Both the position numbers and the translations under genes were made by a program. From Notolepis coatsorum (lineage: Eukaryota > Chordata > Actinopteri > Aulopiformes > Paralepididae): a stretch of DNA of 64,000 nt. The notes under the pieces are model-generated. The model ran no database searches. It was given only the letters and a program-made list of their open reading frames with translations, and was not told where the DNA came from. The stretch is taken from NCBI GenBank assembly GCA_963971535.1, contig OZ020587.1, positions 159,136,595 to 159,200,594 of the forward strand. The letters are read 5' to 3'. Of this stretch, positions 1 through 64,000 are shown one piece after another (the stretch's first letter is position 1; each line of letters begins with the position of its first letter).

Positions 1-727
1 AACAACGCCAGCATCCGCCCCTTCCGCCAGGAGGGCTGTTTTCAGCTGACTCCTTTGGCGCCTGTCTCGTCCGCAGTGCTCCAGGCTCAGGTTACAGCCT
101 GTTGCCTGGTTTCCCCCGTACGCTGCCTGCTTCCGTTGGTTAACCTTTTGAGTGCTTACGGCCATGCTGACTGCCTGTTCTGCAGGGTCAGTATGCCAGG
201 CGGTGTGCTATTGGGGGGTAAGGGCCCGCTCTTGGAGGGGCCTTATCCGAATACGCTGGCGATGTGGGGGGCGGTGTCACTAAGTGACCACCTGGTGGGG
301 TCTTGATGCCTGGCGTCATTGACCTCTCCGGGCCCCCTTTTTTCAGGAGATCCAGTCCCTTCAGTGGGTCTGGGTCTTCCTTCGCGCTCCACTGCTACAG
401 CCTTGCCACAGGGTTGGGTTTGCTCTTGACCCCGTGATTTTGGGGGCAGTAACGAGGTTGTTCCTTCGTTCGTTCCCGGGTGGCATGCGGGTTGTGCGTG
501 TGTGTAGTCGTGAGGTCAAGCCACGGTCTGCTCACCCTGTGCGTTGGGTTGCTTGAGTGCCTCTTCGCACGGTCGGATCCGTCGCACTCCCGTGAACCTC
601 CAATAGGGGGGGTATCCTCCATTAGGGAGGGTCGGGGGGGCTCGGTCCTCCCCGGTCTGATGGTTGTGGGGGGCCTCAGCGGGGTACATTTGTCGGGCTA
701 TGGCTCCCGCTCAGCCCCTGTTGCAGA
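1..727. other. GC-rich unassigned sequence
   Basis: No recognisable protein, RNA or repeat family. The stretch is clearly more GC-rich than most of the window. Its open frames (for example 55-306 plus and 395-622 minus) have no domain I recognise and look like chance frames. It directly abuts the inverted-repeat structure that follows and could be the inner part of the same repeat, cut off by the window edge. Confidence 0.4.
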
Positions 728-1051
728 CAGGTGCTGAGCAAGCCATAACGACATAGAACGAAGGGTTATGTATATAACCCAGTTCTATGAGTTATGATGC
801 GCTCAGCACCTGGACGCCGCTGCGGCCCTTGATCTCGCCTTGTGGTGAAAGTTTGGGAAGGAGGCGAGTAGGTGACCACACACCTGCTTATGAAGGTAAG
901 CGGAAGGGGGTGTGGTCAGACGGATGTTGGGATGTAAAGGTACATGGTGGAACTTTTTATTCAGTGCTCGTGCACGAAGTGAAGTACAGTGCAGACAGGT
1001 GCTGAGCGCACCATAACTCATAGAACTGGGTTATATACATAACCCTTCGTT
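728..1051. repeat. Inverted-repeat (foldback) structure with 56-bp arms
   Basis: Positions 757-812 and 996-1051 are reverse complements over 56 bases with one mismatch, enclosing about 180 bp. The first arm sits in a larger imperfect palindrome, 728-812, centred on GGTTATGTATATAACC. Two opposite-strand open frames here begin with almost the same peptide (MSYDALST, MSYGALST), which is a by-product of the inverted arms. It could be a foldback or MITE-like element, or an inverted terminal repeat of a larger retroelement; I cannot name the family. Confidence 0.7.
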
Positions 1052-1111
1052 AACCGTCTGTAGTGTGATAGTAAAGGGTTAACCCTCTGTAGTGTGGTAG
1101 TGAAAGGGTTA
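1050..1111 (+). repeat. 30-bp minisatellite, block A (two units)
   Basis: Two units of about 30 bp, each containing a form of GTAGTGTGGTAGTGAAAGGG. The same unit recurs at 3646-3765 and, split by insertions, at 4295-4307 and 32881-32896. Confidence 0.8.
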
Positions 1112-1500
1112 ATAGTGTGTGCCCATAGGTATCAGGGACTAACATCCACTTTTGGCACAAGGAAACATTTCATCGCCCCGGCAACAACCCCAGGGAGAGG
1201 AAGAGAGAGGCACAATGCCCCCCCCCCCCCCCCCCCCCCACTGTTATTTACCCCTAACACGCGAGAAACGCACACAACAATTGAATTACTGTGTCATTTG
1301 TACGACATCACTTTGTCACTTATCCCCCCAGTATTTGATATGTCTGATTGTCGCTCTGTGTGACCTGGGCCATATTTTCAGAGCAGAGCACAAAACAATG
1401 TGGGCATTGTCGAAAAACCTCAAAGCTAGAGAGAGAGGGAGGGGGGCAAGGGGGGGTCACATAGAAGGCTCCAATTCTGTCCTGAGTTTTCAAACATCAT
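1112..1500. other. Unassigned, with a 22-base C run
   Basis: No gene is evident. A homopolymer of 22 C lies at 1218-1239. Overlapping open frames crossing it (1094-1363, 1152-1526) are produced by the C run and are not credible genes. Confidence 0.5.
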
Positions 1501-3007
1501 TAATTAGGCAGGGCTGTACCGAATAGTTCGAAGCTTCATTCATAACGCTGACGTTCATATTCTAAATTCGATGCATAGGCACGCGGGGCATTTTCATAGG
1601 CACAGGGGGCAGCAAAAAAAAAAAAAAGAAAAAAAAAAAAAAATGTTTACTTCTATAGTGAAATATTTTGCACTGTTGTCGCATTTATCTTGTTGAAATC
1701 CTCCCACAGGTTCTTTTTACTACCACATATTTAATTGAGACCCTTTATTTGTTTATTATTTCAATTTAGCTGGAAATACATTGCTACATCATTCAGTAAC
1801 ATTTGCAGAGCCTTATAACAAAAACATTATTACGGTCACCATTGTGACCAGTGGGATTAATCAACAAATTTGATTATTTATTTTTCTATTTCATTGAACA
1901 TTGCACATGTTAAAAGCAATTTTTTTACTCAAAATGTGAGTATTACCAAGTCAACTTGTGTTCTTAAAACAATGACAATAAACATAGTTTTATTAGGTTG
2001 AAATAATGTGGTTGTGTACTTATTTTTCTGTTAACTTATTATGGATTGAAAACTGAAAACCTTAATGCACAGTAACTGAACTCAATATTTTTAAGTTCTG
2101 GTAACTTATTATTATTTATTTTTTTACAGTGTAGTCTTGCGATCAATCAAAACTTATTTACACGATATACCTCACATTCACCCCCATTCACATCCTGGTG
2201 TTCTCCTGGTGTTCTCCATTAGGCCTGTAGGTGGAGCTATGACAGCACACGTACAGTACACACACCGATGGTGTGTGATGTGTCCAAAAATGAATGGGCA
2301 AATGTGAGTGAAATGGTCACACTGTATGCAGCTGTTTGTCTGCATTGCATCCCCCCCCCAACTCAGATTTAGGGTTGATACAACCATCATAATAATATTG
2401 TTAATAATAACAATAACAATAATGATGTAATAATGTAAAAATTATCATTAAAAAGACCTGATTATGAGAAAAGAAAATTACGATGCATGGAATATTGTTG
2501 AGGCACACTAGTTACAACTATATTTCAAACAGGCACTCCATGTCAAAAAGGTTGCTGACCCCTGGTTTAAACCAATGGGGGTTTTCTTCACAGTTGCAGA
2601 TATAGATTAGGCTACACTAATACTATAGTATTGTACTATTATAGTATATGACTCGTCATAAAAATTTTAATAAAACATTTATCATAAATGATGTAGCCGG
2701 TCTGCATCCGCTCGGCGCGCGGCGCTACATCAAGACGCCACCATCACTTTCGTACCAACCGTGCCCTTATTGGATTATTTATGTTGACGAAACTGACGAG
2801 TTATATTCATTAAAGGAAGTTGATTTAATAAGAAAAAAAGACAAATTTAATCAGATTAATCACTTTATTCAAATTGAGGATTTTGTTTGAGGATTTCTTT
2901 TTACATCATAAAATATGACAACAGACATTCGAAGCTTCATTCAAAAACTTCAATAGAAGCTTTGAATGTAAAAGAAAAATTACATTCAGTAGGGCCCTAT
3001 AATTAGG
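1501..3007. mobile_element. Non-autonomous hAT element with 8-bp TSD
   Basis: The octamer TAATTAGG occurs at 1501-1508 and again at 3000-3007. The 1491 bp between them start CAGGGCTGTACCGAAT and end with the complement of TAGGGCCCTACTGAAT, 12 of 16 matching. An 8-bp duplication with imperfect short terminal inverted repeats is the hAT signature. Both ends also carry a GAAGCTTC-type subterminal motif (about 1531 and 2932). No transposase is seen; an 80-codon frame at 2648-2890 is unrecognised. Around 2541-2561 a sequence ending GGTTGCTGACCCCTGG looks like the end of an older nested hAT. An A-rich run lies near 1613-1642. Confidence 0.75.
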
Positions 3008-3440
3008 TAAGTTGGAGTGTTGTACTCTACATTCTGTTATTTCCATGGCCTAGGAAAATGTAATTAATATCTGTGAAGATGAGCTACTCTCACGTAAAAC
3101 CAGAAACCAGAGAAGTAAGTCTCAAACTTGTGATGTCATCAAGTAAAGTCTGGAAGCTGCTCCATTGACAATGAATGGAAGACTGAATTTTATACCCAAA
3201 TGAGCTTTAATATATAGTATTGTTCTCAGAAAACGTACCCATATACTCAGGACTTTCCCCTGGATGCTCATAGTAGTGTCATATTTACCATCTCAAGTGC
3301 CTGACGACATCACAAATGTGAGTTTTAGCTATACTCTAGTTTATGAATTTGGGTGAGAGTTTATGTTCACTAATATTTTTGGACTGTCTTAGACCATAGT
3401 AATAACATATAGGAATTCTGAAAATGGACATAGTTCATCT
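3008..3440. other. Unassigned AT-rich sequence
   Basis: No gene or clear repeat end is visible between the hAT element and the TTAA-flanked MITE arm. Probably old repeat-derived DNA. Confidence 0.4.
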
Positions 3441-3645
3441 TTAAAGAAACACGCCAACATTTTGGGAAATTGGCTTACAGTCTTCTCCAGAGAGAGACAA
3501 GAAGATAGATACCAGTTTCCTCTCTGTGCGTTCAGTAGAAAGATATCTGGCTGCATGTTAGCCTAGCTTAGCACAATGAATGGAAGCGGACATGGCCGGT
3601 TAGCCTTCGGGAGAGGTGTTAGTTGGACAATGCCTAGGCTAACCG
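3441..3645 (+). mobile_element. TTAA-flanked MITE, left arm only
   Basis: Begins with TTAA followed by AGAAACACGCCAACATTTTG, matching the terminal inverted repeat of the complete element at 15610-16199. The arm runs through the internal core (GTTAGCCTAGCTTAGCACAA, AATGAATGGAAGC) and then passes directly into the 30-bp minisatellite. The other end is missing. Confidence 0.7.
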
Positions 3646-3765
3646 TCTGTAGTGTGGTAGTGAAAGGGTTAACCTTTGGTAGAGTGGTAGTGAAAGGGTT
3701 AACCCTTTGTCATGTGGCAGTGAAAGGGTTAACCTTCTGTCGTGTCACAGTGAAACGTTAACCAT
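3646..3765 (+). repeat. 30-bp minisatellite, block B
   Basis: Four units of 29-30 bp sharing AGTGAAAGGGTTAACC with a variable middle. A fifth unit starts at about 3760 and is interrupted by the LINE fragment at 3768-4294 and then by the large insertion at 4308. The unit resumes at 4295-4307 and finishes at 32881-32896. Confidence 0.8.
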
Positions 3766-4294
3766 TTGGTTGATTTGATTTGATTTGATGTTTTTTATTT
3801 CCGTGTCTTACATACAGGTGTATGCCCAGCCCATATGGGCTTACAAGACACATAACAATAAGTATAATAATATACTTGACCAATTACTTGACAAATGACA
3901 TATAGACCAAGATGGCCACAAGAATAAGAAAATACAAGAAAACGTAATATAACACAAGCTGTACGCAATGTAAATAAACAAAGAAACAAGAGGAATTCAA
4001 ATACAGTTATATAGAATAAAGTGTGTTTTGTCTCAAGTGCCATGCTTTCTCCAAAAATCCTGCAAAACTGAAGATGTCCTCCACAAAAAAAACACTCAGC
4101 ATACAACTCTCAGACTGCCAAAACAAATCCGGATTTACAATTTGAATTTTCTCAAATAAAGCCCTCCTCAAAGCGGTGTACAAAGGGCAATAAAAAACAA
4201 AAAGATATTCATCCTCCACCACTCCCAGATCACATAGAACACACAACCGCTCCTCCTCAGGTTTACCTTGGAATCTACCCACTTCCACAGCCAA
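3766..4294 (-). mobile_element. 5'-truncated LINE, C-terminal and 3' UTR fragment
   Basis: On the minus strand, 4294-4007 encodes about 95 residues resembling the extreme C-terminus of a non-LTR retrotransposon polyprotein: a Cys-rich stretch LCVLCDLGVVEDE followed by FYCPLYTALRR. This is the short zinc-knuckle-like tail of several vertebrate LINE families. A 3' UTR of about 200 bp follows, and the element ends in a pentanucleotide tail of CAAAT type near 3768-3790. It is 5'-truncated, so inactive. It lies inside a unit of the 30-bp minisatellite, which continues on both sides. Confidence 0.75.
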
Positions 4295-4307
4295 TGGTAG
4301 TGTGGTA

Positions 4308-4470
4308 CACTGTAAGAAAAAGAATCGGTAAAAAAACAGTAAATGTCTGGCAGCTTGGCAGCCAGAGATTTACTGTAAAATTATATTGAAATACCAGAAT
4401 TAAAATAAAGTGGAAAAGCAATAAATTTACAGATAATTCTGTTTATTATTTTTGCAGAGAACTACTGTTA
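4308..4470 (+). repeat. Left terminal and subterminal region of the large insertion
   Basis: AT-rich sequence with short direct and inverted repeats (AACAGTAAATG, TTTACTGTAAA, TTTACAGATAATTCTG). Related motifs appear in inverse orientation at 32600-32880. Confidence 0.55.
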
Positions 4471-7400
4471 ATTGACAGGTTAGGTTCAGCAGTGAAACAC
4501 TGTTATTTTACAGGTTTTTTCCTACATTATTATGATCAAACACCTTCAATAAAGTGACAGAACTTAAAGTTCAGCAGTGAAACATTGTTATTTCACAAGT
4601 TTTCCCTACATTTACGATGAAACTCCTTCAATTAAGTGACATAACTCAAAGTTCAGCAGTGAAACACTGTTATTTCACAGGTCTTTCCTAAATTATTACG
4701 ATCAAACTCCTTCAATAAAGTGACAGAACTTAAAGTACAGCAGTGAAACTCTGTTATTTCACAGGTTTTTCCTAAATTATTACGATCAAACTCCTTCAAT
4801 AAAGTGACAGAACTCAAAGTTCAGCAGTGAAACACTGTTATTTCACAGATTTTTCCTAAATTATTACAATCAAACTCCTTCAATAAAGTGACAGAACTTA
4901 AAGTTCAGCAGTGAAACTCTGTTATTTCACAGGTTTTTTCTAAATTATTACGATCAAACTCCTTCAATAAAGTGACAGAACTTAAAGTTCAGCAGTGAAA
5001 CACTGTTATTTCACAGTTTTCTTCTAAATTATTACGATCAAACACCTTCAATAAAGTGACAGAACTTAAAGTTCAGCAGTGAAACACTGTTATTTCACAG
5101 GTTTTTCCTAAATTATTACGATCAAACTCCTTCAATAAAGTGACAGAACTTAAAGTTCAGCAGTGAAACTCTGTTATTTTACAGGTCTTCCCATAATTAT
5201 TACAATCAAACTCCTTCAATAAAGTGACAGAACTTAAAGTTCAGCAGTGAAACACTGTTATTTCACAGGTTTTTCCTAAATTATTACGATCAAACTCCTT
5301 CAATAAAGTGACAGAACTTAAAGTTCAGCAGTGAAACACTGTTATTTCACAGGTTCTTCCTAAATTATTACGATCAAACTCCTTCAATAAAGTGACAGAA
5401 CTTAAAGTTCAGCAGTGAAACACTGTTATTTTACAGGTCTTCCCATAATTATTACAATCAAACTCCTTCAATTAAGTGACATAACTCAAAGTTCAGCAGT
5501 GAAACACTGTTATTTCACAGGTCTTTCCTAAATTATTACGATCAAACTCCTTCAATAAAGTGACAGAACTTAAAGTTCAGCAGTGAAACACTGTTATTTC
5601 ACAGTTTTCTTCTAAATTATTACGATCAAACACCTTCAATAAAGTGACAGAACTTAAAGTTCAGCAGTGAAACACTGTTATTTCACAGGTTTTTCCTAAA
5701 TTATTACGATCAAACTCCTTCAATAAAGTGACAGAACTCAAAGTTCAGCAGTGAAACACTGTTATTTCACAGATTTTTCCTAAATTATTACAATCAAACT
5801 CCTTCAATAAAGTGACAGAACTTAAAGTTCAGCAGTGAAACTCTGTTATTTCACAGGTTTTTTCTAAATTATTACGATCAAACTCCTTCAATAAAGTGAC
5901 AGAACTTAAAGTTCAGCAGTGAAACACTGTTATTTCACAGTTTTCTTCTAAATTATTACGATCAAACACCTTCAATAAAGTGACAGAACTTAAAGTTCAG
6001 CAGTGAAACACTGTTATTTCACAGGTTTTTCCTAAATTATTACGATCAAACTCCTTCAATAAAGTGACAGAACTTAAAGTTCAGCAGTGAAACTCTGTTA
6101 TTTTACAGGTCTTCCCATAATTATTACAATCAAACTCCTTCAATAAAGTGACAGAACTTAAAGTTCAGCAGTGAAACACTGTTATTTCACAGGTTTTTCC
6201 TAAATTATTACGATCAAACTCCTTCAATAAAGTGACAGAACTTAAAGTTCAGCAGTGAAACACTGTTATTTCACAGGTTCTTCCTAAATTATTACGATCA
6301 AACTCCTTCAATAAAGTGACAGAACTTAAAGTTCAGCAGTGAAACACTGTTATTTTACAGGTCTTCCCATAATTATTACAATCAAACTCCTTCAATTAAG
6401 TGACATAACTCAAAGTTCAGCAGTGAAACACTGTTATTTCACAGGTCTTTCCTAAATTATTACGATCAAACTCCTTCAATAAAGTGACAGAACTTAAAGT
6501 TCAGCAGTGAAACACTGTTATTTCACAGTTTTCTTCTAAATTATTACGATCAAACACCTTCAATAAAGTGACAGAACTTAAAGTTCAGCAGTGAAACACT
6601 GTTATTTCACAGGTTTTTCCTAAATTATTACGATCAAACTCCTTCAATAAAGTGACAGAACTTAAAGTTCAGCAGTGAAACTCTGTTATTTTACAGGTCT
6701 TCCCATAATTATTACAATCAAACTCCTTCAATAAAGTGACAGAACTTAAAGTTCAGCAGTGAAACACTGTTATTTCACAGGTTTTTCCTAAATTATTACG
6801 ATCAAACTCCTTCAATAAAGTGACAGAACTTAAAGTTCAGCAGTGAAACACTGTTATTTCACAGGTTCTTCCTAAATTATTACGATCAAACTCCTTCAAT
6901 AAAGTGACAGAACTTAAAGTTCAGCAGTGAAACACTGTTATTTTACAGGTCTTCCCATAATTATTACAATCAAACTCCTTCAATTAAGTGACATAACTCA
7001 AAGTTCAGCAGTGAAACACTGTTATTTCACAGGTCTTTCCTAAATTATTACGATCAAACTCCTTCAATAAAGTGACAGAACTTAAAGTTCAGCAGTGAAA
7101 CACTGTTATTTCACAGGTTCTTCCTAAATTATTACGATCAAACTCCTTCAATAAAGTGACAGAACTTAAAGTTCAGCAGTGAAACACTGTTATTTTACAG
7201 GTCTTCCCATAATTATTACAATCAAACTCCTTCAATTAAGTGACATAACTCAAAGTTCAGCAGTGAAACACTGTTATTTCACAGGTCTTTCCTAAATTAT
7301 TACGATCAAACTCCTTCAATAAAGTGACAGAACTCAAAGTTCAGCAGTGAAACACTGTTGTTTCACAGGTTTTTCCTAAATTATTACAATCAAACTCCTT

Positions 7401-10400
7401 CAATTAAGTGACAGAACTCAAAGTTCAGCAGTGAAACACTGTTATTTCACAGGTTTTCCCTAAATTATTACGATCAAACTCCTTCAATAAAGTGACAGAA
7501 CTTAAAGTTCAGCAGTGAAACTCTGTTATTTCACAGGTTTTTCCTAAATTATTACGATCAAACTCCTTCAATAAAGTGACAGAACTCAAAGTTCAGCACT
7601 GAAACACTGTTGTTTCACAGGTTTTTCCTAAATTATTACAATCAAACTCCTTCAATTAAGTGACAGAACTCAAAGTTCAGCAGTGAAACACTGTTATTTC
7701 ACAGGTTTTTCCTAAATTATTACGATCAAACTCCTTCAATAAAGTGACAGAACTTAAAGTTCAGCAGTGAAACTCTGTTATTTCACAGGTTTTTTCTAAA
7801 TTATTACGATCAAACTCCTTCAATAAAGTGACAGAACTTAAAGTTCAGCAGTGAAACACTGTTATTTCACAGGTTTTTCCTAAATTATTACGATCAAACT
7901 CCTTCAATAAAGTGACAGAACTTAAAGTTCAGCAGTGAAACTCTGTTATTTTACAGGTCTTCCCATAATTATTACAATCAAACTCCTTCAATTAAGTGAC
8001 ATAACTCAAAGTTCAGCAGTGAAACACTGTTATTTGGCCGGTTTTTCCTAAATTATTACAATCAAACTCCTTCAATAAAGTGACAGAACTTAGTTCAGCA
8101 GTGAAACACTGTTATTTCACAGGTTCTTCGTAAATTATTACGATCAAACTCCTTCAATAAAGTGACAGAACTTAAAGTTCAGCAGTGAAACTCTGTTATT
8201 TTACAGGTCTTCCCATAATTATTACAATCAAACTCCTTCAATAAAGTGACAGAACTTAAAGTTCAGCAGTGAAACACTGTTATTTCACAGGTTCTTCCTA
8301 AATTATTACGATCAAACTCCTTCAATAAAGTGACAGAACTTAAAGTTCAGCAGTGAAACACTGTTATTTTACAGGTCTTCCCATAATTATTACAATCAAA
8401 CTCCTTCAATTAAGTGACATAACTCAAAGTTCAGCAGTGAAACACTGTTATTTGGCCGGTTTTTCCAAAATTATTACAATCAAACTCCTTCAATAAAGTC
8501 ACAGAACTTAGTTCAGCAGTGAAACACTGTTATTTTACAGGTTTTTCCTAAATTATTACAATCAAACTCCTTCAATAAAGTGACAGAACTTAAAGTTCAG
8601 CAGTGAAACACTGTTATTTTACAGCTCTTCCCATAATTATTACAATCAAACTCCTTCAATTAAGTGACATAACTCAAAGTTCAGCAGTGAAACACTGTTA
8701 TTTCACAGGTTCTTCCTAAATTATTACGATCAAACTCCTTCAATAAAGTGACAGAACTTAAAGTTCAGCAGTGAAACTCTGTTATTTTACAGGTCTTCCC
8801 ATAATTATTACAATCAAACTCCTTCAATAAAGTGACAGAACTTAAAGTTCAGCAGTGAAACACTGTTATTTCACAGGTTTTTCCTAAATTATTACGATCA
8901 AACTCCTTCAATAAAGTGACAGAACTTAAAGTTCAGCAGTGAAACACTGTTATTTCACAGGTTCTTCCTAAATTATTACGATCAAACTCCTTCAATAAAG
9001 TGACAGAACTTAAAGTTCAGCAGTGAAACACTGTTATTTTACAGGTCTTCCCATAATTATTACAATCAAACTCCTTCAATTAAGTGACATAACTCAAAGT
9101 TCAGCAGTGAAACACTGTTATTTCACAGGTCTTTCCTAAATTATTACGATCAAACTCCTTCAATAAAGTGACAGAACTTAAAGTTCAGCAGTGAAACACT
9201 GTTATTTCACAGTTTTCTTCTAAATTATTACGATCAAACACCTTCAATAAAGTGACAGAACTTAAAGTTCAGCAGTGAAACACTGTTATTTCACAGGTTT
9301 TTCCTAAATTATTACGATCAAACTCCTTCAATAAAGTGACAGAACTTAAAGTTCAGCAGTGAAACTCTGTTATTTTACAGGTCTTCCCATAATTATTACA
9401 ATCAAACTCCTTCAATAAAGTGACAGAACTTAAAGTTCAGCAGTGAAACACTGTTATTTCACAGGTTTTTCCTAAATTATTACGATCAAACTCCTTCAAT
9501 AAAGTGACAGAACTTAAAGTTCAGCAGTGAAACACTGTTATTTCACAGGTTCTTCCTAAATTATTACGATCAAACTCCTTCAATAAAGTGACAGAACTTA
9601 AAGTTCAGCAGTGAAACACTGTTATTTTACAGGTCTTCCCATAATTATTACAATCAAACTCCTTCAATTAAGTGACATAACTCAAAGTTCAGCAGTGAAA
9701 CACTGTTATTTCACAGGTCTTTCCTAAATTATTACGATCAAACTCCTTCAATAAAGTGACAGAACTTAAAGTTCAGCAGTGAAACACTGTTATTTCACAG
9801 GTTCTTCCTAAATTATTACGATCAAACTCCTTCAATAAAGTGACAGAACTTAAAGTTCAGCAGTGAAACACTGTTATTTTACAGGTCTTCCCATAATTAT
9901 TACAATCAAACTCCTTCAATTAAGTGACATAACTCAAAGTTCAGCAGTGAAACACTGTTATTTCACAGGTCTTTCCTAAATTATTACGATCAAACTCCTT
10001 CAATAAAGTGACAGAACTCAAAGTTCAGCAGTGAAACACTGTTGTTTCACAGGTTTTTCCTAAATTATTACAATCAAACTCCTTCAATTAAGTGACAGAA
10101 CTCAAAGTTCAGCAGTGAAACACTGTTATTTCACAGGTTTTCCCTAAATTATTACGATCAAACTCCTTCAATAAAGTGACAGAACTTAAAGTTCAGCAGT
10201 GAAACTCTGTTATTTCACAGGTTTTTCCTAAATTATTACGATCAAACTCCTTCAATAAAGTGACAGAACTCAAAGTTCAGCACTGAAACACTGTTGTTTC
10301 ACAGGTTTTTCCTAAATTATTACAATCAAACTCCTTCAATTAAGTGACAGAACTCAAAGTTCAGCAGTGAAACACTGTTATTTCACAGGTTTTTCCTAAA

Positions 10401-13320
10401 TTATTACGATCAAACTCCTTCAATAAAGTGACAGAACTTAAAGTTCAGCAGTGAAACTCTGTTATTTCACAGGTTTTTTCTAAATTATTACGATCAAACT
10501 CCTTCAATAAAGTGACAGAACTTAAAGTTCAGCAGTGAAACACTGTTATTTCACAGGTTTTTCCTAAATTATTACGATCAAACTCCTTCAATAAAGTGAC
10601 AGAACTTAAAGTTCAGCAGTGAAACACTGTTATTTTACAGCTCTTCCCATAATTATTACAATCAAACTCCTTCAATTAAGTGACATAACTCAAAGTTCAG
10701 CAGTGAAACACTGTTATTTCACAGGTTCTTCCTAAATTATTACGATCAAACTCCTTCAATAAAGTGACAGAACTTAAAGTTCAGCAGTGAAACTCTGTTA
10801 TTTTACAGGTCTTCCCATAATTATTACAATCAAACTCCTTCAATAAAGTGACAGAACTTAAAGTTCAGCAGTGAAACACTGTTATTTCACAGGTTTTTCC
10901 TAAATTATTACGATCAAACTCCTTCAATAAAGTGACAGAACTTAAAGTTCAGCAGTGAAACACTGTTATTTCACATGTTCTTCCTAAATTATTACGATCA
11001 AACTCCTTCAATAAAGTGACAGAACTTAAAGTTCAGCAGTGAAACACTGTTATTTTACAGCTCTTCCCATAATTATTACAATCAAACTCCTTCAATTAAG
11101 TGACATAACTCAAAGTTCAGCAGTGAAACACTGTTATTTGGCCGGTTTTTCCAAAATTATTACAATCAAACTCCTTCAATAAAGTCACAGAACTTAGTTC
11201 AGCAGTGAAACACTGTTATTTTACAGGTTTTTCCTAAATTATTACAATCAAACTCCTTCAATAAAGTGACAGAACTTAAAGTTCAGCAGTGAAACACTGT
11301 TATTTTACAGCTCTTCCCATAATTATTACAATCAAACTCCTTCAATTAAGTGACATAACTCAAAGTTCAGCAGTGAAACTCTGTTATTTTACAGGTCTTC
11401 CCATAATTATTACGATCAAACTCCTTCAATAAAGTGACAGAACTTAAAGTTCAGCAGTGAAACTCTGTTATTTTACAGGTCTTCCCATAATTATTACAAT
11501 CAAACTCCTTCAATAAAGTGACAGAACTTAAAGTTCAGCAGTGAAACACTGTTATTTCACAGGTTTTTCCTAAATTATTACGATCAAACTCCTTCAATAA
11601 AGTGACAGAACTTAAAGTTCAGCAGTGAAACACTGTTATTTCACAGGTTCTTCCTAAATTATTACGATCAAACTCCTTCAATAAAGTGACAGAACTTAAA
11701 GTTCAGCAGTGAAACACTGTTATTTCACAGGTTCTTCCTAAATTATTACGATCAAACTCCTTCAATAAAGTGACAGAACTTAAAGTTCAGCAGTGAAACA
11801 CTGTTATTTTACAGGTCTTCCCATAATTATTACAATCAAACTCCTTCAATTAAGTGACATAACTTAAAGTTCAGCAGTGAAACACTGTTATTTCACAGGT
11901 TCTTCCTAAATTATTACGATCAAACTCCTTCAATAAAGTGACAGAACTTAAAGTTCAGCAGTGAAACACTGTTATTTTACAGGTCTTCCCATAATTATTA
12001 CAATCAAACTCCTTCAATAAAGTGACAGAACTTAAAGTTCAGCAGTGAAACACTGTTATTTTACAGGTCTTCCCATAATTATTACAATCAAACTCCTTCA
12101 ATTAAGTGACATAACTCAAAGTTCAGCAGTGAAACACTGTTATTTCACAGGTCTTTCCTAAATTATTACGATCAAACTCCTTCAATAAAGTGACAGAACT
12201 TAAAGTTCAGCAGTGAAACACTGTTGTTTCACAGGTTTTTCCTAAATTATTACAATCAAACTCCTTCAATTAAGTGACAGAACTCAAAGTTCAGCAGTGA
12301 AACACTGTTATTTCACAGGTTTTTCCTAAATTATTACGATCAAACTCCTTCAATAAAGTGACAGAACTTAAAGTTCAGCAGTGAAACTCTGTTATTTCAC
12401 AGGTTTTTTCTAAATTATTACGATCAAACTCCTTCAATAAAGTGACAGAACTTAAAGTTCAGCAGTGAAACACTGTTATTTCACAGTTTTTTTCTAAATT
12501 ATTACGTTCAAACACCTTCAATAAAGTGACAGAACTTAAAGTTCAGCAGTGAAACATTGTTATTTCACAGGTTTTTCCTAAATTATTACGATCAAACTCC
12601 TTCAATAAAGTGACAGAACTTAAAGTTCAGCAGTGAAACTCTGTTATTTTACAGGTCTTCCCATAATTATTACAATCAAACTCCTTCAATAAAGTGACAG
12701 AACTTAAAGTTCAGCAGTGAAACACTGTTATTTCACAGGTTTTTCCTAAATTATTACGATCAAACTCCTTCAATAAAGTGACAGAACTTAAAGTTCAGCA
12801 GTGAAACACTGTTATTTCACAGGTTCTTCCTAAATTATTACGATCAAACTCCTTCAATAAAGTGACAGAACTTAAAGTTCAGCAGTGAAACACTGTTATT
12901 TTACAGGTCTTCCCATAATTATTACAATCAAACTCCTTCAATTAAGTGACATAACTCAAAGTTCAGCAGTGAAACACTGTTATTTGGCCGGTTTTTCCAA
13001 AATTATTACAATCAAACTCCTTCAATAAAGTGACAGTACTTAGTTCAGCAGTGAAACACTGTTATTTTACAGGTTTTTTCTAAATTATTACAATCAAACT
13101 CCTTCAATAAAGTGACAGAACTTAAAGTTCAGCAGTGAAACACTGTTATTCCACAAGTTTTTCCAAAATTATTACGATCAAACACAGTGAAACACTGTTA
13201 TTTGGCCGGTTTTTCCTAAATTATTACAATCAAACTCCTTCAATAAAGTGACAGAACTTGAAACACTGTTATTTTACAGGTTTTTCCTAACTTATTACAA
13301 TCAAACCCCTTCAATAAAGT
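4471..13320 (+). repeat. 84-bp satellite array, about 105 copies, with higher-order repeats
   Basis: Head-to-tail monomers of 84 bp, each containing GTTCAGCAGTGAAACACTGT and TCAATAAAGTGACAGAACTT. Diagnostic variants recur at fixed spacing. CACAGTTTTCTTCT lies at 5012, 5600, 5936 and 6524, giving an 11-mer repeat of 924 bp. It recurs at 9208, 2684 bp after 6524. The same 2684-bp offset is shown by GTTCAGCACTG (7591, 10275), TTTGGCCGG (about 8453, 11137) and ACAGCTCTTCCC (8622, 11306). 2684 is 32 monomers minus 4 bp, explained by two monomers each lacking 2 bp near 8090 and 8509. There is no coding potential. Monomers degrade toward 13190-13320. Confidence 0.95.
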
Positions 13321-13560
13321 TATGCCACTAAAAACTCAGCAGAGAAACAAACACTTTTATTGTACAGATTGTTAGAAACAAAAAGCTTCAAGTGTTAACA
13401 AGTGTTTATTTTGGAAGCAAGTGTGCTGTATAAAACAGATAAAAATTATTTCAAAATTTAGCTTGCAGTGTTTGTTCAAATGTAATGTTTAAATACAGTA
13501 TGTAAAGTTAAAAACCTATAGAAGTACAATCTAAACACACTATTTATGGATCAATATGCA
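13321..13560. other. AT-rich edge of the satellite array, unassigned
   Basis: Diverged satellite sequence fades into AT-rich DNA. No gene or complete element is seen. Confidence 0.4.
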
Positions 13561-13660
13561 TGGCAGCTGCCACCATTGGTGTGTGAATGTGTGTGAATAG
13601 GTGAATGAGAGGCCATACGCGCTTTGGATAAAAGCGATATTGCTATATATAAGTGCAGTC
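13561..13660 (+). mobile_element. SINE 3' fragment
   Basis: Contains TGTGTGAATGTGTGTGAATA followed by CGCTTTGGATAAAAGCG, a 3' body and tail of a kind I associate with fish tRNA-derived SINEs and L2-type 3' ends. The tRNA-like head is absent. Confidence 0.5.
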
Positions 13661-15609
13661 CATTGAACATAACATAATGGCCAAGTAGTAAATTAAACTT
13701 TATGTCCACAATTCTGAACTATCCCTTCAATGTCATCAGATGATTTCAACTTTTAAAAGCGGAGAAAGCAACATATTGTGCTGTTGAACCGAGGGGGTTG
13801 TGGTCAGGTCTACAGTTTTTTAGCTTTACCATTTCAGTTTTATATTGTTTTCCACAATATTCTCCCGACCACTGGGGGCTCCATAATATGTGTGAACATT
13901 ATACTGTTTAATTCAGAATCCCAACTATACAGTGTATTACTAATTCAAATCAAAACATACCACACCACAAAAGGTCAATGAATCGGTGGCACAAGTGAAG
14001 AGCAGAATCCTCCAGATTGGCAGTAATCAGCTGGATCCTTGGTGCATGGTGCATCTGGGAAAATGAAGAAAAAGGACACTATGATTCACTGGAAAGTCCT
14101 TGAAAAGTAGGATTTAATGGGTTACCATTCCTCAAACTTTATTCAATAGTCTGTACCGACATTTGCCACTATTACACATTTTGGAAAGTACCGTCAGCTT
14201 TGAGAGTGCTAGTTGCATGTTTGTTTAGCAATAAAAACATGCACCTAATGCATGTCCTTGTCAGATAAAATTGAATCACCAAAAGAAAGAAGACGTGGAT
14301 TCACAACACCGGATACCAAGCCACCGGGGCTGTGAAACATTTTGAGCGAGTAGCGAATCCCGGTATTGATCGTCACGTGACACTTTTAGGGGCAAACATA
14401 CCTTTTCCCATAGACATACATGGGTAAAGAAACGGCTGGGGAAATCACTCAGGCGTCGCACAGAGTCCAAAACTACTCTTAACCCTTGTGTCTGAAAACG
14501 AAAGCGTTACTCAATTGTCCTCTTCAAAAACGCAATAGAAATATTATACTATGTTGAAGGTGATAGTGGTGTATTTTTTAGACCCTCTTGCTTTGCTGCT
14601 GGGAGGGGGGCTCCTTCATCTCCTCTCACTACCGCAGGTGAGACACCACTAGGTTGCTCGTGGTACACAGGGCTTCTACCACTAGTGGGACGGAACCATG
14701 GACTAAACTCCTCTGATGCTGCTGCCACTTTCACTTTTGAGGTTAGCTCACAGGAAATTCAATTGAATAGCCTATATTAATATAAATTATATTAATAATG
14801 ATTTGAAGATGTTTACACTTTTTTTTACAACCCTACTGTTCTCCCGAGAATTAAATAAAGGTTTGATGATGATGACATGTGCTCGAAGAGAGATATAGAT
14901 AGAGTGGGTGTGTTTGTACATGCAAGCTATACTCACATCAGCTTAAGGGAGATGCCATCCATGTCAATTCAGCATAGGATGATTCAATGGCCTTGTGGTC
15001 AGCAGGGTCCCCCCTTCTGGCTGCTGGCCTCTGGTAGAGGTGTCGATCACCAGTGGCATCCCTCTGAGAACACAATTAGACTTTAGACGGTGGCTTGCGA
15101 GCACGATGAGCCTAATTTTCTAATTTTGAGATTGCTCTATCTATCCGATCTCATTACAAAATACTTGCCTCCTAGATCACTAAATGCGGGGCTCCTATCG
15201 ATCCCTAGGGTAAAATGCATGCATGGGCTGAGCTCCCAAAGCGCCATGTGACTTGCAATACCAAGCTTGGCCTCTAAGCCCTTGTTGCTTTAACACTGGA
15301 CCATCTGTCACAAAAATTACAGGGGATCTGGGGGAGATAGTGTGAACCTCTGCATGCGTTACGTTCCCCCAGTGAAACTCCTCGCTGTCAGGTGAAAAGA
15401 AGCGGCTGGCGACTCCACATGTACTGTACCCTCCCCAGGCCGACAGTTGGGCAACACGTGCAATGACCAGGAAGGGAATTGGCATAGCAACTAAATTGCA
15501 ATGGGTGAGAAATACAGGAAGCCCAAAAATAAATGGATTTAAAAAGAAATTACCATTGTATATAATTAGAAATAATCTTCTCTAAAGTGTTATTCAGTGG
15601 ACTTCTCCT
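13661..15609. other. Unassigned sequence with weak exon-like frames
   Basis: No firm gene. Three minus-strand open frames (14276-14470, 14549-14734, 15195-15485) are 61-96 codons long and match nothing I know. The last two have ordinary-looking composition and could be decayed exons. The stretch around 14290-14470 resembles dispersed fish repeat sequence. Splice sites linking them were not found. Confidence 0.3.
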
Positions 15610-16199
15610 TTAAAAAGGAACACACCAACTTTGTGGGAAATTTGCTTATTTGCCATCTACCCTGGAGTTAGACAAGCAGATTGATCAGTTAGCCTCATAG
15701 CATAATTGCCTAATTAATTTTTTGGCCAAATTGATATTTCTGCCTAACTCTACTCTCCTCACTGCTGCACCACCCTGGCTTAGTGGCTGTGTCCTCAGCC
15801 AATCAGGACCTTGATAACAAAATTGGCTGTTTAAGGAATTCCAGGCCTTGACTTTTTTATTTAATTTTTTTATCAAGCATTTTAAGCACTTCAAGGACCT
15901 TGTGCGAACCCTGGATATATACTCTGAACAATTTTTTGCCGAACCGCTGCTGCCTGACCGCAGTGATTTCATCACCTCAAAAGCCCAGTTTAAAAAAAAA
16001 TAAAGCGTATTTCGTGACTGTTGGGAACTAGGCTACACTGACACCTACTTCCAGTGAATGACGCTAAGCTAGGCTAACGGCGCGGTTGTTCCCTAAGCCT
16101 AATGCATGTACAGAGAAGAAAAGGGTATGCATCTGCTTGTCCAACTCTAGGTAGATGGCAAATAAGCTAATTTCCCAAAAAGTTGGCGTGTTCCTTTAA
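15610..16199. mobile_element. Complete TTAA-flanked MITE
   Basis: TTAA lies at 15610-15613 and 16196-16199. The inner ends are inverted repeats of about 65 bp: AGGAACACACCAACTTTGTG on the left and AGTTGGCGTGTTCCTT on the right, continuing through the shared motif TTTGCCATCTACC. The element is about 580 bp and has no transposase, so it is non-autonomous. TTAA preference points to a piggyBac- or Kolobok-type mobiliser, which is inference. An inner piece near 15840-15913 resembles a different dispersed repeat ending CCTTGTGCGAACCCTGG, so the element may be composite. Half-copies occur at 3441, 26285 and 46570. Confidence 0.8.
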
Positions 16200-16240
16200 G
16201 CCTCCAAAGAGACCTTTGCTGGAGTGGTCACAGCTAAAAA

Positions 16241-17028
16241 TGTCAACGCATACTGTACACTTTTAATTACTACACTCTCCTGGAACAGGGCAGGCCAGTT
16301 GAACTCAGACCAGGGGCCTCTCCTCCACAATCTGCATTCGCCTGTAGGATAATGTTTTTTCCATTTTTACTTCAATGACGACTTCATTGTCATGCTTTTT
16401 CCTATAAGATCACTCATGTTTGGAAAAAGACACATTCTTGGAAAAAGACACATTCTTGATTACTTACCTTCATAGTAGGAGGCTGCAAAAGCTGTTTACT
16501 GTGTTCCTTGGACTGCCTGAAAAGGAGAAGAGAACATTGAACAAATTAGAAGAGCTTCTTGTTCCAGCATTGAGTGTTTAGTCTATACCGAGAGCGCTAG
16601 CTCAATTCAACATTATTTTACCGTAATATACAGACAAGAGAGCTAAAAGTACTATTAATATGCTTATCATTTAACAGCAAGCGCAAAGTCAGTCAATTGT
16701 AAGCTCTGTCAACGCATACTGTACACTTTTACTTACTACACTCTCCTGGAACAGGGCAAGCCAGTTGAACTCTCAGACCAGGCCTCTCCTCCACAATCTG
16801 CATTCGCCTGTAGGATAATGTTTTTTCCATTTTCACTTCAATGACGACTTCATTGTCATGCTTTTTCCTATAAGATCATTCATGTTTGGAAAAAGACACA
16901 TTCTTGATTACTTACCATCATAGTAGGAGGCTACAAAAGCTGTTTACTGTGTTCTTTGGACTGCCTGAAAAGGAGAGAACATTGAACAAATTAGAAGAGC
17001 TTCTTGTTCCAGCATTGAGTGTTTAGTC
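16241..17028 (-). repeat. Tandem duplication carrying two exon-like segments
   Basis: 16241-16583 and 16707-17028 are near-identical copies about 466 bp apart. On the minus strand each has a 49-base segment bounded by TTTTCAG and GTAAGTAA (16468-16516; 16916-16964). It can encode QSKEHSKQLLQPPTMK in the first copy, while the second has an in-frame TAG. A second segment follows acceptor-like TCCTACAG (near 16340 and 16808); its donor-like GTAAGT survives only in the 17-kb copy. These could be 3' exons or 3' UTR exons of the minus-strand gene ending at 17679, but its reading frame stops before them. The duplication suggests relaxed constraint. Confidence 0.5.
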
Positions 17029-17640
17029 CAGGGGTCAGCAACCTTTACTATCAAAAGAGCCACTTTTCACCCCTCCCACAAAATAAAATGCTCAGGGAGC
17101 CGCACAACCTATTTACCCTTAAAATGAAGATAACACAGTGTATAACGTTTTATATATCCCCAAGCATACCCCACATTTAGCATAAAACGTCTGACAATTG
17201 CCCAAAGTCATTTGCGATTTATTATACTTTATACTTATTGGCTATAGCACACAGTTTGTTGCATAATTTTGACTTTTTATTGCTGTTTTTACCTGTTATA
17301 ACAAAGGAAAACCTCAAACTCTTATGAAGAGGAGACAAAATACTGGCTGTGTAGACTTATTTTTAAATAAAACACAGAGGAGGCGACAAAACACTGGTGT
17401 CTATAGACCGACTTTGAAATAAAACCCTGAACTATTCAGGTATATTTGAGTCCTTCCCTTATTTGTGGAACATTTATAAAATAAAAAGTAGTCCACTTTG
17501 AAAAAAGACTACCATGTGTAGACCTACTTTGAAATAAAACACAGAAAAGGAGAAAAAACACTGGCATCTCACAGTGTTTAGAGGGTCTATCACGGTGTTT
17601 AGAGGGTCTATCACAGTGTTTGTAGGGTTTGTAATCACTC
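17029..17640. mobile_element. hAT-like (Charlie-type) fragment, one end
   Basis: Starts CAGGGGTCAGCAACCTTTAC, then has AAAAGAGCCAC and GGGAGCCGCAC, features of vertebrate hAT Charlie-type repeats whose ends read CAGGGGT(C)GGCAACC. The opposite end is not found before the exon at 17679, so this is a truncated copy. It contains two internal near-repeats with TTTGAAATAAAAC. Confidence 0.65.
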
Positions 17641-17678
17641 GTTTAGCATTTCAAATATTTAAATAAATAAAACTTACA

Positions 17679-18013
17679 TCAACTCCGAGCAGCAGTTTCT
17701 CCATAGGCTCCTTGAAGTACACCATAAGGAGTCTTCTCTGAAGCCTCTGGATCATATCTGGCCAGAACTTCCCTGATCTCCGGGTTGTCCAGTTTCTGGC
17801 AGAACTGCAGGATGGTCCGTCCTCTCTGACCCAGGGCATCTTGGATCTTTTGAAGGGCATCAGTGTCTGTCAGGAGGCCAAAGTGGGAGAAAAGCCCCAC
17901 CAAAAGTAAAGTAGATTGCATGCCTGAGTAGATGTTCCGCAGATCCCTTTTCAAAGCCCCCAAGGCTTCCTCTATCTCCCCGTCCGGTATGTCTGCTGGG
18001 CCCCACCTCACAC
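17679..18013 (-). CDS. Exon 3 of the BED/QR-repeat model (unrecognised domain)
   Basis: Acceptor CCCTAG lies just above 18013. The 110-codon frame is rich in Leu, Asp, Glu and Lys, with helical segments around EEALGALKRDLRNIY and LQKIQDALGQRGRTIL. Its composition is that of a normal globular or coiled protein rather than chance sequence. A second frame over the last 70 codons is also open and carries YFKEPMEKLLLGVD up to the next GTAAGT, so a frameshift or alternative frame is possible. I know no family for it. Confidence 0.45.
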
Positions 18014-21000
18014 ACCTAGGGATAGGAAGGAATCATAGGTTAACTCAATACTATTGGGGGAAATAATATTTTACAAAATCTATACATAATTTAAACATTC
18101 AATCCAAATAACCTAAGTTAGTCTAGCATGGCAGTGCCCCTGTAAGCCCTAATTGCTCCCAATGGAGTGTGAATGGAGAGGACACTGGCGCTGTTTTGCC
18201 ACCCCTACACATACCCGTATTGGTTGACAGGACCTCTCGTCAGTCTGGACTCTCCTGCCACTCCAGTGTGTTGTCTTCCCTCTCTGCGGCGTCTAGCCTT
18301 CTTTAAATACAAGGAGACTAACACTAAACAGCAAAAAAAAATGTATGATGCTGTTAAATGATAAGTTCACAATTTGACTGTAGACCCCTCTACCATGAAC
18401 CTGAAACACAGAACCAATAATTTCACTCATCACTGCAGTGTTGAGCTTACTTCTGTTCATCACCTATGGGACATAGGTTAGAATTAGGGCTGGGCGATAT
18501 GGCCTAAATATGATATCACGATATTTTCTGACCTTTCGGCGATACACGATACGCATCACAATGTTTTTCTTTTTTTCCCCAAACAATTCATTATGAGGCT
18601 TACCAAGACAGTATTTGAGTTTGCAAGCTAACATTAAAGACAAAATAAAATACCCATGCATTTAGCATTTTTATATTATATATTAGATTTAGATTATTGG
18701 ATTATTAGATTATATATTGCATATATTTAGCAATGAGATATTATATGATTTAGATATGAAATATGATGAATTGAAAATGGGGGACCCTGATGTAAACAAG
18801 ACGAAAGTCTTTCTCTGGTCTGCATCCCCTTAACAATTGTATGTATTGAGCTGTACTGTACCCATTCTGCAATATGTTAATAAAGTTTTAAATCAATCAA
18901 TCAATCAATCAATCAATAGGATTTTAGCATTTTTATGAAACTACTGTATATTTGTATGTCTCTAAATGTTTTGATGAATTGAAAATGGAGGACCCTTATG
19001 TAAAAAAGCCGAAAGTCTTTTTCTGGTCTTCATCCTCCAGTCAGTCCACTGTTGTTGTATTGAGCTGTACTGTATTGTACCCATTCTGCAATCGTTAATA
19101 ACGTTCATTCATTCAATCATTCAGCCGGCAACAGAATAATTTTGATTGACAGTCGAGTCTGCCAATTACGTCACACCGCTTGTACCTGCCCTGCTGTTCT
19201 TAGCACCAATCGGCAAGCAGCGCTATTCTTTTTTTACATTCCTGAATGCCCTCCATTGATTTTAACGAGAGCTCAGCTCAACGACAACAACAACAGCTCA
19301 CCGCAGCCGACGAGTGATTACTAGCGCACCGCAGCATGACAACGAGGCGTAATTATTTTACTGCAACAAATGTTATAATAAAAGCCTTTCCATACATCTG
19401 TCTGATTGAAAACTTTATTAACAGACCGCAGAATGGGCACGCACAACTCGGCACGGAATGAGATATGAACAGTAACGCTTGCTATCTATGTCGTCATCGG
19501 ACGTTGCTATGTTTGGGTAAATACGCTGATGTGTAACTATATAACGTGTAACTATATAATGTTAATGCCACAAAACGAATGCCTTTGTTAATCATAAGTA
19601 CTAACTTTGATGCAGTAGTGTGTGTGTGGGAGCGGCGTTGTTCAAAAGTTTGAACGGGGTGGACCAGATTGACGCGACACAATCCTCTTGGGCAAAACAT
19701 CACGATATCCACGATACGTTAAAAAAGTGTATCGTTAATGAACTGTACCCGATATTTATATAATATCGTCATATCGCCCAGCCCTAGTTAGAATCAGTGA
19801 AGCAAATGTGACCACTGTGTTTCTGTCCTGTGTAAATAACGGACACAGGAGTCGAGATGGATGCAGCACTTACTGAGCTGTGAATGGGACACACAACCAG
19901 CAGTTTAACCTGTTCCACCCGAGTGTTGCATAAAATTTGCGTTTTTAATATCAAACGTATTCAAGTATTAACATCACCAACATGTCACAAAAGCATGTAG
20001 AATGTATATTATCATCAATACGTTAGTTTAGCAATAGGTTAAAAGTGCCATTAGATAGATTAAACTTTTCGATTTGCTGAAGTATATTCTGAGAGGGCGA
20101 CCATTTTGAAAATTTTTAACCGTGGGAATTTTTCTGAACTACACTTCCTGGAAGATTATAATGGGATTCAAGGTTCAGAGTTCTGTATAAATTATTTCAA
20201 TAACTGTTATTATTCGGGATAATCAGGGTTTGTACACCTTTTCCAAGGCAAAATGCAAGCACTTTTCAAGCATTTTCAAGGTGAATTTTCATGATTTTCC
20301 AGCATCTTATGCGGCTGTGGTAAATTAAATATTTACTCAAAATGATTATTTCATTTCTTCCATCACATTAAATCAGATGTTATTGTGCTATAAACAACCA
20401 AAATTATGTAGACTTGGCATCATATATAATACATTATATTAACTTGTCAACCTACCTCGGGCAGCAACAGAATCCAGCAGCAGTCGTGATCTGCTTTCGC
20501 GGTGCAGCGAGAACACTAGGGTCAGCTGCTGGTTCAGGTGGTTCTTCAGCTGCTGGGCCAGGCGGTTCCTCAGCTGCTGCTCCCGGCGGTACCTCAGCTG
20601 CTGCTGCCGGGCCAGGCGGTTCCTCAGCTGTTGCTCCCGGCGGTACCTCAGCTGCTGCTGCCGGGCCAGGCGGTTCCTCAGCTGCTGCTCCCGGCGGTAC
20701 CTCAGCTGCTGCTGCCGGGCCAGGCGGTTCCTCAGCTGCTGCTCCCGGCGGTACCTCAGCTGCTGCTGCCGGGCCAGGCGGTTCCTCAGCTGCTGCTCCC
20801 GGCGGTACCTCAGCTGCTGCTGCCGGGCCAGGCGGTTCCTCAGCTGCTGCTCCCGGCGGTACCTCAGCTGCTGCTGCCGGGCCAGGCGGTTCCTCAGCTG
20901 CTGCTCCCGGCGGTACCTCAGCTGCTGCTGCTGGGCCAGGCGGTTCCTCAGCTGCTGCTCCCGGCGGTAACTCCGCTGCTGCTCTGGGGACAGACCCTGA

Positions 21001-21602
21001 ACCACGGCCTCCCACTCTGGTAGGACCTGCTGCTGCTGACCCTGGACCATCGCCTCTGCTAGGAGGGAGGGAGAGAGAGGGAGAGGGGGAGGGGGAGGGA
21101 GAGGGAGAGGAGAGGGGGAGGAGAGGGGGAGGGAGGGGGTGAGAGGGGGAGGGAGGGAGGGGGCGAGGGGGAATACATGGAAGGGAATTAGCTAACGTTA
21201 GGCTAGGCTACATGCTGCCTATTTCAAAACACTGCAGTGAAAAACAGAGTCCGGTAAACACGAGTTTGTAATTCCAATAGTGTATTCTGCCTGTTACTTG
21301 ACTATTTCGATTATTGAAGTGGTATTTTTATAACGAACATTTACGGAGACAGGTGTGGAGCACTTGTAGTCTCGAACTTAGTAGTACCTGGCGAGCCAGG
21401 CCGAGACACGTTAATAACATCCATGGCTCATTGGCTCACCTTTCATGTGCCTCGAAAGTGCAGACTCCCCCATGGTAAAAATCTGCAAGTCCTTTCTGCA
21501 TATTTTGCACACGCCTACTCTGGGATGTTCTCCTCTTTTTAACCATGAATTATATTTTATATCTCCAAGCCAGAGCTCATTAAAACGGCAGCCTCCCGGC
21601 AT
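17679..21602 (-). CDS. Three-exon gene model: BED-like finger, Q/R-rich repeats, unknown C-terminal domain
   Basis: Minus-strand exons 21602-21440, 21058-20456 and 18013-17679 join in one frame to about 366 residues. Exon 1 starts MPGGCRFNELWLGDIKYNSW and has C32 and C35 with H52, like the BED fingers of hAT transposases, and ends AAAG/GTGAGC. Exon 2 follows a pyrimidine tract of over 100 bases ending CCTAG and encodes 18-residue repeats (RREQQLRNRLARQQQLRY type); its donor is CGAG/GTAGGT. Exon 3 starts after CCCTAG and encodes about 110 residues (DALQKIQDALGQRGRTILQF, YDPEASEKTPYGVLQ) to a TGA lying 1 base before another GTAAGT. All junction phases agree, which supports the model. Against it, the fourth BED ligand is not at the usual spacing after splicing. 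It could be a host gene that captured a transposon finger, or a decaying transposon gene. I do not recognise the C-terminal domain. Confidence 0.45.
18014..18476. other. Intronic DNA, unassigned
   Basis: Lies between exon 3 and the hAT element inside the long intron of the minus-strand gene model. No further exon or complete repeat was identified. Confidence 0.35.
18765..18917 (+). mobile_element. LINE F1 3'-end fragment
   Basis: About 150 bp matching the last part of LINE F1 (TGAATTGAAAATGGGGGACC through TTAATAAAGTTTTAAATC), ending in an AATC tail. A typical extreme 5' truncation. Confidence 0.85.
18965..19135 (+). mobile_element. Diverged LINE F1 3'-end fragment
   Basis: A second, more diverged copy of the F1 3' end, ending in a CATT-type tail near 19110-19125. 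Both fragments are inside the hAT element, so they either jumped in or were amplified with it. A trace in reverse orientation occurs at 19402-19440. Confidence 0.7.
20561..20985 (-). repeat. 54-bp in-frame coding minisatellite (exon 2)
   Basis: The motif GGCGGTTCC recurs at 20561, 20615, 20669, 20723, 20777, 20831, 20885 and 20939, exactly 54 bp apart, giving 18-residue protein repeats. Copies differ by only a few substitutions, so the array is young or homogenised. Several other frames stay open across it because the unit lacks stops; the minus-strand frame giving Arg/Gln/Leu repeats is preferred because its exon boundaries keep phase. Confidence 0.9.
21061..21175. repeat. Purine-rich tract (polypyrimidine on the minus strand)
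   Basis: About 115 bases of almost pure G and A. On the minus strand it forms an exceptionally long polypyrimidine tract immediately before the exon 2 acceptor CCTAG. Confidence 0.8.
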
Positions 21603-21925
21603 GTTGGCCACACACGCACACAGGTGCGCTGTTCTCAGATGGCACAGGTAAAAAAACACTACGGGTCGAACCCAGCCACATTTCATTTTGCGTGAAAGGC
21701 GAACGCAATTAGGCTTGCTTGAGTCGCTCCGACTTATTTTATTTCTTTATCTAAAAACCAAACTATTCAGTCAGATAGCGATTTATTATGAAAGTATAAA
21801 GTGCAATTACAATTTCAATAACTTTCCAGCACTTTATACACAATTCAAGCACATTTAAAACCTTGAAAACAGCACATTGAAATACAAGCATTTTAAAGGA
21901 TTTCAAATTGCATTGGTCCGGATGG

Positions 21926-22829
21926 GAGAATTCAGTACTGTATCTACAGAACCTTCGGTTTAATCATCTTCCCTTTATTAATTTCCTTAGATTTCTTTTT
22001 ACACATGATCTCAAGAGGGGACTGAACGAGATCAGTGGCAGTTTTTAATGTTTGGTCATTATTAGCATGGTGTTATTCACTGTCAAAGATGCAAAGAAAA
22101 ATCATAATTCATATTCTCCTTTGTTTCATCACAATTTAAGCAAGCCTAGTAATAGACACAATATTTCTGACACTGTGAATACATTCCCTGAGGTCCATAG
22201 ATGTCCCTAGATACCGAGAATATGCAAATAGTCCTTTTGATTTTGATTACAGTATTTTATTGTGAAATAATAATTAAATGATGTGAAATATTGCTGTTAT
22301 TGTGAGATTACAAAATCTGATGTGATATTAGAGAGGATTTTGATTACAGTATTTTATTGTGAAATAATAATTAAATTATGTGAAATCAAAGGATAGTGTA
22401 TGAATGTCACTGTAATATAACACTCATAACAGAATTAGTTATCAATAACCTACCTGTATAAAGGTTAAAAGTTATTGCAAATATTTTTTTCCCTCATAAA
22501 TATACCACTATATACATTCATTTCTTATATTAGTTTTAAAATGACCATTTAACAGTGCTCTGAAAATGCTCTGACAACATCATTCACTGTTTTAAGCACT
22601 AACACATAAGGGAGGTGAAGAATTGTGGTGATTCGTCTGTGATTATAATACGAATTAATGTTGATGGGAGCAAAACAGACACTCTCTGCATGGCAGAGAA
22701 GAGGTGTGACCCCTCTCTCCAGAAAGTGTAACTAGGGCAAGACTGGGAGCAGGTTGCTAGGCGACCCGGTGCCTAGCAGTCATAACAGCATTCCTGAGAT
22801 AAGGATGGAGGAGCAGGAGGATGTGGGGG
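21926..22829. other. Unassigned AT-rich sequence
   Basis: No gene is recognised. A sequence containing TTTTGATTACAGTATTTTAT is repeated about 95 bp apart (near 22237 and 22331). Confidence 0.4.
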
Positions 22830-23230
22830 GGGGGGTGATTCATCTCCAGTCGAGGAATAACGGAACGAGAGAGAGAGAGTGAATTATGAGGAGCTGATCC
22901 ATTGGACTTTTATTAACGGACTTTATCAAATGAACTTTAAAACACCGGACCTTATCACAAGCTGATGCGTATGTCAAGGAAGACCACATTATTCCTGTGA
23001 AACTACCCTGTCTGGTTGAATAAATGTTCTCCTTGATAACTGTCAACTGAATCGTGTGAGGTGTTCTTTCTGCCTGGGGATTATCAGATGTTTCCGTGAG
23101 CACACCAGAGGGATCATTAAAAAAGTACACAACGCAGGACACTATCGTATAGCCATCACTCACTGGGATTATCGGAACATCTATCAGAGGGAAGGAGAGA
23201 GACAGGAGGGAGAGACAGGCCCTGCATGCC
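22830..23230. other. Unassigned, possibly LTR- or exon-derived
   Basis: No clear gene. It contains GTTGAATAAATGTTCTCC, a polyadenylation-like signal, near 23017. Minus-strand (22840-23244) and plus-strand (23056-23283) frames overlap here and match nothing I know. A LINE F1 fragment begins directly after it. Confidence 0.3.
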
Positions 23231-23432
23231 TGCACCCTCCACAAATCATGTTAAACCCAGATTCGGCTCAAACAAGGGACTAAACACGTTTCGCAATTAT
23301 GCCACATCAATGTGGAACGCCCTACCCAAAGCTGTAAAGGAATGTGAATCACTACCCACTTTCAAAAACACTCTCAAAGAACACCTAAGGGAGACTGCAA
23401 TTCGAAACTGGCCCCTGTAAATGTCCTAACAC
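23231..23432 (+). mobile_element. LINE F1 C-terminal coding fragment
   Basis: Encodes the end of the F1 polyprotein (NHVKPRFGSNKGLNTFRN through NWPL and the stop). It is cut on both sides: no endonuclease or reverse transcriptase before it and no 3' UTR beyond the first bases, so it was not left by simple 5' truncation. Confidence 0.9.
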
Positions 23433-23810
23433 AACCCCAGTCTGGCTGGAGACGGAGCTACAAGCTAACATGGAAGCTAACACAATGAATAATTATGCAA
23501 GTTAGCATTCGGATCAGGCTAGTAGGAACAATACAGAATGCTAACAATGCTAACATGCAAATCAACACGCAGGCTGGACTCGATGCAATACAGAATATTC
23601 AGAGGAACATGGAGGCTAATTCAAAAGAAATAAAAACGTTAGACAACAGCGAGGCTGGAGACGAAGCTACAAGCTAACATGGAAGCTAACGGGATGAATA
23701 TGCAAGTTAGCATCAGGCTAGAAGCAATACAGAATGCTAACAACACGCAGACAGGACTCGATGCAATACAGAATATTCAGAGGAGCATGGAGGCTAATTC
23801 AAAGCATATA
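23433..23810 (+). repeat. Two-copy degenerate tandem repeat
   Basis: Two related segments of roughly 150-200 bp share GAGCATGGAGGCTAATTCAAA-like ends and GATGCAATACAGAATATTCA, starting near 23449 and 23653. No protein is recognised. Confidence 0.6.
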
Positions 23811-24026
23811 AGCATAAGCCTTCTGACAACATTTTGAAACGTTACTCATAACATAATACTCATACAACATAATATCAACATTATTGGCAGTACTACCTAC
23901 TTGTTCGATGCAACAGACACACGAGGTGGAACGCAGGAAGAAGCCACACAGGTGCAGTGCAGTCTGGGAGGCGGAGGCGGAGCACAGGTGCAATGCATTC
24001 TGGGTGAACAAGTCTGAACTCACCTT

Positions 24027-24244
24027 TGATTGATTGATTGAAAACTTTATTAACAGATTGCAGAATGGGTACAGTACAGTACAGCTCAATACATACAATT
24101 GTTAAGAGGATGCAGACCAGAGAAAGACTTTCGTCTTGTTTACATCAGGGTCCCCCATTTTCAATTCATCATAACATATATGACATACACGACATACAGA
24201 TAGACAGTACTGCTACATCTATACATTTATGACATACCAGATTT
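24027..24244 (-). mobile_element. LINE F1 3'-end fragment, minus strand
   Basis: Reverse complement of the last 210 bp of LINE F1, beginning with the tail (TGATTGATTGATTG) at the left. At its right edge, in AGATTTATG, it passes straight into the inverted minisatellite. Confidence 0.9.
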
Positions 24245-26228
24245 ATGTCACACGAGTCACACGAGTCTCCAAGTCACACAAGTCTCCAAGTCACACGAGT
24301 CTCCAAGTCACAAGAGTCACACGAGTCTCCAAATCACACAAGTCTCCAAGTCACACGAGTCTCCAAGTCACACAAGTCACACGAGTCTCCAAGTCACACG
24401 AGTCTCCAAGTCACACGAGTCTCCAAGTTACAAGAGTCACACCAGTCTCCAAGTCACACCAGTCTCCAAGTCACACAAGTCTCCAAGTCACACAAGTCTC
24501 CAAGTCACATGAGTCTCCAAGTCACACGAGTCTCCAAGTCACAAGAGTCACACCAGTCTCCAAGTCACACGAGTCTCCAAGTCCAATGAGTCTCCAAGTC
24601 ACACAAGTCTCCAAGTCACACGAGTCTCCAAGTCACACAAGTCACACGAGTCTCCAAGTCACACAAGTCTCCAAGTCACAAGAGTCACACCAGTCTCCAA
24701 GTCACACAAGTCTCCAAGTCACACAAGTCTCCAAGTCACATGAGTCTCCAAGTCGCACAAGTCTCCAAGTCACACAAGTCTCCAAGTCACACAAGTCTCC
24801 AAGTCACACAAGTCTCCAAGTCACACAAGTCTCCAAGTCACACGAGTCTCCAAGTCACAAGAGTCACACGAGTCTCCAAGTCACACGAGTCTCCAAGTCA
24901 CACAAGTCTCCAAGTCACATGAGTCTCCAAGTCACATGAGTCTCCAGGACTCCAAGTCACACGAGTCTCCAAGTCACACAAGTCTCCAAGTCACACAAGT
25001 CACACAAGTCTCCAAGTCACACGAGTCTCCAAGTCACACAAGTCTCCAAGTCACATGAGTCTCCAAGTCACACGAGTCTCCAAGTCACACGAGTCACACG
25101 AGTCTCCAAGTCACACGAGTCTCCAAGTCACACGAGTCATACGAGTGTCATACAAGTCATACGAGATTTACTTGGAGACTCGTGTGACTTGTGTGACTTG
25201 GAGACTTGTGTGACTTGGAGACTCGTGTGACTCTTGTGACTTGGAGACTCGTGTGACTTGGAGACTTGTGTGACTTGGAGACTCGTGTGACTTGTGTGAC
25301 TTGGAGACTCGTGTGACTTGTGTGACTTGGAGACTCGTGTGACTTGTGTGACTTGGAGACTCGTGTGACTTGGAGACTCATGTGACTTGGAGACTTGTGT
25401 GACTTGGAGACTTGTGTGACTTGTGTGACTTGGAGACTCGTGTGACTTGTGTGACTTGGAGACTCATGTGACTTGTGTGACTTGGAGACTCGTGTGACTT
25501 ATGTGACTTGGAGACTCGTGTGACTTGGAGACTCATGTGACTTGGAGAGTTGTGTGACTTGGAGACTTGTGTGACTTGTGTGACTTGGAGACTCGTGTGA
25601 CTTGGAGACTTGTGTGACTTGGAGACTCGTGTGACTTGGAGACTCATGTGACTTGGAGACTTGTGTGACTTGGAGACTCGTGTGACTTGTGTGACTTGGA
25701 GACTCGTGTGACTTGGAGACTCGTGTGACTCTTGTGACTTGGAGACTCGTGTGACTTGGAGACTTGTGTGACTTGGAGACTCGTGACTTGTGTGACTTGG
25801 AGACTCGTGTGACTTGGAGACTTGTGTGACTTGGAGACTCGTGTGACTTGTGTGACTTGGAGACTCGTGTGACTTGTGTGACTTGGAGACTCGTGTGACT
25901 TGGAGACTTGTGTGACTTGGAGACTCGTGTGACTTGTGTGACTTGGAGACTCGTGTGACTTGTGTGACTTGGAGACTTGTGTGACTTGGAGGCTTGTGTG
26001 ACTTGGAGACTCGTGTGACTCTTGTGACTTGGAGACTCGTGTGACTTGGAGACTTGTGTGACTTGGAGACTCGTGTGACTTGGAGACTTGTGTGACTTGG
26101 AGACTCGTGTGACTTTTGTGACTTGGAGACTCGTGTGACTTGGAGACTTGTGTGACTTGGAGACTCGTGTGACTTGGACACTTGTGTGACTTGGAGACTC
26201 GTGTGACCTGTGTGACTGGGAGACGTGG
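24245..26228. repeat. 2-kb inverted minisatellite (head-to-head arrays)
   Basis: From 24245 to about 25160 a unit of about 17 bp (CTCCAAGTCACACGAGT), with shorter 9-10-bp variants, runs on the plus strand. From about 25170 to 26228 the same unit runs on the minus strand (ACTCGTGTGACTTGGAG). The centre is a 20-30-bp unrelated sequence with CATACGAGATTTAC. The arms are about 0.9 and 1.05 kb. Open frames on both arms (24229-24939 plus, 25378-26244 minus) encode the same low-complexity peptide (SHTSLQVT, SKSHKSPS) because 17 is not a multiple of 3 and the unit has no stops; they are not credible genes. Confidence 0.95.
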
Positions 26229-26284
26229 TAAATACACAGGTCACAACATGTTTACAGGAACGTTTGGGAGTTGTATTTTGATTG

Positions 26285-26492
26285 TATATTTCCTGACTGT
26301 AGGCTAGCTAAGCTGCATGTTAGCCTAGCACAATGAATGGAAGCGGCCATGACTGGGTAGCCTTCGGGAGAGGTGTTAGTTGGACAATGCCTAGGCTAAC
26401 CAGTCATGCCCGCTTCCATTCATTGTGCTAAGCTAGGCTATCATTGTGCTAAGACTGAGCCAATTTTCCAAAATGTTGGCGTGTTCTCTTAA
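26285..26492 (-). mobile_element. TTAA-flanked MITE, right half
   Basis: Ends AATGTTGGCGTGTTCTC followed by TTAA at 26489-26492. It contains the MITE core in both orientations (GAATGGAAGCGGCCATGAC and GCTTCCATTCATTGTGC), separated by AGTTGGACAATGCCTAGG. The left terminus is missing. Confidence 0.7.
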
Positions 26493-26746
26493 ACTGTATA
26501 AAGTTAGCTGTATAAAGTTGTCTATAAAACACTTAATATTTCATTAGATGATATGTGTACTTATATAAGCAGATCATTTTCTGCAGAAATGTTGTGCCTC
26601 TAATTTAATGTGTTTCAGATGTACTCACAGTGCTACATGCATTGTATGGGATGCATGACTTTCATGTTCAGTTTTACTGTAAAAGGTAATGTACAATTAG
26701 CAATTCTGTATATTGGGCTAAACCTTTCTGAAGCAGAGACTTAGTT
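26493..26746. other. Unassigned
   Basis: Short unique-looking AT-rich DNA between a MITE and a minisatellite; nothing identified. Confidence 0.4.
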
Positions 26747-27015
26747 AGTAGCTCCCCTGTTAGCCTCTTTAGCTCCCATGTTAGCTCCCCTGTTAGCTCC
26801 CCTGTTAGCTCCCCTGTTAGCCTCTTTAGCTCCCCTGTTAGCTCCCCTGTTAGCCTCTTAAGCTGCGGCTGTTAGCTCCCCTGATAGCTCCCCTGTTAGC
26901 CTCTTTAGCTCCCCTGTTAGCTCCCCTGTTAGCCTCTTTAGCTGCGGCTGTTAGCTCCCCTGTTAGCTCCCCTGTTAGCCTCTTTAGCTCCCCTGTTAGC
27001 TCCCCTGTTAGCCGA
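26747..27015. repeat. Short-unit minisatellite (TTAGCTCCCCTG)
   Basis: About 20 units of 12-15 bp (TTAGCTCCCCTG, with TTAGCCTCTT variants). It abuts a LINE F1 fragment at 27016, and its minus-strand form GGCTAACAGGGGAGCTAAC resembles the adjoining F1 sequence GGCTCAAACAAGGGACTAAA. Confidence 0.85.
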
Positions 27016-27275
27016 ATCTGGGTTTAACATGATTTGTGGAGCTCTGCAGGGTGTTGTGGTCGTGGTATTCACTGACCTTTGGGAAGTATTTTGACATGTA
27101 CACTGGGTACCTTGGTCGTGTAGTGTATCTTGTAGACCAGGCCCATTGCAAGTTGCTGTACTCTGTCGTCTACTAGCCATCCTAGGTTGTAAAAGTGGGC
27201 AGGGGTGAGGTGGGTTCTAGGAGTAAGGTCAAGCAGTAGTCTGACCAGTTTGTTTTGAGATGTTTGTGTAGCAGG
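27016..27275 (-). mobile_element. LINE F1 C-terminal fragment, minus strand
   Basis: Reverse complement of F1 sequence coding for the region before NHVKPRFGS (DNLGWL, MYMSKYFPK), with substitutions and a frame disruption. Both ends are truncated. Confidence 0.85.
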
Positions 27276-27530
27276 GTGGATTCCCTACTTTATGAGAGTA
27301 GATGTACACTGTCACCAGGTAGGGGGGAACGCAGCAGATCTGAGTCCAACTGAATCCCCGACTTTAGTGCAGGAGTGGAGCTTTAGCAGAGGGAGTGGAT
27401 GGGGCCTAGGATTTACTAACCTAGGTGTAGTGCGCTGGTCCAGCTTTAACAAATGATCTCTGTATCTTTTCAATGTAAATAATAAATCAGTAACCTCACA
27501 AATATACTAATCTAATTATCTTTAAAGTGC
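27276..27530. other. Unassigned
   Basis: No gene or recognised repeat. Confidence 0.4.
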
Positions 27531-27955
27531 ACTATGCAGTGAGCTGCTGGTTAAAGGCATTAACCACAGTATTGTTATGTTAGCTACTGAGCTGCGGTTA
27601 AAGGCCTTAACCACAGTATTGTTATGTTAGCTACTGAGCTGCTGGTTAAAGGCCTTAACTACAGTGTTGTTATGTTAGCTACTGAGCTGCTGCAGGCCTT
27701 AACCACAGTATTGTTATGTTAGCTATGAGCTGCCGCGGCGCCTAACTATAGTTAAAGGCCATAACCACAGTATTACATATACTCTTGTTAGCTTTATGAG
27801 GCTACATCAACACGCTCCTATGAGTGCAGCTATGTTAGCTTTATGAGGCTACATCAACACGCTCCTATGAGTGCAGCTATAATGTTAGCTTTATGAGGCT
27901 ACATCAACAGGCTCCTATGAGTGCAGCTAATGTTAGCTTTATGAGGCTCTGCCCC
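27531..27955 (+). repeat. Two adjacent minisatellites (about 55 and 48 bp)
   Basis: 27540-27775 has about four units containing CACAGTATTGTTATGTTAGC. 27785-27950 has about four units containing TTTATGAGGCTACATCAACA. Both units contain GTTAGCT. C-rich repeats follow to about 28015. Confidence 0.85.
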
Positions 27956-28015
27956 CCCCCCCTCCACTCCTCTAACACCCACCTCGCTCTGCCCCCCCCC
28001 TCCACTCCTCTAAAA

Positions 28016-28150
28016 AAATGTATTCATTTTATTATTATTATTTTATTTGTTGCCATTAAAATAATAGGCAAGCATAGGGCTAAAACATTTTCATAAACAA
28101 TATAATTTTTTGTTATTTGGTTATAATAAGGGCTTTTCTATGCATTTGTC

Positions 28151-28186
<36 letters not shown>

Positions 28187-28430
28187 AGCTTTATTGACAG
28201 ACTGCAGAGTGGGTACAGTACAGCTGTATTCACTCATTTGACGGAAGTGTTGCGGTGGTCTCAACGGAACAATTTTGATTGACAGTCGATTCTGCCAATC
28301 ACACCGCTGTTGTGTGTGGGGGCGGCGTCGCTTGACTGAAACTTCGGCTCTGCCCCGGCAACCATTGCCGGGCCAGAGCCGGTTTATCTTTGGCGAGCCC
28401 GAGTCGGCTCTGGCACGGCAACCATTGCCC
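28016..28430. other. Mixed repeat debris with a LINE F1 tail
   Basis: A LINE F1 3' end on the minus strand, only about 80 bp, lies at 28148-28225 with a long TGAT-type tail. 28340-28430 is GC-rich with internal near-inverted and direct repeats (CGGCAACCATTGCC twice). No gene. Confidence 0.6.
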
Positions 28431-31208
28431 TGATTCCAAACTCTAACCGTAACCAGTTCGATAGAGGGCCTAAGCTTAACCAGTTCGAAACAAGGCGGAC
28501 ATTAATTATTAATAAAATAATACAAATTAATACAAATTTCAATTTATTAATCAATCAAGCGGGGAACATAGGACCCGGGGAACATAGGACCCGGGGAACA
28601 TAGGGATGATCCCCTGCTCCCTACTGCTTCCAGTCCTTGTGCTAAGCTAGGCTAGCTGGTCCCTACTGCTTCCAGCCCTTGTGCTAAGCTAGGCTAGCTG
28701 CTACCTACTGCTTCCAGTCCTTGTGCTAAGCTAGGTAGGCTAGCTGGTCCCTACTGCTTCCAGCCCTTGTGCTAAACTAGGCTAGCTGGTCCCTACTGCT
28801 TCCAGCCCTTGTGCTAAGCTAGGCTAGCTGCTTCCTACTGCTTCCAGTCCTTGTGCTAAGCTAGGTAGGCTAGCTGGTCCCTACTGCTTCCAGCCCTTGT
28901 GCTAAGCTAGGCTAGCTGCTCCCTACTGCTTCCAGTCCTTGTGCTAAGCTATAGGCTAGCTGCTCCCTACTGCTTCCAGTCATTGTGCTAAGCTATAGGC
29001 TAGCTGCTCCCTACTGCTTCCAGTCCGTGTGCTAAGCTAGGTAGGCTAGCTGGTCCCTACTGCTTCCAGCCCTTGTGCTAAGCTAGGCTAGCTGCTCCCT
29101 ACTGCTTCCAGTCCTTGTGCTAAGCTAGGCTAGTTGCTCCCTACTGCTTCCAGTCCTTGTGCTAAGCTAGGCTAGCTGGTCCCTACTGCTTCCAGCCCTT
29201 GTGCTAAGCTAGGCTAGCTGCTCCCTACTGCTTCCAGTCCTTGTGCTAAGCTAGGTAGGTTAGCTGGTCCCTACTGCTTCCAGCCCTTGTGCTAAGCTAT
29301 AGGCTAGCTGCTCCCTACTGCTTCCAGTCCTTTTGCTAAGCTAGGTAGGCTAGCTTGTCCCTACTGCTTCCAGCCCTTGTGCTAAGCTAGGCTAGCTGCT
29401 CCCTACTGCTTCCAGTCCTTGTGCTAAGCTAGGCTAGTTGCTCCCTACTGCGTCCAGTCCGTGTGCTAAGCTAGGTAGGCTAGCTGGTCCCTGATTCCAA
29501 ACTCTAACCGTAACCAGTTCGATAGAGGGCCTAAGCTTAACCAGTTCGAAACAAGGCGGACATTAATTATTAATAAAATAATACAAATTAATACAAATTT
29601 CAATTTATTAATCAATCAAGCGGGGAACATAGGACCCGGGGAACATAGGACCCGGGGAACATAGGGATGATCCCCTGCTCCCTACTGCTTCCAGTCCTTG
29701 TGCTAAGCTAGGCTAGCTGGTCCCTACTGCTTCCAGCCCTTGTGCTAAGCTAGGCTAGCTGCTCCCTACTGCTTCCAGTCCTTGTGCTAAGCTAGGTAGG
29801 CTAGCTGGTCCCTACTGCTTCCAGCCCTTGTGCTAAACTAGGCTAGCTGGTCCCTACTGCTTCCAGCCCTTGTGCTAAGCTAGGCTAGCTGCTCCCTACT
29901 GCTTCCAGTCCTTGTGCTAAGCTATAGGCTAGCTGCTCCCTACTGCTTCCAGTCCGTGTGCTAAGCTAGGTAGGCTAGCTGGTCCCTACTGCTTCCAGCC
30001 CTTGTGCTAAGCTAGGCTAGCTGCTCCCTACTGCTTCCAGTCCTTGTGCTAAGTTAGGCTAGTTGCTCCCTACTGCTTCCAGTCCTTGTGCTAAGCTAGG
30101 CTAGCTGCTCCCTACTGCTTCCAGCCCTTGTGCTAAGCTAGGCTAGCTGCTCCCTACTGCTTCCAGTCCTTGTGCTAAGCTAGGTAGGCTAGCTGGTCCC
30201 TACTGCTTCCAGCCCTTGTGCTAAGCTAGGCTAGCTGCTCCCTACTGCTTCCAGTCCTTGTGCTAAGCTAGGCTAGTTGCTCCCTACTACTTCCAGTCCT
30301 TGTGCTAAGCTAGGCTAGCTGGTCCCTACTGCTTTCAGCCCTCATGCTAAGCTAGGCTAGCTGCTCCCTACTGCTTCCAGCCCTTGTGCTAAGCTAGGCT
30401 AGCTGCTCCCTACTGCTTCCAGTCCTTATGCTAAGCTAGGCTAGCTAGTCCCTACTGCTTCCAGCCCTTGTGCTAAGCTAGGCTAGCTGCTCCCTACTGC
30501 TTCCAGTCCTTGTGCTAAGCTAGGCTAGTTGCTCCCCACTGCTTCCAGTCCTTGTGCTAAGCTAGGCTAGCTGGTCCCTACTGCTTCCAGCCCTTGTGCT
30601 AAGCTAGGCTAGCTGCTCCCTACTGCTTCCAGTCCTTGTGCTAAGCTAGGTAGGCTAGCTGGTCCCTACCGCTTCCAGCCCTTGTGCTAAGCTAGGCTAG
30701 CTGCTCCCTACTGCTTCCAGTCCTTGTGCTAAACTAGGCTAGTTGCTCCCTACTGCTTCCAGTCCTTGTGCTAAGCTAGGCTAGCTGGTCCCTACTGCTT
30801 CCAGCCCTTGTGCTAAGCTAGGCTAGCTGCTCCCTACTGCTTCCAGTCCTTGTGCTAAGCTAGGCTAGTTGCTCCCTACTGCTTCCAGTCCTTGTGCTAA
30901 GCTAGGCTAGCTGGTCCCTACTGCTTCCAGCCCTCATGCTAAGCTAGGCTAGCTGCTCCCTACTGCTTCCAGCCCTTGTGCTAAGCTAGGCTAGCTGCTC
31001 CATACTGCTTCCAGTCCTTGTGCTAAGCTAGGCTGGCTAGCTGGTCCCTACTGCTTCCAGCCCTTGTGCTAAGCTAGGCTAGCTGCTCCCTACTGCTTCC
31101 AGTCCTTGTGCTAAGCTAGGCTAGTTGCTCCCTACTGCTTCCAGTCCTTATGCTAAGCTAGGCTAGCTGGTCCCTACTGCTTCCAGCCCTTGTGCTAAGC
31201 TAGGCTAG
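28431..31208 (+). repeat. 42-bp minisatellite with a 1.06-kb higher-order duplication
   Basis: More than 50 units of 42-46 bp containing CTACTGCTTCCAGTCCTTGT and GCTAAGCTAGGCTAGCT. A non-repetitive block of about 190 bp (starting TGATTCCAAACTCTAACC, ending with three GGGGAACATAGGACCC-type units) occurs at 28431 and again at 29492, followed each time by the array, so a block of 1061 bp was duplicated. The array ends directly against inverted 84-bp satellite at 31209. The unit matches the core of the TTAA-flanked MITE (GCTTCCATTCATTGTGCTAA). Confidence 0.95.
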
Positions 31209-31577
31209 CTAATAATTTAGGAAAAAACGGTCAAATAACAGTGTTTCACTGCTGAACTTTAAGTGCTGTCACTTAATTAAAGGTGTTTCATCTTAAATGT
31301 AGGAAAAACCTGTGAAATAACAGTGTTTCACTGCTGAACTTTAAGTGCTGTCACTTAATTGAAGGAGTTTGATTGTAATAATTATGGGAAAACCTGTACA
31401 ATAACAGTGTTTCACTGCTGAACTTTAAGTGCTGTCACTTAATTGAAGGAGTTTGATTGTAATAATTATGGGAAAACCTGTAAAATAACAGTGTTTCACT
31501 GCTGAACTTTAAGTTCTGTCACTTAATTGAAGGTGTTTCATCGTAAATGTAGGAAAAACCTGTGAAATAACAGTGTT
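31209..31577 (-). repeat. 84-bp satellite, inverted copies (first block)
   Basis: About four diverged monomers of the same satellite as 4471-13320, in the opposite orientation (ACAGTGTTTCACTGCTGAAC). Interrupted at 31578 by a LINE F1 3' end. Confidence 0.95.
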
Positions 31578-31863
31578 TTGATTGATTGATTGATTGAAAA
31601 GTTTATTAACAGATTGCAGAATGGGTACAGTACAGTACAGCTCAATACATACAATTGTTAAGGGGATGCAGACCAGAGAAAGACTTTCGTCTTGTTTACA
31701 TCAGGGTCCCCCATTTTCAATTCATCATAACATATATGACATACATGACATACAGATAGACAGTACTGCTACATCTATACATTTATGACATATCAGATTT
31801 GCAAATACAGTACTGTTTGTGATACAAAAGTGTCCAGCAAAGGAGTGTATATACATTTGGCAT
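31578..31863 (-). mobile_element. LINE F1 3' fragment inserted in inverted satellite
   Basis: Reverse complement of the last 285 bp of F1, starting with the tail (TTGATTGATTGATTG) at the left. The satellite continues on both sides, so it is a later insertion. Confidence 0.9.
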
Positions 31864-32345
31864 AGAAACTGTACATTTCACTGCTGAACTTTAAGTTCTG
31901 TCACTTTATTGAAGGAGTTTGATTGTAATAATTTAGGAAAAAAACTGTCAAATAACAGTGTTTAACTGCTGAACTTTAAGTTCTGTCACTTAATTGAAGG
32001 TGTTTCATCTTAAATGTAGGAAAAACCTGTGAAATAACAGTGTTTCACTGCTGAACTTTGTGTTCTGTCACTTAATTGAAGGGGTTTGATTGTAATAATA
32101 ATGGGAAAACCTGTAAAATAACAGTGTTCCACTGCTGAACTTTAAGTTCTGTCACTTAATTGAAGGTATTTCATCGTAAATGTAGGAAAAACCTGTGAAA
32201 TAACAGTGTTTCACTGCTGAACTTTAAGTTCTGTCACTTTATTGAAGGAGTTTGATCGTAATAATTTAGGAAAAAAACTGTCAAATAACAGTGTTTCACT
32301 GCTGAACTTTAAGTCCTGTCACTTTATTGAAGGTGTTTGATCATA
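31864..32345 (-). repeat. 84-bp satellite, inverted copies (second block)
   Basis: Five to six further inverted and more diverged monomers, ending in the right subterminal region of the large insertion. Confidence 0.95.
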
Positions 32346-32880
32346 GTTTTTTTAAATACTGAAAGTTGCCTTATTTTCACATACAGTAAAATGATGAGTA
32401 TCTTATGTGTTTTTACATACAATTCAATGTAATTTAACATTCAACACAATTAAGCAAATACATGTATTTAACAAGAATTACCTGTAGAATAACTGAAGGT
32501 TTTTACTGTTTTTTAATTATATTATTTTCTTTTTTAACATTATTTAACATTACATTTAAAGTTTAACAGCAAAAAAACAGAAAGTTGCCTTATTTTCACA
32601 TACAGTAAAATGATGTATATTCTAGGTGTTTTACATGTAATTTAACATTCAAGACAATTAAGCAATGGAATAATCCTGTAAAAAAAAGATAATTTCTTAT
32701 TAAATCAATTTACAGATTACAACCTTTATTTAATGGTTAATATTTGTATTAAATGTTATCTACTGTATTTTTATGGCATTTACTGTATTTTTATGGCATT
32801 TACACTTAAAGTAGAAAAACAAAAGTAATCTGTAAAATAATACATTGAAAGTCCCGTAAAAATAATTATTTTTAAGAGTG
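32346..32880 (-). repeat. Right subterminal region of the large insertion
   Basis: AT-rich, with an internal direct repeat of about 190-bp spacing (CTGAAAGTTGCC/CAGAAAGTTGCC, then TTATTTTCACATACAGTAAA at both places) and two tandem TACTGTATTTTTATGGCATT units. Read inward from 32880 it starts CACTCTTAAAAATAATTA. Confidence 0.6.
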
Positions 32881-32998
32881 TAGTGAAAAGGGTTAAAAGG
32901 CAAATGTGACTTCTGCGAGAGGAATATCCGACTATGTGTTGAATCCTTCATTAGCTGATCTACATGCCTCCGGTGGCCAGACGGCTTGGAATGTGAGA
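32881..32998 (+). other. End of the 30-bp minisatellite unit and short unique DNA
   Basis: TAGTGAAAAGGGTTAA at 32881-32896 is the missing half of the unit left at 4295-4307. About 100 bp of unassigned DNA follows. Confidence 0.7.
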
Positions 32999-33786
32999 GG
33001 TCAGGTGACTCTTGAAGCGGGCTTCTAACGAGCTGAGGTCAGGTGACTCTTGAAGCGGGCTTCTAACGAGCTGAGGTCAGGTGACTCTTGAAGCGGGCTT
33101 CTAACGAGCTGAGGTCAGGTGACTCTTGAAGCGGGCTTCTAAAGAGCTGAGGTCAGGTGACTCTTGAACCGGGCTTCTAACGAGCTGAGGTCAGGTGATT
33201 ATTGAAACAGGCTTCTAACGAGCTGAGGTCAGGTGACTCTTGAAACGGGCTTCTAACGAGCTGAGGTCAGGTGACTCTTGAAACGGGCTTCTAACGAGCT
33301 GAGGTCAGGTGACTCTTGAAACGGGCTTCTAACGAGCTGAGGTCAGGTGACTCTTGAAGCGGGCTTCTAACGAGCTGAGGTCAGGTGACTCTTGAAGCGG
33401 GCTTCTAACGAGCTGAGGTCAGGTGACTCTTGAAGCGGGCTTCTAACAAGCTGAGGTCAGGTGACTCTTGAAGCGGGCTTCTAACGAGCTGAGGTCAGGT
33501 GACTCTTGAAGCGGGCTTCTAACGAGCTGAGGTCAGGTGACTCTTGAAGCGGGCTTGAAGCGGGCTTCTAACGAGCTCAGGTCAGGTGACTCTTGAAGCG
33601 GGCTTCTAACGAGCTGAGGTCAGGTGACTCTTGAATCGGGCTTCTAACGAGCTGAGGTCAGGTGACTCTTGAAGCGGGCTTCTAACGAGCTGAGGTCAGG
33701 TGACTCTTGAAGCGGGCTTCTAACGAGCTGAGGTCAGGTGACTCTTGAAGCGGGCTTCTAACGAGCTGAGGTCAGGTGACTCTTGG
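32999..33786 (+). repeat. 38-bp minisatellite, about 21 copies
   Basis: Unit with GGTCAGGTGACTCTTGAAGC and GGGCTTCTAACGAGCTGA. Near-identical copies; one has an extra GAAGCGGGCTT near 33553. Confidence 0.95.
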
Positions 33787-33995
33787 GGAGGTACAGGTAT
33801 GGGCAGGGTAATATTAGAAAGACATAAATATAGGCAATAACGTTTTATCAAAAAATATGAGAAGAAATTAACTATAACTTAATTATGTAAACAATATAAT
33901 TAACCCTGAATATAAAAACATGAGAAAAATAAACAAATGTGCAGATGAGGGTCTGTTTGCCCTATCAGCCTTTATGTCTTCCTAAACGGAACCGT
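33787..33995. other. Unassigned
   Basis: Short AT-rich spacer between two minisatellites. Confidence 0.4.
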
Positions 33996-34413
33996 GGCGT
34001 GGAGTAAAAGAGATCAGCATGCAGGTATCTCTTTAAGCCTGCAGCCTCTGGCAGTAAGAGAGATCAGCATGCAGGTATCTCTTTAAGCCTGCAGCCTCTG
34101 GCAGTAAGAGAGATCAGCATGCAGGTATCTCTTTAAGCCTGCAGCCTCTGGCAGTAAGAGAGATCAGCGTGCAGGTATCTCTTTAAGCCTGCAGCCTCTG
34201 GGAGTAAGAGAGATCAGCGTGCAGGTATCTCTTTAAGCCTGCAGCCTCTGGGAGTAAGAGAGATCAGCATGCAGGTATCTCTTTAAGCCTGCAGCCTCTG
34301 GCAGTAAGAGAGATCAGCATGCAGGTATCTCTTTAAGCCTGCAGCCTCTGAGAGTAAGAGAGATCAGCATGCAGGTATCTCTTTAAGCCTGCAGCCTCTG
34401 GCAGTAAGAGAGA
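33996..34413 (+). repeat. 50-bp minisatellite, about 8 copies
   Basis: Unit with GAGATCAGCATGCAGGTATC and CTCTTTAAGCCTGCAGCCTC, period exactly 50 bp (for example 34021 and 34071). Confidence 0.95.
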
Positions 34414-34423
34414 TTTCATGCAA

Positions 34424-34615
34424 CTTGTTTTTGAGGCGACAGTGGCTCAGGAGGTAGAGCGGTCGTCTGGTAATTTGAAGGTACCCGGTTTGATTCCGAC
34501 TCCCCCCGGGCAGCGTGTCAAAGTGTCCTTGAGCAAGAGACTTAACCCCCTAACTGCTCCCGATGAGCAGGTAGGCACCTTGTGTGGTCGCCTCCACTGT
34601 AGTTACTAGTTAAAC
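34424..34615 (+). mobile_element. tRNA-derived SINE (AFC-like), 3'-truncated
   Basis: The head has an A-box-like GTGGCTCAGGAGGTAGAGC and a B-box-like GGTTTGATTCCGAC. The body AAGTGTCCTTGAGCAAGAGA and GCTCCCGATGAGCAGGTAGG matches fish tRNA-derived SINEs. The ORF across it (34418-34609) is spurious. A further body and 3' fragment of this kind lies at 43945-44065. Confidence 0.75.
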
Positions 34616-34764
34616 ACATCAGTGCACAGAGTGATGAACTTCATAATTCACCATAGGTACCAGTTTATGAACGTTTCATCAGATTTGGTAGATTTCCTCT
34701 AACACTCACACTTGAACTTTAGGCGGCTGCCTAAAGCCTAAAATGTCATGCAGAGGAAGGTGAT

Positions 34765-35135
34765 TTTAATAGACCTTTTTGGGTACTATTGCGTACATAC
34801 ATCTGATTAGCTCTATTACTCAGTAGTACTCATTTATATATTTGATACCCAGTTTTATCACCTGTACATTGTATATTACTGTTACATGTGCACTCTGGTT
34901 GGATAAGATAAGATAAGATATTATTTTATTGATCCCCTTGGGGAAATTCTGGAAAAGCATTGTCAGAAGCGGGATTCGAACCCACACCTCCATTCAGAGA
35001 CCAGAAAACCCTTTACCAGGAAGGTTTTACACCTTGAGTCTGGCACCTTAGACCGCTCGGCCATCCTGACAACTGTAGAGGCAGAACCTCTTTTAGTTAT
35101 ACTGTACTTGTGCTGTATAATGACAATACATTTCT
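34765..35135 (+). mobile_element. LINE F3 3' end interrupted by a tRNA-Leu-containing insert
   Basis: 34765-34904 and 35080-35135 are the two parts of a LINE 3' end also present, in minus orientation, at 49499-49740 and 53262-53390 (TGTACTTGTGCTGTAT, GACAATACATTT). Between them sits a segment holding a TTATC-type tail, a LINE-tail motif (TTGATCCCCTTGGGGAAATT) and tRNA-Leu(CAA) on the minus strand. Confidence 0.65.
34962..35070 (-). tRNA. tRNA-Leu(CAA) with intron, best-preserved copy
   Basis: Read on the minus strand it starts GTCAGGATGGCCGAGCGG and ends TTCTGACA. Acceptor GTCAGGA pairs with TTCTGAC. The anticodon stem is CCAGA/TCTGG with CAA in the loop and an intron of about 25 bases just after the anticodon, the normal place in eukaryotic tRNA-Leu(CAA). 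A long variable arm and a T arm GTGGG TTCGAAT CCCGC follow. TTTT appears 5 bases past the 3' end, a Pol III terminator. It may be a working gene, or the head of a tRNA-LINE-tail chimera, since a LINE-like tail follows directly. Confidence 0.7.
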
Positions 35136-35323
35136 ATTGAATAAAATAAAATAAAATAAAATAAAATTAAATTAAATTAAATTAAATTAAATTAAATTAA
35201 ATTAAATTAAATTAAATTAAATTAAATTAAATTAAATTAAATTAAATTAAATTAAATTAAATTAAATTAAATTAAATTAAATTAAATTAAATTAAATTAA
35301 ATTAAATTAAATTAAATTAAATT
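35136..35323 (+). repeat. AAATT pentanucleotide microsatellite
   Basis: About 35 near-perfect AAATT units, preceded by AAAAT units, directly after the LINE F3 3' end. Probably an expanded LINE tail. Confidence 0.95.
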
Positions 35324-35790
35324 GGCGGCTGATTGGCGCAGTGTGCAAGGCGCTAGCCTCTAACGCAGGAGACGCTGGGTTCGAGCCCAGCTCTCGGCAT
35401 TGCTACCGGCTGGCCGGTCGTTCATACTAACACAATTGGCAAGTGTTAGAGGGTGGGAAAGCTGGTGGGTGGGGATTTGACGTTGTGGACAGCGACTCCT
35501 ACAGGTCGGTTTGGTGACGCCGGTGCGACGGAAGCAGGAAGTGACGAGGGCAGCGTGAGCCTCCCACGCGTTACTCCTCGCCACTGAGAGTTCGAGCTGC
35601 TGCGGTGAAAAGATGCGACAGGCTGCCTCCTCGTGTACCAGAGGGGACACGTGATGCAAGGCTTCTGTCCTCACTACAACCGACCTGTGGGAGGCATAGT
35701 CTAGCAACGTTCAAGACAGGGGAGGGAAGAATTGGATATATACGAAATTGGGATGGGAGAAAAATAGAAAATGTGGAGAAAAAGTGGATA
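35324..35790 (+). mobile_element. tRNA-derived SINE, about 470 bp (copy 1)
   Basis: The head carries GATTGGCGCAGTGTGCAAGG and the B-box-like GGGTTCGAGCCCAGC. The long body runs through CTGGCCGGTCGTTCATACTA, GACAGCGACTCCTACAGGTC and GTGAAAAGATGCGACAGG to an A-rich end. The same element lies on the minus strand at 49013-49472, and a diverged copy at 54285-54705. Open frames across it on both strands are spurious. Confidence 0.8.
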
Positions 35791-37106
35791 AAAAAATATA
35801 ATAATAAAATAAAATCTAAACTAATCAAATCAAATCTAAACTAATCCAACCTAATCTAGTCTAGTCTAATCAAATCGAATCTCATCTAAACTAAACTAAT
35901 CTAATCTAATCTAATCTAATCTAATCTAAACTAATCTAAACTAAACTAATCTAAACTAAACTAAACTAATCTAAACTAATCTAAACTAACCGAATCTAAT
36001 CTAATCTCATCTAAACTAAACTAATCTAAACTAATCTAAACTAATCTAATCTAATCTAAATTAATCTAAATTAAACTAATCTAAACGAATCTAAACTAAT
36101 CTAAACTAATCTAATCTAATCAAATCTAAACTAATCTAAATTAAACTAATCTAATCTAATCTAAACTAATCGAATCGAATCTAAACTAAACTAATCTAAT
36201 CTAATCTAATCTAATCTAAACTAAACTAATCTAAACTAAACTAAACTAATCTAAACTAAACTAAACTAATCTAATCTAAACTAAACTAATCTAAACTAAA
36301 CTAAACTAATCTAATCTAATCTAAACTAAACTAAACTAAACTAAACTAATCTAAACTAAACTAAACTAATCTAAACTAATCTAATCTAATCTAAACTAAT
36401 CTAATCTAATCTAAACTAAACTAATCTAATCTAATCTAAACTAATCGAATCTAATCTAATCTAATCTAAACTAAACTAAACTAATCTAAAGTAAACTAAT
36501 CTAAACTAAACTAAACTAAACTAATCTAATCTAAACTAAACTAATCTAAACTAAACGAATCTAATCTAATCTAATCTAATCTAAATTAATCTAATCTAAT
36601 CTAATCTAAACTAAACTAAACTAATTTAATCTAATCTAAACTAATCTAATCTAATCTAATCTAATCTAAACTAAACTAATCTAATCTAAACTAAACTAAA
36701 CTAATCTAAACTAAACTAAACTAATCTAAACTAAACTAAACTAATCTAATCTAAACTAAACTAATCTAAACTAAACTAAACTAAACTAATCTAATATAAA
36801 CTAAACTAAACTAATCTAAACTAAACTAATCTAAACTAATCTAAACTAATCTAATCTAATCTAAACTAATCTAATCTAATCTAATCTAAACTAAACTAAT
36901 CTAATCTAATCTAATCTAATCTAAACTAAACTAAACTAATCTAATCTAATCTAATCTAAACTAAACTAAACTAATCTAATCTAATCTAAACTAAACTAAA
37001 CTAATCTAAACGAATCTAATCTAAACTAATCTAATCTAATCTAATCAATACCAATCTAATCTAATCTAATCTAATCTAATCTAATCTAATCTAATCTAAT
37101 CTAATC
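35791..37106 (+). repeat. Pentanucleotide array (TCTAA/ACTAA), 1.3 kb
   Basis: Mixed CTAAT and CTAAA pentamers with rare GAATC, CATCT and TTTAA variants. Related arrays lie at 40985-41291, 41620-41980 and 43011-43596. LINE F3 copies elsewhere end in the same pentamer (TTTGAATCTAATCT in sense orientation), so these arrays look like expanded F3 tails. Confidence 0.95.
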
Positions 37107-37196
37107 TAAAGTGATGTCTTCTTGTATCTCCAGCTCTCAGAATAAAGGAGGCAGCGCGGCTTCGAACCCTCGTACGTGTTCTGCATCTGTGGAACA
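37107..37196 (-). CDS. Exon-like unit E, copy 1
   Basis: On the minus strand TGTTCCACAG is followed by 26 open codons starting ATGCAGAACACG (MQNTYEGSKPRC, then YSESWRYKKTSL) and a TAG that touches the pentanucleotide array. Three copies in the window (also 41292 and 43597) keep the frame and stop. This could be a terminal coding exon multiplied with its surroundings. I do not recognise the peptide, and no partner exon is visible. Confidence 0.3.
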
Positions 37197-37246
37197 TGAA
37201 AGGTATTCCTTTATTGATCCCCTTGGGGAAATTCTGGAAAAGTATT

Positions 37247-37355
37247 GTCAGAAGCGGGATTTGAACCCACGCCTCCATTCAGAGACCAGAAATCCCTTTA
37301 CCAGGAAAGTTTTACACCTTGAGTCTGATGCCATAGACCGCTCGGCCATCCTGAC
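37247..37355 (-). tRNA. tRNA-Leu(CAA)-like, copy 2, probably a pseudogene
   Basis: Same architecture as 34962-35070, including intron, CAA anticodon and TTTT terminator. The anticodon stem has a weakened first pair (TCAGA/TCTGG) and the T loop reads TTCAAAT instead of TTCGAAT, which changes the B box. A LINE-like tail motif follows on the minus strand. Confidence 0.55.
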
Positions 37356-37378
37356 AACTGTAGAGGCACAACCTATAT

Positions 37379-40325
37379 CTCAAGGATATTGACGAAACAG
37401 CAGATAAAAACGGACTACATATCTTTCATCTCAATGTAAATAGCCTCAGGCACAAAATGGCGGAAATAAGACAACATTTCAGTAACGAAAAGGTAAACAT
37501 ACTATGTTTCTCAGAAACTAAACTGGACGTATCAGTAACAGACCCGGAAATTGAATTAGAGAACTATTCTTTAGTCCGCAATGACAGGAACAGGCATGGA
37601 GGAGGTGTCTGTATGTACATCCATCAAGACACCAAATTTATTAACCGTACAGACCTAGATCATGAGGCTATTGAAACTGTTTTTGTAGAAATTCTATTTG
37701 AAAGGGCTAAATCTGTTCTAGTCGGCACAATTTACAGACCGCCAGACCAAAATGGCTTTTATGACGTGTTGGATGCGTGCTTAGCTGGAGTCGAGGATAC
37801 AGAAATGATTCTTATTGGGGATTGGAACACGGATATGCAACAAAAAGATGCACCCGTCTTCAAATCCTACAATAGGTTTTGTGATCTGCACGGCCTCAGC
37901 CAGCTAATCACACAACCCACACGTGTGTGTGAGTCAACTCAGACTACCATTGACCTCATCCTGACCTCTGACAAGTCCAAGATCGCCAATAAAGGGGTTA
38001 TAGCATGCGGGTTAAGTGATCATTATATGATATTCTGTACCCGCAAAAAGCTAAAACAAAAGGCTGGCTGTCACAAAACAGTCACATCTAGAGACCTCAA
38101 AACGTACTCTAGCGAGGCCTTTAACCTTGAACTGAAGAGCCTGGACTGGTCAGATGAACTCAATGGTACACTGGTTGAAGAAACATGGCTTGGCTTCAAA
38201 ACCAAATTTTCAACGATACTAAACAACATGGCCCCCCTAAGAACCACTAGGGTAAAAAATCGCGCTGAGCCGTGGATGCACGCTGAAATACTGACCGCTA
38301 TGAAAACCAGAGACAAAAAATGCTCTGAGTTTCGTAAAAGTCAGTCAAAGCTTAACATAAGCACGAGCAGTGAACTCCAAGCCCACGTGACTGAACTCAA
38401 ACTAGAAAGAAACAGACTAAGAAATGATGTAAACTCCATGATCAAAACAGCAAAGAAAAAATTCATCAATGACAAAACCGAGGAAAACAAAAACAAACCG
38501 CGTGAACTTTGGAAATTACTCAATAACCAACTAGGCTGCAGTAAAAAACTCAAAACCAGATTCTCAAACATAAACATAAAGACGGACAACACGCTCATCA
38601 CAGAAAAGCTGGATGTAGCCAATTACTTAAATAGTTTCTTCACAAACATAGCCACAACACTGGTAAACAAACTACCCTCCCACTCAGGGCATTATGGGGT
38701 AGAACACATAGTAGCATACTACAAGAACCTAGGGGTCCACAAAGACGACTTCAAACTGGAAATGGTAACAACAGATGAGGTACTCAAAAAACTGAGCGCC
38801 CTCCAACCCAACAAGGCCACTGGCCATGACAACATCCCCTCCAAATTCCTCAGAGACTCAGCAGCCGCCATCACCCCAGTCATCACACACATAATAAACC
38901 TCTCCATAAAACAGGGACACATCCCCAAGGACTTCAAAATTGCGAGAGTGACCCCTCTGCACAAAAAAGGCAGTAAATTAGACCCAGGCAACTACCGCCC
39001 TGTTTCTATCCTTACCTCCATCTCGAAAGTCATGGAAAAAATTGTATACGAACAGGTCGAAAAATACCTTGCGGAAAAAAATCTAATCTACGAATTCCAA
39101 TCTGGCTTCAGAACATCCCACTCCACTGACACATGCCTTCTCTATTTAAACGACCACATCAAACAAGAGGTGGACGCGGGCAAATACTGCGGCATGGTCA
39201 TGCTGGACCTACAAAAGGCCTTCGACACTGTCAATCACACCATTCTGATTGACAAGCTAAAAGCAATTGGTTTTGATAGTCTATCAGTGAGCTGGATGCA
39301 ATCCTACCTGGAGGGGAGAGAGCAGATGGTGGAGGTAAACAGTACCCTATCCCCCCCCCCTCACAGTAAACTGTGGTGTTCCACAAGGAAGCATACTAGG
39401 TCCGCTACTGTTCCTAATTTATGCAAATGACATGTCGTCAGCTTGTGACTGCAACTTGTTCCTGTTTGCGGACGACTCAGCCCTGCTGGTCTCTGACAAG
39501 AACAAGTTACATGTTGAAAAAACCCTCAGCTCAGAACTAGGCAAAATCTGCATATGGCTCGCTGATAACAAACTATCATTACACATGGGCAAAACAGAGT
39601 CCATTCTCTTCGGTTCAAATAACAAACTCAGCAAGACCGACGGCTTCTCAGTTACAGTGGGTGACAATATTGTCACAAGGAAAGAAGATATTACCTACCT
39701 GGGTTCCATCCTAGAGGCAAATCTTTCCTGTGACAAAATGGCATCCAATGTAATAAAAAAAGTCAACCAACGAACTCGATTCTTGTACCGGATCTCCTCA
39801 CTGGTAAACAAGAATACCCTGAAGACTCTAGCAGGAGCACTCATTCAAGGGTACTACGACTATGCTTGCACCTCATGGTACCAAAGCACCTCAAAGGCGC
39901 TAAAAACAAAATTACAAACATCTCAAAACAAACTGGTCAGACTACTGCTTGACCTTACTCCTAGAACCCACCTCACCCCTGCCCACTTTGACAACCTAGG
40001 ATGGCTTAGAGTAGACGACAGAGTACAGCAACTTGCAATGGGCCTGGTCTACAAGATACACTACACGACCAAGGTACCCATGTACATGTCAAAATACTTC
40101 CCAAAGGTCAGTGAATACCACGATCACAACACCAGAGGGAGCTCCACAAATCATGTTAAACCCAGATTCGGCTCAAACAAGGGACTAAACACGTTTCGCA
40201 ATTATGCCACATCAATGTGGAACGCCCTACCCAAAGCTGTAAAGGAATGTGAATCACTACCCACTTTCAAAAACACTCTCAAAAAACACCTAAGGGAGAC
40301 TGCAACCCGAAACTGGCCCCTGTAA
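37379..40325 (+). pseudogene. LINE F1 polyprotein (APE endonuclease and reverse transcriptase), frameshifted
   Basis: Encodes the endonuclease and reverse transcriptase used for target-primed retrotransposition. The frame is open from 37379 (GLHIFHLNVNSLRHKM; first Met 37457). Endonuclease motifs include SETKLD, IYRPP, GDWNTDM and GLSDH. Reverse transcriptase motifs include NYRPVSILT, MLDLQKAFDTVNH, GVPQGS, FADDSALL and a C-terminal domain ending NWPL. At 39351-39360 a run of 10 C, against 9 in the copy at 57424, shifts the frame, so translation ends at 39430 and the FADD box lies in a separate frame (39432-40325). No ORF1 is seen. Apart from the frameshift it is close to intact, so the copy is young. 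Confidence 0.9.
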
Positions 40326-40389
40326 ATGTCCGAACACAACCCCCTCCAATGTACAGTAAATTACCAAGTATGGTCTTGTCAATAATCCA

Positions 40390-40575
40390 ATGTACAGTGT
40401 TGTTTGTACAGTTGTACAGTGTCCCCCACCCACCCCTCCTACCCAACCCCCCCCCCCCCCCCTACCCAACCCCCCCCCCCCCCACTCCTAACGAACCCCC
40501 CCCCCCCCACTCCTAACCAACCCCCCCCCCCCCCCCCCCCCCACCCACCCAACCACCTCCAATGTACAGTCCCCC
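40390..40575 (+). repeat. C-rich 3' UTR tract of LINE F1
   Basis: Repeated runs of 8-18 C separated by short AACC/ACTCC spacers. The same tract occurs at 60140-60265 and, shorter, at 45330-45400, with different run lengths. Proline-rich open frames across it are artefacts. The complementary strand could form G-quadruplexes. Confidence 0.9.
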
Positions 40576-40930
40576 CCCACCCCCACCTACCCAATCCAAT
40601 GTACAGTTTCCACGCCTAATGTATATACTCTTTTCTTTCTGGACTCTTTTTGTATCACAAACAGTACTGTAATTGCAAATCTGGTATGTCATAAATGTAT
40701 AGATGGAGCAGTACTGTCTATCTGTATGTCATGTATGTCATATATGTTACGATGAATTGAAAATGGGGGACCCTGATGTAAACAAGACGAAAGTCTTTCT
40801 CTGGTCTGCATCCCCTTAACAATTGTATGTATTGAGCTGTACTGTACTGTACCCATTCTGCAATCTGTTAATAAAGTTTTCATTCATTCATTCATTCATT
40901 CATTCATTCATTCATTCATTCATTCAACCT

Positions 40931-41291
40931 CTTTTAGTTGTACTGTACTTGTGCTGTAAATAATATAATAATATAATAATAAAATAAAATAAAATCTAAA
41001 CTAATCGAATCGAATCTAAACTAACCCAACCCAACCCAACCGAATCTAGTCTAGTCTAGTCTAGTCTAGTCTAATCTAATCTAATCTAATCTAATCTAAT
41101 CTAATCTAATCTAATCTAATCTAATCTAATCTAATCTAATCTAAACTAAACTAAACTAAACTAATCTAATCTAATCTAAACTAAACTAAACTAATCTAAT
41201 CTAATCTAAACTAAACTAATCTAAACTAATCTAATCTAAACTAATCTAATCTAATCTAATCAAAACTAATCCAATCTAATCTAATCTAATC
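40931..41291 (+). repeat. LINE F3 3' remnant and pentanucleotide array
   Basis: CTTTTAGTTGTACTGTACTT (end of LINE F3) leads through AATAAAATAAAATC into TCTAA/ACTAA pentamers. Continuous with the DNA left of LINE F1 copy 1 before that insertion. Confidence 0.85.
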
Positions 41292-41390
41292 TAAAGTGAT
41301 GTCTTCTTGTATCTCCAGCTCTCAGAATAAAGGAGGCAGCGCGGCTTCGAACACTCGTACGTGTTCTGCATCTGTGGAACATGAAAGGTA
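41292..41390 (-). CDS. Exon-like unit E, copy 2
   Basis: Same frame, acceptor-like TGTTCCACAG and terminal TAG as copy 1. One substitution changes GAGGGT to GAGTGT (Gly to Cys). Confidence 0.3.
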
Positions 41391-41431
41391 TTCCTTTATT
41401 GATCCCCTTGGGGAAATTCTGGAAAAGTATT

Positions 41432-41540
41432 GTCAGAAGCGGGATTCAAACCCACGCCTCCATTCAGAGACCAGAAATCCCTTTACCAGGAAAGTTTTAC
41501 ACCTTGAGTCTGACGCCATAGACCGCTCGGCCATCCTGAC
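41432..41540 (-). tRNA. tRNA-Leu(CAA)-like, copy 3, probably a pseudogene
   Basis: Same structure as the other two, with intron and CAA anticodon. The anticodon stem is weakened (TCAGA/TCTGG) and the T loop is TTTGAAT. Nearly identical to 37247-37355 in sequence and flanks, so both come from one segmental duplication. Confidence 0.55.
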
Positions 41541-41980
41541 AACTGTAGAGGCACAACCTCTTTTAGTTGTACTGTACTTGTGCTGTAAATAATATAATAA
41601 TATAATAATAAAATAAAATAAAATTTAAACTAATCGAATCTAAACTAACCCAACCCAACCGAATCTAGTCTAGTCTAGTCTAGTCTATAGTCTAGTCTAA
41701 TCTAATCTAATCTAATCTAATCTAATCTAATCTAATCTAATCTAATCTAATCTAATCTAATCCAATCCAATCCAATCCAATCCAATCTAATCTAAACTAA
41801 TCTAATCTAATCTAATCCAATCCAATCCAATCCAATCCCATCCAATCTAATCTAATCTAATCTAATCTAATCTAATCTAATCTAATCTAATCTAATCTAA
41901 TCTAATCTAATCTAATCTAATCTAATCTAATCTAATCTAATCTAAACTAAACTAAACTAATCTAAACTAAACGAAACTAA
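41541..41980 (+). repeat. LINE F3 remnant and pentanucleotide array
   Basis: 41553-41620 repeats the F3 remnant of 40925-40990, then TCTAA, TCCAA and TCTAG pentamers follow. This is the paralogous empty site for LINE F1 copy 1. Confidence 0.9.
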
Positions 41981-43018
41981 GGCCCTGTCTACACGAACGC
42001 TGGGTTTTATGTAACCGTGATTGTATGTGCGCAGTTGCACTGTTCGCCCACACACAACCGGGGTTTTGCTACACTGCAACCGTGGTCTTTGAAAACCGGA
42101 GTCCAGGGTGAAGTTTTACGCGCATCCCGGTTGCAGTGGTTGCGTGTGGGCATAGAAACCGAGGTTATTTCCAGTGTTTACAGCAGAGCTGTCCCAAGTA
42201 TAGCGTTATATGAAAATGAAAACAAACTTTTGTTCGAAACGTATCGTCTGTGTTGAAGAGTGTTGTGATCGACTGATGATGTCTGTTGTCGCATTCCTGA
42301 CCTGACCAGAGTAAACCTGTAGCTGCGGCTAAACTAAGCTCACGTGTTGTCAAGTTATTGTTATAAGGAACCCAGTCCAAACTACAACAGTTTGCATCCC
42401 CTTAACAATTGTTTGTATTGAGCCGTATTGTATTGTACCCATTCTGCAATCTGTTAAATGACGTTTTCATCCATTCATTCTACTAGCATTAACGTTACTA
42501 CGTTAATGTATGCTAGCCACAATGCTATACTATTATAATGGCACATCCCAATCACGTTAGCACGTAAGCTAACAAAATCGGCGATCTTTTTGTGAGACTA
42601 AACTCCGCTCTTGGTGGTAAATTGTGTTGATGTTGGTTTTGTTTCATCAACAAATGAGGCAGAACACACAGTGAATGTATCCTTTTTTGTTTATTGCACT
42701 TTTATTGCACTTTGTTTCTTGCTGAAAAATAAATGCTATGTTGCTAAATGGCTCACGCAAGGTGATTTAAAGATGGTGGACTGTTGTTTTTTTAGCAGGA
42801 TGTGGAGTGACTTGTTCAACCCTTCTGATTGGTTGAAAATGGCCTTCATGTTTGAGCTACATCGCCACCTACTGCTTTGGCATTGTACTACATGTATATA
42901 CGTCACTCGGTGCGGAATGTAAACCAGTCGTGTGGACAGAGTTTTTTTTGTTGAATAATTAAAAAAATATAAACGGTGTCAAAAATACCGGTGATCGTGT
43001 GGACTGGGCCTAAACTAA
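41973..43018. mobile_element. Non-autonomous hAT element inside the pentanucleotide array
   Basis: 41981-43010 starts GGCCCTGTCTACACGAAC and ends with the complement of GGCCCAGTCCACACGATC. Flanking octamers GAAACTAA and TAAACTAA agree at 7 of 8, consistent with an 8-bp duplication in repetitive DNA. A LINE F1 3' fragment lies inside at 42388-42480 (plus strand). No transposase; frames 42017-42256 and 42611-42922 are unrecognised. Confidence 0.75.
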
Positions 43019-43596
43019 ACGAATCTAATCTAATCTAATCCACATACAAACTAAACTAATCTCAACTAAACTAAACTAATCTAATCTAATCTAAACTAAT
43101 CCAACCTAATCTAAACTAAACGAATCTAATCTAATATAATCTAATCTAAATGAATCTAATCTAATCTAATCTAATCTAAACTAAACTAAACTAAACTAAA
43201 CTAATCTAATCTAAACAAATCTAATCGAATCGAATCGAAACTAAACTAAACTAAACTAAACTAAACTAAACTAAACTAAACTAAACTAAACTAATCTAAT
43301 CTAATCTAAACTAAATTAAACGAATCTAATCTAATCTAATCTAATCTAATCTAATCTAATCTAATCTAATCTAATCTAAACTAAACTAATCTAAACTAAT
43401 CGAATCTAATCTAATCTAAACTAAACTAATCTAATCTAATCTAATCTAATCTAATCTAATCTAAACAAATCTAATCTAATCTAATCTAATCTAATCTAAT
43501 CTAATCTAATCTAAACTAATCTAAACTAAACTAATCTAATCTAATCTAATCTAATCTAAACTAATCGAATCGAATCGAATCGAATCTAATCTAATC
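43011..43596 (+). repeat. Pentanucleotide array (TCTAA/ACTAA), right part
   Basis: Continues the array interrupted by the hAT element and ends at exon-like unit E, copy 3. Confidence 0.95.
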
Positions 43597-43692
43597 TAAA
43601 GTGATGTCTTCTTGTATCTCCAGCTCTCAGAATAAAGGCGGCAGCGCGGCTTCGAACCCTCGTACGTGTTCTGCATCTGTGGAACATGAAGG
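43597..43692 (-). CDS. Exon-like unit E, copy 3
   Basis: Third copy, frame kept (one Leu to Arg change), with the same stop against the array. Its upstream flank (minus strand) differs from the other copies, being GC-rich DNA at 43693-43790 instead of the tRNA-Leu unit, so this may be the ancestral location. Confidence 0.3.
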
Positions 43693-44145
43693 GGCTTCTG
43701 TGGGTCCGCCCCCGGCCCCGCCCTCCACCGCCAACCGTGTAATTCATTTAGAGCGCAGCAGAGGATTGGATGGAGAGAGAGATCCCGTGTCGATGTGATT
43801 TTACACAGGGTTTTATTTTTATTACATCTGAGTTTGGGAGAATCCCAAGCTACTTGCACTTGAAGAAGAAAAAAAACACACAAAAAAAACCTGCAGACTT
43901 AATCCGCCTTGACATTATCAACCGTGAGAGAGTCTGTCACCAGCCTACAACCCCTAACTGCCCCCGATAAGTATGTTGGCACCTTGCACCTTGGTTGTCT
44001 CTGCCATCGGTGCGTGAATGCGTGAGGGTAAAAATGTGAGGAACAAATTGAAAAGCGCTTTGGATACCATTAACCATTTTACACTGGAATCTGTTTTGAC
44101 AAATATTAATAAGGTATTGTTAAAAAATGTATTGTTAAGTAAAAA
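43693..44145. other. Unassigned, with a SINE 3' fragment
   Basis: 43945-44065 matches the body and 3' part of a fish tRNA-derived SINE (CTAACTGCCCCCGATAAGTA, AAAGCGCTTTGGATACC). The rest is unassigned. Confidence 0.5.
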
Positions 44146-46537
<2,392 letters not shown>

Positions 46538-46555
46538 GCCCTGACCCCGACAGGT

Positions 46556-47242
46556 GCAGCGCCCGCCCGGTCTTAAAGGAACACGCCAAACGAGTCAGAC
46601 GAGAAGATAGATACCAATTTCCTCTCCGTGCGTTCAGTAGAAAACTATCCGGCTGCGAGCTAGCCTAGCTTAGCACAAATGAATGGAAGTGGATACAGAC
46701 CACTAGCCTATATCTTAGCACAAATGAATGGAAGTGGATACAGACCACTAGCCTAGCTTAGCACAAATGAATGGAAGTGGATACAGACCACTAGCCTATA
46801 GCTTACCACAAATGAATGGAAGTGGATACAGACCACTAGCCTATAGCTTAGCACAAATGAATGGAAATGGATACAGACTACTAGCCTATATCTTAGCACA
46901 AATGAATGGAAGTGGATACAGACGACTAGCCTAGCTTAGCACAAATGAATGGAAGTGGATACAGACCACTAGCTTAGCTTAGCACAAATGAATGGAAGCG
47001 GATACAGACCACTAGCCTATAGCTTAGCACAAATGAATGGAAGCGGATACAGACCACTAGCCTATAGCTTAGCACAAATGAATGGAAGTGGATACAGACC
47101 ACTAGCCTATAGCTTAGCACAAATGAATGGAAGTGGATACAGACCACTAGCGTATAGCTTAGCACAAATGAATGGAAGTGGATACAGACCACTAGCGTAT
47201 AGCTTAGCACAAATGAATGGAAGCGGATACAGACCACTAGTG
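46556..47242 (+). repeat. 45-bp minisatellite grown from a TTAA-MITE arm
   Basis: A MITE terminus (TCTTAAAGGAACACGCCAAA) at about 46572 leads through the core (CTAGCCTAGCTTAGCACAAA) into some 13 units of 45 bp containing ATGAATGGAAGTGGATACAG. Plus and minus frames are open across the array and encode MNGSGYRPLAYSLAQ-type repeats, an artefact of the 45-bp unit. Located in the intron between secernin exons. Confidence 0.9.
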
Positions 47243-47447
47243 ATTGATTGATTGAACATTTTATTAACAGATCTAAAAAGAGAGCCTAGCCTATAGCTTA
47301 GCACAAATGAATGGAAGTGGATACACATATATATATATATATATATATATATGGTATATACAGCATTATTGTACAGAGTTATATGCAGGTTTACCTTCAT
47401 TATGATATAATGGAGGAGACATAACAAACTCTTCTCGTCCCTGGCAG
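47243..47447. other. LINE tail, AT microsatellite and intron end
   Basis: A trace of LINE F1 tail on the minus strand (GATTGATTGATTG, ATTTTATTAACAGA) interrupts the 45-bp array, one more unit follows, then an AT microsatellite (47325-47352) and the polypyrimidine stretch before secernin exon B. Confidence 0.7.
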
Positions 47448-47628
47448 GTCTGTCTTCAAACCCTTCCTGTTTGTGAACGACGTGAAGCAGCTGAAGGAGA
47501 CCTGCTCTCCGTGTTTCGGCTCCGACGACCGGGTCAAGAAGAAGCCACGCTTCCAGAGCAAGCCGGACCGCAAACATCCGCTGTTCCTCAAACACCAGGT
47601 GGTCTCTGCCATCATCCATCCCAACAAG

Positions 47629-48289
47629 GTTAAAAAACAACTCACACTTATTAGTAAATTATCTAATGTCGTAAGATTGTTACTAGTCCACAGTCAAGTC
47701 ACTGGTCCAATCGGGTCAGCGCTCGCTGGGCCTCGAAGATGCGAGAGTTTTGCTTACTTTTGTGTTCCTAGACAGATTTTTAACATAGCCTATAATTTTC
47801 TACACATTTCTTCCTATCTAGAAACACTGGTTAACAATGTATTTCCAGGGGGTGCATGATAGTATCCGCTTTCCTACTCAACTAATTAGTAAAAATGTGA
47901 TTATTTTGTATTGACGGCACAGATTTGCATGGGCAAAATGTCATAGAAACATGTGATCACTCTAGGGATAGTGTCACTGTGATCTTTGACCCTCAAAACA
48001 TGGGTCTAGACACCTCATTTGTTCAGTTATCTGCACTATTGGCTGAGAATCATGAAACAGATTTTTTTGCGCTTTTTTGATAATTGCGTCCTTAATTTGC
48101 ATATAAATTATACATGGGACACTCTGACAACTTGTTAACATAGCCTATAATTTTTCTCACCTTTTTTCCATTCTAGAAAGTCTGGTTAGAAGTATATTTC
48201 CGGGGGGTGCATGATACCCCCCCTCTATCTACTAGACTACGTTAAAAAAAAAAAAAAAAAAACAATGTGAACAGCCAAACGTAAAAAAA

Positions 48290-48377
<88 letters not shown>

Positions 48378-48825
48378 GAGAAATAAATCAGAATTGAGCA
48401 CTATGGCCTGCAGTGTGAACGGAGCCTAACATAGGTATGTACACTAAACTGTCCAGATGGTGGTAGAGACACAACACCAGCACAGTTAGTGACCCTATCC
48501 GGTGACACTGGACACAAAGGCCTCTCACTGTTTTACAGTGGAGGAGCAGAAGCGGTGGTGGTGATGGGACTGTGTGGAAAGTTTTGTCTGCATCGGTGGC
48601 TGTGTGAAGCAGGGCGTTAAAGGCCTGATCCGTGACCCAAATGTAAACCCGCCACCAAAAAAATAAAACAAGAAATAAAGGCATGTTGTTATTCTTTAGT
48701 TGGTCGACTGGGCTTTTGATAGAAGGACTATAACACTAGACAAACAAAGGTATTTTTGAGTATTTGAGTTTTTTTATTTAATCTGTTGTGTTTTGTGGCC
48801 TGTATGTGTTGACAATATTTGCAAA
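47629..48825. other. Unassigned, with a degenerate repeat pair and long AT microsatellite
   Basis: Two related segments (ACATAGCCTATAATTTT and GGGGGTGCATGATA in both) lie near 47785-47865 and 48137-48215. An A run (48247-48262) and an AT repeat of about 80 bases (48295-48375) follow. No further secernin exon was recognised. Confidence 0.5.
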
Positions 48826-48925
48826 CATTAGATTTGATTCTAATTTATTGTCATTATACAGCACAAGTACAGCACAACGAAAATAAGTGCAAATGTAACA
48901 GTAAAGCAATACTTCATGAACAGCT
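48826..48925 (-). mobile_element. LINE F3 3'-end fragment
   Basis: Minus-strand copy of the F3 3' end (TTATTGTCATTATACAGCAC, CAAATGTAACAGTAAAG). Confidence 0.7.
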
Positions 48926-49012
48926 GGAAGCATTATCACTCACCGGTGTGATTCTTTGTATTGTGCTTTTTATGTAGCTTATCTTAGTTATATCTTGTAT
49001 GTTGTTTGTCAT

Positions 49013-49472
49013 ATTTTTCTTTTTTTTTATCTACTTGTTTCTCCCATTTTCTATTTTTTCTCCCATCCCAATTTCGTATTGTTCAATTTTCCCCTCCCCT
49101 GTCTCGAACGCTGTTAGGCCATGCCTCCCACTGGCCGGCTGCAATGTGGACCAAGCCCTCCGGTACACGAGGAGGCAGCCGTCGCATCTTTTCACCTGTA
49201 CAGCACGATCTTTCAGCAGCGAGGGTCTGCGTGGGAGGGACACGCCGCCCCCATTGCTTCCTGATTCTGCTGTGCAGCCGCACCAACCGACCTGTAGGAG
49301 TTGCTGTCCACAACGTCTGATCCCCACCCACCAGCTTCCCACCCCTAACACTGCCAATTGCGTTAGTATGAACGACCAGCCAAGCTGGTAGCAATGCAGA
49401 GAGCTGGGCTCGGACCCAGCATCTCCTGCATTAGTGGCGAGCGCCTTGCCCACTGCGCCACTTAGCCGCCAC
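49013..49472 (-). mobile_element. tRNA-derived SINE, about 460 bp (copy 2)
   Basis: Reverse complement of the SINE at 35324-35790, starting at 49472 with the tRNA-like head (AGTGGGCAAGGCGC) and ending with its A-rich tail at 49013. Open frames across it are spurious. Confidence 0.85.
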
Positions 49473-49498
49473 CTTGTTTGTCATATTTTCGAGAGAGA

Positions 49499-49796
49499 CC
49501 TGCATGTCAAATAGATTAGATTAGATTAAAATGTATTGTTGTCATCATACAGCACAATTACAGTACAACGCAAATAGGTTTGGCATCCAATCAAAGTACA
49601 AATGTAACAGTAAAGTGTAATAGTAATATACAATGTACAGTTGATTAAACTGGGTATAAAATATATACATTAGTACTACTGAGTAATAGTGCTAATCAGA
49701 TGTATGTACAGAGTTGTAGTATTAATATGTACAGTGATACATAGTAAGTAAGTCAGACTGGCCAGCAGTGTAACTAGTAAGAGTAGGTAAAGGATA
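49499..49796 (-). mobile_element. LINE F3 3'-end fragment
   Basis: Starts with the tail AGATTAGATTAGATT, then the F3 3' end and 3' UTR (TGTCATCATACAGCAC, TTTGGCATCCAATC, TAGTACTACTGAGTAATAG). Interrupted at 49797 by a hAT element and continued from about 51961. Confidence 0.8.
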
Positions 49797-51684
49797 TGTA
49801 CCGACAGGGCCGCCTCAGGGGGTGTGCGAGCAGTGCGGTCGCACAGGGCCTCGCGGGAAGGGGGGCCTCGCACAAAAAAAAATAAAAAAAAATAAAAAAA
49901 AACATTTTTTATTTATTTTTTATTTTATTTTATTTTTTTATTTTATTTTATTTTTGCGAGGCCCCCCTTCCCGCGAGGCCCTTTTTCATCACAGACCTAA
50001 AATCTAGTTTTGCTTATATGCTTATATATTTCACATTAGACACGTTCCTGGCTCTGAGGCTCTGCAGGCAGCAGAATTGGTTTCAATGAGGGGAGGGGTT
50101 ACAGCCAGGTAGCATCTGTTGAGTTCATTGTGTGCGTCTGTGTGCGTGCCGGGGGGGGGGGCGTGAACCGACTCATTGCCAGACGTGAGCGATTCGACTC
50201 ACGCTCACCGCAATGAATCGGCTCTTATGAACGAGTCGCTCATGACCGACCCATCACTAGCGTCTGACTATTTCGCGCGTGCAGCATTGGATGCCAGCCA
50301 AGATGAAGAGGACATCGTCCGCAGATGGACTGAAGATGAAAGTTGTTGCATGTTAGACAGTTCAGTCAGGCTAGCCATCCCGGTTAAAGACAGGGACAGC
50401 TAGTTAGCTTTAGCTAAGTTATAATATTAAGGGTGGTTCAGTCGGGATATAGCCATGATGATGTCGGCTAGTAGCTAGCTTAGCTAAATGCTAACTAGCG
50501 TTAGCTAACCTAGAGACAGCGCGTACAGCCAAGATGAAGATGATGGTCGTTCGGCAGATGAACTTTGTCAACTCCACGCGGTTGTCTCCATCCTCTTGGA
50601 CGTTTGGTGAGTTTTTAATGCCCTCTATTCTATTCCCGCTGTGGATCTCTCTCTCTCTCTCTCTCTGGAGCCAAACTGGCCGACTAGCTGTTGTAGTAGT
50701 GTAGTAGCTAACGGTGTGTGGCCTGGTGTCAGCACCTGTATTGCTTTTCTCACGTTACAGTTTTTCAGTGGTAGCCGCATAGCTTGCTTCTGCGTTAGCT
50801 AATGGTTAGCGATAGCCGGGTTGAGCTAACTGTTAGCCAGTTAGCTGTTTAGCTACGACGTTAGCTGCCGGCTGCGCTCGGCTGGGAACGTTAGCTTGAT
50901 GCTATCAGTTAGCCTAGAGTTAGCTGTTAGCTTGTGCTACGACCATTGACATTAGCCGTGAGAATAGCAGGGGGTTCTGGCACTCTGACTACGACATCAT
51001 CTTTGACAGAAGATGTAGTCGGGCCTGCACCATGACAAGGCTCCGGCCATAGCTTATTTTTGTCCCGCCAGCGAGAGGCCTTTCGTCAACGTGGAGACCT
51101 GTGTTGCGGCCTTTCGCCCTGCGTTCCTTGGTGCAGGTAAGATGAATAAAAATGTAATGACATTACCCCACTCTTCCTTCCTTCCCCTCCCGAATGTTTT
51201 GTTAATAACGATGTTTTTTTCCAGGCAAAACATATGTTACTTCACAACATTTGGAGATACGACATGTGCTGTGTGTGAATTTTGGGTAGCTTGGGTAGCG
51301 TTGGGCCGTTGGCCAAAGCTGTGTGTGGCCTGGTGTCATTACCTGGCTAGCCTATTTAGCTGATGTCGGCCATTGGCTCCTTGCTGCTTTGTTTTCTCTG
51401 GTATAGACCCTCTTCTCTTTGGATTTAAGTGTTGATCTTTGTCCTTTTGGATCTCTCATACATGCTCTCTCTCTAACACACACACACACGACAAACACAC
51501 ATGCTCTCTCTCTCTCTCTCTCTCTTTCTAACACACACAGTCTGCCTACGGCGGCCTTTCTCGATGGCTAGGCTGTGCTTGCTGAGTCTGTACCTAGTCA
51601 AGAATCTTCAGTCACAGTGCTCAGGTATTCTGCCATTGTGTACTCTCTGTTTAGGGCCAAATAGCATTTCAATTTCTTTCCAAT

Positions 51685-51725
<41 letters not shown>

Positions 51726-51960
51726 CACTGTATATTGACTGTAGAACGGGAGCTCTCTCTCGCTCTCTCTCTTGCTATATGTTGACTGTATCATGCCCAG
51801 CCTCGGGCAGCGCTATTATTTAAGAATATGTTGACTGTATGAAAAAAAATATATATATATATATATATATTTTTTTTTTACCTTTTGGGGGGGGGGGGGG
51901 GGCTCGCGTTTAAATCTCGCACAGGGCCTCGCATTTCTCCCAGGCGGCCCTGTGTACCGA
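49797..51960. mobile_element. hAT element with perfect 8-bp TSD (2148 bp)
   Basis: TGTACCGA occurs at 49797-49804 and 51953-51960. The element 49805-51952 starts CAGGGCCGCC and ends GGCGGCCCTG, and has subterminal GCACAGGGCCTCGC at both ends. Near the left end 49846-49876 and 49953-49983 form an inverted repeat around an A/T-rich core. The interior includes CT and AT microsatellites, GTTAGCTA-type simple repeats and exon-like pieces with donors (near 50608 GTGAGT, 51136 GTAAGA), but no transposase domain is recognised. The 75-codon frame 50176-50403 is unassigned. Confidence 0.85.
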
Positions 51961-52500
51961 TATATAGTATCTACAGATATGTAAAAAGGTTTGTATGCAG
52001 GTATATCCTACAGACAGATATGGATATATATATGGGCAGAGGAGAGTTAAGTGAGGAGTTGATTAGGACTGATGGAATACACCTGTGCACCACGTGATCA
52101 CCCACATCCCACACACACACAGTTGAGTGGAGGTGAGGAAGGAGCAGAGTTCGTGGAGAGAGTGTCAGATACTGAGTTTGTGAGGTGAGAGGTAGTTGAA
52201 AGGAGAGGAGAAAGCGAGAAGGTGTTCGTGGTGCTGGACCCTGGACTGGCTGAGATACCCACTTGTGAAACTGACCCATGGACCGGACGACAAACCCTGA
52301 GTATTGAACATTCCCTTTTTGTACGAGAGCCTGGAACGTATTTTGACCCTGGACTGTTATATGACTACTCTATTGCCCATTGGACTTGTACTGCTGATCA
52401 ATAAATATAATTTGTTTATTGAAATTGTGCTTGTGTGGACATTGGAATTGTTTGTTTTGGTCCGCGTCAAGCCTGAATACCACAAGGCTCATCACAATAT
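51961..52500. other. LINE F3 remainder, then possible LTR-like sequence
   Basis: The first part resembles F3 3' UTR. 52200-52430 contains TGGACTTGTACTGCTGATCA, ATAAATATAATTTG and a GACCCTGGACTG repeat, a composition like fish LTR ends, but no second LTR or polyprotein is visible. Confidence 0.35.
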
Positions 52501-52560
52501 ATATATCCTGAATTTCCCCAACGGGATCAATAAAGGAATATCTTATCTTATATACAGTAT
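52501..52560 (+). mobile_element. LINE 3' tail (RTE/Rex3-like)
   Basis: TGAATTTCCCCAACGGGATC and AATAAAGGAATATCTTATC match the 3' end motif of RTE-type fish LINEs, with a TATCT tail. The same motif is at 56427-56475 and next to the tRNA-Leu copies. Confidence 0.65.
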
Positions 52561-53261
52561 TATTGGACATGCTATCATGCAGAGTTATATGGGTTATATG
52601 CAGTGTGTGTATAAGTAGGTATAAAGGATTATATGCAGGTAAATTGGACTCAAACAGACCTATATTCCATTTCACAATGTGTTCAGAAAGTTCTAAAAAC
52701 GGTATCAAACTGACAAACGGTCAAGCTCTTCAGGAATGTGTGTGTGAATGCACCCCACATCATCGATATGGCAACAAAACACAAACTACAAAAAGAATCC
52801 GGAATCCGGCTTTAAATCACAGTGTGTGAAAGGGGAGAGCTCCTGATCTGCTCGTGTTGTGATAGAGCCGTGGCTCTTTGTGAAGAGCAGCGGTCACAGT
52901 AAATCTACTCCGCTCCCGTCATCACAAAGGCCCGCTTCCATTTATGGCTCCTGGGCGGGGTGTAGCGGGGGTTGGTGCGCCTCCCCCCGTCAACAATGGG
53001 AGGGAGCGGGACCCCACAAGCCTCGCCGAATTCTTCCTCAGGCCGGTCTGCTGCCGATGACACAGGGGATTCTGACTGAGGAGGGGACTCCCTTTGTCGT
53101 CTCAGCAAAAAAATTAAGTGTAGCGCGACGTTGCCTCCAGTACAAAGGTGTGTATTTTATTTTTTTGGTCACTCTCTAGTCTATAGCATTATGTCATCAT
53201 CACCGTCAACGAGTGATGACGCCACTTGCTTTCTCGCGTTGTGCTCTGATCTTGCTCTTTT
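52561..53261. other. Unassigned, with a Ser/Pro/Arg-rich minus-strand frame
   Basis: The minus-strand frame 53108-52905 (67 codons) encodes RRQRESPPQSESPVSSAADR and ends KWKRAFVMTGAE before a TAG. Its composition is exon-like and it starts after a T-rich stretch ending TGAG, but I cannot assign a family and see no partner exon. Confidence 0.3.
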
Positions 53262-53620
53262 AGATTAGATTCAAATGTATTGTCATCATACAGCACAAGT
53301 AGAGTACAACGAAAAGAAGTTTGGCATCCAACCAGAGTGCAAATGTAACAGTAAAGTGAAACAGTAATATACAATGTGCAGGTAAGAAATATAGGCGCGC
53401 CCAAGTGGCGATCCATGTAACGCGCTGTGTCGCGATGCGGCCGACCCGGGTTCGATTCCCGGACTCGCCGTCCTTTGCTGAATGTCTTCTCCCCACTCTG
53501 TCTCTCGTTCTTCCTCTCTCACTCTCTCTAGTAAAAACAATAAAAAATCCACCAAAAACATAATAATAAAAAATAAATAAACTGGGTAAGAAATATATAA
53601 ATGAGTACTACTGATACATC
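53262..53620 (-). mobile_element. LINE F3 3' end interrupted by a SINE
   Basis: 53262-53393 and 53585-53620 are parts of one F3 3' end (AGATTAGATTCAAATGTATT at its tail). The SINE 53394-53584 sits between them. Confidence 0.8.
53381..53597 (+). mobile_element. tRNA-derived SINE with 13-bp TSD
   Basis: GGTAAGAAATATA stands at 53381-53393 and 53585-53597. The head has GCGCCCAAGTGGCGATCC and the B box GGTTCGATTCCCGG. The body (TGTCTTCTCCCCACTCTGTC) and A-rich end are as in fish SINEs. Short (191 bp) and apparently complete. Confidence 0.85.
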
Positions 53621-54284
53621 CTTTTAACAAGCGGGGGCCCACATGTGGGCCCTCTTGAGGACGATTTGCCCACCGGCACTTTGGCAACCTTTAGTGGCTC
53701 GGGTGTGCATATTTTTTAATACAATATATATCGAATTAAAGTCCCATTTGTTCCCTGTCGATAGCCCTTTTAGGTGACAAAATCCGTTCAGCGGTTCTCG
53801 AGTTACATGCCGATATATGAGGCTTGCGCGAAGTACACGGTATTGCACAAATACCACTCCCGACTCTTGGGGCTCTAGTTCCGTCAATCATTTGGCGATC
53901 TTGAAAATTATTGGACTGGGTTGTAGTTGGGTGTGGCTTTCCAAAGATACCCCACCTGGGGATGTACGAATCAGAGATCTAGGTGACAAGTCCCAAGCAA
54001 AAACAGGAAGAGAAAAACCGCAGAATTAATTGAAGTCTATGAGGAAATAGAAACCAGGAACGCTTCACAGTTCTGTTTGTACATTTTTAAGGGCCTTGCC
54101 GGTAAGCTACCTACATCGTTAGTGGTATTGAATTTAGGAACCTATGGAACCCGTTCTAGTGACTGGCTGGTTCACTCTTTGCCCGCCAAACCCGAGAAAA
54201 GTCTGGTTATCTCGCCATGCGTTGAACGCCAGAAACCCGAGATTTCTCGGGTTTTGGTCCTTTGATATTTTCCTTTTTTTTTTA
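53621..54284. other. Unassigned
   Basis: No gene is recognised. A short near-repeat around CCCGAGAAA and CCCGAGATTTCTCGGG lies near 54190-54255. Confidence 0.4.
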
Positions 54285-54705
54285 GTCCTCTTTTTCTCTG
54301 CCTGATTTTCTGTGCTTTTCCTCCCATCCCAATTTAGTCGTTATGCCAATTCCCCCCTCCCCTACCTGGTCGTTGTGCGCATGTGCCCCCTACTGGTCGG
54401 TCAAGGGAGCCCTGAGGTCTACCACATGCTTCCTCCGACACATGCGGAGACAGCCAGCGGCTCTCTTTTCACCTGACAGCGCGGACTCTCATTGGTGAAG
54501 TGTAACGCGTGGGAGGTCACACTGCCTTCACCACTTCCTGTCTTTTGCTGTGCAGGCACCCTGACCTGACCTGTAGGAGTCGCTGTCCACAACGCCAGAT
54601 TACCACCCCATCGACTTCCCTCCCGCTAACTCAGCCAAACGAGTTAGTATGACGGCTGGTCCAAGCCGGAGGCAATGCTGACACCCGGATTCTTGATCTT
54701 TTCCT
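54285..54705 (-). mobile_element. Diverged copy of the 470-bp tRNA-derived SINE
   Basis: Minus-strand similarity to the SINE at 35324-35790: TTTTCCTCCCATCCCAATTT, AGGAGTCGCTGTCCACAACG and AGTTAGTATGACGGCTGGTC correspond in order. More diverged than the other two copies. Confidence 0.65.
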
Positions 54706-55340
54706 TTGATCCGCGTTCTATGCGGTCAGCCGGAGCCCTCTAGGTGTCTGTGGCTCATCTGCCCACGTTGGAATTGCAATGACGATCAAATCTCACCAGG
54801 TGGCAGTATCGCCTACCTTTTGAACTGGGAACTAAGGATATCACTTGTCTTGTGATCCACTCCGGCTGTTTCTGCCTAGGAGTGGATCACAACAACGCAA
54901 TCGGTGGAAGATTTGCCTCAGAGCTATTATTTCCTGTATGGTATAGCCATGCCCAATATACATGAGTAATTGTGATCGCCATGGGATCTACTGGGATTTA
55001 TAAATTTTGGAGTACTTTCTGACTGAGGTAAGGTCTATCTTAGGTAACCTGCTGGTATTTTTTTTTACGTAAAACATGCTTCTGTACCAATCAGTGTTTA
55101 CCGGACATAAAACTTGCTTTAATAATAAAATAAATAATAATTTAGGACCTGCTCAGAGGTCATTAATCGGCATGCATGCGATGCATGTATGCGATTCGTC
55201 TCTGCGATTAACCCATCCCGTCGTCCTTCCCCCCCAAGGGCAGCCGGGAGCAGACAGGCGTCAACGTGAGCCGCGCCAGGGGACCAATCCAAGTGCTCCT
55301 GTCCGTCTTCGTCAAGGACGCCACAGCGTTAGCGATCTTG
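54706..55340. other. Unassigned
   Basis: Contains a weak exon-like frame around 55230-55330 (EQTGVNVSRARGPIQVLL) that runs into the next repeat. No family is recognised and its boundaries are not convincing. Confidence 0.3.
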
Positions 55341-55562
55341 TTGTTGTGCATGTTTTTCCATTGGGTTTATCTTATCGGGGGGGAAACCCTTGCGAGCACA
55401 GGGAGAACATGCAAACTCCACACAGAAAGGCCTAGGAGATACCCCACCTGGGTAACTGGCATCATGGAAACCTGGTCCCCAAGCGGGAATCGAACCCTGG
55501 ACCTTCTTGCTGTGAGGCGACAGTGTTTAACCACTACACCACCATGCCGCACCACGCTTTTG
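55341..55562 (-). mobile_element. tRNA-like repeat, minus strand
   Basis: The minus strand starts GCATGGTGGTGTAGTGGTTA, then has TCGCCTCACAGCAAGAAGGT, B-box-like GGTTCGATTCCCGC and TGTGTGGAGTTTGCATGTTC. This is a very common vertebrate dispersed repeat with a tRNA-like head. Truncated at its 3' end. Confidence 0.75.
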
Positions 55563-56426
55563 GTAACGATCACAGTTTTGAGTTAAACCGACCCCCCCTT
55601 GATGATTTTGTGAAGACACATACAGTATAGTATGTATGTACAGGCCAGGGTATATACCTTTGATTTGGGAGTATTTGGGGCTTCAGGTGAGCAACCAGAA
55701 CGATTTGGGCTTATTGCATAATGTGTCATATCTCACGATCTATGGAAAAATACTTTATTATTTTGGAAAGGGGGCGATGTTTAGCGTGTAGTGTGCAACA
55801 AACTACAGTGTGTAGAAATTAACTGATTAGTCAGTAATGGACTATGAACAATGCCTGTAAAAATGAGCCATACTATTGTCTCCATAGCTACAGTATAATA
55901 CAGAACACACGATGGGTCCGCAAACATCGCTAAAATGGTCAATAACGCTGGCATCATTTAGTAAAGATGGCGAAAGCTGGTAGCAGTCAAAGAGTTAAGG
56001 TCCCCAGAGTTTGCTCTGAATAGGGTGAATCTGCATTTTGCTATGATGCAGATTTAAAGCTTGAGATTCTCCCCTCTGTTGCAGAGTTTAAAACCTTGAT
56101 CTCTGACCTTTGTCAATCAAGTTGTACGTGTTTTAATTGATTTGTTATCCTTGCTCTTTGCCTCGTCTTGTATTATTGTTATGATTCTATATGCTCAGTG
56201 ATTCTATATGCTTTTATGCTTATTTCTGTATGTACACTCGATGTGACTGTAAATGAGGGAAACCTCTGTTTTGAGTTTAAATAAAGGATTGAACTGAAAC
56301 TGTGCTCAGTCATCAGCAGAGAGGCCTCCAACATACACCACCTCTCTTCCTGAACCCAGCAGATCAGCGCTCTGACCCCAGACCTTCAAACAAACAGCTC
56401 GAGCACAATTTAAGAGATTGTCTCCC
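55563..56426. other. Unassigned, with a possible LINE 3' end
   Basis: 56110-56300 ends GAGTTTAAATAAAGGATTGA and could be a LINE 3' UTR. Otherwise nothing identified. Confidence 0.35.
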
Positions 56427-56480
56427 GAATTTTCCCAAGGGGATCAATAAAGGAATATCTCATCTTATCTCATCTCAAAA
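56427..56480 (+). mobile_element. LINE 3' tail (RTE/Rex3-like)
   Basis: CGAATTTTCCCAAGGGGATC and AATAAAGGAATATCTCATC with a TCTCA/TTATC tail, as at 52501-52560. Confidence 0.65.
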
Positions 56481-56614
56481 TAGCAACGTTAGAATGTTGA
56501 ACAGCACACTTTGTCTTGTTTGCGGAATCCACCTTTAAAGACGCTAGGATGAAGAACGTTCCCTGCACACGTATAGGCCGTTACATCTGTTACTGCGGTC
56601 AAACCACAATAAAA

Positions 56615-56625
56615 AGATGCATGTG

Positions 56626-56689
<64 letters not shown>

Positions 56690-56706
56690 TGTGTGTGTGT
56701 GTGTGC
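56615..56706 (+). repeat. GTGC/GT microsatellite
   Basis: About 18 GTGC units then GT units, ending next to the hAT target duplication at 56708. Confidence 0.95.
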
Positions 56707-57096
56707 AGTATACACTAGGGATGTGCATCTCCTCACTGAGGCCGATGCGATGTGCATCTCGATACGGTGCCAACGATACGATACATTAACGATACATTTG
56801 AAGCACCGGGCGATGCAATGCGATATGATTCACCCCCTGTTGAGATACGATACGATTCGATACGATTTGATTCAACATAATGCGATTCGGGGCGATACGA
56901 TGCGATTCAACACGATGCAAAATAATAATAATAATAATAATAAATAATACAATTTTATGGTATGACAGAGGATTTGGTTGTATTCCTTATGCAGCTTATA
57001 TTATTATTAAAAATAAAATAATCTACTGTAAGACAATTTATATAATTAAAAACTCTTGGGTGCCTAAGAAGACTTTTGCATAAACTGTCTTTTGAC

Positions 57097-57167
<71 letters not shown>

Positions 57168-57423
57168 CTCCCCGTCTGCGCGGCCGTCGACAGTTGATGA
57201 TGTCACACACTAGACTAGGTCACTAGGATGCGACCGTAGCATTATGTCAACAACACGGAGGCAGCCGGCTAGCCTGGATGGATTGCATGAAGCGATATAA
57301 TTAAGAAATGAATAACCAATAAATGTGAAGTTATCTTTCAACCCCTGTTGTCAAGCGTCTTCAATATACCCCCCCCCCCTCCTCACTAATGTTACTGTGT
57401 TGCAGAGTCACTTTAGTTAGGGC

Positions 57424-60042
57424 TTTGAAAGGGCTAAATCTGTTCTAGTCGGCACAATTTACAGACCGCCAGACCAAAATGGCTTTTATGACGTGTTGGA
57501 TGCGTGCTTAGCTGGAGTTGAGGATACAGAAATGATTCTTATTGGGGATTGGAACACGGATATGCAACAAAAAGATGCACCCGTCTTCAAATCCTACAAT
57601 AGGTTTTGTGATCTGCACGGCCTCAGCCAACTAATCACACAACCCACACGTGTGTGTGAGTCAACTCAGACTACCATTGACCTCATCCTGACCTCTGACA
57701 AGTCCAAGATCGCCAATAAAGGGGTTATAGCATGCGGGTTAAGTGATCATTATATGATATTCTGTACGCGCAAAAAGCTAAAACAAAAGGCTGGCTGTCA
57801 CAAAACAGTCACATCTAGAGACCTAAAAACCTACTCTAGCGAGGCCTTTAACCTTGAACTGGAAAGTCTGGACTGGTCAGATGAACTCAATGGTACACTG
57901 GTTGAAGAAACATGGCTTGGCTTCAAAACCAAATTTTCAACGATACTAAACAACATGGCCCCCCTAAGAACCACTAGGGTAAAAAATCGCGCTGAGCCGT
58001 GGATGCACGCTGAAATACTGACCGCTATGAAAACCAGAGACAAAAAATGCTCTGAGTTTCGTAAAAGTCAGTCAAAGCTTAACATAAGCACGAGCAGTGA
58101 ACTCCAAGCCCACGTGACTGAACTCAAACTGGAAAGAAACAGACTAAGAAATGATGTAAACTCCATGATCAAAACAGCAAAGAAAAAATTCATCAATGAC
58201 AAAACCGAGGAAAACAAAAACAAACCGTGTGAACTTTGGAAATTACTCAATAACCAACTAGGCTGCAGTAAAAAACTTAAAACCAGATTCTCAAACATAA
58301 ACATAAAGACGGACAACACGCTCATCACAGAAAAGCTGGATGTAGCCAATTACTTAAATAGTTTCTTCACAAACATAGCCACAACACTGGTAAACAAACT
58401 ACCCTCCCACTCAGGGCATTATGGGGTAGAACACATAGTAGCATACTACAAGAACCTAGGGGTCCACAAAGACGACTTCAAACTGGAAATGGTAACAACA
58501 GATGAGGTACTCAAAAAACTGAGCGCCCTCCAACCCAACAAGGCCACTGGCCATGACAACATCCCCTCCAAATTCCTCAGAGACTCAGCAGCCGCCATTA
58601 CCCCAGTCATCACACACATAATAAACCTCTCCATAAAACAGGAACACGTCCCCAAGGACTTCAAAATTGCGAGAGTGACCCCTCTGCACAAAAAAGGCAG
58701 TAAATTAGACCCAGGCAACTACCGCCCTGTTTCTATCCTTACCTCCATCTCGAAAGTCATGGAAAAAATTGTATACGAACAGGTCGAAAAATACCTTGCG
58801 GAAAAAAATCTAATCTACGAATTCCAATCTGGCTTCAGAACATCCCACTCCACTGACACATGCCTTCTCTATTTAAACGACCACATCAAACAAGAGGTGG
58901 ACGCGGGCAAATACTGCGGCATGGTCATGCTGGACCTACAAAAGGCCTTCGACACTGTCAATCACACCATTCTGATTGACAAGCTAAAAGCAATTGGTCT
59001 ATCAGTGAGCTGGATGCAATCCTACCTGGAGGGGAGAGAGCAGATGGTGGAGGTAAACGGTACCCTATCCCCCCCCCTCACAGTAAACTGTGGTGTTCCA
59101 CAAGGAAGCATACTAGGTCCGCTACTGTTCCTAATTTATGCAAATGACATGTCGTCAGCTTGTGACTGCAACTTGTTCCTGTTTGCGGACGACTCAGCCC
59201 TGCTGGTCTCTGACAAGAACAAGTTACAGGTTGAAAAAACCCTCAGCTCAGAACTAGGCAAAATCTGCATATGGCTCGCTGATAACAAACTATCATTACA
59301 CATGGGCAAAACAGAGTCCATTCTCTTCGGTTCAAATAACAAACTCAGCAAGACCGACGGCTTCTCAGTTACAGTGGGTGACAATATTGTCACAAGGAAA
59401 GAAGATATTACCTACCTGGGTTCCATCCTAGAGGCAAATCTTTCCTGTGACAAAATGGCATCCAATGTAATAAAAAAAGTCAACCAACGAACTCGATTCT
59501 TGTACCGGATCTCCTCACTGGTAAACAAGAATACCCTGAAGACTCTAGCAGGAGCACTCATTCAAGGGTACTACGACTATGCTTGCACCTCATGGTACCA
59601 AAGCACCTCAAAGGCGCTAAAAACAAAATTACAAACATCTCAAAACAAACTGGTCAGACTACTGCTTGACCTTACTCCTAGAACCCACCTCACCCCTGCC
59701 CACTTTGACAACCTAGGATGGCTTAGAGTAGACGACAGAGTACAGCAACTTGCAATGGGCCTGGTCTACAAGATACACTACACGACCAAGGTACCCATGT
59801 ACATGTCAAAATACTTCCCAAAGGTCAGTGAATACCACGATCACAACACCAGAGGGAGCTCCACAAATCATGTTAAACCCAGATTCGGCTCAAACAAGGG
59901 ACTAAACACGTTTCGCAATTATGCCACATCAATGTGGAACGCCCTACCCAAAGCTGTAAAGGAATGTGAATCACTACCCACTTTCAAAAACACACTCAAA
60001 AAACACCTAAGGGAGACTGCAACCCGAAACTGGCCCCTGTAA
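57424..60042 (+). CDS. LINE F1 polyprotein, open frame (endonuclease C-terminus and reverse transcriptase)
   Basis: An uninterrupted frame of 872 codons, with first Met at 57493 (849 residues). It lacks the N-terminal endonuclease half but keeps GDWNTDM (about residue 18 from the Met) and GLSDH, the catalytic-end motifs of APE endonucleases. The reverse transcriptase follows: NYRPVSILT, MLDLQKAFDTVNH (about 480), GVPQGSILGP (about 534), FADDSALL (about 564, the active-site box) and a C-terminal domain ending NWPL. It would copy LINE RNA at nicked target DNA. Full reverse transcriptase integrity suggests recent insertion, but without the endonuclease N-terminus, 5' UTR and promoter it cannot move on its own. 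Confidence 0.95.
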   Translation, partial: FERAKSVLVGTIYRPPDQNGFYDVLDACLAGVEDTEMILIGDWNTDMQQKDAPVFKSYNRFCDLHGLSQLITQPTRVCESTQTTIDLILTSDKSKIANKGVIACGLSDHYMIFCTRKKLKQKAGCHKTVTSRDLKTYSSEAFNLELESLDWSDELNGTLVEETWLGFKTKFSTILNNMAPLRTTRVKNRAEPWMHAEILTAMKTRDKKCSEFRKSQSKLNISTSSELQAHVTELKLERNRLRNDVNSMIKTAKKKFINDKTEENKNKPCELWKLLNNQLGCSKKLKTRFSNINIKTDNTLITEKLDVANYLNSFFTNIATTLVNKLPSHSGHYGVEHIVAYYKNLGVHKDDFKLEMVTTDEVLKKLSALQPNKATGHDNIPSKFLRDSAAAITPVITHIINLSIKQEHVPKDFKIARVTPLHKKGSKLDPGNYRPVSILTSISKVMEKIVYEQVEKYLAEKNLIYEFQSGFRTSHSTDTCLLYLNDHIKQEVDAGKYCGMVMLDLQKAFDTVNHTILIDKLKAIGLSVSWMQSYLEGREQMVEVNGTLSPPLTVNCGVPQGSILGPLLFLIYANDMSSACDCNLFLFADDSALLVSDKNKLQVEKTLSSELGKICIWLADNKLSLHMGKTESILFGSNNKLSKTDGFSVTVGDNIVTRKEDITYLGSILEANLSCDKMASNVIKKVNQRTRFLYRISSLVNKNTLKTLAGALIQGYYDYACTSWYQSTSKALKTKLQTSQNKLVRLLLDLTPRTHLTPAHFDNLGWLRVDDRVQQLAMGLVYKIHYTTKVPMYMSKYFPKVSEYHDHNTRGSSTNHVKPRFGSNKGLNTFRNYATSMWNALPKAVKECESLPTFKNTLKKHLRETATRNWPL

Positions 60043-60585
60043 ATGTCCGAACACAACCCCCTCCAATGTACAGTAAATTACCAAGTATGGTCTTGTCAAT
60101 AATCCAATGTACAGTGTTGTTTGTACAGTTGTACAGTGTCCCCCACCCACCCCTCCTACCCAACCCCCCCCCCCCCCCCACTCCTACCCAACCCCCCCCC
60201 CCCCCCCACTCCTAACCAACCCCCCCCCCCACCCACCCAACCACCTCCAATGTACAGTCCCCCCCCCACCCCCACCTACCCAATCCAATGTACAGTTTCC
60301 ATGCCTAATGTATATACTCTTTTCTTTCTGGACTCTTTTTGTATCACAAACAGTACTGTAATTGCAAATCTGGTATGTCATAAATGTATAGATGGAGCAG
60401 TACTGTCTATCTGTATGTCATGTATGTCATATATGTTACGATGAATTGAAAATGGGGGACCCTGATGTAAACAAGACGAAAGTCTTTCTCTGGTCTGCAT
60501 CCCCTTAACAATTGTATGTATTGAGCTGTACTGTACTGTACCCATTCTGCAATCTGTTAATAAAGTTTTCATTCATTCATTCACT
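57424..60585 (+). mobile_element. LINE F1, copy 2 (5'-truncated, 3.16 kb)
   Basis: Begins within the endonuclease at 57424 (FERAKSVLVG) and runs to a short CATT tail near 60585. Near-identical to copy 1 over coding, C-rich 3' UTR and 3' end. It differs by a 9-bp deletion near 59000 (KAIGLSVSW versus KAIGFDSLSVSW) and by 9 rather than 10 C at the frameshift site. Confidence 0.95.
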
Positions 60586-60928
60586 CTGGCGTTAGCCAGA
60601 GGCTACTAGCGTTAGCATGTTGAGCAATTCTATTCATGTCTCCTCGACTTCCACTGTTTGTTGATAACTGTGACGCGGCTCTCGCCTTATGTAGTAGCAA
60701 AGCAATAGTATCTGCTGTGTGTGTGCAGTCACAGTGCACTGCTGATAAGTGGATGAGAGGAAATTATATCAATGCATCGGTTTTTGACCGATGCAAAGAC
60801 GCTACAACAAGATGCATCGCGAGTTCAGCCTGACATTTTGCCGACGCGGACTTATTCCACCGGTGCACTTGCATCGTGAACGTGTATGCCGGCGCACTGA
60901 TGCAAATCGATGAATCGTCACATCACTA
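60586..60928. other. Right part of the hAT element
   Basis: Non-coding. Contains ATGCATCGG/CCGATGCA inverted motifs near the terminus, matching the CGATGC motifs of the left part. Confidence 0.6.
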
Positions 60929-61259
60929 GTATACACAAGGTGCAGTATACACAAGGTACAGTATACACAAGGTGCAGTATACACAAGGTGCAGTATACAC
61001 AAGGTGCAGTATACACAAGGTGCAGTATACACAAGGTACAGTATACACAAGGTGCAGTATACACAAGGTGCAGTATACACAAGGTGCAGTATACACAAGG
61101 TACAGTATACACAAGGTGCAGTATACACAAGGTACAGTATACACAAGGTGCAGTATACACAAGGTGCAGTGTACACAAGGTGCAGTATACACAAGGTGCA
61201 GTACACACAAGGTACAGTATACACAAGGTGCAGTATACACAAGGTGCAGTAGACACAAG

Positions 61260-61262
<3 letters not shown>
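60929..61262 (+). repeat. 16-bp minisatellite, about 21 copies
   Basis: Unit GTATACACAAGGTGCA with TACA-for-TGCA variants. It begins exactly at the right target duplication of the hAT element, and one partial unit (GCAGTATACAC) precedes the left one. Open frames on both strands across it are artefacts. GT repeats follow at 61265-61291. Confidence 0.95.
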
Positions 61263-61291
<29 letters not shown>

Positions 61292-61293
61292 AG

Positions 61294-62660
61294 CGGCATC
61301 TGCCTATGTCCGCTTCCTGGTAGACGGGGAGTGATTCTGTACGCGCTCCATCCAAAGAATAGTCTCCACACTTGAGTTCCGTTATCAGATACCGACGTGG
61401 CTATCCGATTTATTTAGAAAAGATAGGTTACATGGGAGAGGTGATCAAAGCGATCCTATTTCCTATAACCGTGGTTCTAATTGTTCAAAGTGTTTCCTAA
61501 GATAAGACTATTCTAAAGCGTTCCCGAAGCGTTCTAAAGCGTCCTGAAGCGTCCTGAAGCGATCTAAAGCATCCTGAAGCGGTCAGAAAATATTATGCTT
61601 TCCCCGTGCTACCAACCCACAGCTGGCTCCCATTACCTATTTAATGATCTCCGCCGCGCTGTGGCTGATCCACCCACGGGTGCAGGTGATTCACCCACAG
61701 TACAACAGAGTCCACCCAACTGGTTACACAGATAATCATAACATTCCCATAAATCATAACCTTCTATTGGTAATAATAATAATAATAATAATGATAATAA
61801 TAATATTAATAATAATAATAATAATAATCCATAACAAAAACACTCATTCGGCCTTTACACCGGCCCGTAATTGTGCCTACACAATTACAAAACAAATAAC
61901 ATGGTCGGGTGAGTGTTCATTACGGCTGGCAATCCTCCTTTTGGCTCCAGTAGTAGGCGCTTCGTACTGAACCTTTGTCATCTGGAAAGGCTTCCAGGAT
62001 CCGTCCGAGCGGCCAGGGTTCCTGGGCGCTGTGTAGTCCACTATAATGGCTAAGGCACAGTCCTTACCGGCCCCATTATCTTCACCAAGCCTCACCTTTC
62101 TCTCTTTAACCGGTGCGGCTGATGCTCCTGCTCGTGTTTGCCATCCAGAGGCTGCCGTCTTGAGGGCTTGGGGCAGCTCTGTCATGGCTCATGTAGTCCA
62201 CCATAATGGATATGAATGATAATGTTCATTCAAAGTCCATATTCTGGTCTTCTGGACATTCCATGTTACAAAACAACAAATCTTCATGTCGATGATTAAT
62301 TCATAACTTAAAAAGAGTCCATAATAAACTTAAATGCCTTAATGATGCATATTCCTTGGTCTTAATGATGCATATTCCTTGGTCTTGATGATGCATTTTC
62401 CATTGTATTAATTGGGTATTATTGTCGTGTGATCAATACACCAATGCATCATGTTCATATTCTTGTGTTTGTGTTTCCTTTTCTCAAAGTCAAGACCTTG
62501 TCAAGACCTTGGTCAGCCTCTCCCTTACCCTACCAAAGTGGGCTGAAAGGGGGGGGGCTTGAGAGTCCACAATCCACCTCACTCCAGAGTTTGCCATGGT
62601 GGTGCCTTGGAATGATGATGTGAATCAAGCACCACTCATGTCGTCTTCTCTTTCCTTCTT
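61294..62660. other. Unassigned, with an exon-like minus-strand frame
   Basis: 61508-61585 has short AAGCGTCCTG-type repeats, and 61770-61830 an AAT microsatellite. The minus-strand frame 62185-61877 (102 codons; KERKVRLGEDNGAGKDCALA, APRNPGRSDGSWKPFQMTKV) is Lys/Arg-rich and could be part of a retroelement or a decayed exon; I cannot assign it. 62340-62400 has short TGATGCATATTCCTTGGTCT repeats. Confidence 0.35.
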
Positions 62661-64000
62661 TTATGATACATTTACATTTACATTTACATTTAGTCATTTA
62701 GCTGACGCTTTTATCCAAAGCGACTTACAAGTTCTGTACGACAAGCCATCAGGAAGGGCACAACTCTATCAGCTGAGCAACAATGTTCATCAAAGTGTTG
62801 AGTGCTACAGTGTAGGTTAGTTTATTAGGACAAGTGCATGGCAGTACGGTTAGTTAGGGTTAGATTTTTTTTTTTTTTTTTTTTAATTCAGATAATGGTT
62901 GAAGAAGTGCGTCTTTAGTCGACGGCGAAAGATTGGACGTGATTCGGCTGTCCTAACTGGGGTGGGTAGTTCATTCCACCATTGTGGGGCAAGGACTGAG
63001 AATAGGCGACTTCTCTTTGATGACCCTCCCGGAGCTTGGATAGGAGTAGGTCTGAGGCGGCCAGAAGATGCAGAGCGTAGGGGTCTTGAGGGTGTGTAGT
63101 TAGAGACCATTGACCGGAGGTAGGCGGGAGCGGTTCCCTTTGTCGCACGGTATGCTAGGTCGAGGGCCTTGAAGCGGATTCGTGCAGCAATGGGGAGCCA
63201 GTGCAGGTCCCTAAGAAGTGGGGTGACATGGGCCGACTTCGGTAGGTTTGAGATCAGGCGGGCCGCTGCGTTCTGAATGAGTTGAAGAGGCTTAGTGGCA
63301 GTGGCCGGGAGGCCAGCGAGCAGTGCATTGCAGTAGTCGAGGCGGGAGATGACTGTTGATTGGACGAGGAGTTGGGTGGCTTCTTTTGTCAGGAAGGGGC
63401 GTATCCTTCTGACGTTGCTCAGGAGGAATCGGCAGGTTCTGGTCGTCGCTGCGATGTGAGCAGAGAAGTTCAACTGGTCGTCGAGGACAACACCAAGGTT
63501 CTTGGCGGTCGGGGACGCAGTCACAGCTGCATTCTCGACTGTGATTGAAAGGTCGGTTAGGGGGGAGGATTTGGCCGGCAGGTGGAGCAATTCTGTTTTG
63601 CTTAGGTTCAGTTTGAGGTGGTTGGACGTCATCCAGGCTGAGATGTCGGACAGACAGGCCGAGATCCGCACAGAGACGTGGATATCTGAGGGAGGGAAGG
63701 AGAGGAAGAGTTGAGTATCGTCGGCATAACAATGGTAGGAGAAGCCATGAGACGTGATAATGTTACCCAGTGATTTAGTGTAGAGGGAGAAGAGAAGGGG
63801 TCCTAAAACCGAGCCCTGGGGGACACCCGTCCGCAGGGGGCGGGTGGCCGACAGGGTCCCTCTCCATGACACTTGGTAGGAGCGGTCATTGAGGTATGAT
63901 GACAGCCATGTCAGTGCAGAGCCAGCCACTCCCATTCCTGCGAGGGCCGCAAGGAGGATCTGGTGGTTGACTGTGTCGAAGGCTGCAGATAGATCTAGGA
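62661..64000 (-). mobile_element. L2-type LINE, 3' half, running off the window
   Basis: Coding frame from 64000 to 62883, then a 3' UTR with a poly-A/T run (62868-62884) and the typical end CGCTTTGGATAAAAGCGTCA, GCTAAATGACTAAATGTAAA, with a TAAATG tail at about 62665-62690. Confidence 0.9.
62883..64000 (-). CDS. L2-type LINE reverse transcriptase, 3' part (partial)
   Basis: Open from the window edge on the minus strand. It begins within the palm (DLSAAFDTVNHQILL just before the Met at 63935), then GVPQGSVLGPLLFSLY, the active-site box CYADDTQLFLSF, SKTELLHLPA, KNLGVVLDDQL, ISRLDYCNALLAGLP, LQLIQNAAARLI and LHWLPIAARIRFK, ending NHYLN. The order and wording are those of fish L2-like LINE polyproteins. 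About 370 codons are visible with no stop or frameshift, so this copy may be young. The endonuclease and first half of the reverse transcriptase lie beyond 64000. Confidence 0.9.
   Translation of the reverse strand, partial: LDLSAAFDTVNHQILLAALAGMGVAGSALTWLSSYLNDRSYQVSWRGTLSATRPLRTGVPQGSVLGPLLFSLYTKSLGNIITSHGFSYHCYADDTQLFLSFPPSDIHVSVRISACLSDISAWMTSNHLKLNLSKTELLHLPAKSSPLTDLSITVENAAVTASPTAKNLGVVLDDQLNFSAHIAATTRTCRFLLSNVRRIRPFLTKEATQLLVQSTVISRLDYCNALLAGLPATATKPLQLIQNAAARLISNLPKSAHVTPLLRDLHWLPIAARIRFKALDLAYRATKGTAPAYLRSMVSNYTPSRPLRSASSGRLRPTPIQAPGGSSKRSRLFSVLAPQWWNELPTPVRTAESRPIFRRRLKTHFFNHYLN

Follow-up and report, generated by a model that had tools for sequence, protein, structure and literature searches.

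A 28.6-kb block of the Notolepis coatsorum genome opens with CACT at each end when read inward and is flanked on both sides by TA, raising the question of whether the block arrived as a single mobile element and, if so, of what kind. The block lies within a window of 64,000 nucleotides (GenBank assembly GCA_963971535.1, contig OZ020587.1, positions 159,136,595 to 159,200,594 of the forward strand), and all genome-wide searches used the 3.42-Gb assembly containing this window. The best explanation, to which we assign a probability of about 0.85, is that positions 4308–32880 are one copy of a family of giant terminal-inverted-repeat DNA transposons, inserted as a unit with a 2-bp target-site duplication (TA here). 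The family is giant and CACTA-like, is apparently non-autonomous, and has probably moved in trans. The features of the window copy, with strand where one applies, are as follows.

4306–4307: left copy of the TA target-site duplication, matching the dinucleotide at the right border
4308–4483, plus strand: left end, CACTGTAAGAA..., with an internal hairpin (32-mer search; internal inverted match)
4484–13349, plus strand: left subterminal 84-bp satellite array (tandem-repeat scan), present inward of the left end in 20/20 fetched copies
13397–17604, minus strand: interior common to other copies, at 87–99% identity where matched; part of 13397–14187 occurs in 16/20 fetched left-end copies
18476–19787: nested transposon-like insertion with ends GGGCTGGGCGATATGG...CCATATCGCCCAGCCC, missing from the C44 copy
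21900–22615: high-copy dispersed repeat within the block (2785 first-look candidates, best 40 scored)
23237–27267: LINE-like fragments (approximately 23237–24245 and 26996–27267) flanking a 17-bp palindromic satellite pair (24247–26224)
28614–31210: 42-bp minisatellite, in the C30 copy likewise adjacent to the satellite of the right end
31214–32342, minus strand: right subterminal 84-bp satellite, inverted with respect to the left array and split by a LINE-like 3′ end
32343–32880, minus strand: right end, CACTCTTAAAAA... in inward reading (40 scored rows at 98–100% identity; 261 exact 32-mers)
32881–32882: right copy of the TA target-site duplication (border reading)

An initial annotation had treated 4306–32882 as one insertion. 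The single insertion stands, but its borders shift by 2 bp since both target-site copies had been included; the element itself measures 28,573 bp, with TA at 4306–4307 and 32881–32882, and border reading at these positions bears out the CACT ends and doubled TA described there. The left terminus, CACTGTAAGAAAAAG, has its first base at 4308, and the right terminus, CACTCTTAAAAATAA in inward reading, has its outermost base at 32880. The terminal repeats were described as imperfect, with about 9 of 12 positions agreeing; imperfect they are, and a recount gives 10 identical bases over the first 14. The left end opens with CACTG and the right with CACTC, so that the common part is CACT only, and not CACTA.

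The same annotation proposed that excising the block restores one unit of a nearby 30-bp minisatellite. When the flanks of the window copy are joined with one TA, 25 bases do match the intact minisatellite, at the cost of a single 1-base gap and with a score of 43, compared with 22 for the left flank and 21 for the right flank individually. Under three null models, however, random joins within this repeat-rich window reached a score of at least 43 in 12, 11, and 20 of 20,000 trials (best scores 62, 62, and 66), and for this reason the restored unit, taken from the window by itself, is suggestive rather than decisive.

Stronger evidence comes from the ends elsewhere in the genome. Searching for the left-end 32-mer with up to three mismatches returned 56 places, and the exact right-end 32-mer 261 (reversed controls 0 in both cases); the right-end list used for the pairing counts below holds the first 100 of these 261 and is complete for C1, C6, and C7 and for C8 as far as 49.5 Mb. 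With longer queries, 548 first-look candidates were obtained for the left end (175 bp), the best 40 of which scored at 95–100% identity, and 1086 for the right end (540 bp), the best 40 scoring at 98–100%. Left and right ends face inward at seven loci including the window, with spacings of 28.6 to approximately 64 kb, and the annotation's own refuting outcome, that left and right ends never occur together elsewhere, is thus contradicted. Matching 2-bp duplications are present at six of the seven, five being TA/TA and one CA/CA:

Window copy: 28.6 kb, TA/TA
C30 copy: 31.5 kb, CA/CA
C23 copy: 32.7 kb, TA/TA
C1 copy: 62.9 kb, TA/TA, 2 bp missing from the right end
C7 copy: 64 kb, TA/TA
C8 copy: 51 kb, TA/TA, right end altered at its final base
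C7:199.70 Mb copy: 29 kb, left end damaged, borders without a matching duplication

On C1, C6, C7, and the first 49.5 Mb of C8, only 4 of the 18 left ends, a low share that counts against the family reading, have an exact right-end 32-mer in the proper orientation within 70 kb; improper pairs numbered 0. Random placement never reached four proper pairs in 20,000 trials, the maximum being three.

The decisive evidence for insertion as a unit is provided by the 64-kb copy. Its joined flanks (158 bp) yielded 641 first-look candidates across the genome, and the best 40 scored gave 49 rows, every one of which spans the junction. Among these, 37 cover 154–156 of the 158 bases at 93–99% identity, the remaining rows being shorter or weaker; the 37 include neighbours within short tandem arrays and are not all independent loci. 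Three of these empty counterparts were compared base by base, and in each the junction is identical to the join; the closest difference, seen in one of the three, is 11 bases from it. The 64-kb unit entered a pre-existing repeat and duplicated TA. For the 51- and 62.9-kb copies, the joined flanks match single repeats across the junction at approximately 70%–85% identity, a weaker case than that of the 64-kb copy. These repeats also occur inside other element copies (for example, at 13579–13640 and 16020–16083, the latter match reaching only about 12 bases left of the junction). Among the loci compared, no empty site was found for the joined flanks of the C30 and C23 copies.

Within the element, both ends are backed by the same satellite. 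The left 84-bp array holds 103.7 copies at 4484–13183, and the same unit lies inverted at the right (31214–31578 and 31876–32342), where a LINE-like 3′ end interrupts it at approximately 31578–31876. This opposite orientation, pointed out in the initial annotation, recurs at other loci: the satellite was found inward of the left end in all 20 fetched 10-kb stretches (taken from the 39 non-window scored rows) and inward of the right end at all eight right-end loci (the window among them, and two lying next to each other), and because one satellite lies inward of both ends it is inverted between them. Internal minisatellites occupy 20549–20983, 24247–26224 (the palindromic pair), 26749–27012, 27540–27948, and 28614–31210.

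The interior is also shared among copies. Part of 13397–14187 was found within the fetched 10 kb in 15 of 20 left-end copies and further inward in one more, and segments 17597–18112 and 19790–20450 each have about 40 scored places. Of the 40 places (window included) bearing a match to the predicted exon 3 described below, 24 are accompanied by a same-orientation right end at a distance of 11.5–63 kb and one by a right end in the opposite orientation; for 15 there is none among the right ends listed. The 4.6 kb of interior read in the 64-kb copy comprises about 22 satellite units followed by core sequence up to 14221, the same left anatomy as in the window; for the 51-, 62.9-, and 64-kb copies, size is the spacing between the ends. 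The interior is not uniform: of it, the C30 copy has only 13397–14835 in common with the window, in addition to the ends and arrays, and the gene is absent from it. The 1.3-kb nested insertion of the window is replaced in the C44 copy by 67 other bases, with C44 positions 3433 and 3501 aligning to 19788 and 18475, respectively. By-eye inspection of open reading frames of at least 90 amino acids in the fetched loci indicated that many resemble nested retroelements.

Three other explanations were weighed against a single transposon family. One dispenses with a transposon altogether and attributes the apparent insertion to segmental duplication, or to recombination between minisatellites or satellites. 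Tandem repeats do crowd the locus, and the random joins that equal the window junction score count in favour of this reading; the 2-bp duplications adjoining CACT ends at six of the seven two-ended loci speak against it, and the 37 listed empty counterparts of the 64-kb copy already contradict it, making it highly improbable. A transposon of a TA-targeting superfamily, such as Tc1/mariner, is somewhat easier to entertain, given the TA in front of 14 left ends out of 19 that are readable (a 20th is masked by N). The always-TA rule of Tc1/mariner is nevertheless broken by TG before three and CA before two of these ends, as well as by the CA/CA duplication of the C30 copy, and members of that superfamily do not usually have CACT ends or inverted satellite arrays in subterminal position; an assignment there is improbable.

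Macrotransposition, in which the outer ends of two neighbouring elements of the same family move together with the host DNA between them, would account for the wide variation in copy size (28.6 to 64 kb), for an interior as divergent as that of the C30 copy, and for the presence of several nested insertions. A one-off composite would not, however, yield the same interior (parts of 13397–18475 plus the gene exon) in many copies at 87–99% identity, nor an orientation of interior to right end that is constant in 24 of the 25 places with a listed right end. As an explanation of the family, macrotransposition is therefore unlikely, even if less so than the other two, though a single such event may once have founded it.

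The annotation also had the block, if a real insertion, carry a satellite array, several minisatellites, and a multi-exon gene. The repeats are as described, but the gene is a prediction read by hand and the intactness of its window copy is in doubt. The predicted exons, all on the minus strand with borders read by hand, are:

21440–21602, minus strand: predicted exon 1, with an ATG start, a zinc-finger-like C..C..H motif, and the donor GTGAGC
20456–21058, minus strand: predicted exon 2, including a 54-bp minisatellite (20549–20983)
17678–17995, minus strand: predicted exon 3, coding for a segment with no known relatives, whose frame closes at TGA just before a GTAAGT donor; 40 places (window included)

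By hand reading, the exon borders and phases are compatible with one reading frame. Because an alternative exon 3 acceptor is possible at 18015, the three exons are best regarded as a putative gene model. The exon 2 minisatellite is much shorter in the C44 copy, which also carries five extra bases in exon 3 relative to the other 13 aligned copies and consequently has a different downstream frame. All 14 aligned exon 3 copies are near-identical except for deletions of several sizes; an earlier grouping of exon 3 matches at 89–97% identity into old subfamilies was dropped, since the alignment consists of near-identical copies with differing internal deletions. One 52-bp deletion is common to four fetched copies (L058–L061) at several sites, and for each of them a right end of matching orientation lies 11.5–23.5 kb away; because all four carriers are so linked, elements were apparently copied after this stretch had been lost. 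There is no sign of purifying selection on the gene: 7 of the 296 exon columns are variable, compared with 6 of the 198 columns alongside.

None of the exons scanned is accounted for by a Pfam or NCBIfam family. With Pfam, the exon 1 reading frame of the window copy matched no family at E ≤ 0.1, and the C44 version of this exon matched zf-met at E 0.48, below the cut-off. Among eight of the 63 listed open reading frames, none matched a family above its cut-off, the matches obtained being at chance level, such as those to TcdB_N (0.044) and Phage_Coat_A (0.086). Seven more peptides (one window exon, three from C44, and three from a gene on C6 considered below) returned only PF02992, in the C6 gene. 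An NCBIfam scan of the exons produced nothing credible, and the matches of exon 3 in the PDB were scattered and too weak to be believed (best E 0.0059). Exon 3 may resemble a fish SAM-domain-like protein family, a likeness that carries no weight in the conclusions.

A limited Pfam search of window and C44 open reading frames found no transposase within the element. Two transposase families were profiled genome-wide. PF02992 (TNP2, the CACTA transposase) gave one match, at C6:153135334 (E 3.2e-18; best 150 of 253 candidates scored), and PF06869 gave none, a result of little weight as its controls were silent as well. The DNA of the PF02992 gene is represented by one full and three partial loci, together with two 33-base matches. 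All four loci are more than 100 kb from any left end listed, and the two on C6 are equally far from the right ends listed there. The PF02992 gene at C6:153.13 Mb is a candidate trans source of transposase, and no more.

These observations place the family close to the CACTA (En/Spm) elements. A target duplication in their 2–3 bp range is present (2 bp in 6/7 two-ended copies), repeated subterminal motifs occur at both ends (20/20 left and 8/8 right loci), and the precise empty counterpart to be expected of a giant single unit is seen for the 64-kb copy (37 listed matches) and, for the window, is suggested by the minisatellite. The initial reading as CACTA-like is supported by the CACT ends, a 2-bp duplication that is not always TA, and the inverted subterminal repeats. 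The element appears to work like CACTA; formal CACTA membership is withheld because the termini are CACTG and CACTC in place of CACTA and because no transposase is linked to them.

On this basis, a transposase supplied in trans would cut and paste the element, recognising the short CACT ends. In plant CACTA elements, TnpA binds subterminal repeats, and by analogy the same transposase would probably recognise the subterminal 84-bp repeats here. The satellite arrays could then act as extra binding sites, comparable to the additional transposase sites of Galileo (PMC4079207), and may help to pair ends that lie tens of kilobases apart; the zinc-finger-like gene may be what is left of a DNA-binding helper of this kind. 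Growth in size would have come from satellite expansion and nested insertions, exemplified in the window by 18476–19787 and by the LINE-like piece in the right satellite.

Plant CACTA elements carry inverted subterminal repeats, as does this family. Here, unlike in CACTA elements, those repeats have expanded into satellite arrays (about 104 units at the left end of the window copy), and the family further departs from both CACTA and the animal TRC elements in its 28.6–64 kb length, its CACTG/CACTC ends, and the finding of no TNP2 transposase inside. CACT at the ends is nonetheless shared with the CACTA group, which includes the TRC elements, as are 2-bp direct repeats of the kind reported for 7 of 14 copies of the TRC element SmTRC1 (PMC1636069). 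TRC ends reportedly start with CCC, unlike the CACT of this family. Enlarged En/Spm elements of 16–20 kb with 4–5 open reading frames are described for the red alga Chondrus crispus (PMC6431247); these are likewise CACTA-type, unusually large, and endowed with extra gene content, whereas the window element is larger still and has one recognised predicted gene in place of several open reading frames. Teratorn, a teleost piggyBac-herpesvirus fusion (PMC6431247), is similarly a very large animal DNA transposon; unlike in Teratorn, no viral family scored above the cut-off in the few open reading frames scanned by Pfam. The Drosophila foldback transposons Tetris and Galileo indicate that terminal tandem repeats can seed satellite DNA, with extra transposase sites in Galileo and no autonomous copies found for Tetris (PMC4079207). 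Tetris makes 8–10 bp duplications, unlike the 2-bp duplications of this family, which also has a gene-bearing interior. Animal Pack-TIR elements are gene-carrying DNA transposons too, but are mostly single-copy (PMC8277862), in contrast to a multi-copy family of tens of kilobases. The open-access literature searched holds no description of such a giant satellite-ended family, and a named Repbase or Dfam consensus may exist.

Cut-and-paste elements usually measure a few kilobases, and longer ones are usually poor movers. A tentative and rather doubtful extension of our reading is a giant cut-and-paste lineage whose arrays serve as handles for pairing the ends and whose own zinc-finger protein binds them; units of 30–64 kb with cargo genes would then move as easily as small elements, seeding the 84-bp satellite across a 3.4-Gb genome. 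Insertions of 28.6–64 kb with 2-bp duplications, in one of which just a handful of bases separate the joined flanks from their empty counterparts, show that very large CACTA-like elements have spread recently in this genome. The family carries gene-like cargo and satellite DNA across the genome, and it makes array-mediated long-range end pairing and satellite dispersal testable.

Long pentanucleotide arrays of the AATCT/CTAAT type occupy window positions 35813-37109, 40993-41294, 41622-41970 and 43010-43599. One LINE-like 3′ end recurs four times in the window (31578-31877, 40648-40898, 45483-45782 and 60337-60586), and the copy at 31578-31877 interrupts the right satellite of the element. At L022, a locus holding another copy of the element, an insertion of roughly 360 bp (about 8050-8410) interrupts an exon of the predicted gene.

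Among the matches listed for the genome assembly G000 (150 of 253 candidates scored), the sole PF02992 (TNP2-type) transposase gene lies at G000:C6:153132300-153138300 (locus L062); its coding sequence is broken across frames, and it has three partial relatives in the genome.

Two right ends of the element lie 3 kb apart at G000:C35:79961230-79964809, and because they share both their orientation and an outer flank that is identical over the bases displayed, their sequence suggests a local tandem duplication. At G000:C23:100986901-100996259, seven left ends are clustered, all in the same orientation and with approximately 1.3-1.8 kb between neighbours, an arrangement that looks like tandem amplification of left-end-plus-satellite units.
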